From Pseudomonas maumuensis (lineage in GTDB: Bacteria > Pseudomonadota > Gammaproteobacteria > Pseudomonadales > Pseudomonadaceae): a DNA stretch of 64,000 bases. Positions 1-64,000 of the stretch are shown here, piece by piece (within the stretch, counting starts at the first letter, position 1; every line of letters begins with the position of its first letter). Location of the stretch: contig NZ_CP077077.1 of the NCBI RefSeq assembly GCF_019139675.1, forward strand, positions 2,604,001-2,668,000, given 5' to 3'. Made by a program: the position numbers and the translations under genes. The notes under the pieces were generated by a model that was not told where the DNA came from, searched no databases, and saw nothing but the letters and a program-made list of their open reading frames with translations.

Positions 1-137
1 TGACGCAGCGCCTTGGCGTAGCTGTGGGGCGGTAGGCTGGGCGGTGCGGGTTGCCGGTCACGCCACAGGTAACTGATCGCGGCGGGCAGTACAAGCAGGA
101 GCAGCAGGGCGATCAGCAGAAGGTGACGTCTGGGCAT
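1..137 (-). CDS. N-terminal fragment of an exported or membrane-anchored protein (runs off the window)
   Basis: The minus strand opens at an ATG at 137 and stays open to the window edge, giving about 45 residues. The start is MPRRHLLLIALLLLLVLPAA, a basic n-region followed by an uninterrupted Leu-rich hydrophobic core. A short polar and proline-rich stretch (WRDRQPAPPSLPPHSYAKAL) follows. This is typical of an uncleaved signal anchor or a signal peptide. It is divergent from xtlB, with a 252-nt shared upstream region. Too little is present to name a family. The start is supported only by a weak GGAC-type ribosome binding site. Confidence 0.5.
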   Translation of the reverse strand, partial: MPRRHLLLIALLLLLVLPAAISYLWRDRQPAPPSLPPHSYAKALR

Positions 138-341
138 CTCACGGTCCGTAATGGCGGTATGGCAGAGCTTGGGGCAGGCGGGTGGTAATTGCAACGCTCA
201 GCCCCACAGCGACCGGGTGCTGGGCGGTGGTTGTACAGCGCCCATCAGATCGGGCGCGAGCACATCCCGTCTTTTCTGCAAAGTTCCCTGGCGGTCCTGC
301 CGTTGTCCCCACTTCCCATGTCAGCCCGCCTACCCGCGATC

Positions 342-375
342 CTTTAGCGTTCCGAGCATTTCCGACTGGCTAAAG
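342..375 (+). promoter_or_regulatory. 7-bp inverted repeat in the xtlB leader or promoter
   Basis: CTTTAGC (342-348) and GCTAAAG (369-375) form a perfect 7-bp inverted repeat with a 20-nt spacer, ending just before the xtlB ribosome binding site. The whole 138-389 gap must carry the xtlB promoter, but no convincing -35/-10 pair was seen. The repeat could be a LuxR-type operator or one arm of an mRNA structure. Its right arm overlaps the GGA hairpin at 373-385, so the two folds would exclude each other. Confidence 0.35.
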
Positions 376-385
376 CAGGATGCTT
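373..385 (+). promoter_or_regulatory. GGA-loop hairpin over the xtlB ribosome binding site (candidate RsmA/RsmE site)
   Basis: AAGCA (373-377) and TGCTT (381-385) pair perfectly around a GGA loop (378-380). The AGGA at 377-380 is also the only good Shine-Dalgarno sequence for the xtlB ATG at 390, at a 9-nt spacing. RsmA/CsrA proteins bind GGA in hairpin loops at ribosome binding sites. The Gac/Rsm cascade is known to control several Pseudomonas lipopeptides. The core lacks one base of the full CANGGANG consensus, so binding is inferred. Confidence 0.5.
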
Positions 386-389
386 ACCA

Positions 390-3300
390 ATGCTCTTCAG
401 CGAACTCATGGCAGTGCTCTCCACCCGTGCAATCCGACTCCTGCGCGAGGAGGCCGACCTGATCGTCGAGGGCGATGACGGCACCCTCGATGACGCGCTG
501 TGGGACGCACTGGCGGCTCACAAGCCAGCGCTGCTGGAGATGCTCGCGGGACTGGAGGACGGTTGGCTGAGTCCGGCGTTTCGCATCACCCCCGACATGT
601 TGCCCCTGGCCGGGCTCGATCAGGCTGCCATCGACCGTATCGTCGCCACCGTGCCTGGGGGCGCGGCGAATCTGCAGGACATCTACCCGTTGGCGCCGCT
701 GCAGGAGGGCATGCTCTACCACCACCTCACGGCCGCGGAGGGCGACCCCTATGTGCTGCAGGCCCAGCTGCGCTTCGCCAGCCCGGCGCACCTGCAGGCG
801 TTCGCCGAGGCGCTCGACTGGGTGATCCAGCGCCATGACATCCTGCGCACGGCACTGGCCTGGGAATACCTGGACCAGCCGCTGCAGGTGGTGTGGCGCA
901 AGGCGCCGCTGGCGTGCGAGGCAGTCGGGATCCTGGACAGTGACGAGCCGCTGGAGCAACTGCGCGCCCGTTTCGACTCGCGCCATTACCGCATGGACCT
1001 GGCCCAGGCCCCCTTGCTGCGCCTGGTGCATGGCCAGGGTCGCGATGGCCGGGTGCAGGGCTTGCTGCTGTTCCACCACACAGTTATGGATCACACCGGC
1101 CTGGACATCGTGCGCCGGGAGATCCACGCCTATCTCGCCGGTGACAGCGAGCGACTGCCAGCCCCGGTACCGTTCCGTGATCTGCTGGCCAGGAGCCGCC
1201 AGGCGCAGGACGAACAGGCCCACGAAGCGTTCTTTGGCGCCATGCTGGCCGATATCGACGCACCGACCCTGGCCTTCGGCGTCCAGGAGGTGGCCGGCCA
1301 GCCCATGGAGGAAGCCCGGATCACCCTGGCGCCCGGCCTCAGCCAACGTCTGCGCGCCCAGGCCCGGTCGCTCGGGGTCAGCCCGGCCAGCATCATGCAT
1401 CTGGGGCTGGCGCGTCTGTTGGGGGCGTGGTCCGGGCGCGAGTCGGTGGTGTTCGGCAGCGTGCTGCTGGGGCGCATGGCGGCGGGCGAGGGCGGCGAAC
1501 ACGCCCTCGGGATGTTCATCAATACCTTGCCGCTGCGTGTCGATCTGCAGGGGCAGGGTGTGCGGGATGCACTGTTGCTGACCCACCGCCAGCTGACGAC
1601 ATTGCTCGACCATGAACAGGCGCCGCTGGCCCTGGCTCAGCGTTGCAGCGCTGTGGTGGCGCCGATGCCACTGTTCAACAGCATGCTCAACTATCGCCAC
1701 AGCGCCGCAGGCGACGCCGCTGCGGTTATCGCGGTAGCTCCGGGCATCGATGTGGTCGGCACCGAGGAGCGCACCAACTATCCCTTCAACCTGGCGGTCG
1801 ATGACCTGGGTGAAGACCTGCGCCTGACGGTCCAGGCCCTCGCCGAATGGGGTGCCGAACGACTTTGCGGGCAACTGCGACAGGTGTTCGAGGGGCTGGT
1901 GGAGGCGCTCGAGCGCACCCCCGATCTGCCCGTGCTGGCGCTGCCGGTGCTGCCGCCCGAGGAGCGTCATCGACTGCTGACCGGCTGCAACAATACGGCC
2001 ACCGAACACGACCTCGATCAGCCGCTGCACGCATTGTTCGAGCGCCAGGCGCTGCTGCATCCGCAGGCGGTGGCCGTGGAGGCGGAAGGTGAACGGTTGT
2101 CCTATCGCCAGCTCAACGAACAGGCCAACCGCCTGGCCCATCATTTGATCGCGCTGGGTGTGCGCCCCGACGACCGGGTGGCGATCTGCCTCGAGCGTGG
2201 CCCGTCGATGGTGGTCGGCCTGCTGGCCATCCTCAAGGCCGGTGGCGCCTATGTGCCGGTGGACCCAAGCTACCCCGCCGAGCGCATCCGCCACATGCTC
2301 GCCGACAGCGCGCCGCTGGCGGTGCTGGTGCATGCCGCCACCCGCGAGGTGCCAGGCCAGTTGGCCGTGCCGCGGGTCGACCTTGACCGACCTGACTGGG
2401 AAACCCTGCCAGCGACCGATCCCCGGGTGTCGGAACTGACCCCGCGGCATCTGGCCTATGTAATCTACACCTCCGGTTCCACCGGCCAGCCCAAGGGGGT
2501 GATGGTCGAGCACCGCAGCGTGGTCAACCTGGTGCAGTGGAGTGCCGGGCTATGTCCAGCGACTGCGGACGGCGCGGTGTTGCACAAGACCCCGATCAGT
2601 TTCGACGCCTCGGTGTGGGAGCTGTTCTGGCCGCTGGGCAGCGGCCTGCGCCTGGTGCTGGCGCGGCCGGACGGCCAGCGTGACGCGGACTATGTGGCGC
2701 GGCGGATCATCGAGTCCAGGGTCAGCGTGGTGCAGTTCGTGCCGGCGCTGCTGCAACAGTTCCTCGAGCAGGCGCGCAGCGCGCAGTGCAGCAGCCTCAC
2801 CGACATCGTCTGCGGCGGTGGCGAGCTGACCGAAGCCCTGGTGCGCCAGGTACGCGAGCGCCTGCCGCAGGTGCGCCTGCACAACGTCTACGGCCCCACC
2901 GAAACCACGGTCGATTGCAGCGTCTGCACCCTGGAGCCCGATCAGCCCGTGCCGGAAGGCGCGCTGCCGATAGGCCGGCCGATCGACAACACTCGCCTGT
3001 ACGTACTGGACGGCGCGGACCAGCCGCTGCCCTGGGGCGTGGCCGGGCACCTGCACATCGGTGGCGTGGGGGTAGCGCGTGGCTACCTGGGCTTGGCCGA
3101 GCAACAGGCCGAACGCTTCATCGACAGCCCGTTCGTGCGCGGCGAGCGCCTGTACCGCAGCGGTGACCTGGTGCGCCAGCGCGCTGACGGTTCGTTGCAG
3201 TTCCTCGGTCGCAACGACCACCAGGTCAAGCTGCGCGGCCTGCGTATCGAACCGGGCGAGATCGAAGCCTGCCTGAACCGCGTGGACGGCGTGCGCGAGG

Positions 3301-6300
3301 CGCTGGTGCTGGTCCACGAACACCCGCACAGCGGCCAGCGGCTGGTGGCCTACCACACTGGCCAGGATCACGCCGCGCAGTACCTGCGCGAGCGTCTGCT
3401 GGAGCAGCTGCCGGAATACATGGTGCCGGCACTGTTCATCCACCTCGATGGCATGCCGCTGACGCCCAACGGCAAGGTCGACCGCAAGGCCCTGCCGACC
3501 CCCGAAGCGCCGGTGCGCCAGTACCAGGCGCCCCAGGGCCCGATCGAGACTGCCCTGGCGACGATCTGGGCGGACCTGCTGGGTGTCGGGCCAGTGGGGC
3601 GTGACGACAACTTCTTCGAGTTGGGCGGCCATTCGCTGCTGGCGGTACGCTTGGTGGAGCGCATGCGCCAGCAGGCGCTGGCGGCCGATGTGCGGGTGCT
3701 GTTCAGCCAGCCCACGCTGGCCGCGTTGGCGGCGTCTGTGGGTGGCCAGGCCGCCGTCGAGGTGCCGGCCAACCGTATCCCGGCAGGCTGCACGCGGATC
3801 ACCGCGGACATGCTGCCCCTGGCCGGCCTCGACCAGGACGCCATCGACACACTGGCGCGGCAGATCCCCGGTGGCGCGGCCAATATCCAGGACATCTACG
3901 GTCTGGCGCCGTTGCAGCAGGGCATTCTCTATCATCACCTGGCCAGCGAAGGCGCCGACCCCTATGTGGTGCAGGCGCGTTTCGCCTTTGCCGGGCAGGC
4001 CGAGCTGGACGCCTTCGTCGCCGCGCTGAACCAGGTCATCGCCCGTCACGATATCCTGCGCACCAGCCTGCATTGGCAGGGCCTTGACGAGGCGGTGCAG
4101 GTGGTCTGGCGCGAGGCGCCGCTGCTGCTGAGCCCGGCGCTGGAAACGCCACGGCTCGACCTCGGCCAGGCACCCTTGCTGCGCCTGAGCAGCCAGCGCC
4201 AGGCCGGACGCCTGGAGGCGACCCTGCTGCTGCATCATATTCTTGTCGACCACACCGCCGTGGAGCAGCTGATGCTCGAGGTGGGGGCACTACTGCAAGG
4301 CTCCGCAGAGCTGCCGGCCAGTATCCCGTATCGCAACTACGTGGCCCAGGCACGCCTTGGCGCGGACCCTCAGGCCGACGAAGCACTGTTCCGCGAGCTG
4401 CTGGGCGATATCGACGAACCGACCGAAGCATTCGGCCTGCGCGAGGCGATGGCCGAGGTACATTCGCTGGGTGAAAGCCGCTGGCCATTGGAGCCGGCGC
4501 TGGTCGCACGCCTGCGCGGGCAGGCCAGGGCGCTGGGGGTCAGTGTCGCCAGCCTGGTACACCAGGCCTGGGGCCAGGTGCTGGCGCAGATGTCCGGACG
4601 CGAAGAGGTGGTGTTCGGCACCGTGCTGCTCGGTCGCCTGCAGGGCGGCGAGGGCGCCGACCGGGCGCTGGGCATGTTCATCAATACCTTGCCGCTGCGA
4701 GTCAGCGTGGGGGCTGCAGGCGTGGCCGAGGGCGTGCGCCTGACCCACCAGCGTCTGGCGCGCCTGCTGGCCCATGAACAGGCCTCCCTGGCCCTGGCCC
4801 AGCGCTGCAGCGGCGTGCCGGCCTCGCAGGCGCTGTTCAGCAGCCTGCTGAACTATCGCCACAGTGCTGGCCAGCCTGCGCAGGGGCCGGTCTGGGCGGG
4901 GATCGAACTGCTGGCCGCGCAGGAGCGCAGCAACTACCCGCTGGTGGTCAGCGTCGATGACTATGGGGATGATTTGCGGTTGACGGTGCAGGCCGTGGCG
5001 TCGGTTGATGGCGAGCGCGTGTGCCGCTTGCTGCAGTGGGCCTTGACGCAGTTGGTCACGGCGCTGGAACAGGCGCCGCAGGTCGCGCTGCACAGCCTGC
5101 ATGGGTTGCCCACGGTCGAGCGCGATTGCGTGCTGGGTCGCTTCAATGCCACGGCACGCGACTACCCGCGCGACCTGGCCGCCCACCGGCTGTTCGAAGC
5201 CCACGCCACGAGCACGCCCGAGGCACTCGCGGTGATCCACGGTGAACACCAGTGGAGCTATGCCCAGCTCGATGACCAGGCCAATCGCCTGGCAGTCTAC
5301 CTGCTCGAGCAGGGCATGCGTGCCGGTGATCGCGTGGCCTTGCTGCTGCCACGCTCCTTCGACCTGTTGGCGTCCCAGTTGGCGGTGAGCAAGTGTGCGG
5401 CAGTGTTCGTGCCGCTGGACGGCAATGCCCCGGTCGAACGTCAGGCGTTCATGGTCGCCGACAGCGGGGCGGCGTTGCTGCTCACCCACAGCGACCAGCC
5501 CGAAGTGGCGGGCGCGCGCCGGATCGAACTCGACCGGCTCGACCTGAGCACCTATGCGGCTGCGCCGCTGGGGTTGGCGGTGGACGCCGGCAGCGCGGCG
5601 TACATCATGTACACCTCCGGCTCCACCGGCACGCCGAAGGGCGTGCAGGTGCCGCACCGGGCTATCGTGCGCCTGGTGATCAACAACGGTTTTGCCGACT
5701 TCAACCACCAGGACCGGGTGGCGTTCGCCTCCAACCCGGCGTTCGACGCCAGCACCCTGGAAGTCTGGGCGCCGCTGCTCAACGGCGGCGCGGTGGTAGT
5801 GATCGACCAGGACACGGTGCTGTCGCGCCAGGGCCTGCGCGAAGTGCTGCTGGATCAGGGCGTCACCGTGCTGTGGCTGACCGCAGGCCTGTTCCACCAG
5901 TTCGCTGACGACCTGCTGCCGGCGTTGCGTGGCCTGCGTTACCTGATGGTCGGTGGCGACGTGCTGGACCCGGCAGTGATCGCCCGGGTGCTGCGCGATG
6001 GCGCGCCGCAACACCTGCTCAATGGCTACGGCCCGACCGAGGCCACCACCTTCAGCACCACCCACGAAATCACTGCGGTGGGTGAGGGCAGCATTCCCAT
6101 CGGCAAACCGATCGGCAACAGCCGCTGCTACGTGCTCGATGCCCGCCAGCAACTGCTGCCGGTAGGAGCGGTGGGCGAGCTGTACATCGCTGGCGACGGC
6201 GTGGCCCTGGGTTACCTGGGCCAGCCAGAGCTGACGGCCGAGCGCTTCCTGCCCGATCCGTTCAACGGCGGCACCATGTACCGCAGTGGTGACCTGGTCA

Positions 6301-9300
6301 GTTGGCAGGCCGACGGCACCCTGCGTTACCTGGGCCGTGCCGACCAGCAAATCAAGCTGCGCGGCTTCCGCATCGAACTGGGCGAAATCGAGGCGCGCCT
6401 GGGCGAATGCCCGGGCGTGCGCGACGCGGCGTTGATCGTGCGCGAAGACGCGCCGGGAGACAAACGCCTGGTGGCGTACTTCACCGGCGAGATCCCGGCC
6501 ATCGGCGAACTGCACGAGCGTCTGCAAGGTGTGCTGCCGGACTACATGCTGCCGTCGGCTTATGTGCGACTTGAAGCCTTGCCATTGACCGCCAACGGCA
6601 AGCTCGACCGCCGTGCGCTGCCGCAGCCGGGCAGCGAAGCCGTGGTCAGCCGCGCCTTCGAGGCGCCGCAGGGCGAGGTGGAGACGGCACTGGCCACGAT
6701 CTGGGCCGAGGTGCTCAAGGTCGAGCAGATCGGTCGCCAAGATCACTTCTTCGAACTGGGCGGCCACTCGCTGCTGGCGGTGAGCCTGGTCGAGCGCATG
6801 CGCAAGGCCGGCCTGGCTGCCGATGTGCGCGTGCTGTTCGCCCAGCCGACCCTAGCCGCGCTGGCGGCGGCGGTGGGCTCTGGACGAGAGGTGGCCGTAC
6901 CCGAAAACCGTGTCCCCCACGATGCGATCCGGATTACGCCAGAGATGCTCAGCCTGATCGAACTGGACCAGGCCAGCATCGACCGCATCGTCGCCAGCGT
7001 GCCGGGCGGCGCTGCCAATGTGCAGGAGATCTACCCGCTGGCGCCGTTGCAGGCGGGCATCCTCTATCACCACCTGAGCGCCGAGCAGGGCGACCCGTAC
7101 CTGCTGCAGTCGCGCCTGGCCTTTGACAGCCTCGAGCGCCTGCGTAGCTGGGCAGCGGCCTTGCAACAGGTCATCGACCGCCACGACATCCTGCGCACTT
7201 CGGTGGTCTGGGAAGGCCTGGCGGAACCAGTGCAGGTGGTCTGGCGCCAGGCCAACCTGGCGGTAAGCGAAGTCACCGGCCTGGGTGAGGAGTTCGTGAT
7301 CGAGCAGTTGCTGGCGCGTTTCGATGCCCGCCAGCAGCGTCTGGACCTGACCCGGGCGCCCTTGCTGCGGCTGGTCTATGCCGAGGATCCGCGCCAGGGC
7401 GAGTGGGTGGCGCTGTTGCAGTTCCACCACCTGACCCTCGACCACGCCGCCATGGCCGTGGTCGGCGAGGAGATGCAGGCGCTGCTGGATGGGCGTGGCG
7501 CCACGCTGCCTGCCGCGGTGCCGTATCGCAATTATGTCGCCCAGGTCTGCCTGGGCGCCGATCAGGCCAGCCATGAGGCGTTCTTCCGCGCCCAGTTGGG
7601 GGATGTCGACGAACCGACCCTGCCCTTTGGCCTGGCCGATGTGCAGGGCGATGGCGGGCGGGTCGAGCATGCCGCCCTGATGCTGCCTGACGCCCTGGCC
7701 CAAGGCCTGCGCGAGCAGGCCCGGCAGCGCGGCGTCAGCGCCGCGAGCCTGGTGCATCTGGCCTGGGCCCGGGTGGTGGGCGTGCTGGCAGGGCGTCGCG
7801 ATGTGGTGTTCGGCACCGTATTGATGGGCCGCCTGCAAGCCGGCGAGGGCGCCGACCGCGCCCTGGGCATGTTCATCAACACCCTGCCACTGCGGGTGGA
7901 CACCGCGCTGCCGCTGGAGCAGGCCGTGCGCGTCACTCATCAGCGCTTGTCGGCCCTGCTCGGTCACGAGCATGCGCCCTTGGCGCTGGCCCAGCGTTGC
8001 AGTGGGGTGGCAGCCTCGTCGCCACTGTTCAGCGCTTTGCTCAACTACCGGCACAGCGCCGAGGCAGCGGCCCGGGACGGTGAAGGTATCTGGCAGGGTG
8101 TGCGCCTGCTGGGCGGCGAGGAGCGCAGCAACTACCCGCTGACCCTGAGCGTCGATGACCTGGGCGAGGGTTTCTCGCTGAGCGTGCTGGCCGCCGAGGG
8201 GTTGCCCGCGGCGCAGGTCGGCACGTGGATGGTCAATACGCTAGGCCAGCTGTTGCAGGCGCTGGAGCGGGCGCCGGGCCAGGGACTCGATCATCTGCCG
8301 ATGCTGGATGACGAGGCTTTGCGCCAGATTGTGGAGGGCTTCAACGCCACTGCCGTCAATTATCCGCAAGGGCACACCGTGCATGCGCTGGTCGAGGCCC
8401 AGGCGCCCGAGGCGCTGGCCGTGGTGCAGGGCGAGGAGGGCTTGAGCTATGGCGAGTTGAACCTGCGCGCCAATCGCCTGGCTCATCACCTGATCGAGCG
8501 TGGCGTGGTGCTGGGCGACCGCGTTGCGCTGTGCCTGCCGCGCGGTCCGCAGCGGCTGGTGGCGATGCTGGCCGTGCTCAAGGCCGGCGCGGCCTATGTG
8601 CCGGTCGATCCGGGCTATCCGGCGGAGCGCATTGCCTATTTGCTCAGTGACAGCGCGCCGACGCTGGTGCTGGTCGAATCGAGTACTGAGTCGCTGGTGG
8701 GCGAGGTGGCCAAGGTTGTGCTGGATGGCGATGACTGGGCTCATGAAGCCGACAGCAACCCTGTCGTCACCGGTCTGGATGCGGACCAGCTGGCCTATGT
8801 GATCTACACCTCCGGTTCCACCGGCCAGCCCAAGGGGGTGATGGTCGAGCATCGCACCTTGGCCAACCTGGTCCACTGGCATTGCCAGGCCTTCGATCTG
8901 GGCGCCGGCAGCCACACCTCCAGTGTCGCCGGCTTCGGCTTCGACGCCATGGCCTGGGAGGCCTGGCCGGCGCTGTGCGCCGGGGCGGTGCTACACCTGC
9001 CGCCGGCGCAGATCGGCGGTGAACATGTCGATGAGCTGCTCGACTGGTGGCTGCAGCAGCCGCTGCAGGTCAGCTTCCTGCCGACCCCGGTGGCCGAGCA
9101 GGCGCTGCGCCGCGAACGCCAGCACCCGACCCTGCGCACCTTACTGGTCGGTGGTGATCGCTTGCGCCAGTTCGACCGCGATCCGGGCTTCGTGCTGGTC
9201 AACAACTACGGCCCGACCGAGACCACGGTGGTCGCGACGTCCGGTCAACTGCAACCGGGCGGCGCACTGCATATCGGCAAGCCGACCGCCAATACCCGTG

Positions 9301-12300
9301 TCTATGTGCTGGATGAGCAGCACCAGCCGGTGCCGGTCGGTGTGACCGGCGAGCTGTACATCGGTGGCGCGCAGGTCGCCCGTGGCTACTTCAACCGCCC
9401 CGACCTTACCGCCGAGCGTTTCCTCGACGACCCGTTCGCCGCAGGCCGGATGTACCGTACCGGCGACCTGGTGCGCTGGAACGCCGACGGCACCCTGGAC
9501 TACCAGGGGCGCAACGACGACCAGGTGAAGATCCGCGGCGTGCGGGTCGAACTGGGCGAGATCGAGGCCGCGCTCAAGGCCCAGCCGGGCATCGCCGATG
9601 CCGTGGTGCTGGTACGCGACGAGCGCCTGCTGGCGTGGTTTACCGAAGCGGCAACGGTCGATATCGAGCGCCTGCGCGAGGGCTTGCAGGCCAGCCTGCC
9701 GGCGCATCTGCTGCCGCAAGCCTTGGTGCGCCTGAACGCACTGCCACTGACCAGCCACGGCAAGCTAGACCGCAAGGCGCTGCCGCAACCGGCCATGCTT
9801 GCCGCTCAGGACTACGTTATGCCGCAAGGTCCTGTGGAAACCGCCATCGCCGCGCTCTGGGCCGAGGTGCTGGGTATCGAGCAGGTTGGTCGCCACGACA
9901 ACTTCTTCGAACTGGGCGGCCACTCGCTGCTGGCGGTGACCCTCACCGCGCGCCTGCGCCAGGCCGGCCTGCAGGCCGACGTGCGCACCCTGTTCGGCCA
10001 GCCGACGGTGGCGGCGCTGGCGGCGACCCTGGGCCAGGGCCATCAGGTCGAGGTCCCGGCCAACCGGATCCCGGCCGGCTGCACCCGGATCACCCCGGAC
10101 ATGCTGCCCCTGGTGGAGCTGGAACCGGCCGCCATCGAGCGCATCGTCGCCACGGTGCCGGGCGGCGCGGCCAACGTGCAGGACATCTACCCGTTGGCGC
10201 CGTTGCAGGAGGGCATCCTCTACCACCACCTCAGCTCGCCGGAGCGCGACCCCTATGTGCTGCAATCGGCCATAGCCTTCGACAGCCTGGCGCGGCTCGA
10301 AGCCTTCGCCGGTGCGCTGCGCCGGGCCATTGCCCGCTACGACGTGCTGCGTACCGCCGTGCTCTGGGAGGGCCTGGCGCAACCGCTGCAGGTGGTTTGG
10401 CGCGAGGCGCCGTTGCTGGTCGCACCGCTCGAAGGGCAGGACCTGCAACGCCTGGACCTGAGCCAGGCACCGCTGATTCGCCTGCTGTACAGCGCCGATG
10501 CCGGCAGCCAACGGGTCGAGGCACTGCTGCAGTTCCACCATATCGTCCTCGACCACACCGCCCTGGAGATCATCGGCGCGGAACTGCTGGGCTACCTGCA
10601 AGGCACCACGGCACCGCTGCAGGCCCCGGTGCCTTACCGCAACTACGTGGCCCAGGCGCGCCTGGGCGTGAGCCAGGCCGAGCACGAGGCGTTCTTCCGT
10701 GAACTGCTGGGTGATATCGACGAGCCGACGCTGCCCTATGGCCTGAGCGACGTGCAGGGCGATGGCCAGGCTATCGAGGAAGCCCAGCTGTGGCTCGACG
10801 AGACGCTGGCCGCGCGGCTGCGCCAGCAGGCCCGGCAACTGGGCACCAGCCCCGCGAGCCTGTTCCACCTGGCCTTCGCCCGCCTGCTGGCCGCCACCAG
10901 TGGCCGCGACAGCGTGGTGTTCGGCACCGTGCTGCTGGGCCGGCTGGAGGCCGGCGAGGGTGCCGAGCGGGCGCTGGGCATGTTCATCAATACCCTGCCG
11001 CTGCGCCTGGACCTGCAGGGCGCGGCCCTGCCCGAAGCGGTGCGCCAGACCCAGCAGCGCCTGAGCGCATTGCTGGTCCACGAGCACGCGTCGCTGGCCT
11101 TGGCCCAGCGTTGCAGCGGCGTACCGGCGCCGGCGCCGCTGTTCAGCGCCATGCTCAACTACCGCCACGGCCAGGAGGCCAGCGAAGCCCGGCGCCTGGA
11201 CTGGCAGGGCATCGAGTTCCTCGACGGCCAGGAGCGCAGCAACTACCCGCTGAGCCTCAGCGTGGACGACATGGGCCAAGGGTTCCGCCTGGTGGCCATG
11301 ACCCCGGCGGCGGTTGGCGCCCAGCGGGTCTGCGGGCAGCTGCGGCAGGTACTGCTGGCGTTGGTCGAAGGCCTGGAGGCACAAGCCGGGCAGACGGTGC
11401 TACAACTGCCGGTGCTGCAGGACGAGGAACGCGCCTACCTGTTGCAGGGCTGCAACGCCACGGCGCGGGCCAATGATTCCGAGCAGCCGATCCAGGCGCT
11501 GTTCGAGCGGCAGGCAGCACGCGTCCCCGAAGCGATTGCCGTGCATGCTGAAGCGGGGCAACTGAGCTACCGCGAGCTCAACGCCCAGGCCAACCGCCTG
11601 GCGCATCACCTGATCGCGCTGGGCGTGCAGCCCGATGACCGGGTGGCGATCTGCGTCGAGCGCGGCCTGTCATTGGTGATCGGCCTGCTGGCGATCCTCA
11701 AGGCCGGTGGCGCCTATGTACCGCTCGACCCGGACTATCCGGCTGAGCGCCTCGGCCACATGCTCGCCGACAGCCAGCCGCGGGCATTGCTGGTGCAACA
11801 GGCGACCCGCGCCCTGGTGGGTTCGTCGGCGACGTTGGTCGACCTCGATCAGTCGACTTGGGGCGACCTGCCGGACAGCAATCCGCAGGTGCCTGGCCTG
11901 ATTTCGCAGCACCTGGCTTACGTGATCTACACCTCTGGCTCTACTGGCGTGCCCAAGGGGGTGATGGTCGAGCACCGCAACGTGGTCAACCTGGTGCATT
12001 GGAGCGCCGGGCTGTTCCCGAGCGAAGGCGCGGTGCTGCACAAGACCCCGGTGAGCTTCGACGCCTCGGTGTGGGAGCTGTTCTGGCCGCTGTGCAGCGG
12101 GCTGCGCCTGGTGCTGGCGCGTCCGGATGGCCAGCGCGACCCGCAGTACCTGGTGGGGCTGATCGAACGGCAGCAGGTGAAGGTGGTGCAGTTCGTGCCG
12201 GCCTTGCTGCAGCAATTCCTCGACGAGGACGCCAGCGCCGCCTGCGCCAGCCTTACCGACATCGTCTGCGGTGGTGGCGAGCTGACCGAAGCCCTGGCCC

Positions 12301-15300
12301 GCCAGGTACGCGAGCGCTTGCCGCAGGTGTCCCTGCACAACGTCTATGGCCCGACCGAAACCACGGTCGACTGCAGCGTCTGGACCCTGAAAGCGCGGGA
12401 TCCGCTGCCGTCCGGCGCGCTGCCGATCGGCCGGCCGATCGACAACACCCGCCTGTACGTCCTCGACGCCCACGACCAGCCCGTACCGTTCGGCGTTGCC
12501 GGTCAGTTGCACATCGGCGGGGCCGGAGTGACGCGAGGCTACCTGGGCTTGCCGGAACAACAGGCCGAGCGTTTCATCGCCAGCCCGTTCGTCGACGGTG
12601 AGCGTCTGTACCGCAGCGGCGACCTGGTACGCCAGCGCCAGGACGGCGTGCTGGAGTTCCTCGGCCGCACCGATCACCAAATCAAGCTGCGCGGCCTGCG
12701 TATCGAACCGGGCGAGATCGAGACCTGCCTGAACCGGATCGCGGGTGTGCGTGAGGCGCTGGTGCTGGTGCATGAGCATCCGCACAGCGGTGCGCGCCTG
12801 GTCGCCTATCACCGAGGTGAACCGCAACAGGCCGACGTGCTGCGCCGGGCCTTGCTGGCACAGCTGCCGGAGTACATGGTGCCGGCGCTGTTCATCCATC
12901 TCGACAATTGGCCACTGACCCCGAACGGCAAGCTGGAGCGCAAGGCATTGCCGCTGCCGGATCTGCAGGCGGGCGGCTACGAAGCGCCACAGGGCGACAC
13001 GGAAACCCTGCTGGCCGAGATCTGGGCGCAGTTGCTGGGTGTCGAGCGCGTAGGGCGTCACGACAACTTCTTCGAACTGGGCGGCCATTCGCTGCTGGCC
13101 GTAAGCCTGACCGCACGGCTGCGCCAAGTCGGCCTGCAAGCCGATGTGCGCACGCTGTTCGGCCAGCCGACGGTGGCGGCGCTGGCTACCACCCTGGGGC
13201 ACAGCCGCCAGGTGCCGGTTGCGGCCAACCTGATCCCGGCCAATTGCACCCGCATCACCCCGGACATGCTGCCCCTGGTGACGTTGGAGCAGGCCGCCAT
13301 CGAACGCATCGTCGCCACGGTGCCGGGCGGTGCGGCCAACGTGCAGGACATCTACCCGCTGGCACCGTTGCAGGAAGGCATCCTCTACCTGCACCTGAGC
13401 AGCGCGGACGCCGACCCGTATGCCTTGCGCGCGCAATTGCGCTTTGACAGCCCGGCGCGCCTGCAGGCGTTCGCCGAGGCCCTGGAGCGGGTCATCGCCC
13501 GGCATGACATCCTGCGCACCGCGGTGCTCTGGGAAGGCCTGGCGCAACCGGTGCAGGTGGTCTGGCGCCGAGCGCCGCTGCAACTGGCAGCGCTCGACGC
13601 GCAGCACCTGGCACGCCTGGACCTGGGCCAGGCGCCGCTGATCAGGCTGCTGCACCGCGCCCTGCCGGGCAGCCAGCGGATCGAGGCGGTGCTGCAGTTC
13701 CACCATATCGTGCTCGACCACATCGCCATGCAGGCGGTGCAGGCCGAGCTGCGCGGCTATCTGTCGGGCAACGACGAGCCGCTGCCGCCGTCGGTGCCGT
13801 ACCGCAATTACGTGGTGCAGGCGCGCCAGGGCGTCAGCGAGGCCGAGCATGAAGCGTTCTTCCGCGCCCGCCTGGGCGATATCGACGAGCCGAGCCTGCC
13901 GTTCGGCCTGCGCGAGGTGCAAGGCGAGGGGCTGGCCCTCGATGAGGCAGAGGTCGAGTTCGAAGGGGCCCGCTATGGCCGCCTGCGTGACCAGGCCCGC
14001 CAGCTGGGGGTGAGCACCGCGAGCCTGGTGCATCTGGCCTGGGCGCGCTTGCTGGGCAGTGCCTGCGGCAAGGACCAGGTGGTGTTCGGTACCGTGCTGT
14101 TGGGCCGTCTGCAGGGCGGCGAGGGCAGCGAACGGGCGCTGGGCATGTTCATCAACACCTTGCCGCTGCGGGTCGAGCTGGGTGGGCTCGGCGTGCGCGA
14201 AGGCGTGCTGGCCACGCACCGCGAGCTTTCGGCGCTGTTGCTCCACGAGCACGCCTCGCTGGCCCTGGCCCAGCGCTGCAGCCAGGTGGCGGCGCCGCTG
14301 CCGCTGTTCAGCGCTTTGCTCAACTACCGCCAGAGCAGCCGGGCCGCGCCGCAGGCGCAAGCCTGGGAAGGTATCGAGGCGCTGGGCAGCGAGGGGCGCA
14401 CCAACTATCCACTGAGCCTGAACGTGGATGATTTCGGCGACGGCCTGCGCCTGGGCGTGCAGGTGTCTGCCCAGGTCGGCGCGCAAAGAGTCTGCGCGCA
14501 GATGCTGCAGGTGCTCGACGGTCTGCTGCTGGCGCTTGAACAGCACCCCGAGGAGCAACTGGAGCGCCTACCCGTGCTGAGCACCGATGAACGGCGCCAG
14601 GTGCTGGGCGATTTCAACGACACGACCCAGGCCTACGACCTCGACCAGACCCTGCACGGGATGGTCGAGGCCCAGGTGCGGCGCACCCCTGATGCCGTGG
14701 CGGTAAAGGCAGAGGAGGGCGAGCTGAGCTATCGCCAGCTGGATGACCAGGCCAACCGCCTGGCCCATCACCTGATCGCCCTGGGCGTGAAGCCCGACGA
14801 CCGCGTGGCGATCTGCGTCGAGCGGGGCCTGGCGATGGTGGTCGGCCTGCTGGCCATCCTCAAGGCCGGCGGCGCCTATGTGCCGGTGGACCCGGAGTAC
14901 CCGGCCGAGCGCATCCGCCACATGCTTGGCGACAGCGCCCCGCTGGCGGTGCTGGTGCATGCGGCCACGCGCCATGTGCCGCAGGCCGGCGCGGTGCCGG
15001 TGATCGACCTCGACCTGCCGACCTGGCTGGAGCAACCGGCACAGGCGCCGCTGGTGGCCGGATTGACCCCGCGCCACCTGGCCTACGTGATCTACACCTC
15101 CGGCTCCACCGGCCTGCCCAAGGGGGTGATGAACGAGCACGCCGGGGTGGTCAACCGCCTGCTGTGGATGCAGGACGCCTATCGCCTGGGTGCCGACGAC
15201 GTGGTGCTGCAGAAGACCCCGTTCAGTTTCGACGTGTCGGTGTGGGAGTTCCTCTGGCCGCTGCAGACCGGGGCACGGCTGGTGATGGCGCGCCCTGGCG

Positions 15301-18300
15301 GGCACCGCGCCCCCGAGTACCTGCGCGAGGTGATCCGCGCCGAGCAGGTCAGCACCTTGCACTTCGTGCCGTCGATGCTCGATGTGTTCCTCGCCCATGG
15401 CGATGTCCTGCCGCACCGCCTCAAGCGCGTGCTGTGCAGTGGCGAAGCCTTGCCGGGTAGCCTGGTGCGGCGCTTCCAGGCACAACTGCCGACGGTCGAG
15501 CTGCACAACCTGTACGGCCCGACCGAAGCGGCGGTGGACGTCAGTGCCTGGCACTGTGTGACGGCGCCGGACAACACGCCGATCGGCAAGCCGATCGCCA
15601 ATACCACGCTGTACGTGCTTGATGCCCACGGCCAGCCCGTGCCGCGGGGCGTGGCCGGCGAGCTGTACATCGGCGGCGTTCAGGTGGCGCGTGGCTACCT
15701 CAACCGCGAGCAACTGACGGCCGAGCGCTTCCTCGACGACCCGTTCGGCACCCGCCCGGGCGGGCGTCTGTACCGCACCGGCGACCTGGCGCGGCACCTG
15801 GCCGACGGCAACCTGGAGTACCTGGGGCGCAACGACGACCAGGTGAAGCTGCGTGGCCTGCGCATCGAGCTGGGCGAAATCCAGGCTTGCCTGACCCGTG
15901 TCGAAGGGGTCAAGGAAGCCGTGGTGCTGGCTCGCGAGCAGCGCCTGCTGGCCTACTACACCGGTACACGGCAGGCGCCGGAGGCCTTGCGCGCGGCACT
16001 GCTCGGCCAATTGCCGGAGTTCATGGTGCCTGCCTCGTTCACCTACCTCGAGGCGCTGCCGCTGAGCCCCAACGGCAAGCTGGACCGCAAGGCGCTGCCG
16101 CAGCCAGAGGCGCCGCAGCAGGTCTACGAGGCGCCGCAAGGCGAGGTCGAGACGCTGTTGGCGCACCTCTGGCGTGAGTTGCTGGGTGTCGAACAGGTCG
16201 GTCGCCACGACAACTTCTTCGAGCTCGGCGGCCATTCGCTGCTGGCCGTGACCCTGACCGCGCGCATGCGCCAGGCGGGCCTGGCGGCGGATGTGAGGGT
16301 GCTGTTCGGCCAGCCGACCCTGGCGGCGCTGGCGGCGGCGGTGGGCGGCGAAGTGATGGTGGAAGTGCCGGCCAATCGCATCCCGGCCGACTGCCAGCGC
16401 ATCACCGTCGATATGCTGCCACTGGCGAAACTGGACCAGGCGGCGCTCGACCAGGTCGTGCGGCAGATCCCCGGCGGCGCGGCGAATGTCCAGGACCTCT
16501 ATGCCCTGGCGCCGTTGCAGCAGGGCATTCTCTACCACCACCTGGCCAGCGCCGAGGTCGACCCCTATGTGCTGCAACTGGGCTTCGCCTTCGCTGGCCA
16601 GGCCGAGCTGGACGCCTTCGTCGCCGCGCTGAACCAGGTCATCGCCCGTCACGACATCCTGCGCACCAGCGTGCATTGGCAGGGGCTCGATGAGGCCGTG
16701 CAGGTGGTCTGGCGCGAAGCGCGCCTGGACATCCAGCCGGCACTGGACAGCGTGCGCCTGGACCTGGGGCGCGCGCCCCTGATGCACCTGAGCAGCAGTG
16801 TGGAGCATGGCCGCCTGCAGGCGACCCTGCTGCTGCACCATATCCTCCTCGACCACGCCGCCATGGAGCTGCTGGTGGCGGAGGTCGGCGATGTGCTGCT
16901 GGGTCGCGAGGCTCAGGGCGACAGCGTGCCGTACCGTAACTATGTGGCCCATGCGCGACTGCGCGACGACAGTCAGGCGCAGGAGGCGATGTTCCGCCAG
17001 CTGCTGGGCGATATCGATGCGCCGACCGAGGTATTCGGCCTGCGTGACGCGCTGGGCGATGGCAGCCATGTGCTCGATCATCGCCAGTACCTGGACGACA
17101 GCCTGGCGCAACGCTTGCGCGGTCAGGCGCGGGCGCTGGGGATCAGTGTCGCCAGCCTGGTGCACCAGGCCTGGGGGCAGGTGCTGGCGCAGTTGTCCGG
17201 CCGCGAGGAGGTGGTCTTCGGCACCGTGCTGCTCGGCCGCCTGCAAGGCGGCGAGGGTGCCGAACGGGCGCTGGGCATGTTCATCAACACCCTGCCGTTG
17301 CGGGTCAGCGTGGGTGACATGGACGTGGTCGAGGGCGTGCGCCTGACCCATCAGCGCCTGGCGCGGCTGCTGGCCCATGAGCAGGCCTCCCTGGCCCTGG
17401 CCCAGCGCTGCAGCGGTGTACCGGCCTCACAGGCTTTGTTCACCAGCCTGCTGAACTACCGCCACAGTGCGGCTGGCGGCACGGAGCAGGCCCAGGCCTG
17501 GCAGGGGATCGAACTGCTGGCCGCCCATGAGCGCAGCAACTACCCGCTGGTGGTCAGCGTCGACGACCTGGGGGATGGCTTCGCCCTCACCGTGCAAGCG
17601 GTGTCGGCTGTGGACGGCGGCTTGGTCTGCCAGCTGTTGCAGGAGGCCCTGGCGCGCTTGGTCGAGGCGCTGGCGGATACGCCGGCAACGCCACTGAGCC
17701 GGCTGCATGGCTTGCCGGCAGCCGAGCGCGAGCGGGTGCTGCGCCAATTCAACGTCACCGCGCGCGATTATCCACGCGATCTGCCCGTGCATGTGTTGTT
17801 CGAGGCGCACGCCAAGGCCAGCCCGGACGCACTGGCGGTGGCCCATGGCACAAGGCGCTGGAGTTACCAGGCCCTCGACCGGCAGGCCAATCGGCTGGCC
17901 GGGTATCTGCTGGAACTGGGCGTGCGTGCCGGTGATCGCGTGGCCTTGCTGCTGCCACGCTCCTTCGACCTGTTGGCGGCCCAACTGGCGGTGAGCAAGT
18001 GCGCGGCAGTGTTCGTGCCGCTGGACGGCAATGCCCCGGTCGAACGTCAGGCGTTCATGGTCGGTGACAGCGGAGCGGCGTTGCTGCTGACCCACAGCGA
18101 CCAGCCCGAAGTGGCGGGCGCGCGCCGGGTCGAACTCGACCGGCTCGACCTGAGCACCTATGCCGCTGCGCCGCTGGGCCTGGCGGTGGACGCCGGCAGC
18201 GCGGCGTACATCATGTACACCTCCGGCTCCACCGGTACGCCGAAGGGCGTGCAGGTGCCGCACCGCGCCATCGTGCGGTTGGTGGTCAACAACGGCTTCG

Positions 18301-21300
18301 CCGATTTCAACAACCAGGACCGCGTGGCTTTCGCCTCCAACCCGGCGTTCGACGCCAGCACCCTGGAGGTCTGGGCGCCGTTGCTCAACGGCGGCGCGGT
18401 GGTGGTGATCGACCAGGACCAGGTGCTGTCGCGCCAGGGCCTGCGCGAGGTGCTGCTGGAGCAGGGCGTGACGGTGCTGTGGCTGACCGCAGGCCTGTTC
18501 CACCAGTTCGCTGACGACCTGCTGCCAGCGTTGCGTGGCCTGCGTTACCTGATGGTCGGTGGCGATGTGCTGGACCCGGCGGTGATCGCCCGGGTGCTGC
18601 GCGATGGCGCGCCGCAACACCTGCTCAATGGCTACGGCCCGACCGAGGCCACCACCTTCAGCACCACCCACGAAATCACCGCGGTGGGTGAGGGCAGCAT
18701 TCCCATCGGCAAACCGATCGGCAACAGCCGCTGCTACGTGCTCGATGCCCGCCAGCAACTGCTGCCGGTAGGGGCGGTGGGCGAGTTGTACATCGCCGGC
18801 GACGGCGTGGCCCTGGGTTACCTGGGCCAGCCGGAGCTGACGGCCGAGCGCTTCCTGCCGGATCCGTTCAATGGCGGCACGATGTACCGCAGTGGCGACC
18901 TGGTCAGCTGGCAGGCCGACGGCACCTTGCGTTACCTGGGCCGTGCCGACCAGCAAATCAAGCTGCGCGGCTTCCGCATCGAACTGGGCGAAATCGAGGC
19001 GCGCCTGGGCGAATGCCCGGGCGTGCGCGACGCGGCGGTGATCGTGCGCGAAGACGCGCCGGGGGACAAACGCCTGGTGGCGTACTTCACCGGCGAGACC
19101 CCGGCCATCGGCGAACTGCACGAGCGTCTGCAAGGTGTGCTGCCGGACTACATGCTGCCGTCGGCTTATGTGCGACTTGAAGCCTTGCCATTGACCGCCA
19201 ACGGCAAGCTCGACCGCCGTGCGCTGCCGCAGCCAGGCAGCGAGGCCGTGGTCAGCCGCGGCTTCGAGGCGCCGCAGGGCGAGGTGGAGACGGCACTGGC
19301 CGCGATCTGGGCCGAAGTGCTCAAGGTCGAGCAGATCGGTCGCCACGACCACTTCTTTGAGCTGGGCGGCCACTCGCTGCTGGCGGTGAGCCTGGTCGAG
19401 CGCATGCGCAAGGCCGGGCTGGCTGCCGACGTGCGCGTGCTGTTCGCCCAGCCGACCCTGGCCGCGCTGGCCGCGGCAGTGGGCTCTGGACGAGAGGTGG
19501 CCGTACCCGAGAACCGTGTCCCCCACGATGCGACCCGCATCACGCCAGAGATGCTCAGCCTGATCGAACTGGACCAGGCCAGCATCGACCGCATCGTCGC
19601 CAGCGTGTCGGGTGGCGCCGCCAACGTGCAGGAGATCTACCCGCTGGCGCCATTGCAGGAAGGCATCCTCTATCACCACCTGAGCGCGGAGCAGGGTGAC
19701 CCCTATCTGCTGCAGACCCGCCTGGCCTTCGACAGCCTGGAACGGCTGCAAGCCTGTGCCGGTGCCTTGCAACAGGTTATCGACCGCCACGACATCCTGC
19801 GCACTTCGGTGGTCTGGGAAGGTTTGGCGGAGCCGGTGCAGGTGGTCTGGCGCCAGGCCCGCCTGGCGGTCAGCGAGGTCACTGGGCTGGGCGAGGAGGC
19901 GGTGATCGAGCGCCTGCACGATCATTTCGACGCACGCTCGCAGCGCCTGGACCTGACCCAGGCGCCACTGCTGCGCCTGACCTACGCCATGGACCCGGCC
20001 GGGCAGCGCGTGGTCGCGGTGCTGCACTTCCATCACCTGGCCCTGGACCACACTGCGATGGAGGTCATTGTCCATGAAATGCAGGCGTTGCTGTCCGTTC
20101 GCCAGCACCTGCTGAGCGCACCCGTGCCGTACCGCACCTACGTGGCCCAGGTACGCCTGGGCGCCGCCGAGGCGGGGCACGAGGCGTTCTTCCGCGACAT
20201 GCTCGGCGATGTCGACGAGCCGACCCTGCCCATGGGCCTGGCCGATGTACAGGGCGACGGGCGTGATATCGAGGAAGCCCGCGTGCCACTGGACCCAGCC
20301 TTGTCGCGCCGGGTGCGCGAACAGGCGCGGGCGCAGGGTGTCAGCGCCGCGAGCCTGATGCACCTGGCCTGGGCCCGCGTGGTCGGCGTGCTGGCGGGGC
20401 GTCACGACGTGGTGTTCGGCACCGTGCTGATGGGCCGCCTGCAGGGCGGCGAGGGCGCCGACCGTGCGTTGGGCGTGTTCATCAATACCTTGCCGTTGCG
20501 CATCGACACGGCCAAGGGGGCCAGTGACGCGGTACGGCTCACCCACCAGCGGTTGTCGGCGCTGCTTGGGCATGAACACGCGTCGCTGGCCCTGGCCCAG
20601 CGTTGCAGTGGCGTGGCCGCCTCGTCGCCGTTGTTCAGTGCTTTGCTCAACTACCGTCACAGTCCGCTTGATGCAGCTGCAGTGGATAGCGATAGCTTCC
20701 AGGGCATGCACCAGTTGGGCGGCGAGGAACGCAGCAACTACCCACTTACCCTGAGCGTGGACGACCACGGCGAAGGCTTCACCCTGAGCGTGCTGGCCCT
20801 GTTGGGGATCGGCGCCGAGCGAGTCGCGGGCTGGATGAACGCGGCTGTGGCCGGGCTGATCCTGGCGTTGGAGCAAGGTGGCGCGGTGCAGGTCGACACA
20901 TTGCCCATCCTCGATCACACAGCGCTGGGCCAAGTGCTCGAAGGCTTCAATGCCACGGCTGCGAGCTACCCGCTGGGGCACACCGTTCACGCGCTGGTCG
21001 AGGCCCAGGCGCCCGAGGCGCTGGCCGTGGTGCAGGGCGAGGAGGGCTTGAGCTATGGCGAGTTGAACCTGCGCGCCAATCGCCTGGCCCATTACCTGAT
21101 CAAGCGTGGCGTGGCGCTGGGCGACCGTGTCGCGCTGTGCCTGCCGCGCGGTCCGCAGCGGCTGGTGGCGATGCTGGCCGTGCTCAAGGCCGGCGCGGCC
21201 TATGTGCCGGTCGATCCGGGCTATCCGGCGGAGCGCATTGCCTATCTGCTCAGTGACAGTGCGCCGACGCTGGTGCTGGTCGAATCGGACACTGAGTCGC

Positions 21301-24300
21301 TGGTGGGCGAGGTGGCCAAGGCCGCACTGGACAGCGATGAGTGGCTGGACCAAGCCGATGACAATCCGGTTGTCCAGGGCCTGGACGAGCATCAACTGGC
21401 CTATGTGATCTACACCTCCGGTTCCACCGGTCAGCCCAAGGGGGTAATGGTCGAGCATCGCACCTTGGCCAACCTGGTCCACTGGCATTGCCAGGCCTTC
21501 GACCTGGGCGCCGGCAGCCACACCTCCAGCGTCGCCGGCTTCGGCTTCGACGCCATGGCCTGGGAGGCCTGGCCGGCGCTGTGCGCCGGGGCGGTGCTGC
21601 ACCTGCCGCCGGCGCAGATCGGCGGTGAACATGTCGATGAGCTGCTCGACTGGTGGCTGCAGCAGCCGCTGCAGGTCAGCTTCCTGCCGACCCCGGTGGC
21701 CGAGCAGGCGCTGCGCCGCGAACGCCAGCACCCGACCCTGCGCACGCTGCTGGTCGGTGGTGATCGCCTGCGCCAGTTCGACCGCGATCCGGGCTTCGTG
21801 CTGGTCAACAACTACGGCCCGACCGAGACCACGGTGGTCGCGACGTCCGGTCAACTTCAGCCAGGCGGCGCGTTGCATATCGGCAAGCCGACCGCCAATA
21901 CCCGCGTCTATGTGCTGGATGCGCAGCGCCAACCGGTGCCGGTCGGCGTGACCGGCGAGCTGTACATCGGTGGCGCGCAGGTCGCCCGTGGCTACTTCAA
22001 CCGCCCCGACCTTACCGCCGAGCGTTTCCTCGACGACCCGTTCGCCGCTGGCCGGATGTACCGCACCGGCGACTTGGTGCGCTGGAACGCCGACGGCACC
22101 CTGGACTACCAGGGGCGCAACGATGACCAGGTGAAGATCCGCGGTGTGCGGGTCGAACTGGGCGAGATCGAGGCCGCGCTCAAGGCCCAGCCGGGCATCG
22201 CCGATGCCGTGGTGCTGGTACGTAACGAGCGTTTGCTGGCGTGGTTCACCGAAACCGCGGTGGTCGATCTCGACACCTTGCGCCAAGGGTTGCAAGCCAG
22301 CCTTCCAGGGCACTTGATACCGCAGGCCTTCGTCCGCCTGGACGCGCTGCCACTGACCAGCCACGGCAAGCTGGACCGCAAGGCGCTGCCGGATCCCGAT
22401 CCCTCGGCCCTGGTTCGCCAAGCCTATGTCGCGCCTAGCGGTGCTTCCGAGGTGGCAATAGCCGCGATCTGGGCCGAAGTGCTGGGTATCGAGCAGGTCG
22501 GTCGCCACGACAACTTCTTCGAACTCGGCGGCCACTCGCTGCTGGCGGTGACCCTCACCGCGCGCCTGCGCCAGGCCGGCCTGCAGGCCGACGTGCGCAC
22601 CCTGTTCGGCCAGCCGACGGTGGCGGCGCTGGCGGCGACCCTGGGCCAGGGCCATCAGGTCGAGGTCCCGGCCAACCGGATCCCGGCCGGCTGCACCCGG
22701 ATCACCCCGGACATGCTGCCCCTGGTGGAGCTGGAACCGGCCGCCATCGAGCGCATCGTCGCCACGGTGCCGGGCGGCGCGGCCAACGTGCAGGACATCT
22801 ACCCGCTGGCGCCGTTGCAGGAGGGCATCCTCTACCACCACCTCAGCTCGCCGGAGCACGACCCCTACGTGCTGGCCTCGCGCATGGCGTTCGCCAGCCA
22901 CGAACGCCTGCGCGCCTTCGTCGATGCCCTGGGCAAGGTGATCGCCCGCCACGACGTGCTACGCACCTCGGTGCTGTGGGACGGCCTGCCGCAGGCGGTG
23001 CAGGTGGTGTGGCGCCAGGCCGCTCTGGCGGTGTTCGAGGTGGCGGATGAAGCCGCGGTGCCTTACGCCCTGGCCCTGGAACAGGCCCCTTTGGTGCGTC
23101 TGTATCACTGGCCGGACGCGCAAGGTCCAGGGTTGCTGGCCGCGTTGCAGTTCCACCATATCGTCCTCGACCATACCGCCCTGGATGTACTGGGCCGCGA
23201 GTTGGTCGGTTACCTGCAGGGCGAGGTGGTGCCCGCCGGGCAGGGCGCGCCGTACCGCAACTACGTGGCCCAGGCGCGCCTGGGCGTGAGCCAGGCCGAG
23301 CACGAGGCGTTCTTCCGCGAGCAACTGGGCGATATCGACGAGCCGACCTTGCCTTACGGCCTGGGCGACGTGCAGGTCGATGGCCAGGGCATCGAAGAGG
23401 CCCAGCTATGGCTGGACGCGGCCCTGTGCGCAGACCTGCGGCAACAGGCCCGGCAGTTGGGCGTCAGCGTCGCCAGCCTGTTCCACCTGGCCTACGGCCG
23501 TCTGCTGGCCGCCACCAGCGGCCGCGACAGCGTGGTGTTCGGCACCGTGCTGCTGGGCCGACTGGAGGCTGGCGAGGGCGCCGAACAGGCCTTGGGCATG
23601 TTCATCAACACCCTGCCGCTGCGCCTGGACCTGCAGGCCGCGACCCTGCAGGAGGCGGTGCATCAGACCCAGCAGCGCCTCAGCGCCTTGCTCGCCCACG
23701 AACACGCTTCGCTGGCCCTGGCCCAGCGCTGCAGCGGCGTACCGGCACCGGCGCCACTGTTCAGCGCGATGCTCAACTACCGTCACGGCTCCCAGGCGGA
23801 CGAGGCCCAGCGCCTGGCGCTGCAGGGTATCGAGACCCTGCAGAGCAACGAGCGCAGCAACTATCCGCTGAGCCTGAGCGTGGACGACATCGGTGCAAGC
23901 TTCCGTTTGGTGGCCCTGGCCCCGGCGGCGGTCGGCGCCGCGCGGGTCTGCGAGCAGCTGCGGCAGGTGCTGCAGGCCATGGTCGAAGCGCTGGCACGCG
24001 AGCCACGCCACGCGTTGCTGCAACTGCCGGTACTGTCGCTCGATGAGCGCCGTCAGCTGCTGCACGACTGCAACCGCACGGCGCGGCCTCACGACCTGAC
24101 TCAGACCCTCCAGGCGCTGTTCGAGGCCCAGGCCCTGCGTACGCCCGAGGCCGTGGCCATCTGCGCGGAGCAGGGTGAGCTGAGTTATATCCAGCTCAAT
24201 GCCGAGGCCAACCGCCTGGCGCATCACCTGATCACACTGGGCGTGCAGCCCGATGACCGGGTGGCGATCTGCGTCGAGCGCGGCATGCCGCTGCTGGTCG

Positions 24301-25834
24301 GCCTGCTGGCGATCCTCAAGGCCGGTGGCGCCTACGTGCCGCTCGACCCGGACTATCCGGCCGAGCGCCTCGGCCACATGCTTGCCGACAGCCAGCCGCG
24401 GGCGCTGTTGGTGCATCAGGCCACCCGGGCCCTGGTGGGTTCGTCGGCGACGTTGGTCGACCTCGATCAGCCGACTTGGGGCGACCTGCCGGACAGCAAT
24501 CCGCAGGTGCCTGGCCTGACCTCGGAGCACCTGGCCTATGTGATCTATACCTCCGGCTCTACTGGCGTGCCCAAGGGGGTGATGGTCGAGCACCGCAACG
24601 TGGTCAACCTGGTGCACTGGAGCGCCGGGCTGTTCCCGAGCGAAGGCGCGGTGCTGCACAAGACCCCGGTGAGCTTCGACGCTTCGGTGTGGGAGCTGTT
24701 CTGGCCGCTGTGCAACGGGCTGCGCCTGGTGCTGGCGCGCCCGGATGGCCAGCGCGACCCGCATTACCTGGCCGAGCTGATCGAGCGGCAACAAGTCGGC
24801 GTCGTGCAGTTCGTGCCGGCGTTGCTGCAGCAATTCCTCGACGAGGACGCCAGCGCCGCCTGCGCCAGCCTTACCGACATCGTCTGCGGTGGTGGCGAGC
24901 TGACCGAAGCCCTGGCCCGCCAGGTACGCGAGCGCTTGCCGCAGGTGTACCTGCACAACGTCTATGGCCCGACCGAAACCACGGTCGACTGCAGCGTCTG
25001 GACCCTGAAAGCGCGGGATCCGCTGCCGTCCGGAGCGCTGCCGATCGGCCGGCCGATCGACAACACCCGCCTGTACGTCCTCGACGCCCATGACCAGCCC
25101 GTGCCGTTCGGCGTTGCCGGTCAGTTGCACATCGGCGGGGCCGGGGTGACGCGGGGCTACCTGGGCTTGCCGGAGCAACAGGCCGAGCGTTTCATCGCCA
25201 GCCCGTTCGTTGGCGGTGAGCGTCTGTACCGCAGTGGCGACCTGGTGCGCCAGCGCCAGGACGGCGTGCTGGAGTTCCTCGGCCGCACCGACCACCAGAT
25301 CAAGCTGCGCGGCCTGCGTATCGAGCCGGGCGAGATCGAAGCCTGCCTCACCCATGTGGCCGGGGTGCGCGAAGCCGTGGTGCTGGTGCATGACGCCCAG
25401 CCGGCCGGCCCGCGCCTGGTGGCCTATGTCACCGGCGAAGTGCCGCCGGCCGAGGCCCTGCGTGAGGCGTTGCTCGGGCAGCTGCCGGAATACATGGTGC
25501 CCGCATTGTTCATTCCGCTGCCGGCCCTGCCGCTGACCGCCAACGGCAAGCTCGACCGCAAGGCGCTGCCGGCAATTGACCTGCCGACCCGCGACTACGA
25601 GGCGCCAGCCGGCGATACCGAACAGCTGCTGGCGCGGATCTGGAGCGAGCTGCTGGGCGTGGAGCGGGTAGGGCGCCATGACAACTTCTTCGAACTGGGC
25701 GGCCACTCGCTGCTGGCGGTGACCCTCACCTCGCGCCTGCGCGAAGCAGGCCTGGAGGCCGACGTGCGCAGCCTGTTCGAACACCCGACGCTGGCAGGCT
25801 ATGCCGCCATCACAGACAGAATGGAGATCGTCCT

Positions 25835-25838
<4 letters not shown>
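390..25838 (+). CDS. xtlB: Non-ribosomal peptide synthetase XtlB, eight C-A-T modules (xantholysin residues 3-10)
   Basis: This giant cytoplasmic multienzyme adds eight residues to a growing lipopeptide. An N-terminal stretch of about 50 residues resembles a TubC-type docking domain. Eight condensation-adenylation-carrier modules follow (about aa 67-8471), each with a TSGSTG core, NGK and LGGHS carrier motifs. The pocket residues predict Gln-Val-Leu-Gln-Ser-Val-Leu-Gln, exactly xantholysin positions 3-10. The condensation domains have HH-L near the N terminus and HHxxxDH, the dual condensation/epimerisation type, so upstream residues should be D. There is no loading domain and no thioesterase, so it needs an upstream two-module partner (XtlA, not in the window) and XtlC downstream. 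The start is ATG 390 with AGGA 9 nt upstream; ATG 408 lacks a site. The stop overlaps the xtlC start. Modules 5-8 repeat 1-4. Entolysin synthetase has the same 2-8-4 layout but a different order. Confidence 0.93.
588..3750 (+). other. XtlB module 1 (C-A-T), predicted Gln, residue 3
   Basis: The condensation domain carries YHHL near its N terminus (about 718) and HHTVMDH (about 1075). The adenylation core IYTSGSTG lies near 2463. Pocket residues read D-A-W-Q-V-G-V-V-D-K, a Gln-type code. The carrier motif FFELGGHS is near 3613. The dual-type condensation domain would epimerise residue 2, delivered by the missing XtlA. Confidence 0.8.
3796..6880 (+). other. XtlB module 2 (C-A-T), predicted Val, residue 4
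   Basis: The condensation domain has YHHLASEGADP (about 3928) and HHILVDH (about 4234). MYTSGSTG is near 5608. Pocket residues read D-A-L-W-M-G-G-T-F-K, a Val code. FFELGGHS is near 6747. The adenylation domain is almost identical to that of module 6. Confidence 0.8.
6934..10033 (+). other. XtlB module 3 (C-A-T), predicted Leu, residue 5
   Basis: The condensation domain has YHHLSAEQGDP (about 7063), a full HH-L-x4-GD dual-type signature, and HHLTLDH (about 7425). TSGSTG is near 8807. Pocket residues read D-A-W-F-L-G-N-V-V-K, a Leu code. FFELGGHS is near 9904. The adenylation core matches module 7 with no amino-acid change over roughly 180 residues. Confidence 0.82.
10091..13200 (+). other. 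XtlB module 4 (C-A-T), predicted Gln, residue 6
   Basis: The condensation domain has YHHLSSPERDP (about 10220) and HHIVLDH (about 10537). TSGSTG is near 11932. Pocket residues read D-A-W-Q-V-G-V-V-D-K, Gln. The A10 motif is NGKLERKA, with Glu in place of the usual Asp. FFELGGHS is near 13067. Confidence 0.8.
13254..16350 (+). other. XtlB module 5 (C-A-T), predicted Ser, residue 7, with an altered condensation motif
   Basis: The N-terminal condensation motif reads LYLHLSSADADP (about 13385): the first His of the usual HH is Leu (CTG). The second motif HHIVLDH (about 13699) is intact. TSGSTG is near 15097. Pocket residues read D-V-W-H-L-S-L-V-D-K, a Ser code. FFELGGHS is near 16213. Ser7 is the residue whose hydroxyl closes the ring in xantholysin. 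Confidence 0.82.
16401..19485 (+). other. XtlB module 6 (C-A-T), predicted Val, residue 8
   Basis: The condensation domain has YHHLASAEVDP (about 16536) and HHILLDH (about 16837). TSGSTG is near 18214. Pocket residues read D-A-L-W-M-G-G-T-F-K, Val, as in module 2. FFELGGHS is near 19353. Confidence 0.8.
19541..22645 (+). other. XtlB module 7 (C-A-T), predicted Leu, residue 9
   Basis: The condensation domain has YHHLSAEQGDP (about 19670) and HHLALDH (about 20029). TSGSTG is near 21416. Pocket residues read D-A-W-F-L-G-N-V-V-K, Leu. FFELGGHS is near 22516. It lies 12,606-12,612 bp from the matching bases of module 3. Confidence 0.82.
22700..25800 (+). other. XtlB module 8 (C-A-T), predicted Gln, residue 10
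   Basis: The condensation domain has YHHLSSPEHDP (about 22832) and HHIVLDH (about 23153). TSGSTG is near 24553. Pocket residues read D-A-W-Q-V-G-V-V-D-K, Gln. FFELGGHS is near 25685. A short tail follows the carrier domain (ITDRMEIVL), presumably the contact to the XtlC docking domain. Confidence 0.8.
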
Positions 25839-40369
<14,531 letters not shown>

Positions 40370-40375
40370 CACCGT

Positions 40376-40446
40376 CGTGGGCGTGGGTGTGCTGCGCGAT
40401 GGCATCGCCTCGGTTGATGCTGTCGCAGGGCAAGCCCGCGCCCACG
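40376..40446 (+). repeat. REP-like inverted repeat between xtlC and macA
   Basis: An arm at 40376-40387 (GTGGGCGTGGG core) pairs with 40435-40446 (CCCGCGCCCAC core) over 12 bp with one G-U pair. A small inner hairpin GGGCAAGCCC lies beside the right arm. The wording resembles the REP palindromes scattered through P. putida genomes. There is no T-run, so it is at most a partial terminator or a 3'-end stabiliser between the synthetase and exporter genes. Confidence 0.5.
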
Positions 40447-40477
40447 GGACCTCATCGGATTGTGGAAGAACGGTTTT

Positions 40478-41632
40478 ATGGAAAAGACGAAGTTTCGCAA
40501 GATCACCCTCGGCGTCGCCGTGGCCCTGGTCGCCGGCATCGTGCTCTACGCGGTACAGGCCCCGGCCAAGCCGCCGCAGTACATCACCGCCACGGTCGAG
40601 CGTGGCGATATCGAAAACGCGGTGCTGGCCACCGGCACCCTGGAAGGTATCCGCCAGGTGGACGTCGGTGCCCAGGTTTCGGGGCAGCTCAAGTCGCTCA
40701 AGGTCAAGCTTGGCGACAAGGTCGTCGAAGGCCAGTGGCTGGCCGAAATCGACCCGCTGGTGCCGCGCAACTCGCTGCGTCAGGCCGAGGTCGACGCCGA
40801 GAAGCTGCAGGCCGAGCGGCGCTCGGTGCAGGCCAAGCTCAAGCAGGCCAAGCGGGTCTACGAACGCTACGACGTGCTCCAGGCCGACGAGTCGATCTCA
40901 CGCCAGGACTTCGAGAACGCCGAGTCCGAATTCGAGGTGCAGCAGGCCAACCTGCGCTCGCTGGACGCACAGATCAAGAGCGCCCAGGTGCAGATCGATA
41001 CGGCGCGGGTCAACCTCGGCTACACCCGCATCGTCGCGCCGATCGATGGCCATGTGGTGGGTATCGTCACCCAGGAAGGGCAGACGGTGATCTCCAACCA
41101 GCTGGCGCCGGTAATCCTCAAGCTCGCCGACCTCGACACCATGACCATCAAGGCCCAGGTGTCCGAAGCCGATGTGATTCATATCAGCCCCGGCCAGCAG
41201 GTGTACTTCACCATCCTTGGTGACGACAAACGTTACTACGCCAAGTTGCGCGGCACCGAGCCCGCGCCGCAGAACTACCTGGAAAGCAGCGACAAGAGCG
41301 GCGGCGCCGCCAAGCAGGCCAGCGCGGTGTTCTACAACGCGCTGTTCGAGGTGCCCAACCCTGAGCACCGGTTGCGCATCTCGATGACCGCCCAGGTGCG
41401 TATCGTCCTCGACACCGCCCTGGGCGTGCTCACCGTGCCGGTGGCGGCGCTGGGGCCGCGCGACGCCGACGGCAGCTTCCCGGTGCGGGTGCTCGACGGC
41501 AAGGGCTTCGCCCAGGTACGCAAGGTTCAGGCGGGGATCAACAACAACGTCAAGGTGCAGGTCAAGGACGGCCTGGCCGAAGGCGACCGCGTGGTGATCG
41601 GCGAGCCGGTGTCGGGCGAGGCGGGAGCGTGA
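40478..41632 (+). CDS. macA: MacA-like periplasmic adaptor of a MacAB-type exporter
   Basis: This is a membrane-fusion protein of about 384 residues linking an inner-membrane ABC transporter to an outer-membrane channel. It has an N-terminal membrane anchor (about aa 9-25), a biotinyl-lipoyl hybrid (VDVGAQVSGQL, then APIDGHVVGI), a coiled-coil hairpin between them (about aa 95-175), and a beta-barrel and membrane-proximal region to the end. The start is ATG 40478, with GGAAG 9 nt upstream; a TTG at 40460 gives a longer reading frame but has no site. It lies 108 nt after xtlC in the same direction, with macB 2 nt downstream. MacAB pairs are standard neighbours of Pseudomonas lipopeptide synthetases, so the substrate is inferred to be the lipopeptide. 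Confidence 0.9.
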   Translation: MEKTKFRKITLGVAVALVAGIVLYAVQAPAKPPQYITATVERGDIENAVLATGTLEGIRQVDVGAQVSGQLKSLKVKLGDKVVEGQWLAEIDPLVPRNSLRQAEVDAEKLQAERRSVQAKLKQAKRVYERYDVLQADESISRQDFENAESEFEVQQANLRSLDAQIKSAQVQIDTARVNLGYTRIVAPIDGHVVGIVTQEGQTVISNQLAPVILKLADLDTMTIKAQVSEADVIHISPGQQVYFTILGDDKRYYAKLRGTEPAPQNYLESSDKSGGAAKQASAVFYNALFEVPNPEHRLRISMTAQVRIVLDTALGVLTVPVAALGPRDADGSFPVRVLDGKGFAQVRKVQAGINNNVKVQVKDGLAEGDRVVIGEPVSGEAGA

Positions 41633-41634
41633 GC

Positions 41635-43638
41635 ATGAACATGAACGTGGAACTGTCGCCGGCGCGGGCGGTGTCGGCGCTCGAGGACCAGCCGCTGCTG
41701 CGCCTGGACGGAGTCAGCCGCAGCTTCATGGCGGGCGACCGCGAGTTCCTGGCGCTCAAGGGCATCGACCTGAAGATCCATGCCGGCGAGCTGGTGGCGA
41801 TCATCGGCGCCTCGGGTTCGGGCAAGTCGACGCTGATGAACATCCTCGGTTGCCTGGACCATGCCAGCGCCGGCAGCTATCAGGTCAGCGGCCAGGAAAC
41901 CCGCGATCTCGACGACGACGCCCTGGCCGCGCTGCGCCGTGACCACTTCGGTTTCATTTTCCAGCGCTATCACTTATTGCCGCACCTGGATGCCCTGCGC
42001 AACGTCGAGATCCCGGCGGTGTATGCCGGCGTGCCCCAGGCCGGGCGCCATGCCCGGGCGCGGGAACTGCTGGGCCGCCTGGGCCTGGGCGGACACCTGG
42101 CGCACCGGCCCAGCCAGCTGTCGGGGGGCCAGCAGCAGCGGGTCAGTATCTGCCGGGCGCTGATGAACGGCGGCGAGGTGATCCTCGCCGACGAGCCGAC
42201 CGGAGCGCTCGATACCGCCAGCGGCAAGGAAGTGATGAACATCCTGCTGGAACTGCACGGCGCCGGGCACACGGTGATCCTGGTGACCCACGACCCCAAG
42301 GTCGCCGCCCATGCCGAGCGGATCATCGAGGTCAGCGACGGGCAGATCGTCAGTGACCGGCGTACCCGCACCGAGCCCCCTGCGCCGAGCGCCGAGGCGA
42401 CGCCGGCCCGCGAACAGGCGCCACGGCGGCTGGTGGCCAGCCTCGGGTTGTTCCGCGAGGCCTTCAAGATGGCCTGGATCGCCCTGGTCTCGCACCGCAT
42501 GCGCACCTTGCTGACCATGCTCGGGATCATCATCGGCATCACTTCCGTGGTGTCGATCTCGGCCATCGGCGAGGGCGCCAAGGGCTACGTGCTCAAGGAT
42601 ATCCAGGCGATCGGCAGCAACACCATCGACATCTACTCCGGCACCAGTTTCGGCGACAGCCGGGCCAAGGCCATCGAGACCTTGGTGCCGGCCGACGTGA
42701 CTGCGCTCAACGAACTCTACTACGTCGACAGCGCCACCCCGGTGATAGGCCAGAGTTCGCTGGTGCGCTATCGCAACATCGACGCCGACGTACAGCTCAA
42801 CGGCGTCAGCGAGCAGTACTTCCAGGTGCGCAACATCCCCCTGGCCGCGGGGATCGTGTTCAGCGCAGACGATGCCCGGCGCCAGGCCCAGGTGGTAGTG
42901 ATCGACCACAATACGCGCAAGCGCCTGTTCGGCGACGGCGTCAACCCGCTGGGGCAGGTGATCCTGGTCGGCAACTTGCCATGCACGGTAATTGGCGTGA
43001 CCGCCGAGAACAAAAACCTGTTCGTCGCCGGCAACACCCTGAACGTATGGATGCCCTACGAGACCGCCGCCGGACGTGTGCTTGGCCAACGCCACCTGGA
43101 CAGCATCAGCGTGCGGATCAAGGACGGCATGCCGAGCAAGCGGGTGGAGGAGGAGGTCAACAAACTGATGCTGCAGCGCCACGGCACCAAGGATTTCTTT
43201 ACCAACAACCTCGACAGCATCATGCAGACCGTGCAGAAGACCAGCCGCTCGCTGACCTTGCTGTTGTCGCTGATCGCAGTGATTTCGTTGGTGGTGGGGG
43301 GGATCGGGGTGATGAACATCATGCTGGTGTCGGTTACCGAGCGCACCCGCGAGATCGGCATCCGCATGGCGGTAGGGGCGCGGCAGTCGGATATCCGCCA
43401 GCAGTTCCTGGTGGAGGCGGTGATGGTCTGCCTTATTGGTGGGGTGATCGGGATCGGGCTGTCCTATGGGATCGGCTATCTGTTCGCGCTTTTCGTCAAA
43501 CAGTGGGAGATGGTGTTTTCACTGGGGTCGGTGGTCACGGCGTTCGTCTGCTCGACCTTGATCGGCATCGTGTTCGGCTTCGTGCCGGCGCGCAACGCGG
43601 CGCGGCTGGACCCTATCGAGGCGCTGGCGCGGGACTAA
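41635..43638 (+). CDS. macB: MacB-like ABC transporter, fused ATPase and permease
   Basis: This inner-membrane mechanotransmission ABC protein has about 667 residues. The N-terminal ATPase shows Walker A GASGSGKST, signature LSGGQQQR and Walker B VILADEPTGALD. A membrane segment follows (about aa 280-310), then a large periplasmic MacB-core loop. Three C-terminal membrane segments hold the FtsX-like motif ERTREIGIRMAVGARQSDI. ATG 41635 is preferred because GGGAG at 41623-41627 gives a 7-nt spacing. The alternative GTG 41629 overlaps the macA stop but sits too close to the site. With macA it should push substrate from the periplasm to a TolC/NodT-like channel, which is not encoded here. Confidence 0.92.
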   Translation: MNMNVELSPARAVSALEDQPLLRLDGVSRSFMAGDREFLALKGIDLKIHAGELVAIIGASGSGKSTLMNILGCLDHASAGSYQVSGQETRDLDDDALAALRRDHFGFIFQRYHLLPHLDALRNVEIPAVYAGVPQAGRHARARELLGRLGLGGHLAHRPSQLSGGQQQRVSICRALMNGGEVILADEPTGALDTASGKEVMNILLELHGAGHTVILVTHDPKVAAHAERIIEVSDGQIVSDRRTRTEPPAPSAEATPAREQAPRRLVASLGLFREAFKMAWIALVSHRMRTLLTMLGIIIGITSVVSISAIGEGAKGYVLKDIQAIGSNTIDIYSGTSFGDSRAKAIETLVPADVTALNELYYVDSATPVIGQSSLVRYRNIDADVQLNGVSEQYFQVRNIPLAAGIVFSADDARRQAQVVVIDHNTRKRLFGDGVNPLGQVILVGNLPCTVIGVTAENKNLFVAGNTLNVWMPYETAAGRVLGQRHLDSISVRIKDGMPSKRVEEEVNKLMLQRHGTKDFFTNNLDSIMQTVQKTSRSLTLLLSLIAVISLVVGGIGVMNIMLVSVTERTREIGIRMAVGARQSDIRQQFLVEAVMVCLIGGVIGIGLSYGIGYLFALFVKQWEMVFSLGSVVTAFVCSTLIGIVFGFVPARNAARLDPIEALARD

Positions 43639-43646
43639 GCCTGAAG

Positions 43647-43672
43647 GCGAGCGCTATATGCATGGCGCTCGC
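43647..43672. terminator. Hairpin between convergent macB and the LuxR gene
   Basis: GCGAGCGC (43647-43654) and GCGCTCGC (43665-43672) form a perfect 8-bp stem with a 10-nt loop in the 53-nt gap between two convergent genes. There is no T-run on either side, so termination is inferred from position and stem only. Confidence 0.45.
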
Positions 43673-43691
43673 TCTCAGGAGTCCTGCGGGA

Positions 43692-44351
43692 CTAGGCCTC
43701 GGCATACATCCAGCGCATCAGCGAGTGGCGTCCGCTGATGCCCAGCTTGATCGCCGCCCGGCGCAGGTAGCTCTCCACCGTATTGACCTTGAGCCGCAGA
43801 TGCTCGGCCTGCTGCGGCGCCGTGCGCCCGGCCAGCAAGCCTTCGCACACCTGCATTTCGCGCTCGGACAGGCGGATGCCGGTCTGACGCAGGCGCTCGA
43901 GAAAACGTTGTTCGAGGCTGTCGGGGTCCGCGGGTACTGGCGCGGCAGGCTGCAGGGCATTGATGTGTTTTTCCAGCATGGGCAGCAGCAAGGGCGAAAT
44001 GTCCTCCAGCCGGCTGCGATCGGTTGCTGAGAAGCCAGCGCGGGTGTCGGCCCGCAATACGGTGATTTCGTAGCGGAAACCATCCTTGCGCCGGGCCAGG
44101 TGCAGGCGCGCCGGGTCGTCGAAGCCGTCACCCGTATCGCCGGCGCTGAACACCGTCTCGCTGATCAAGGTCGCGTCTGGCTGGCTGGCGCAAGCCGGGG
44201 CGATGCGCAGCTGGCGAATATGCGTGGCGTCGATGGTCAGGTGGGTCTGGATCAGGTCGTGCAGGTGCCGGGGGAAATGGCGGCTGCCGGTACTGGCTAT
44301 GACTTTGCCGATCTGCGGAAAGAGCAGGTGCGAATTCATCGTGTCATCCAT
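43692..44351 (-). CDS. LuxR-family transcriptional regulator flanking the lipopeptide genes
   Basis: This protein of about 219 residues has a C-terminal LuxR-type helix-turn-helix (RLSEREMQVCEGLLAG, then NTVESYLRRAAIKLGI). The N-terminal half does not look like an acyl-homoserine-lactone-binding domain or a receiver domain; it fits the orphan LuxR regulators that flank Pseudomonas lipopeptide clusters. It is convergent with macB. ATG 44351 is listed; ATG 44339, preceded by GGATGA, is an equally possible start. Such regulators activate lipopeptide synthesis in related strains, usually under Gac control. That this one controls xtlBC or macAB is inferred from position. Confidence 0.85.
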   Translation of the reverse strand: MDDTMNSHLLFPQIGKVIASTGSRHFPRHLHDLIQTHLTIDATHIRQLRIAPACASQPDATLISETVFSAGDTGDGFDDPARLHLARRKDGFRYEITVLRADTRAGFSATDRSRLEDISPLLLPMLEKHINALQPAAPVPADPDSLEQRFLERLRQTGIRLSEREMQVCEGLLAGRTAPQQAEHLRLKVNTVESYLRRAAIKLGISGRHSLMRWMYAEA

Positions 44352-44562
44352 GATAGGCGGTGGAACGGAGGCCCTTGCGCCAGCAACCAGCATCCTTGAC
44401 TGTCGGCCGGGCCATTGGGCTGCTAGCTATCCTAGTACAACGAATCAGTGACGGTTAAATGAAGCGGCAATAATGGCATAACAATATCATTGGTGATGCC
44501 AGACGTGTGTCCAGGCACGACTCGGGTATGATGCGCATCCCATCCAACAACGAGACCGCCCC

Positions 44563-45354
44563 ATGTCCCTGAGCGCTGAACAGATCGGCGAATTCCGCTC
44601 TTTCTCCGAGCAACTGGCCGATGCCGCCGCGGCGGCGATCCAGCCGTACTTTCGTGCCAGCCTGGATGTCGAGGACAAGGGGGGGCGCCTGTACGATCCG
44701 GTGACCATCGCCGACAAGGCCGCCGAAGAGGCGATGCGCGCGCTGATCCAGGCCCGCTATCCCACCCACGGCATACTGGGTGAAGAGCAGGGCGCGGCAC
44801 TGGGCAGCAGCCCTTTGACCTGGGTGCTCGACCCGATCGATGGCACCCGCGCCTTCATCACCGGCTTGCCGCTGTGGGGCACGCTGATTGCTCTCAACGA
44901 CGGCACGCGCCCGGTGCTCGGGGTGATGAACCAGCCGTTCACCGGCGAACGCTTCATCGGCACCGCGCACGGCGCCTGGCGCAATGACACGCCGCTGAAG
45001 ACCCGCGCCTGCGCCGACCTGGCGTCGGCCACGCTGATGTGCACCACCCCCGACATGTTCGACACCCCGGTGCGCAAGGCGGCGTTCGAGGCGGTCGCCG
45101 GCAAGGCCCGGCTGATGCGTTATGGCGGTGATTGCTATGCCTACTGCATGCTCGCGTCCGGATTCGTCGATGTGATCGTCGAGGCCAGCCTGCAGCCCTA
45201 CGACGTGCAGGCGTTGATGCCGATCATCGAAGGCGCCGGCGGCGTCATTACCAGCTGGGATGGCGGTTCGGCCCAGGACGGTGGCTGCGTGGTGGCTTGT
45301 GGGGATCCGGCGTTGCATGCGCAAGTGCTGGCGATGCTGCGCCACGCTGCCTGA
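44563..45354 (+). CDS. hisN: Histidinol-phosphatase, inositol monophosphatase-like (HisN)
   Basis: This 263-residue cytoplasmic enzyme of the inositol monophosphatase superfamily dephosphorylates histidinol phosphate in histidine synthesis. The metal-binding motifs are visible: GEEQG (about aa 73), DPIDGTRAF (about aa 90) and, near the C terminus, PYDVQALMPIIEGAGG (about aa 211). The length fits HisN-type phosphatases. A generic inositol or nucleotide phosphatase cannot be excluded by sequence alone. The 211-nt gap upstream is shared with the divergent LuxR gene. The following membrane-protein gene starts 25 nt downstream and may be cotranscribed. Confidence 0.85.
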   Translation: MSLSAEQIGEFRSFSEQLADAAAAAIQPYFRASLDVEDKGGRLYDPVTIADKAAEEAMRALIQARYPTHGILGEEQGAALGSSPLTWVLDPIDGTRAFITGLPLWGTLIALNDGTRPVLGVMNQPFTGERFIGTAHGAWRNDTPLKTRACADLASATLMCTTPDMFDTPVRKAAFEAVAGKARLMRYGGDCYAYCMLASGFVDVIVEASLQPYDVQALMPIIEGAGGVITSWDGGSAQDGGCVVACGDPALHAQVLAMLRHAA

Positions 45355-45378
45355 TCGACCCCGAACGAGGCGCTCGCC

Positions 45379-46425
45379 GTGGATTCAATTACCCAAGCAG
45401 TGCTCGGCGGCGCCCTGCAGGGCGCCGTGCTGGGCCGTATCCAGGGCCGCCGCTCGCTGATCTACGGCGCCGCCCTCGGGACATTGCCCGACCTGGATGT
45501 GGTGATCCGCTACGCCGACCCAGTGTCGCAGATGACCTTCCACCGTGGTTTTTCCCATTCGATCTTCGTCCTGACCGGCCTGGCCCTGTTGCTGGCCTGG
45601 CTGGTCGCCTGGCGTTGGCCAGGCCGAGGCTATACCCCTGGCAGGCTGTTCCTGGCCTTCTGGCTGGCGCTGGTCACCCACCCGGTGCTCGACGCCTTCA
45701 CCGTTTATGGCACCCAGCTGTTCTGGCCTTTGCACCTGACGCCGGAGAGCTGGGCAGCGGTGTTCATCATCGACCCGGTGTATACCGTGCCGTTGCTGCT
45801 GGCGGTGGGCTATGCGGCGATCAGGGGCCTGAAGGGCAGGGCGACCGCGATGCTGTGCCTGGCACTGGGGTTCAGCACGCTGTACCTGGGCTTCGGCCTG
45901 GCCGGGCGCATGGCCGCCGAGCAACGTTTCCACCTGGCCTTGCAGGCGCAGGGGATCGAGGCCAGTGAGGTCCGCGCGGTGCCTATCGCCTTCAACAGCC
46001 TGATCTGGCGGGTGCTGGCGAAAACCCCGGATGGCGGCTACTACGAGGGCGTGAGCAGCGGGTTCGATCGCGAGCCGCCGGAAATGCTGCGCCAGTCGCT
46101 TAACCTGGACGCGGCCAAGGTACTGGCGGGCGCGCCGTTACACGAACGTCTGCGCTGGTTCACCGACGACTGGCTGCGCTACGACATCATCGGCGACTCG
46201 CTGGTGGTCACCGATCTGCGCATGGGCATGCCAGGCAACTATAGTTTCCGCTTCGAGATGGCTCGGCGTGACGCCGCAGGGCAATGGACGGTGATCCAGC
46301 CCAGGGGCTGGGTCGGTGGCGGTGCTGCCTCGTTGTTCGATGGCGAGCGGCTGAGCTTGATCTGGCGGCGTATCCTCGACCAGCAACCGCCGCTGCCACT
46401 GGCCGTGTGGGCGGGGCATTTGTAG
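45379..46425 (+). CDS. YdjM-type inner-membrane metal-dependent hydrolase family protein
   Basis: This protein has 348 residues. The N-terminal half matches the YdjM family (PF04307): MDSITQAVLGGALQGAVLG, then LGTLPDLDV, HRGFSHSIF and THPVLDAFTVYG, with His and Asp residues that could bind metal. Several hydrophobic helices span about aa 60-180. A soluble C-terminal domain of about 150 residues follows. The start is GTG 45379, with a GAGG-type site upstream. It lies 25 nt after hisN. The cellular function of the family is not established; hydrolase activity is a family-level prediction only. Confidence 0.8.
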   Translation: MDSITQAVLGGALQGAVLGRIQGRRSLIYGAALGTLPDLDVVIRYADPVSQMTFHRGFSHSIFVLTGLALLLAWLVAWRWPGRGYTPGRLFLAFWLALVTHPVLDAFTVYGTQLFWPLHLTPESWAAVFIIDPVYTVPLLLAVGYAAIRGLKGRATAMLCLALGFSTLYLGFGLAGRMAAEQRFHLALQAQGIEASEVRAVPIAFNSLIWRVLAKTPDGGYYEGVSSGFDREPPEMLRQSLNLDAAKVLAGAPLHERLRWFTDDWLRYDIIGDSLVVTDLRMGMPGNYSFRFEMARRDAAGQWTVIQPRGWVGGGAASLFDGERLSLIWRRILDQQPPLPLAVWAGHL

Positions 46426-46430
46426 GCCGC

Positions 46431-46456
46431 AAAAAAAGCCCGCCGGGTGGCGGGCT
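46431..46456 (-). terminator. Rho-independent terminator for the 60-residue small gene
   Basis: The stem AGCCCGCC / GGCGGGCT (8 bp) has the loop GGGT. On the minus strand it is followed by seven T residues (plus-strand A-run 46431-46437). It lies directly after the minus-strand small gene and 5 nt beyond the stop of the convergent YdjM-type gene. Confidence 0.8.
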
Positions 46457-46494
46457 ACAAGGGCTTAGGGAGCAACACACAACAAATTCGGGGG

Positions 46495-46677
46495 TCAGGC
46501 GACCAAGGTCTGGTCGAGCAAGCGGCCGGCCAAGGTCTCGGCGCAGCGGCGGCTGGTCAGTGGGCCGCTGATGGCTTCGCCATTGCGTATCAGGTACCAG
46601 CAGGCCAAGAGACCCTGTTGGCGCAGGCTGCTGGGGACTGCGCTACCGACAACGGACATGATCTGGATCGGGGTCAT
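46495..46677 (-). CDS. Small conserved Pseudomonas-type protein, 60 residues, function unknown
   Basis: The reading frame starts at ATG 46677 (MTPIQIMSVVGSAVPSS) behind a strong site, GAGGAGA, at about 7 nt. An upstream ATG at 46698 lies before that site and is rejected. The protein has no signal peptide and no recognisable domain; it carries two Cys and several basic residues. A clear terminator follows its stop, which together with the ribosome binding site makes it a real transcription unit despite its size. No function can be named. Confidence 0.65.
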   Translation of the reverse strand: MTPIQIMSVVGSAVPSSLRQQGLLACWYLIRNGEAISGPLTSRRCAETLAGRLLDQTLVA

Positions 46678-46778
46678 GGTGGATCTCCTCTCGAACATGG
46701 CCCTACCTTAACCAGGCGCCTTCGGGGTTTGAAATCAATGTCCTCGATAGTGGTCATTGCTTTTATCAACTATGCCGC

Positions 46779-47120
46779 TTACCAGCGCGGCGGGCCGTAG
46801 TACACCGGCGGTGGGCCGTAATAGCGGCGGTAGACCGGGGGCGGGGTGGGCACATAGCGCTCGACGACGTAGGGCTGGTAATACACCGGCGGTGGCGGCG
46901 CCTGCACGTAGACCGGTGGCGGTGGATAGTAGGCCGGCTGGCGTTCGACGTAGACAGTGCGGTCATGGCCGCCCGATACGGCCGCCCCGACCACCGCGCC
47001 CACCACGGCCGCGCCGATCACCGGCCCCGGGCCGTACCAGCCACCACCATGGGCCGAGGCTTGCCCGCTGATGGCCAGCGCGCCGACCAGCAGGGCGATT
47101 CCGGGGATGAAACGCTTCAT
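46779..47120 (-). CDS. Exported Pro/Tyr-rich protein with glycine-zipper segment
   Basis: This protein of about 113 residues has a clear signal peptide (MKRFIPGIALLVGALAI, cleavage near GQASA-HGG). The mature part begins with a Gly/Ala/Val-rich zipper-like stretch (VIGAAVVGAVVGAAVSGG), which could pack in or on a membrane. A long Pro- and Tyr-rich tail follows, full of PPPV and YY repeats. ATG 47120 with GAGGTG upstream is preferred over an ATG 15 bases further out. Such proteins are common, uncharacterised envelope proteins in Pseudomonas. The tail is low-complexity, so domain searches may miss it. Confidence 0.75.
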   Translation of the reverse strand: MKRFIPGIALLVGALAISGQASAHGGGWYGPGPVIGAAVVGAVVGAAVSGGHDRTVYVERQPAYYPPPPVYVQAPPPPVYYQPYVVERYVPTPPPVYRRYYGPPPVYYGPPRW

Positions 47121-47281
47121 GGTGACACCTCGCAAGACAACCCCACGTTCGGGGCCTGTCTACTATGACCGCAGCCTCGGTCAACTGCGCCCCGGCAAAG
47201 GGTAAAGGTTGTGTAAGGGGCGACCGGCGGTGGGGTCTGGTACGCTGGCGCAATCGATTCAGCCATGACAGAGGAACCGCG

Positions 47282-48103
47282 ATGAGTCATTCACCGAGCA
47301 GGGACACCGTGTTGTGCATTTCCCTGGCCGGGCGCCCCGGTACGTTCGGCGTGCGCTTCCACAACCATCTGTATCAGCAGTTGGGCCTGGACTATTACTA
47401 CAAGGCCATGACCACCCAGGATCTGCCGGCCGCCGTGGCTGGCATCCGCGCCCTGGGCATCCGTGGCTGCGGGGTGTCGATGCCGTACAAGGAAGCCTGC
47501 CTGGCGCTGGTGGACGAGGTCGACCTGTCCGCAGCGGCCATCGACTCGGTGAACACCCTGGTCAATACCGCAGGCCATCTGAAGGCCTACAACACCGACT
47601 ACCTGGCGGTACGCCAACTGCTGGCCGAGCGGCGGGTCGATCCGGCGACCGGCTTCGCCCTGCGCGGCAGCGGTGGCATGGCCAAGGCGGTGGCCAGCGC
47701 GCTGCGCGACGCAGGCTTTGGCGACGGCATCATCGTCGCCCGCAACGAGCAGGCCGGGCGGCAATTGGCGGATGTCTGCGGCTATCGCTGGCTGCCCGAG
47801 CTGGAGGACCGCTGCCCGCCGATGTTGATCAACGTCACGCCGATCGGCATGGCTGGTGGCCCGGAGGCCGATCAGCTGGCCTTCGCCGAAACCGCCATCG
47901 CGGCGGCAGAGTGGGTGTTCGATGTGGTTGCCCTGCCGGCGCGCACGCCGCTGATTCGCGCCGCCGAAGCGTTGGGCAAGTCGGTGATCACTGGCCTCGA
48001 CGTTATTGCGCTACAGGCGCTGGAGCAGTTCGTGTTGTACACCGGGGTTCGGCCGACAGCCGAGCAGGTGGCGGCGGCCGTGGCGTATGCCCGTGAAGGC
48101 TGA
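47282..48103 (+). CDS. Shikimate dehydrogenase-like oxidoreductase
   Basis: This 273-residue cytoplasmic enzyme belongs to the AroE superfamily, which reduces 3-dehydroshikimate with NAD(P)H. The substrate half shows SMPYKE with the catalytic Lys and YNTDYLA with the conserved Asp. The nucleotide-binding turn is LRGSGGMAKAVASAL, a degenerate form of the usual GAGG loop. The opening LAGRPGTFG departs from the canonical AroE start. These traits fit the shikimate-dehydrogenase-like branch rather than housekeeping AroE, so the true substrate is uncertain. The start is ATG 47282, with GAGGAA 5 nt upstream. It stands alone on the plus strand. Confidence 0.8.
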   Translation: MSHSPSRDTVLCISLAGRPGTFGVRFHNHLYQQLGLDYYYKAMTTQDLPAAVAGIRALGIRGCGVSMPYKEACLALVDEVDLSAAAIDSVNTLVNTAGHLKAYNTDYLAVRQLLAERRVDPATGFALRGSGGMAKAVASALRDAGFGDGIIVARNEQAGRQLADVCGYRWLPELEDRCPPMLINVTPIGMAGGPEADQLAFAETAIAAAEWVFDVVALPARTPLIRAAEALGKSVITGLDVIALQALEQFVLYTGVRPTAEQVAAAVAYAREG

Positions 48104-48132
48104 TTGGGTGTAGAGGGGCGCCGCTGCGCGCC

Positions 48133-48158
48133 GCATCGCCGGCAAGCCGGCTCCCACA
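48133..48158. repeat. REP palindrome of P. putida type
   Basis: GCCGGCAAGCCGGC (48138-48151), flanked by CATC and TCCCACA, is the standard wording of repetitive extragenic palindromes in P. putida-group genomes. It sits in the 118-nt gap between two convergent genes. Confidence 0.75.
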
Positions 48159-48221
48159 CTGGCCGCGTCGCCTTCGAGCGAAGCGCAATCTCTGTGGGTG
48201 CTGGCTGCTGGCGTGGGGCTT

Positions 48222-48467
48222 TCAGAACACCCGTTGATCCTTCTCATCCAACTGCTGGTCAACCAGCGCCCGGCCATGGGCCAGGGACACGTGCTGGGCG
48301 TTCTCCAGGTCGGCGAAGAATTTCATCGGCATCGATAGTCGCCTGCTGCTGTGGCCCCTGGGGTCGGTGATCACGCAGCCTGCGGCATAGGGCAGGGGAG
48401 AGTTTGGGTGGGGCATCACGCTGGCGGTGATGGTGTGGTCGCGGTATTCACAGTGAAGGGTTTGCAT
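48222..48467 (-). CDS. Conserved hypothetical protein, 81 residues
   Basis: The frame begins MQTLHCEYRDHTITASVMP and ends QQLDEKDQRVF. There is no signal peptide or membrane segment; it is mixed alpha/beta in character and acidic at the C terminus. ATG 48467 follows GAGGTAAGGACG. An in-frame ATG at 48509 would add 14 residues but lies inside a leader hairpin loop and has no good site. It is monocistronic on the minus strand downstream of glyoxalase I. No function is recognised. The unusual point is the leader structure that contains its ribosome binding site. Confidence 0.65.
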   Translation of the reverse strand: MQTLHCEYRDHTITASVMPHPNSPLPYAAGCVITDPRGHSSRRLSMPMKFFADLENAQHVSLAHGRALVDQQLDEKDQRVF

Positions 48468-48475
48468 CGTCCTTA

Positions 48476-48523
48476 CCTCGCTGTGGCTTGGAACAGGAGT
48501 TACTTCCATATACCACAGCGAGG
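48476..48523 (-). promoter_or_regulatory. Leader hairpin that pairs the ribosome binding site of the 81-residue gene
   Basis: Read on the minus strand, CCTCGCTGTGG (48523-48513) pairs perfectly over 11 bp with CCACAGCGAGG (48486-48476), with a 26-nt loop. The GAGG of the second arm is the Shine-Dalgarno sequence for ATG 48467. If folded, it would block initiation at that start. Confidence 0.5.
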
Positions 48524-48542
48524 GGCCGGGAGTTCCCGGCCC
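48523..48542 (-). terminator. GC-rich hairpin downstream of glyoxalase I
   Basis: GGGCCGGGA and TCCCGGCCC form a 9-bp inverted repeat with a 2-nt centre, 22 nt beyond the minus-strand gloA stop. There is no T-run, so intrinsic termination would be weak. Confidence 0.45.
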
Positions 48543-48563
48543 GACGAGCGCGACCGGTGGGTA

Positions 48564-49091
48564 TCAGCCCTTGAGTTCGGTCGGCTGGATGACCTCGACC
48601 CAGTAGCCGTCCGGGTCTTTGACGAAGGCCAGGTGGTTCATGCGGCCATCCTGCAGGCGCTTCTGGAACGGGACGTCCAGCGCCTCGAAACGGGCGCAGG
48701 CAACACGTACGTCCGGCACCGAGATACAGATGTGGCCGAAACCGCGCGGGTCGGTGTTGCCATTGTGGTAGGCGAACTCAGGGTCGTTCTCGGTGCCGTG
48801 GTTGTGGGTCAGCTCGAGTACGCCGGGGATCGATTTCATCCACTGATGGCGCTCGGCGTCATCGGCAGGAATCTGCGCCGGATCGACCAGGGCCAGGAAA
48901 TACAGGCTGAAAGCCGCTTCCGGGAAGTCGCGTTTGTCCACCAGACGGAAGCCCAGGACGCGGGTGTAGAAGTCCAGGGACTTCTCGATGTCCTTGACCC
49001 GCAGCATGGTGTGGTTGAACACGAATTGGGCGGTGGCGGCATCGGGTTGCGCGGTAACGCCGGGGAGGGTTTGCAGATCGTGCAGGCTCAT
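48564..49091 (-). CDS. gloA: Lactoylglutathione lyase (glyoxalase I)
   Basis: This 175-residue cytoplasmic enzyme converts the methylglyoxal-glutathione hemithioacetal to S-lactoylglutathione. It has two glyoxalase-fold halves. The metal ligands are visible: His in FNHTMLRV (about aa 27), Glu in GVLELTHN (about aa 93), His in GFGHICISV (about aa 118) and Glu in GYWVEVIQP (about aa 165). The length matches the larger eukaryote-like glyoxalase I class (about 175-185 residues) found in Pseudomonas, which in that class is usually zinc-dependent. ATG 49091 has GGAG 7 nt upstream. It is monocistronic, separated by a strong hairpin from the next minus-strand gene. Confidence 0.93.
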   Translation of the reverse strand: MSLHDLQTLPGVTAQPDAATAQFVFNHTMLRVKDIEKSLDFYTRVLGFRLVDKRDFPEAAFSLYFLALVDPAQIPADDAERHQWMKSIPGVLELTHNHGTENDPEFAYHNGNTDPRGFGHICISVPDVRVACARFEALDVPFQKRLQDGRMNHLAFVKDPDGYWVEVIQPTELKG

Positions 49092-49161
49092 GGGTACTCC
49101 GGAATCAGGGCCTTGAATAGGTTTGCCATGATACGGAAGTCAACCAGCAGCGCAAATGAAA

Positions 49162-49185
49162 GCGCCCCGCACGAGTGCGGGGCGC
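49162..49185 (-). terminator. Terminator downstream of the MvaT/MvaU-like gene
   Basis: GCGCCCCGCA and TGCGGGGCGC form a perfect 10-bp stem around a CGAG loop. On the minus strand TTTCATTTG follows, an interrupted T-run. It lies about 110 nt after the stop of the nucleoid-protein gene and before gloA. Confidence 0.65.
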
Positions 49186-49297
49186 CGAAATTAGAGGCCC
49201 GCATGTGCGGGCGCGTGATGGGGTCGCTAGTCCTTTAGCTGGTTTGATACTGAGCCTGCGGGTGTGAAAAAAGTGTGAAGCGGGTGTCGAGGTTTCA

Positions 49298-49654
49298 TCA
49301 GCGCACCCAACTTTCCACCGTCTGCGCCCCGTATTGTTCCTTCCAGGCTTTCAACCCGCGGTGGTTGCCGCCCTTGGTCTCGATCCGCTCGCCAGTGTGG
49401 GGGTTCTGGTAGACCTTCACCACCCGTGGCCGACGCTGCTGCTTGACTGGCCCTGGGGCACGGTTCACTGCCTTGGGATCAAGAATGGCGATGATATCGC
49501 GCAGGCTCTTGTCATAGCTTTTCATCAGGCCGACTAGTTTCTGCTCGAATTCGATTTCGCGTTTAAGGCCGGCATCCTTTTTCAGCGCTTCCAGTTGTGC
49601 CATCTGTTCCTTGAGCGCTTTTTCGGCAGCACGAAACTCTGCAAGTCTGGACAC
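49298..49654 (-). CDS. MvaT/MvaU-family H-NS-like nucleoid protein
   Basis: This 118-residue xenogeneic silencer of the Pseudomonas H-NS-like family binds AT-rich DNA and forms higher-order oligomers. An N-terminal coiled coil (RLAEFRAAEKALKEQMAQLE, about aa 3-60) drives oligomerisation. The C-terminal DNA-binding part has a basic linker (KQQRRPRVVKVYQNPHTGE) and the family loop KGGNHRGLKAWKEQYG. The start is assigned to GTG 49654, because AGGAG then stands 8 nt upstream and the protein begins MSRLAEFRAAEKAL like its relatives. The nearby ATG 49660 is only 2 nt from the site. It is closer to MvaU/TurB-like members than to MvaT itself, but paralogue assignment needs a tree. It may silence AT-rich accessory genes. 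Confidence 0.88.
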   Translation of the reverse strand: MSRLAEFRAAEKALKEQMAQLEALKKDAGLKREIEFEQKLVGLMKSYDKSLRDIIAILDPKAVNRAPGPVKQQRRPRVVKVYQNPHTGERIETKGGNHRGLKAWKEQYGAQTVESWVR

Positions 49655-49988
49655 TGTCATCACTCCTGTAAGTCTGCCGTGGCGGGACGTGACGAACATG
49701 AAACCAGACTGAACGCCGGCCACGTGGATGGGTAAAGCTGTTCGCTAAGCGAGAGTGTAGTAGTCGCTTGCGAGTGGGTAAACAGTAAACTTTCTATCAA
49801 TTAGTCGGGAACTTTGCCGATTTTTTACGCGTTATTCGAAAAGACCCCGCCAACCACCTTAGACCATGGTCCCATGGCTCAGGCTAGAGCCCTTGGCGGA
49901 AAATTATGGATGATGGTCGAAGTGTATTCGTTCATCGCGTAGTGCCGGTGCAGATGACTGCCCGGATGGTTTTTCGCCTTTCTTCTGG

Positions 49989-51290
49989 ATGTTCCTTCGC
50001 ATGTTTGCCCCTTTCCCCCTCGCCCCCGGGCGCCGAGTTGCCGGCCTGTTCTTCCTGTGTGCCGGTGTCAACGCCCAGGCCGCCGGTTTTCTTGAAGACA
50101 GCAGTGCCAAGGTCGAAGCACGCAATGTCTATTTCAACCGGGACTTTCGTGACGGCCACACCACTTCCAAGCAAGGCGCGTCGAAGCGCGAAGAGTGGGC
50201 GCAGGGCTTTATTCTCAATGTTCAGTCCGGTTATACCCAGGGACCGGTCGGGTTCGGCGTGGATGCGCTGGGGATGCTTGGTTTCAAGCTCGATTCCAGC
50301 CCCGCCGACAGTAATAGCGGCCTGTTGCCGTCGTCCGGGCACGACCCGCGCCACTCCGCCGACCAGTACGCCAAGATGGGCGTCGCCGGCAAGGTGAAAG
50401 TATCTGAGACGGTGTTCAAGTACGGTTCGATGATGCCGGACGTGCCGCTGCTCAAGTACAACGACGGGCGTCTGCTGCCGACCATGTTCCATGGCGCCTG
50501 GTTGACCTCCGAGGAAGTGCGCGACCTCAAGTTCACCCTGGCACGTCTGAACCAGTACACCGCGCGGGACTCCACCGACCGCCAGGACATCCGCGTGCAT
50601 TGCAAGAACAAGCGCTATGCCTGCGATATCGAGGCCGATCATTTCGACCTGGCCGGCGTCGACTACCGCTTCAACGACCGCGTCAGCGCCCAGTACCAGG
50701 TGTCCAAGCTGGAAAACATCTACCGCCAGCACTTCCTCGGGCTGGTCGCCAGCCAGCCACTGGAAGTCGGCACGCTGTCGGCGGACCTGCGGGTGATCAA
50801 GAGTGACGACATCGGCAATGCCCGTGCCGGGCGCATCGACCACCGCGCCTTCAGCGGCATGCTTGGCTACAGCCTGGGTGGGCACAAGCTCAGCGCCGGC
50901 TGGCAGCGCATGTACGGCGACAGCGCCATGCCGTACCTCGACGGCACCAACCCCTACCTGGTCAACTATGCCCAGGTCAACGACTTCGCCGCCGCCCAGG
51001 AGCGCTCCTGGCAGGTGCGCTACGACTATGATTTCAAGGCTCTGGGCGTGCCCGGCCTGACCTTCTTCACCCGCTACATCAATGGCGACAATGTGAAGGT
51101 CCCTGGCAGCAACGCCGAAGGCAAGGAATGGGAACGCGACAGCGAGCTGAAGTACCAGGTGCAGAGCGGCACCTTCAAGGACGTCAGCGTGCGCCTGCGC
51201 AACTCCACCTACCGCAGCAACTACGAGAAGTGGGCGCGTGACATGGACGAAACCCGGGTCATTGTCAGCTACAACTTCTCGATCTTCTGA
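49989..51290 (+). CDS. OprD-family outer-membrane porin
   Basis: This protein of about 433 residues starts with a signal sequence (hydrophobic core GLFFLCAGV, cleavage near AQAAG-FLED). The mature part begins with the OprD family opening FLEDSSAKVEARNVYFNRDF. Repeated amphipathic strands follow, and the protein ends in a C-terminal Phe (YNFSIF) as expected for a beta-barrel. OprD-type porins take up basic amino acids, peptides or carboxylates; the substrate cannot be told from sequence. ATG 49989 is listed, but ATG 50001 would also leave a complete signal peptide and neither has a good ribosome binding site. It has its own AT-rich upstream region (49724-49988). Confidence 0.9.
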   Translation: MFLRMFAPFPLAPGRRVAGLFFLCAGVNAQAAGFLEDSSAKVEARNVYFNRDFRDGHTTSKQGASKREEWAQGFILNVQSGYTQGPVGFGVDALGMLGFKLDSSPADSNSGLLPSSGHDPRHSADQYAKMGVAGKVKVSETVFKYGSMMPDVPLLKYNDGRLLPTMFHGAWLTSEEVRDLKFTLARLNQYTARDSTDRQDIRVHCKNKRYACDIEADHFDLAGVDYRFNDRVSAQYQVSKLENIYRQHFLGLVASQPLEVGTLSADLRVIKSDDIGNARAGRIDHRAFSGMLGYSLGGHKLSAGWQRMYGDSAMPYLDGTNPYLVNYAQVNDFAAAQERSWQVRYDYDFKALGVPGLTFFTRYINGDNVKVPGSNAEGKEWERDSELKYQVQSGTFKDVSVRLRNSTYRSNYEKWARDMDETRVIVSYNFSIF

Positions 51291-51306
51291 CCCGCTTTGC
51301 CAAACG

Positions 51307-51336
51307 GCCGGTGGTCGGTCGACAATGACCACCGGC
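51307..51336 (+). terminator. Strong hairpin between the porin gene and cobF
   Basis: GCCGGTGGTC (51307-51316) and GACCACCGGC (51327-51336) form a perfect 10-bp stem with a 10-nt loop. It lies 17 nt after the porin stop and 18 nt before the cobF ATG. No T-run follows. An in-frame ATG at 51325 lies within the loop, which argues against it as the cobF start. Confidence 0.55.
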
Positions 51337-51354
51337 AACCAGGCAGGGCAGGCG

Positions 51355-52104
51355 ATGAAACAGCTTCTACTGATCGGCATTGGACCGGGCGATCCTCGCC
51401 AGGTCACCTACGAGGCGGTGGAGGCGCTGCGGCGCGCCACGGTGTTCTTCGTGCTCGACAAGGGCAGCGACAAGGACGAACTGGTGCGCCTGCGCCGGGC
51501 CATTCTCGAGCGCTACCTGCCCGAGGGCGGTTACCGCCTGGTGCAGGTCGAGGACCCGCGCCGGGACGGCCAGGCGCCGGATTATGTCGGCGCCGTGCAG
51601 GACTGGCACGCCCAGCGCGCCGCATTGTACGCCCGGCTGATCGAGGATGAGCTGGGCAGCGATGATGTCGGCGCGTTCCTGCTCTGGGGCGAGCCGGCGT
51701 TGTACGACAGCACCCTGCGAATTCTCGACCTGGTCCGCGAACGCGGCCTGGCGCTGGCCTTGCAGGTGATTCCCGGCATCAGCAGCATCCAGGCATTGGC
51801 CGCCCGTCACCAGATCCCGCTAAACCGTATCGGCGAGCCGTTGACCGTGCTACCGGGCCGACGCCTGGGCGAACAGGCGCGGATCGACAATGTGCTGGTG
51901 ATGCTCGACGGCCAGTGCGCATTCGCCGCTCTGGATGATCCGCAACTGGTGATTTACTGGGGCGCCTACCTGGGAACGCCGGACGAGCTGCTGGTGAGCG
52001 GGCCGCTGCAGGCGGTGAAGGCGCGCATCCTCGAGTTGCGCGATGAGGCGCGGCGGCGCAAGGGGTGGATCATGGATACCTATCTGCTGCGCAGGGAGGG
52101 GTAG
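51355..52104 (+). CDS. cobF: Precorrin-6A synthase (deacetylating), CobF
   Basis: This 249-residue cytoplasmic SAM-dependent methylase belongs to the tetrapyrrole methylase family. In the aerobic cobalamin pathway it methylates C-1 of precorrin-5 with loss of acetate. The N-terminal GIGPGDPRQVTYEAVEAL is the family glycine-rich loop. LWGEPALYDSTLRI and QVIPGISSIQALAARHQIP are further SAM-site motifs. The length equals typical CobF. ATG 51355 follows AGGCAGGGCAGG; an in-frame ATG at 51325 is inside a hairpin and is not preferred. No other cob gene is adjacent, so it is a detached member of the pathway here. Confidence 0.9.
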   Translation: MKQLLLIGIGPGDPRQVTYEAVEALRRATVFFVLDKGSDKDELVRLRRAILERYLPEGGYRLVQVEDPRRDGQAPDYVGAVQDWHAQRAALYARLIEDELGSDDVGAFLLWGEPALYDSTLRILDLVRERGLALALQVIPGISSIQALAARHQIPLNRIGEPLTVLPGRRLGEQARIDNVLVMLDGQCAFAALDDPQLVIYWGAYLGTPDELLVSGPLQAVKARILELRDEARRRKGWIMDTYLLRREG

Positions 52105-52173
52105 TGGTTGGTGGTTGGCGGGAGAGTTGCAACGCCTGTGAGATCGAGCGCTGTAGATCCATCGTCAGACCCA

Positions 52174-52479
52174 TCAAGGCCGCTGTGGCACCACCGAACT
52201 GCCAAAACTGCTGCCCATGCGCGTCGAGGTCGCTGCCGGTGTCGCCAAGCCCATCTGGTTCGGTGCCCTGCGCTGCATCTGCTTGACCGGGTCGAGCTGA
52301 TCGCGCAGGCCCTTGGCGGCGCGCGGATCGGTCCCTTGCAACTGTCGGGTCAGACAGTCGTAGGCCAGCGCCCGCGACTGCCCGACCTGCACGTCGATGC
52401 AGCCCTTGGGCGGTTCGGCCAGCGCCGGCAGGGCGCAGGCCAGCAGCAGTGGCAAAGTGTTCAGCGGCAGTCGAACCAT
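52174..52479 (-). CDS. Small exported hypothetical protein, 101 residues
   Basis: The frame starts at ATG 52479 with GGAGA 7 nt upstream. It begins with a standard signal peptide (MVRLPLNTLPLLLACALPALA, cut before EPPKG). The mature region has two Cys (GCIDVQVG and YDCLTRQL) that could form a disulphide, followed by a Ser/Pro-rich, probably disordered tail. No domain is recognised. It lies divergent from vreA, about 160 nt apart, so the candidate Pho box lies in the shared upstream region. Confidence 0.7.
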   Translation of the reverse strand: MVRLPLNTLPLLLACALPALAEPPKGCIDVQVGQSRALAYDCLTRQLQGTDPRAAKGLRDQLDPVKQMQRRAPNQMGLATPAATSTRMGSSFGSSVVPQRP

Positions 52480-52560
52480 GGTGCTTCTCCGTGCAGTCGT
52501 TCCTTGCGCCAGTCTATTCGCTGCTGGCCTAGGGCGGGGTGAAGCTTTGATTGCCGAAGC

Positions 52561-52578
52561 CTGTCACCACAGCGTCAT
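52561..52578 (+). promoter_or_regulatory. Candidate PhoB box upstream of vreA
   Basis: CTGTCAC, four bases, then GCGTCAT repeats with the exact 11-bp period of a Pho box (consensus CTGTCAT-N4-CTGTCAT); 11 of 14 repeat bases match. A weak -10-like CAGGAT lies 10 bp downstream (52589-52594), where PhoB-activated promoters place it. The vreA start is at 52640. Control of the vre genes by PhoB is known in P. aeruginosa. Confidence 0.55.
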
Positions 52579-52639
52579 ACACAGGCCCCAGGATGACGTT
52601 TCCCCGGCGACGGCGGCCAGCAAGGAGGCCTGATCTCCC

Positions 52640-53284
52640 GTGCGTGCATTGCTTGTGGCCGGCGCGCTGATACTGGCCTGGTTGGTGGCGGCGCCAGGGG
52701 CGCGTGGCCAGCCGTTACTGACCTTCGACATACCGGCGCAGGCGCTGGACCGGGCGCTGGACAGCTTCGGCCGGCAGAGTGGCCTGGCGGTGCTGGTCGA
52801 CCAGGCGTTGCTCGCCGGCCAGCGCTCCAGCCCGCTGCGCGGCCGCTACACGGCGCGCGAGGGTTTGCAGCGCTTGTTGCAAGGAACCGGTCTGCAGGCG
52901 CATCACGGCAGCGGTGGATTCACCCTGCAACCGTTGCGCCTGCGCACAACGCCTGGGCGTGGACGCAGTGAAGGCCCGGCGTCGGGTAGTTATGCGGTGG
53001 CATTGCAACATGCGGTGGAGCGCGCCCTGTGCGCTTGGCCGTCGACCCGCCCGGGCAGCTACCGGGCGGCCGTGCAGGTCTGGATCGATGCCAGCGGGCA
53101 ACTGGTGCAGAGCCGGCTGCTGGCCTCCACGGGCGACTTCGCCCGCGATGCCGCGCTGGTCGAGCGCCTGCGGGCGGTACGCCTGGAGCAGGCGCCGCCG
53201 ACTTCACTGGCACAGCCGCTGACCCTGTTGCTGCGCCCGGAACCTATGGATTGCCCTCTTTCGCAAGGAGCTGCGGCGGCATGA
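52640..53284 (+). CDS. vreA: VreA-like receptor-type signalling protein (STN domain plus TonB-like C terminus)
   Basis: This exported protein of about 214 residues has a signal peptide (about aa 1-23). An STN (secretin/TonB short N-terminal) domain follows (about aa 28-98: FDIPAQALDRALDSFGRQSG). The C-terminal region (about aa 140-205: YRAAVQVWIDASGQLVQS) looks like the C-terminal domain of TonB. It lacks any outer-membrane barrel, unlike FecA-type receptors. This layout and the order vreA-sigma-anti-sigma beside hxc genes match the P. aeruginosa PUMA3 system, where VreA signals to VreR in the periplasm. The start is GTG 52640, with AAGGAGG at an 11-nt spacing. It overlaps vreI by ATGA, and a candidate Pho box lies upstream. 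Confidence 0.8.
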   Translation: MRALLVAGALILAWLVAAPGARGQPLLTFDIPAQALDRALDSFGRQSGLAVLVDQALLAGQRSSPLRGRYTAREGLQRLLQGTGLQAHHGSGGFTLQPLRLRTTPGRGRSEGPASGSYAVALQHAVERALCAWPSTRPGSYRAAVQVWIDASGQLVQSRLLASTGDFARDAALVERLRAVRLEQAPPTSLAQPLTLLLRPEPMDCPLSQGAAAA

Positions 53285-53823
53285 ACAAACCTCGGGACAG
53301 TGCGCTGGTCAAGCTGTTTCTGACCTCCTACGACACCTTCAGGGTCCGCCTGAGGCGCCGGCTCGGCTCGGATGACCTGGCCAACGACGTGCTACAGGAA
53401 ACCTACTTGCGGGTGGATCGCATGGACGCCGCGCACGACCTGCACAAACCCGGTGCCTACCTGTACCGCATGGCCTTGAACATTGCCGCCGACCGCCGCG
53501 AGGCCGATGCCCGGCTGCTCACTGGCGCCGAGATCGAAACGCTGCTGCAGGTGGCCGAGGACCAGGACCCGGCTCGCATCGTCGGCGGCCAGCGCGAGAT
53601 CCAGAATCTGCTGGGCGCGCTCTACGAGCTGCCAGCCCGGCGCCGGCGGATTTTCATCGCCGCGCGGCTGGAGGAGGCCTCGCACCAGGAAATCTCCCAG
53701 CGTTTCGGCATTTCCACACGCACCGTGGAAAAGGAACTCAAGGCGGCACTGGGGCATTGCGCGATGCGTCTGGACAGAAAAGTGTTTCAGCGCTTCGGTC
53801 CCGGCGCGGGAAAACCGTCTTGA
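53281..53823 (+). CDS. vreI: ECF sigma factor VreI-like
   Basis: This 180-residue extracytoplasmic-function sigma factor has region 2 at about aa 10-75 (DDLANDVLQETYLRVDRM, then PGAYLYRMALNIAADRR) and region 4 at about aa 115-165 (ELPARRRRIFIAARLE, then ISQRFGISTRTVEKELKAA), the FecI/iron-starvation type. ATG 53281 is overlapped by the vreA stop, with AAGGAG about 10 nt upstream. Position between the receptor-like vreA and a FecR-type regulator identifies it as the signalling sigma factor of this locus. Its targets here are probably the adjacent hxc genes, as in P. aeruginosa; that is inference. Confidence 0.88.
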   Translation: MNKPRDSALVKLFLTSYDTFRVRLRRRLGSDDLANDVLQETYLRVDRMDAAHDLHKPGAYLYRMALNIAADRREADARLLTGAEIETLLQVAEDQDPARIVGGQREIQNLLGALYELPARRRRIFIAARLEEASHQEISQRFGISTRTVEKELKAALGHCAMRLDRKVFQRFGPGAGKPS

Positions 53824-53852
53824 ACGATAGTCGACCTCTTCATGTGAGCACC

Positions 53853-54761
53853 ATGCCCCAGATTCCGCCCGATCCCGACTTGCAGCGCCAGGCCCAGGGC
53901 TGGCTGTTGCGGCTGACCTCCGGCCAGGCCACCCAGGCTGATGCCCGGGCCCTGCGCCAGTGGTGCGCACGCAGCCCCGCGCACGCCGAGGCCTTCGCCC
54001 AGGCGCGTCAGCTCTGGTGTTTGCTCGGGCCTGCGGCGCAGCAGGCCAGCCAGGCGCCATCGGCGCCGCTGCTCGGGCGTCGGGCGCTGCTGGGCGGGGC
54101 GCTGGCCGCGTCGCTGGCGGTGGTTGCCTGGCGTGGCGGCTGGCTGGACGAGGCCATGGCGCCGCCTGCGGCGTTCGCCACCCAGGTGGATGAGCAGCAA
54201 CGGGTGGAGCTGGCGCCAGGGATCAAGCTGGAACTGAACGTGCGCACGCGCGTCAGCCGCGAGGCACAGGGTATCGCCCTGCTGGCGGGCGAGATCGAAG
54301 TGCATGCCCGCCAGCCCATGCAGGTGCGGGCGCAGGAGGGGGTGATCAGTACCGAGCAGGCCCGGTTCAATGTGCGCGAGGACGACGACGGCGTGTGCGT
54401 CACCTGCCTGAGTGGCGAGCTGCGCATCTTTGCCCAGGGCCGGCTCGAGGCGCTGCCGGCCGGCCGCCAGTTGCGTTATGGCGCGCAAGGGGTCGGCGTG
54501 CCCGAGGCCTTCGACATTGGCCAGGTGACGGCCTGGCGCGAGCGCATGCTGGTGTTCCGTGATGCACCATTGACCCAGGTAATCGACGAGATCAACCGCT
54601 ACCGCCCCGGGCGCCTGGTACTGCTCAACCCGTCACTGGGGCGCCGCCGGGTGCAGGCGCGGTTCAGTTTCGATCAGTTGCGCCAGGCCGCCGAACTGAT
54701 CCGCGTCGCCTATGGCGCACGCTGCCTGGAATTGCCCGGCGGGGTAGTGCTGGTCAGTTGA
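53853..54761 (+). CDS. vreR: FecR-family anti-sigma regulator VreR-like
   Basis: This inner-membrane regulator of about 302 residues holds and activates the partner sigma factor. The N-terminal cytoplasmic DUF4880-type region (WLLRLTSGQATQADARALRQ, about aa 13-45) binds sigma. One membrane segment follows (about aa 75-92), then a periplasmic FecR domain (about aa 110-215: VELAPGIKLELNVRTRVS). A C-terminal STN-like DUF4974 region (about aa 235-302) should face VreA. The start is uncertain: ATG 53853, GTG 53844 and TTG 53820 (overlapping the vreI stop) share the frame and none has a clear ribosome binding site. The 3' end overlaps convergent hxcW by 8 bp. Confidence 0.85.
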   Translation: MPQIPPDPDLQRQAQGWLLRLTSGQATQADARALRQWCARSPAHAEAFAQARQLWCLLGPAAQQASQAPSAPLLGRRALLGGALAASLAVVAWRGGWLDEAMAPPAAFATQVDEQQRVELAPGIKLELNVRTRVSREAQGIALLAGEIEVHARQPMQVRAQEGVISTEQARFNVREDDDGVCVTCLSGELRIFAQGRLEALPAGRQLRYGAQGVGVPEAFDIGQVTAWRERMLVFRDAPLTQVIDEINRYRPGRLVLLNPSLGRRRVQARFSFDQLRQAAELIRVAYGARCLELPGGVVLVS

Positions 54762-55347
54762 ATGGCCCCAGCACCTGGCGGTAATGTTCCTCGCCCTGGG
54801 GACCGCGCCGGTTCAGGCGCACCTCGAGCCCGACGGGGTTGTCGTCGGCCTCGCTGGCCGGGGAGCGCCAGCCGCCCTTGGCCTGCCAGGTGCGCAGGCT
54901 GAATGCGCTGACGTTGTCCAGCACCGCCACCGCGGCTTTCGGCGCGGGCAATGGGAAGCCTTCGCGCAGTGGCGCGGCGGCGCGGTACAAGGTACTGCCG
55001 CGCACATACCATCGCACCCGCTGCAGGCCGCTGCCAGACACGGCACCGGCGCGCACCAGCTCCAGGCGCTCGGCGCGGGCACGCATGGCGGGTAGCAATG
55101 GCTTGCCCGGCGGCTCGTGGCCGGGCAACACCGGCTCGACCAGTTCCACCGTGGCACGCAAGGCCAGGTCGCGCTCCAGCTGCTGCAGCACACGCATCAC
55201 CGCCTGATGCTCATCGCTGGCCTGGCGCAGATGCTGGTCGGCGCGGCTGACGCTGTCCAGGCCACGCCAGGCGATCAGGCTGACCACCGCCATCAGCAGG
55301 ATGGCGATCATCACTTCGATCAGGGTAAAACCGCGTTGGCGGGTCAT
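54754..55347 (-). CDS. hxcW: Type II secretion minor pseudopilin, GspJ/HxcW-like
   Basis: This 197-residue type IV pilin-like protein starts MTRQRGFTLIEVMIAIL: a short basic leader, the prepilin peptidase site G-F, and Glu at +5 before a hydrophobic helix. The C-terminal part (WYVRGSTLYRAAAPLREG and GLEVRLNRRG) fits GspJ, the tip-complex minor pseudopilin. ATG 55347 overlaps the hxcU stop by 4 nt, so the pair is translationally coupled. The symbol follows the P. aeruginosa order next to vreR. The much longer open frame upstream on this strand has no start or site and is not coding. Confidence 0.82.
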   Translation of the reverse strand: MTRQRGFTLIEVMIAILLMAVVSLIAWRGLDSVSRADQHLRQASDEHQAVMRVLQQLERDLALRATVELVEPVLPGHEPPGKPLLPAMRARAERLELVRAGAVSGSGLQRVRWYVRGSTLYRAAAPLREGFPLPAPKAAVAVLDNVSAFSLRTWQAKGGWRSPASEADDNPVGLEVRLNRRGPQGEEHYRQVLGPFN

Positions 55348-55778
55348 GGCTGGCTCACCCGCACCTGCCCGGCGGCGTTGCGCGCCAGTTCCAGGCGTAG
55401 CGTGCCGCTGTGCAGGCGCAGGGTCAGGGGGGCGCCGATCCACTCGCCATCGAGCCATACCGCGCCACGGGGCTCGGCCTGCACCTTCACCGCCTCGGCC
55501 TGCCAGCGCCGCGGCTTGAGTGGTCCCTCCGCCAGCACCTGGCCATCGGCGCGCACGAAGCGGTAGCCGTCGCGGTCGCTCTGCCAGCGCAGCGGCTGAC
55601 CGTCGGCCTGGGCTTCGCTTTGCGCCAGCTCCAGCAAGCGCGCCAGGCGCTCGCCGTCCGCGCGCAACTGCTTGCCCGGATCGGGGCGGATGTTCAGGCT
55701 TATGGCGGCGCTGGCGATGCCGACGATCACCAGCACCACCATCAGTTCGATCAGGGTGAAACCACGTTGTCCGTTCAC
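55344..55778 (-). CDS. hxcU: Type II secretion minor pseudopilin, GspH/HxcU-like
   Basis: This 144-residue protein starts MNGQRGFTLIELMVVLVIVG, a textbook prepilin leader with the cleavage site between G and F and Glu at +5. The C-terminal domain has the small beta-rich layout of GspH/FimT proteins (WQSDRDGYRFVRADGQ, LRLHSGTLRLELARN). It is the first gene of a two-gene minus-strand unit, overlapping hxcW by 4 nt and divergent from hxcP across about 115 nt that must hold both promoters. FimT-like type IV pilus function is the alternative, but the GspC and GspJ neighbours favour type II secretion. Confidence 0.82.
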   Translation of the reverse strand: MNGQRGFTLIELMVVLVIVGIASAAISLNIRPDPGKQLRADGERLARLLELAQSEAQADGQPLRWQSDRDGYRFVRADGQVLAEGPLKPRRWQAEAVKVQAEPRGAVWLDGEWIGAPLTLRLHSGTLRLELARNAAGQVRVSQP

Positions 55779-55894
55779 GGGGCGCTCCTTGTCCTGGCAA
55801 GGCAGCTTGCCCGAGCAAGATGATCGGCGTGTGAAACAAAACCGTGAGAATCAACCGGTATGCTTGGGCGCAGGCACACAAGGAGCGCGTGACC

Positions 55895-56335
55895 ATGCGT
55901 ATCGTTCGTCCCGACTTGTCACTCGGGCTGTTGTTGCAGGCGCTGGGGCTGCTGGTCGCCATGGCCGGGCTGGCGACCTGGGGGCAGTTGTTGTGGCCGC
56001 CAGCGGCGGGGCAGGCCACGGCCCGGGCGGCCGACGCCCCGGTAGTGGCCGAAACAGCAGCCGGGCGATGGTTTGCCGATATTCCCCTGCAGGTGCAGAT
56101 CCAGGTCAGCGGAGTGATGGCCGGCAGCCACGGCGCCGTGGCCATCGTCAGCCTTGACGGCGGCCCGGCACGCGCCGTGCGCAGTGGCGAGGAACTGGCT
56201 CGCGGGGTGCGCCTGGTGGCCATCGAGGGGCGCGGCCTGGTGATCGAGCGCGGCGGCCAGCGCAGCCGCGTCGAGGTGCCGGTACTGGCCCAGACGGCGT
56301 TTCCGGGCGAGGCGCCTCAGCCTTCGGCGAACTGA
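55895..56335 (+). CDS. hxcP: Type II secretion inner-membrane protein, GspC/HxcP-like
   Basis: This 146-residue bitopic protein has a short cytoplasmic start, one membrane segment (about aa 9-30: LGLLLQALGLLVAMAGLATW) and a periplasmic homology-region domain (about aa 60-125: QIQVSGVMAGSHGAVAIVSL, then VRLVAIEGRGLVIERGG) that in GspC contacts the outer-membrane secretin. It lacks the C-terminal PDZ or coiled-coil domain, like short HxcP-type members. ATG 55895 has AGGAG 9 nt upstream. It is the only plus-strand type II secretion gene here; no secretin, ATPase, major pseudopilin or GspF follows. Its last 19 bp overlap the convergent acetyltransferase gene. Confidence 0.8.
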   Translation: MRIVRPDLSLGLLLQALGLLVAMAGLATWGQLLWPPAAGQATARAADAPVVAETAAGRWFADIPLQVQIQVSGVMAGSHGAVAIVSLDGGPARAVRSGEELARGVRLVAIEGRGLVIERGGQRSRVEVPVLAQTAFPGEAPQPSAN

Positions 56336-56796
56336 CGCAGGCGCTCGCCGTCGAGACGATAGCGGATCCACTCGTCCTGCGGCTCGGCGCCCAGAGACTG
56401 GTAGAAACCGATGGCCGGTTCGTTCCAGTCCAGCACGCTCCACTCCATTCGCCCACAGCCGTTTTCGACAGCTTCGCGGGCGATATGCCGCAGCAGCTTG
56501 CGCCCCGCGCCGTCACCGCGCTGCTGCGGGGTGACGTAGAGATCCTCCAGGTAGATACCGTTGCGCCCCAGCCAGGTGGAGTAGCTGTAGAAATACACGG
56601 CGAAGCCGATCGCCTGGCCGTCGCGTTCGCAAATCAGGCTGCGCACCGTGCTGCCTGCGTCGAACAAGCTGCGTTCGATGTCGGCGAGGGTCGCCACCAC
56701 TTCGTCGCGGGCGCGTTCGTATTCGGCCAGTTCGGTGATGAAGGCCAGGATCTGGGCTGCGTCGGCCAGGGCTGCGGGGCGGATGGTCACGGGCAT
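56317..56796 (-). CDS. GNAT-family N-acetyltransferase, diamine/thialysine type
   Basis: This 159-residue cytoplasmic acetyl-CoA-dependent acetyltransferase shows YLEDLYVTPQQRGDGAGRKL, which holds the strand-4 and acetyl-CoA-binding loop (QRGDGAG). GRMEWSVLDWNEPAIGFYQSLGA follows near the C terminus. The segment GFAVYFYSYSTWLGRNG and the overall length resemble the spermidine/thialysine acetyltransferase branch (SSAT-like), so an amine or lysine analogue is the likely acceptor; this is family inference. ATG 56796 has AAGGAAG upstream. Its stop region overlaps the 3' end of hxcP. Confidence 0.85.
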   Translation of the reverse strand: MPVTIRPAALADAAQILAFITELAEYERARDEVVATLADIERSLFDAGSTVRSLICERDGQAIGFAVYFYSYSTWLGRNGIYLEDLYVTPQQRGDGAGRKLLRHIAREAVENGCGRMEWSVLDWNEPAIGFYQSLGAEPQDEWIRYRLDGERLRQFAEG

Positions 56797-57039
56797 GGTG
56801 GGGCTTCCTTGTACGGGATAGGGTGCGAAGGTTTCAGTAGTGTCAGGTAGGACGAGGGGAGGCCGCCAGGTGTCTGGCGGAAGATTTGCCGCGCTTTGCT
56901 GCGACGATGGCGTGGAAGCACGCAAGTGAGTGAAACAGAAATGTGTATTTATTCAATTTCGCGCAACTGTACCGGTCATTTCCTACAAGCCTCCGCTACC
57001 GTGGCATTTCGATAATCAGAAAAGCCGGAAACCGCCGCC

Positions 57040-57660
57040 ATGCTTGCCTCGCTCGATCTGCTCAGCGCGTTCGTCCTGTTCGCCTTCGTCTCTTCCATTA
57101 CCCCCGGTCCGAACAACACCATGCTGCTGGCCTCGGGGGTCAACTTCGGTGTGCGCCGCACTATTCCCCATGCGCTGGGCATCAGTGTCGGGTTCATGGT
57201 GATGGTGCTGGCGGTGGGCCTCGGGCTGGGCGAGGTGTTCAAGGCCTGGCCACCGTTGTACAGCATCCTGCGCTACGCGGGCGCGGCCTACCTGTTGTAC
57301 CTGGCCTGGAAGATCGCCACCTCCGGACCGATGTCCGCTGATACCAATGGCAGCCGCAAGCCGCTGGGGTTCTGGGGTGCGGCCGCGTTCCAGTGGGTCA
57401 ATCCCAAGGCCTGGGTGATGGCGATCGGGGCGATCACCACCTATACCCCGGCCCAGGGCTACGTGTTCAACGTGATCGTCATCGCCACGGTGTTCGCCCT
57501 GGTGAACCTGCCCAGCGTCGGCATCTGGGTGATGTTCGGCAGTGCCTTGCGCAACCTGCTGCGCAATCCGCGCGCGGTGGTGCTGTTCAATGTCCTGATG
57601 GCCGTGCTGCTGGTGATTTCACTGTATCCGCTGCTGTTTGTAGAATCGGCGTTTTCCTAG
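57040..57660 (+). CDS. LysE/RhtB-family amino-acid exporter
   Basis: This 206-residue inner-membrane protein has about six hydrophobic segments. The N-terminal ITPGPNNTMLLASG is the hallmark of LysE/RhtB exporters. FQWVNPKAWVMAIGAITTY is the second conserved block of the family. Such proteins export amino acids or their derivatives by proton antiport; the substrate is unknown. ATG 57040 follows CCGGAA at about 9 nt. The downstream hydrolase begins 18 nt after the stop and may be cotranscribed. Confidence 0.9.
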   Translation: MLASLDLLSAFVLFAFVSSITPGPNNTMLLASGVNFGVRRTIPHALGISVGFMVMVLAVGLGLGEVFKAWPPLYSILRYAGAAYLLYLAWKIATSGPMSADTNGSRKPLGFWGAAAFQWVNPKAWVMAIGAITTYTPAQGYVFNVIVIATVFALVNLPSVGIWVMFGSALRNLLRNPRAVVLFNVLMAVLLVISLYPLLFVESAFS

Positions 57661-57678
57661 AGCCGATGAGTGCAGTCG

Positions 57679-58551
57679 ATGGAGTTGATTCCCTGGTCCC
57701 ATGAATGCGCCGAAGGCTTCACCCTGCGCGGATGGCGAACCCCCGCCAGCGGTAGGCCGCTGCTGCATTTTTTGCATGGCAACGGCTTCTGCAGCCTGGC
57801 CTATCAGCCCATGCTGATGCGCCTGGGCGAACATTTCGACCTGTGGCTGAGCGATGTCCAGGGCCATGGTGACAGCGACCATGGTGGCGTGTTCCTTGGC
57901 TGGAACCGCACCGCAGCATTGGCGGTGGAGGCCTTCGAGGCTGGGCGTGGCGAATACTGCGACGTGCCGCGCTTTGCCCTGGGCCACAGTTTCGGCGGCG
58001 TGCTTACCGGCTTGATCCTGGCCGCCGAGCCGCAGCTGTTCCAGCGTGCGGTGTTGCTCGATCCGGTCCTGTTCAGCCGGCGCATGATCGGCGTGATGGG
58101 CGCCGCTGCCATGGTCGGCCTGCACCGGCGTCATGCCTTGGCGCGCAAGGCGGCTACCCGGCGCAGCCATTGGCCCGACCGCGAAGCGGCCCAGGCCTCG
58201 CTGCAGGGGCGCGGCATCTTCAAGGGTTGGAGCGACGCGGCGTTGCAGGCCTATGTGGAGCATGCCATCGGCGATTGCGGGGAGGGGGTGGTGCTCAAGT
58301 GCCGGCCCAGCCGCGAGGTGGAAATCTTCAGCTCGTTCCCCGAACGCATGTGGCAGCAGCTGGGCCGTATCCAGACGCCGACGCGGATTCTGTACGGCGA
58401 GCAGACCTATCCGTTCGTGCCGCACTCGGTGCAGCGCCTGGTAGCGCTCAATGGCCGGGTGAGCGCGCAGCAAGTGGCAGGTGGGCACTGTTTCATGCAG
58501 GAGGATCCGATAACGGCTACCGAACAGGTCGTGGCGTATTTGCAGCACTGA
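57679..58551 (+). CDS. Alpha/beta-fold hydrolase
   Basis: This protein of about 290 residues has the alpha/beta-hydrolase layout. An oxyanion-loop motif HGNGFCS (about aa 33) comes first, then VQGHGDSDHGG, the nucleophile elbow GHSFGG (about aa 98) and a C-terminal GGHCFM with the catalytic His. There is no signal peptide. ATG 57679 is preferred; an in-frame GTG at 57670 would add three residues. The substrate is unknown; the cap region (about aa 125-205) is rich in Arg and Ala. It lies 18 nt after the LysE-type gene. Confidence 0.85.
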   Translation: MELIPWSHECAEGFTLRGWRTPASGRPLLHFLHGNGFCSLAYQPMLMRLGEHFDLWLSDVQGHGDSDHGGVFLGWNRTAALAVEAFEAGRGEYCDVPRFALGHSFGGVLTGLILAAEPQLFQRAVLLDPVLFSRRMIGVMGAAAMVGLHRRHALARKAATRRSHWPDREAAQASLQGRGIFKGWSDAALQAYVEHAIGDCGEGVVLKCRPSREVEIFSSFPERMWQQLGRIQTPTRILYGEQTYPFVPHSVQRLVALNGRVSAQQVAGGHCFMQEDPITATEQVVAYLQH

Positions 58552-58567
58552 AACGTGATTCCTCGCG

Positions 58568-58629
58568 GGACTTATTCGTTGTCCATTTCACGACGATTGG
58601 CTACCTATTCGCGAGCGAACGACAAGTCC
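58568..58629. promoter_or_regulatory. Imperfect inverted repeat and palindrome upstream of the EmrAB-type genes
   Basis: GGACTTATTCGTT (58568-58580) and AACGACAAGTCC (58618-58629) are imperfect mirror copies. Between them TTCGCGAGCGAA (58608-58619) is a perfect palindrome. All lie in the 121-nt gap before the efflux operon and could be a repressor operator; no regulator gene is adjacent. Confidence 0.3.
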
Positions 58630-58672
58630 GGATTCCGTACTCTGGCGCTCCCCCCACCGGATGGAGCCCAGC

Positions 58673-59809
58673 ATGAACCAGGCGGTCAGCCCAGATTCCC
58701 AATACACCCTCGAGCAAATCCGCGCCCGGCGCCGCCAGCGTCTACTGCGTTTCGGCCTGGCCGGGGGGGTGGGATTGCTGGTGGCGGCCTATGCCGCTTA
58801 CTGGTGGCTCGACGGCCGTTTTCTGGAGCAGACCGACGATGCCTACGTGCGCGCCGATTGGGCGCCGATCAGCGCGCGGGTCAGCGGCTATGTGGCCGAG
58901 GTGGCGGTGGCGGACAACGCCACGGTCAAGGCTGGCGACCTGTTGGTACGCCTGGACGGGCGGGACTTTCGTGACCGCCTGCGCAAGGCCGAGGCGCACC
59001 TGGCGGTGAGCGAGGCGGCGTTGCAGGTGCAGCGTATGCGCCTGCGCGCTTTCGTCGCCGAGCAAGATGAACAGACTCACGCTATCGCCCGCGCCGATGC
59101 CGAACGCGGCGGTAGCCGAGGCGAGGCGCAACGGGCCGAAGCCGACTGGCAGCGTTACCAGCACCTGGCGCAATGGCAAGCGGTCAGTGTGCAGCGGATG
59201 GAGCAGGCCCGCGCCACCCGCATCCAGTCTCAGGCGCTGCAGCGCGCCGCCGATGCCGAACTGGCCCGCCAGCATGCGCGCAAGGCGATGCTGGAGCAGC
59301 AGGGCAAGCAACTGGAAGCCGAACTGCTGCAGCGCCAGGCCGACCTCGACCAGGCCCGTGCCGACGCCGACCTGGCCCGCAGTGCCCTGGCCGACACCGA
59401 GATCCGCGCGCCCTTCGATGGCGTGGTCGGCCAGCGCAAGGTGCGCCAACAGCAGTACGTCACCCCCGGCCTGCCGTTGTTGGCGGTAGTGCCGGTGACG
59501 CAAGCGTATGTGGTCGCCAATTTCAAGGAAACCCAGCTCGCGCACATGCGTCCCGGCCAGGCGGTGACGCTGGAGGTTGACACTTTCGGCCAACACTGGC
59601 GCGGCACGGTGGACAGCGTCTCGCCAGGCTCCGGCGCCGTGTTCGCCTTGCTGCCGCCGGACAACGCCACCGGCAACTTCACCAAGATCGTTCAGCGTTT
59701 CCCGGTGCGTATCCAACTCGATCCGGAGGGCGAAGACAGCCCACGGCTGCTGCCCGGCATGTCGGTGATCGCCACCGTCGACACCCGGCAGGCCCGCCAT
59801 GAGCGCTGA
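58673..59809 (+). CDS. EmrA/HlyD-type periplasmic adaptor of a multidrug efflux pump
   Basis: This protein of about 378 residues has a cytoplasmic start and a single membrane helix (about aa 24-42). The HlyD_D23-type lipoyl half follows (TDDAYVRADWAPISARVSGY), then a long Ala/Gln/Glu-rich coiled coil (about aa 95-235) and the return lipoyl/barrel part (TEIRAPFDGVVGQRKVRQ). This is the EmrA-like layout that pairs with DHA2 transporters and a TolC channel. ATG 58673 has GGAG 6 nt upstream. It overlaps the next gene by 11 bp. The substrate is unknown; no channel gene is present. Confidence 0.9.
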   Translation: MNQAVSPDSQYTLEQIRARRRQRLLRFGLAGGVGLLVAAYAAYWWLDGRFLEQTDDAYVRADWAPISARVSGYVAEVAVADNATVKAGDLLVRLDGRDFRDRLRKAEAHLAVSEAALQVQRMRLRAFVAEQDEQTHAIARADAERGGSRGEAQRAEADWQRYQHLAQWQAVSVQRMEQARATRIQSQALQRAADAELARQHARKAMLEQQGKQLEAELLQRQADLDQARADADLARSALADTEIRAPFDGVVGQRKVRQQQYVTPGLPLLAVVPVTQAYVVANFKETQLAHMRPGQAVTLEVDTFGQHWRGTVDSVSPGSGAVFALLPPDNATGNFTKIVQRFPVRIQLDPEGEDSPRLLPGMSVIATVDTRQARHER

Positions 59810-61307
59810 GGACAAAGTCTCCCTGCGCGCCTGGGTGGCGGTGATCGGCGGCTTGTTCGGCTGCTTCATGGCTGGCATGAACGTGCATGTCACCAGCGCT
59901 GCCCTGCCTGAGATCGAGGGCGCGCTGGGGGCCAGCTTCGAGGAGGGATCCTGGATTTCCACCGCCTACCTGGTGGCCGAGATCAGCATGATCCCGCTGA
60001 CCGCCTGGCTGGTGCAGGTGTTCTCGCTGCGCCGGGTGATGCTGGTGGGTTCGGCGGTGTTCCTGGTCAGCTCGGTGAGCTGCGCCATGGCTGGCAGCCT
60101 GGAGGCGATGATCGCCTTGCGGGTGATCCAGGGCGCTTCGGGCGCGGTGCTGATCCCGTTGTCGATGCAACTGATCATTACCGAGTTGCCGGCCAGCCGC
60201 CTGGCGCTGGGGATGGCGCTGTTCAGCCTGTCCAACAGCGTGGCCCAGGCCGCCGGCCCGTCGATCGGCGGCTGGCTCACCGACATGTATTCCTGGCGCT
60301 GGATCTTCCTCCTGCAGTTGCCGCCGGGTGTGGCGCTGCTGGCAGCAGTGGCTTGGTCGATCAAAGGTCAGGCCGGTGATCGCGCTGCCCTGCGTCGGGC
60401 CGACTGGCTGGGCATCGCGGCCATGGCACTGGGGCTGGGGGCGTTGCAAGTGGTGCTGGAGGAGGGCGGGCGCAAGGACTGGTTCGAGTCCCGCTTCATC
60501 GTCGGTTTCAGCATCGTCGCGGTGATCGCCCTGGCCCTGTTCATCCAGCGCCAATTGTGGGGGGAACGGCCGTTCATCAACCTGCGGTTGCTGGGCAGCT
60601 ACAACTTCGGCGTGTCGAGCCTGGCCATGGCGGTGTTCGGCGCGGCCACTTTCGGTCTGGTGTTCCTGGTACCCAACTACCTGTCGCTGGTCCAGGGCTA
60701 CAGCGCCAGCGAGATCGGCAAGAGCCTGATCGCCTACGGCATGGTGCAACTGCTGCTGGCGCCGTTGCTGCCACGGCTGATGCGCTGGCTCAACGCCAAG
60801 CTGCTGGTGGCCAGCGGCTTCGCCATCATGGCCCTGGGCTGTTGGCTGGGATCGACGCTGACAGTGGACTCGGGCAGCAACGTTATCATTCCCTCGACCG
60901 TGGTGCGTGGCATCGGCCAGCCGTTGATCATGGTGGCGCTGTCGGTGCTGGCGGTGAAGGGCCTGGACAAGGCCCAGGCCGGCTCGGCCTCGGCGCTGAT
61001 CTCGATGCTGCGCAACCTCGGTGGCGCGCTGGGCACGGCGCTGCTGACACAGCTGGTGTCGCAGCGCGAGCGTTTTCATTCGGTGCGGGTCGGCGAAGGG
61101 CTGACGCTGTTCGACGGCGCGCTGCAACAGCGCCTGCCGGGCGGCATGGTCGACCCGCAGTCGCCGCAGGTCATGCAGACGCTGGCGTTGATCGACCAGA
61201 GCGTGCGCGAGCAGGCGTACCTGATGGCCTATTCGGATGCGTTCTACCTGTCGTGCGTGGCGCTGCTGGCCTGCGCCGCGGCGTCGCTGCTGCTGCGCAG
61301 CCGATGA
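59799..61307 (+). CDS. EmrB-type MFS transporter, DHA2 family
   Basis: This 502-residue inner-membrane drug/proton antiporter has about 14 hydrophobic segments. Conserved pieces of the DHA2 group are visible: an acidic opening MAGMNVHVTSAALPEIEGAL in helix 1, WISTAYLVAEI in helix 2, LRVIQGASGAVLIPLSMQL and the SWRWIFLLQLPPGV block. ATG 59799 lies inside the end of the adaptor gene, an 11-bp overlap that implies translational coupling. Together they form a tripartite EmrAB-type pump. The substrate cannot be inferred. Confidence 0.92.
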   Translation: MSAEDKVSLRAWVAVIGGLFGCFMAGMNVHVTSAALPEIEGALGASFEEGSWISTAYLVAEISMIPLTAWLVQVFSLRRVMLVGSAVFLVSSVSCAMAGSLEAMIALRVIQGASGAVLIPLSMQLIITELPASRLALGMALFSLSNSVAQAAGPSIGGWLTDMYSWRWIFLLQLPPGVALLAAVAWSIKGQAGDRAALRRADWLGIAAMALGLGALQVVLEEGGRKDWFESRFIVGFSIVAVIALALFIQRQLWGERPFINLRLLGSYNFGVSSLAMAVFGAATFGLVFLVPNYLSLVQGYSASEIGKSLIAYGMVQLLLAPLLPRLMRWLNAKLLVASGFAIMALGCWLGSTLTVDSGSNVIIPSTVVRGIGQPLIMVALSVLAVKGLDKAQAGSASALISMLRNLGGALGTALLTQLVSQRERFHSVRVGEGLTLFDGALQQRLPGGMVDPQSPQVMQTLALIDQSVREQAYLMAYSDAFYLSCVALLACAAASLLLRSR

Positions 61308-61310
61308 GTT

Positions 61311-61916
61311 TTACGGCTGGCGTTCGGCCACGGCGCGCAGGGTGCGCAGGGTGACCATCGGTGCATCCACCACGAAGCGGTTGGCCAGCCAGCCCGGCAC
61401 ATCACCGGCCGGGTCGGCACGCAGCTGGTAGGTGACCTCGGTCTCGCGCTCGCCCAAGGGGCGCATGATCCATTCGCCGCTGAGCCGGCGCACGCGGATC
61501 AGCCCGGGTTCGGCCGGCACCCGCCCGGGCTCGGCGCTCAGGTGGCGCACCAGCGAGTCGTCGTCCAGGCGCTCGGTACGCACCTTGAGCACCATGTCCC
61601 TGGGCTTGGCCGGCCAGGGCAGGGCGGTTGTCAGGTAGACCCAGGTGATATCGCCGTCCACTTCCAGCAGGCGCATGTCGGCGCAGGCGTACAGCCATTT
61701 GCAGGCCACGCGCAGGTTTTCCTGCAGGTCGCTCAGGGTACGGACGCTGGCCTTGATCCGGGTGACGCCGCGAAATTGCTGGTAGGCCGAACCGTCGACG
61801 CTGGCCAGGTAGACATCGATGCCGTCTTCCTGATGCGCGAGTTGCCAGTCGTCTGCCCACGGCAACGCGCCCGGCAGCAGGAGCAGCAGGACAAGTAGAA
61901 GGCGATGGAGGGGCAT
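61311..61916 (-). CDS. Exported START-domain protein
   Basis: This protein of about 201 residues has a signal peptide (MPLHRLLLVLLLLLPGALPW, cut near WAD-DW). The START/SRPBCC lipid-binding fold begins at WQLAHQEDGIDVYLASVDGS; WVYLTTALPWPAKPRDMVL and EWIMRPLGERETEVTYQLRA are its conserved strands. START proteins bind a lipid or other hydrophobic ligand in a central cavity; bacterial exported members are mostly uncharacterised. ATG 61916 is chosen because it begins the signal peptide directly; a much longer upstream frame has no initiation signals. It is convergent with the EmrB-type gene, 3 nt apart. Confidence 0.82.
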   Translation of the reverse strand: MPLHRLLLVLLLLLPGALPWADDWQLAHQEDGIDVYLASVDGSAYQQFRGVTRIKASVRTLSDLQENLRVACKWLYACADMRLLEVDGDITWVYLTTALPWPAKPRDMVLKVRTERLDDDSLVRHLSAEPGRVPAEPGLIRVRRLSGEWIMRPLGERETEVTYQLRADPAGDVPGWLANRFVVDAPMVTLRTLRAVAERQP

Positions 61917-61961
61917 GGCGGGACGCCGGGAAAGGGCTGTCCGCTCAGTATGGCTCAAGAC

Positions 61962-61990
61962 TGCAGGAGCGGCGGGCTGCCGCTCCTGCA
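61962..61990. repeat. 12-bp perfect hairpin between two minus-strand genes
   Basis: TGCAGGAGCGGC (61962-61973) and GCCGCTCCTGCA (61979-61990) with a 5-nt loop match the wording of P. putida repetitive palindromes. It begins 6 nt after the stop of the ureidoglycine gene and could serve as its terminator, although no T-run follows on the minus strand. Confidence 0.6.
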
Positions 61991-61996
61991 AAATCA

Positions 61997-62833
61997 TCAA
62001 CGCTGCGGGTTGAGCGTCAGATGCACGTGACGGTTGACGTCCTTGTACAGCAGGTAGCTGAACGGGCCTGGGCCGCCGGAGTAGCAAGCTTGCGGGCAGA
62101 AGGCGCGCAGCCACATGAAGTCACCGGCTTCCACCTCGACCCAGTCCTGGTTCAGGCGGTACACCGCCTTGCCTTCCAGGACGTACAGGCCGTGTTCCAT
62201 GACGTGGGTCTCGGCGAACGGGATCACGCCGCCCGGCTGGAAGGTCACGATGTTCACGTGCATGTCGTGGCGCATGTCGGCCATGTCGACGAAGCGAGTG
62301 GTCTTCCAAGCGCCTTCGGTGCCCGGCATCTCGATGACCGTGGCGTTGTCGCGGTGAGTGACGAACGACTCGGGAACCGGCAGGCCTTCGACCTTCTGGT
62401 AGTGCTTGCGCAGCCAGTGGAAGGTGACGTTGGCCTTGCTGTTGTTGCGCAGGCTCCAGTCGGCGCCGGGGGCGAGGAAGGCATAGCCGCCCGGCACGAG
62501 GGTGTGGTGCTTGCCTTCGACGGTGACGTCGATCTCGCCTTCGACCACGAACAGCACCGCTTCGGCGTTCGGGTCCAGTTCAGGGCGCTCGCTGCCGCCC
62601 TCTGGAGCGACTTCGACGATGTACTGCGAGAAGGTCTCGGCGAAACCGGTCAGCGGGCGGGCGATGACCCACATGCGCATCTTGTCCCAGAACGGCAGGT
62701 GGCTGGTGACGATGTCACGCATCACGCCCTTGGGGATCACGGCATAGGCTTCGGTGAACATGGCACGGTCAGTCAGCAGCTCGGTCTGAGCCGGGTGCCC
62801 ACCGTGGGGGGCGAAGTAGGAAGGTTTCGACAT
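61997..62833 (-). CDS. allE: (S)-ureidoglycine aminohydrolase (cupin)
   Basis: This 278-residue cytoplasmic bicupin enzyme of purine catabolism releases ammonia from (S)-ureidoglycine to give ureidoglycolate. The N-terminal YFAPHGGHPAQTELLTDRAM, the first cupin (VLFVVEGEIDVTVEGKHHTL), and the second cupin with its metal site (VIPFAETHVMEHGLYVLEGK) match the AllE/UglY family in order and length. ATG 62833 begins MSKPSYFAPHGG; the ribosome binding site is weak (CGAGA). No other allantoin gene is in the window, though ureide genes may lie beyond the edge. The bifunctional allantoicase label often copied for this family is not supported by the domain content. Confidence 0.88.
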   Translation of the reverse strand: MSKPSYFAPHGGHPAQTELLTDRAMFTEAYAVIPKGVMRDIVTSHLPFWDKMRMWVIARPLTGFAETFSQYIVEVAPEGGSERPELDPNAEAVLFVVEGEIDVTVEGKHHTLVPGGYAFLAPGADWSLRNNSKANVTFHWLRKHYQKVEGLPVPESFVTHRDNATVIEMPGTEGAWKTTRFVDMADMRHDMHVNIVTFQPGGVIPFAETHVMEHGLYVLEGKAVYRLNQDWVEVEAGDFMWLRAFCPQACYSGGPGPFSYLLYKDVNRHVHLTLNPQR

Positions 62834-62946
62834 GAACGGTCTCGACTTTGTTGTTCTCTCCCCATGCCTTGGACCACACCGGCCGGTGCGTGCAGGGGAT
62901 GCCGGGACAGCATAGGGGGCAGGGCGTGGCATCCACAAATTAAATG

Positions 62947-62975
62947 TTGAAATACTCGGTATTCAATTATTGAAT
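62947..62975. promoter_or_regulatory. Cluster of TTGAA/TTCAA half-sites upstream of the ureidoglycine gene
   Basis: TTGAA (62947-62951), TTCAA (62962-62966) and TTGAA (62970-62974) alternate. The last two form the perfect palindrome ATTCAATTATTGAAT (62961-62975), and the first two a longer imperfect one. The region is strikingly AT-rich and lies in the 256-nt divergent gap, about 115-140 nt before the allE start. It is a plausible operator or promoter; the regulator is unknown. Confidence 0.4.
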
Positions 62976-63089
62976 CCAGAAGCGTCTGCACAATCTTGCG
63001 CGAGTAGGAAAGTTCTCTGGCTTCTTGGTCATGACATATTTTTCACATCACCTTGCTAGCATCGCCGGCACTTTCTAGGAGCCGATTCG

Positions 63090-63998
63090 ATGATCCATGT
63101 GCTGCGCAAACGCGGTTTCCGCCTCGCCCTGGCGACTACCGCGGGCCTGATGTCCTGCACCCTGGGCTTCTTCGCTTGGCAGACGTTCTATCCGGTGCAG
63201 GCCGCCGAAGGCTGGGGCGTACAGGTATTGCACAACTCGGTGACCCGGGCCGCCTCTCTGCTGCCCCAGGCCGACGGCAGCCTGCTGGTCAGCCGCGAGC
63301 TCAACGGCGGCAAAGGCAGCATCCTGCGCATTACCGCGGAGGGGGATCGGGTGGTGGTGCTCGAGGGCCTGTCCAAGCCGGACGGCATGGTTGCCGTCGA
63401 CGGTGGCTGGGCGTTCAGCCAGGAGGTCGGTGGGGCGCCGGTCAGCGTGTCGCGCGATGGCCAGGTCAGCCAGCTGTTCGAAGGTAATAATGTGCAGGGG
63501 TTGTACAACGATGGCCAGCACCTCTACGCCATCGAGGATCGCAAGGGTGATGGCCGGTTGATGCGTTACGACTGGCAGAGTGGTGAGCTTGATGTGTTGC
63601 GCTCGGGCCTGACTGAAACCGAGGGCTTGGCTCGTTGCGCCGATGGGCGCCTGCTGTATACCGAGAAAGCCACTGGCAAGATCCGTGCGCTGGGCGATGA
63701 CGGGGATGATCCGGTGGTGGTCGAAGGTTTGCGCAATCCGACCTTCCTGCTTTGCGACCAGCGTGGTTTGTGGATCAGTGAAGATTCGACCCACCGCGCG
63801 CGGCTGCTGCGTATCGATGGCGATGGTACGCGCCACACTGTTCTGAGCTACCTGAAGGCGCCTCAGGCCATCGTTCCGGACGGTAACGGCGGGTACTTGC
63901 TCGCTGAGGGGGGACGGGATCGGGTGTTGCGCCTGACGCCGCCGGTCGCGGCGAGTACTGCGCAGACTGAAGCGGCGCCACGGGTGCCGAAGGCTTGA
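63090..63998 (+). CDS. Membrane-anchored or exported beta-propeller protein (SMP-30/NHL-like)
   Basis: This 302-residue protein has an N-terminal hydrophobic segment (about aa 13-31) acting as signal anchor or signal peptide, ending near PVQAAEGW. The rest is built of repeated beta-strand blades, for example LPQADGSLLVSREL, LYAIEDRKGDG and GLARCADGRLLYTEK, typical of gluconolactonase-like six-bladed propellers. A catalytic metal site cannot be assigned with confidence, so enzyme activity is not claimed. ATG 63090 has AGGAG 8 nt upstream. It is complete, with the stop two bases before the window end. Confidence 0.75.
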   Translation: MIHVLRKRGFRLALATTAGLMSCTLGFFAWQTFYPVQAAEGWGVQVLHNSVTRAASLLPQADGSLLVSRELNGGKGSILRITAEGDRVVVLEGLSKPDGMVAVDGGWAFSQEVGGAPVSVSRDGQVSQLFEGNNVQGLYNDGQHLYAIEDRKGDGRLMRYDWQSGELDVLRSGLTETEGLARCADGRLLYTEKATGKIRALGDDGDDPVVVEGLRNPTFLLCDQRGLWISEDSTHRARLLRIDGDGTRHTVLSYLKAPQAIVPDGNGGYLLAEGGRDRVLRLTPPVAASTAQTEAAPRVPKA

Positions 63999-64000
63999 GC

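Follow-up and report, generated by a model that had tools for sequence, protein, structure and literature searches.

Adenylation domains of a xantholysin-type synthetase gene in Pseudomonas maumuensis: an old module duplication probably kept alike by gene conversion

Described relatives and the xtlB locus

The closest described system is the set of xantholysin synthetases XtlA, XtlB and XtlC of Pseudomonas putida BW11M1, for which the main text of PMC3656897 gives an eight-module B protein, a four-module C protein, a two-module A protein encoded at an unlinked site, and exporter genes downstream of C. That main text contains no word starting with 'duplicat', and the passages considered here do not treat the conflict between adenylation (A) and condensation (C) domains that is described below. 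Concerted evolution in NRPS and PKS genes has already been published (PMC4256081; PMC9205934, both drawn on here in part). In the portion of PMC4256081 considered, domains belonging to one cluster branch together, although a second domain type from those modules fails to do so (in some clusters, AT domains do and KS domains do not), much as in the present case; unlike the daptomycin-type, glycopeptide, syringopeptin and PKS clusters covered there, we deal with xantholysin and with tract bounds at the level of single bases. The portions of PMC7486941 and PMC8097286 used here report A domains that recombine independently of C domains, with hotspots at the C-A junction and around the pocket that binds the substrate, and discuss such exchange as a way of diversifying the product, in contrast to the product-preserving, like-for-like exchange proposed below. 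A study of LP10b, the lipopeptide of P. mosselii Gil3, and of 'presumptive duplications' among the lipopeptide genes of Pseudomonas (PMC9948697) likewise starts from near-identical A domains in one gene and reads them as duplication; in the passages at hand, the age of the duplication and homogenisation are not separated. Among the open-licence PMC titles and abstract openings listed, with the subscription literature outside the scope of the search, none concerned gene conversion in xantholysin genes. As a process, it has already been described in NRPS and PKS genes, and xtlB is a clear, well-resolved new case.

The window, that is, the whole stretch of 64,000 nucleotides analysed here (G000:C1:2604001-2668000, G000 being the window's own genome), is part of a single-contig genome of 5.76 Mb. 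On its forward strand, which carries all the features discussed, an open reading frame with an ATG start (390-25838, 8482 aa) has the domain bounds and codes of an xtlB-type NRPS gene with eight C-A-T modules; Pfam matches to C, A and T domains fall within 390-13000, and the A-domain family is borne out by a structure search. Module bounds were placed 45 codons beyond the start of the carrier motif, and domain bounds were taken from a full-module alignment of 111 modules. Substrates were called with A-domain code positions and residue meanings that we take to be valid. The modules are predicted to load Gln (module 1, 390-3755), Val (module 2, 3756-6890), Leu (module 3, 6891-10046), Gln (module 4, 10047-13211), Ser (module 5, 13212-16358), Val (module 6, 16359-19496), Leu (module 7, 19497-22658) and Gln (module 8, 22659-25838), so that X-Val-Leu-Gln occurs twice, as had been read from the letters alone. 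Module 5 lies between the two Val-Leu-Gln blocks, and neither xtlB nor xtlC contains a module nearly identical to it.

Downstream lie an xtlC-type NRPS gene (25835-40369) with four modules (Leu, Leu, Gln, Ile-like) and two Pfam thioesterase stretches, and exporter genes of the xtlD/xtlE kind, encoding an HlyD-family adaptor and a MacB-type ABC transporter (40460-43638). About 350 kb from xtlB lies an open frame (G000:C1:2249362-2255799) that resembles NRPS genes and contains two carrier motifs; it is taken as the putative xantholysin A gene. With this candidate, genes A, B and C have 2, 8 and 4 modules, A being unlinked, and the codes of B (Q-V-L-Q-S-V-L-Q) and C (L-L-Q-I) agree with the published prediction, the same residue order as in BW11M1. 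xtlB is thus predicted to be the eight-module elongating synthetase for residues 3-10 of a xantholysin-type lipopeptide.

The first 1.6 kb of xtlB were matched in 125 of 398 genomes of the genus. Ten further genomes, selected as near relatives with unbroken genes, were read for their B and C genes, seven of them from among the 125 matches and three chosen otherwise. Trees and counts cover the six genomes with eight-module B genes, namely, four of the xantholysin type (G000; G102, which is P. peradeniyensis BW13M1; G110; G104) and two of the entolysin type (G190; G127, which is P. entomophila COR5); G404, Pseudomonas sp. GD04091 with a one-module B gene, was added to one tree, and four genomes of other kinds (G258, G144, G409, G411) contributed to nearest-neighbour lists and distance peaks only. 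The C domain of module 5 was also compared with 144 relatives, a sample that lacked the xantholysin-type genomes analysed here, and had seven matches, the window's genome and six weaker ones.

Bounded tracts of near identity between matching modules

Within positions 1-40000 of the window, the commonest spacings between identical 16-mers are 12,606 bp (1759 pairs), 12,618 bp (727) and 12,612 bp (316), followed at a distance by 3,126 bp (121 pairs). The matches at the first three spacings join modules 2/6, 3/7 and 4/8, and the constancy of these distances, which the sequence-only reading had pointed out, is borne out by this pile-up. The near identity of the A domains in the three pairs is confirmed as well: the A cores of 2/6, 3/7 and 4/8 are 91%, 94% and 91% identical in nucleotide sequence, and the substrate codes are the same between partners; the 1/5 pair reaches 70%. 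A domains that share a substrate without belonging to one of these pairs are 69-78% identical (10 comparisons), and A1 is nearer to A4 and A8, which load the same residue (78%), than to A5. C-domain identities are 78% for 2/6, 74% for 3/7, 78% for 4/8 and 66% for 1/5, so that the likeness of C2 and C6 is real but not special among the pairs. Over 150-nt steps within modules 2-4, the copies form a mosaic in which identity ranges from 53% to 100%; between modules 1 and 5, it ranges from 41% to 77%, with a single step at 91%.

One reading of the offsets, which builds on the four-module duplication initially proposed, is that modules 1-4 (~12.6 kb) were copied in tandem in a single event of fairly recent date and that A5 was later replaced by a Ser-type domain. 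The constant offset without net indels over ~5.3-9.6 kb is what it would produce, and for positions 582-881 of module 1, the copy in module 5 is the closest among the ten copies listed (79%, compared with 76% for that in module 4). Such an event, however, predicts that all pairs and all domains are about equally alike, C as much as A, and they are not, the C pairs of modules 2-4 and 6-8 being only 74-78% identical; the trees described below argue further against it, and we consider it highly unlikely.

The likeness is confined to bounded tracts, and the adjoining DNA is not homogenised. Tracts were delimited as GENECONV-like maximal segments, the null being 1000 shuffles of site order per pair, and none of the shuffles (0/1000 in each case) matched the three main tracts. 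The module 2 tract (5312-6890) covers most of A2, Asub and T2, with 362 of 427 polymorphic sites the same as in its partner in module 6 (17918-19496, offset 12,606); the segment search went no further than the module bound, and identity over 150-nt steps remains ~95% as far as about 7000. In module 3, the tract (8372-9614; 303 of 368 sites the same) comprises the A3 core and the start of Asub, its partner in module 7 being 20978-22220 (offset 12,606), and in module 4, it comprises the A4 core (11583-12716; 334 of 392 sites), the module 8 partner being 24201-25334 (offset 12,618). A short patch at 9900-10200 (approximate bounds), at the end of T3 and the start of the C4 region, is ~99% alike between the copies (partner 22512-22812, offset 12,612). 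The tracts are ~1.1-1.6 kb long and begin near the A-domain start, ~10-56 codons inside the domain; these 5' ends lie near the C-A border, one of the recombination hotspots reported in the portion of PMC7486941 used here. For the 1/5 pair, the search returned one short segment (2102-2353, 0/1000 shuffles), the best 40-codon window of which is 88% identical between the copies, compared with 85% between module 1 and its G102 ortholog and 91% between module 5 and its own; this pair is closer than both orthologs in none of its windows. Some C-domain windows, such as those at 7155 and 10938, equal or exceed ortholog identity, so that C domains are not wholly exempt.

Third codon positions are homogenised in the tracts. 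Between the copies, they are at least 87% identical in 28 of the 34 forty-codon windows within the three tracts, and the G102 ortholog is at most 82% identical in 30 of the 34. For the A-domain partners in G000, identity is 91-94% (third positions 84-88%), compared with 83-91% (71-81%) for the orthologs. Strong selection that holds the substrate pocket constant, with no conversion at all, would fit the identical codes of the partners, but protein-level selection does not explain homogenised third positions, and the other same-substrate A domains of the same genes remain far less alike, at the 69-78% given above; on these grounds, selection alone was rejected, and we give it almost no credence.

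Third positions of paralogs are closer than those of both orthologs, across the four xantholysin-type genomes, in 8/12 comparisons of the A core, 5/12 of Asub, 5/12 of T and 0/12 of C, counts that are not independent given that there are six genomes in all and that the orthologs of each come from one neighbour. The A-core cases split into 6/6 in G000 and G102 and 2/6 in G110 and G104. Among the two entolysin-type genomes (six pairs each, three of them between or involving gene C), the corresponding figures are 4/12 for the A core, 9/12 for Asub, 4/12 for T and 0/12 for C, the test being weak here because G190 and G127 are close relatives. Thus, paralogs within one genome can be closer than orthologs in the A core, and C domains never are (0/24). 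The cases in which the A-core paralogs are not closer than both orthologs, 4/6 in G110 and G104 and 8/12 in the entolysin-type genomes, speak against conversion as the explanation.

Conflicting histories of C and A domains

The C and A trees conflict. In the C tree, module positions group across the six genomes: the B3 and B7 clades each include an entolysin counterpart and jointly form one clade (100/100). A second clade (100/100) unites B2 and B6 with etlB5, whereas the group of B4 and B8 with etlB7 and etlB8 has 75/99 and is not starred. In the A-core tree, many domains group within genomes instead, namely, B2+B6, B3+B7 and B4+B8 in both G000 and G102, and B3+B7 in G110; B2, B6, B4 and B8 of G110 and G104 group by position, and B3/B7 of G104 has no resolved placement. 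C2, C3, C4, C6, C7 and C8 of the window have their nearest relative at the same position in G102, whereas A cores 2, 3, 4, 7 and 8 are nearest to their own partner within G000, and A6 is equally close to its partner and to G102 (91%). The contrast is plain in C domains outside the tracts: C3 (7023-8342) is 74% identical to C7 and 87% to C3 of G102, and C4 (10179-11453) is 78% identical to C8 and 86% to C4 of G102.

Clade tests, the p-values of which are optimistic because several of the tested groups were named after seeing a tree, agree with this picture. Holding the G000 C pairs as clades was rejected for all three pairs (p 7e-50, 7e-52 and 9e-38), and orthologous A-core clades of the four xantholysin-type genomes were rejected for B3 (2e-85), B4 (6e-6) and B2 (0.005); with G000 and G102 alone, B3 (3e-6) and B4 (5e-7) were rejected, B2 was not (p 0.069). 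That C domains follow position across six genomes argues that C3 had diverged from C7, and C4 from C8, before the xantholysin and entolysin lineages separated. A C clade of xtlB6 and etlB5 was rejected (p 0.013), so that the history of C2/C6 appears less simple than that of C3/C7.

These trees bear directly on the view that modules 5-8 copy modules 1-4. Its part concerning modules 2-4 and 6-8 stands, in that their C domains group. The part concerning modules 1 and 5 does not: in domain-wise trees with entolysin-type synthetases, the check put forward in the sequence-only reading, A1 and A5 do not pair (clade rejected, p 2e-51), an outcome that this reading had itself named as refuting, although a C1+C5 clade was not rejected (p 0.27), which leaves a point in favour of a four-module copy. 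One recent block event is contradicted by the C-domain tree and was rejected.

We favour, with a probability of about 0.85, an old three-module duplication in which gene conversion between A domains for the same residue has maintained the likeness. Modules 2-4 and 6-8 would derive from an old duplication of a Val-Leu-Gln stretch. For C3/C7 and C4/C8, this duplication would be older than the divergence of the xantholysin lineage from the entolysin lineage; the case of C2/C6 is less clear. The A domains of matching modules would then have overwritten each other repeatedly, within single genomes and in tracts of ~1.1-1.6 kb, with the C domains mostly spared and retaining their position-specific sequence. 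Because each copying would take place between domains for one and the same residue (Val, Leu or Gln), the product would be unchanged. The molecular act was presumably non-reciprocal gene conversion of the RecA type, and the events may well have been near-neutral. The copied unit was probably three modules rather than four.

An old duplication of four modules (1-4 giving 5-8) before the entolysin split, followed by loss of the module 5 equivalent in the entolysin lineage and later conversion of A domains, would fit the C1+C5 result. In the quick tree, however, C5 groups with C4/C8 (98), although it is unplaced in the careful tree, and T5 is as near to T2, T3 and T4 (74-76%) as to T1 (74%); we regard this variant as unlikely but deserving some weight. 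It shares the conversion part with the three-module reading, so that the odds of the two overlap.

Entolysin-type genes, apparent block losses and draft assemblies

The EtlB/EtlC synthetases of P. entomophila resemble the xtl set in their C domains: those of modules 1-4 fall with xtl modules 1-4, that of module 6 falls with xtl module 7 and, in the quick tree, that of module 7 falls with xtl module 8. They differ in residue order, Q-V-L-Q-V-L-Q-S in both G190 and G127, and the strongest 16-mer peak is at 9,495 bp in G190 and 9,498 bp in G127, that is, three modules, with more peaks near 9,490. Because the same pairs lie ~9.5 kb apart in these genomes, the distance of 12.6 kb in xtlB is simply four module lengths; this speaks against a recent copy of modules 1-4 as a unit of ~12.6 kb.

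A further difference from xtl is homogenisation that extends across genes B and C. By module count, peaks about as large at 9,608, 12,851 and 22,346-22,349 bp fit the B/C pairs B8/C3, B5/C1 and B2/C1. In G190, Val modules etlB2 and etlC1 are 94% identical in the A core and 64% in C, and Ser modules etlB8 and etlC3 are 99% and 44% identical, respectively, so that like-for-like homogenisation spans the two genes.

Whole-block loss also seems to occur. The B gene of GD04091 consists of one module, the C domain of which is like that of module 1; from about the C-A border on, its A and T domains are like those of module 8. Modules 4 and 8 are about equally good matches to the A core, module 5 also matches the first part of that core, and it is the T domain that settles the assignment to module 8. 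This B gene is directly preceded by an open frame that contains two carrier motifs, and no close match to module 5 was found elsewhere in the GD04091 genome (best 70%). If the two-module A gene of GD04091 loads Leu-Glu, its peptide would be predicted to read Leu-Glu-Gln-Leu-Leu-Gln-Ile. Given that the GD04091 C gene nests within the xantholysin type (grouping of G404 with the entolysin type rejected, p 0.001), a loss equal to seven modules seems more likely than an ancestral short form. Such losses lend some colour to the alternative that the copies are homogenised by repeated block-wise unequal crossing-over, in which entire blocks of modules are gained and lost. C3, C4 and C5, which lie between the tracts, are nevertheless position-specific in 4/4 xantholysin-type genomes, and since these C stretches stayed different, we infer that block-wise exchange was not the main homogeniser; we rejected it in that role and hold it to be very improbable.

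A broader generalisation, which we offer tentatively and at somewhat less than even odds, is that the same-substrate A domains of a genome form an exchanging pool across modules and genes (etlB with etlC), whereas C domains are locked in position. The unit of A-domain inheritance would then be substrate identity rather than position, and the C-A border would be a recombination border that also gives rise to whole-block losses such as that in GD04091.

Near-identical A domains are often read as a sign of recent module duplication; here, the C domains indicate an old duplication with maintained likeness, which bears on NRPS histories inferred from A-domain trees alone. The tracts also point to natural borders for like-for-like A-domain exchange.

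The same tracts call for caution with draft assemblies, which break, and may misjoin, within them. Of the relatives found, P. soli LMG 27941 (draft) is the closest, with mostly 91-99% identity outside modules 3 and 4. Several of the G000 tract windows are nearer to their own partner than to P. soli (98.7% compared with 89.3% at 12309) and about half are not, so that some homogenisation may be younger than the split from P. soli, a weak indication given that the P. soli contig may mix copies. In one P. soli contig of 12,503 bp, C domains of the module 7/8 type are joined to the end of module 4, which is either a misjoin or a real rearrangement. The lack of C3 and C4 in P. soli initially suggested replacement of the whole block, but close matches to C3 and to C7 are both absent from drafts G174 and G403 as well, so that small contigs are probably missing and the absence carries little weight. 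According to the portion of PMC9948697 used here, xtlB of the LP10b strain Gil3 lacks modules 5-8, and the Gil3 genome is described as a draft in the consulted part of PMC5114387; conjecturally, a misjoin within a tract could yield such a seeming loss.

Contig ends were counted in four of the five drafts (P. soli, P. mosselii LB-090624, Cy-639, RIT623; G170 was left out). Of the 16 ends placed in xtlB, 15 are within 25 bases of a zone of high identity, compared with a chance expectation of 43%, although ends in partner tracts are not mutually independent. The sole miss is an end at 9843 in P. mosselii; the piece that was compared stopped 63 bases short of the contig end, so that the true end lies slightly upstream of 9843.

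Condensation domains within xtlB

The C domains of the eight-module gene xtlB are not wholly exempt from in-genome likeness: two short stretches, window positions 7155-7274 (in C3) and 10938-11057 (in C4), resemble their partner in the same genome more than they do the ortholog. In the draft genome of P. soli LMG 27941, the closest relative found, contig C4 (12,503 bp, about the length of the xtlB repeat period) links C7/C8-type sequence with the last part of module 4 and with module 5; this join is either a true rearrangement or a misjoin of the draft.

Adenylation domains in entolysin synthetases

In the two entolysin-type genomes, G190 and G127 (P. entomophila COR5), the A domains of etlB2/etlC1 (Val) and etlB8/etlC3 (Ser) are 94-99% alike between the two genes, the C domains of the same pairs being just 43-64% alike. 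In both genomes, module 8 of etlB combines a C domain that groups with that of xtl module 8 and a Ser A domain resembling that of xtl module 5. Judging from these sequences, an A-domain swap apparently underlies the published 'serine switch'.

A one-module B gene

Pseudomonas sp. GD04091 has a B gene of a single module (contig C45, about 194-218 kb with its NRPS neighbours), flanked by a two-module NRPS gene on one side and a four-module NRPS gene on the other. Because Ser and Thr are absent among the codes read for the B and C genes, the predicted lipopeptide product would probably be linear. The single module comprises a C domain of the module-1 type and a T domain of the module-8 type.
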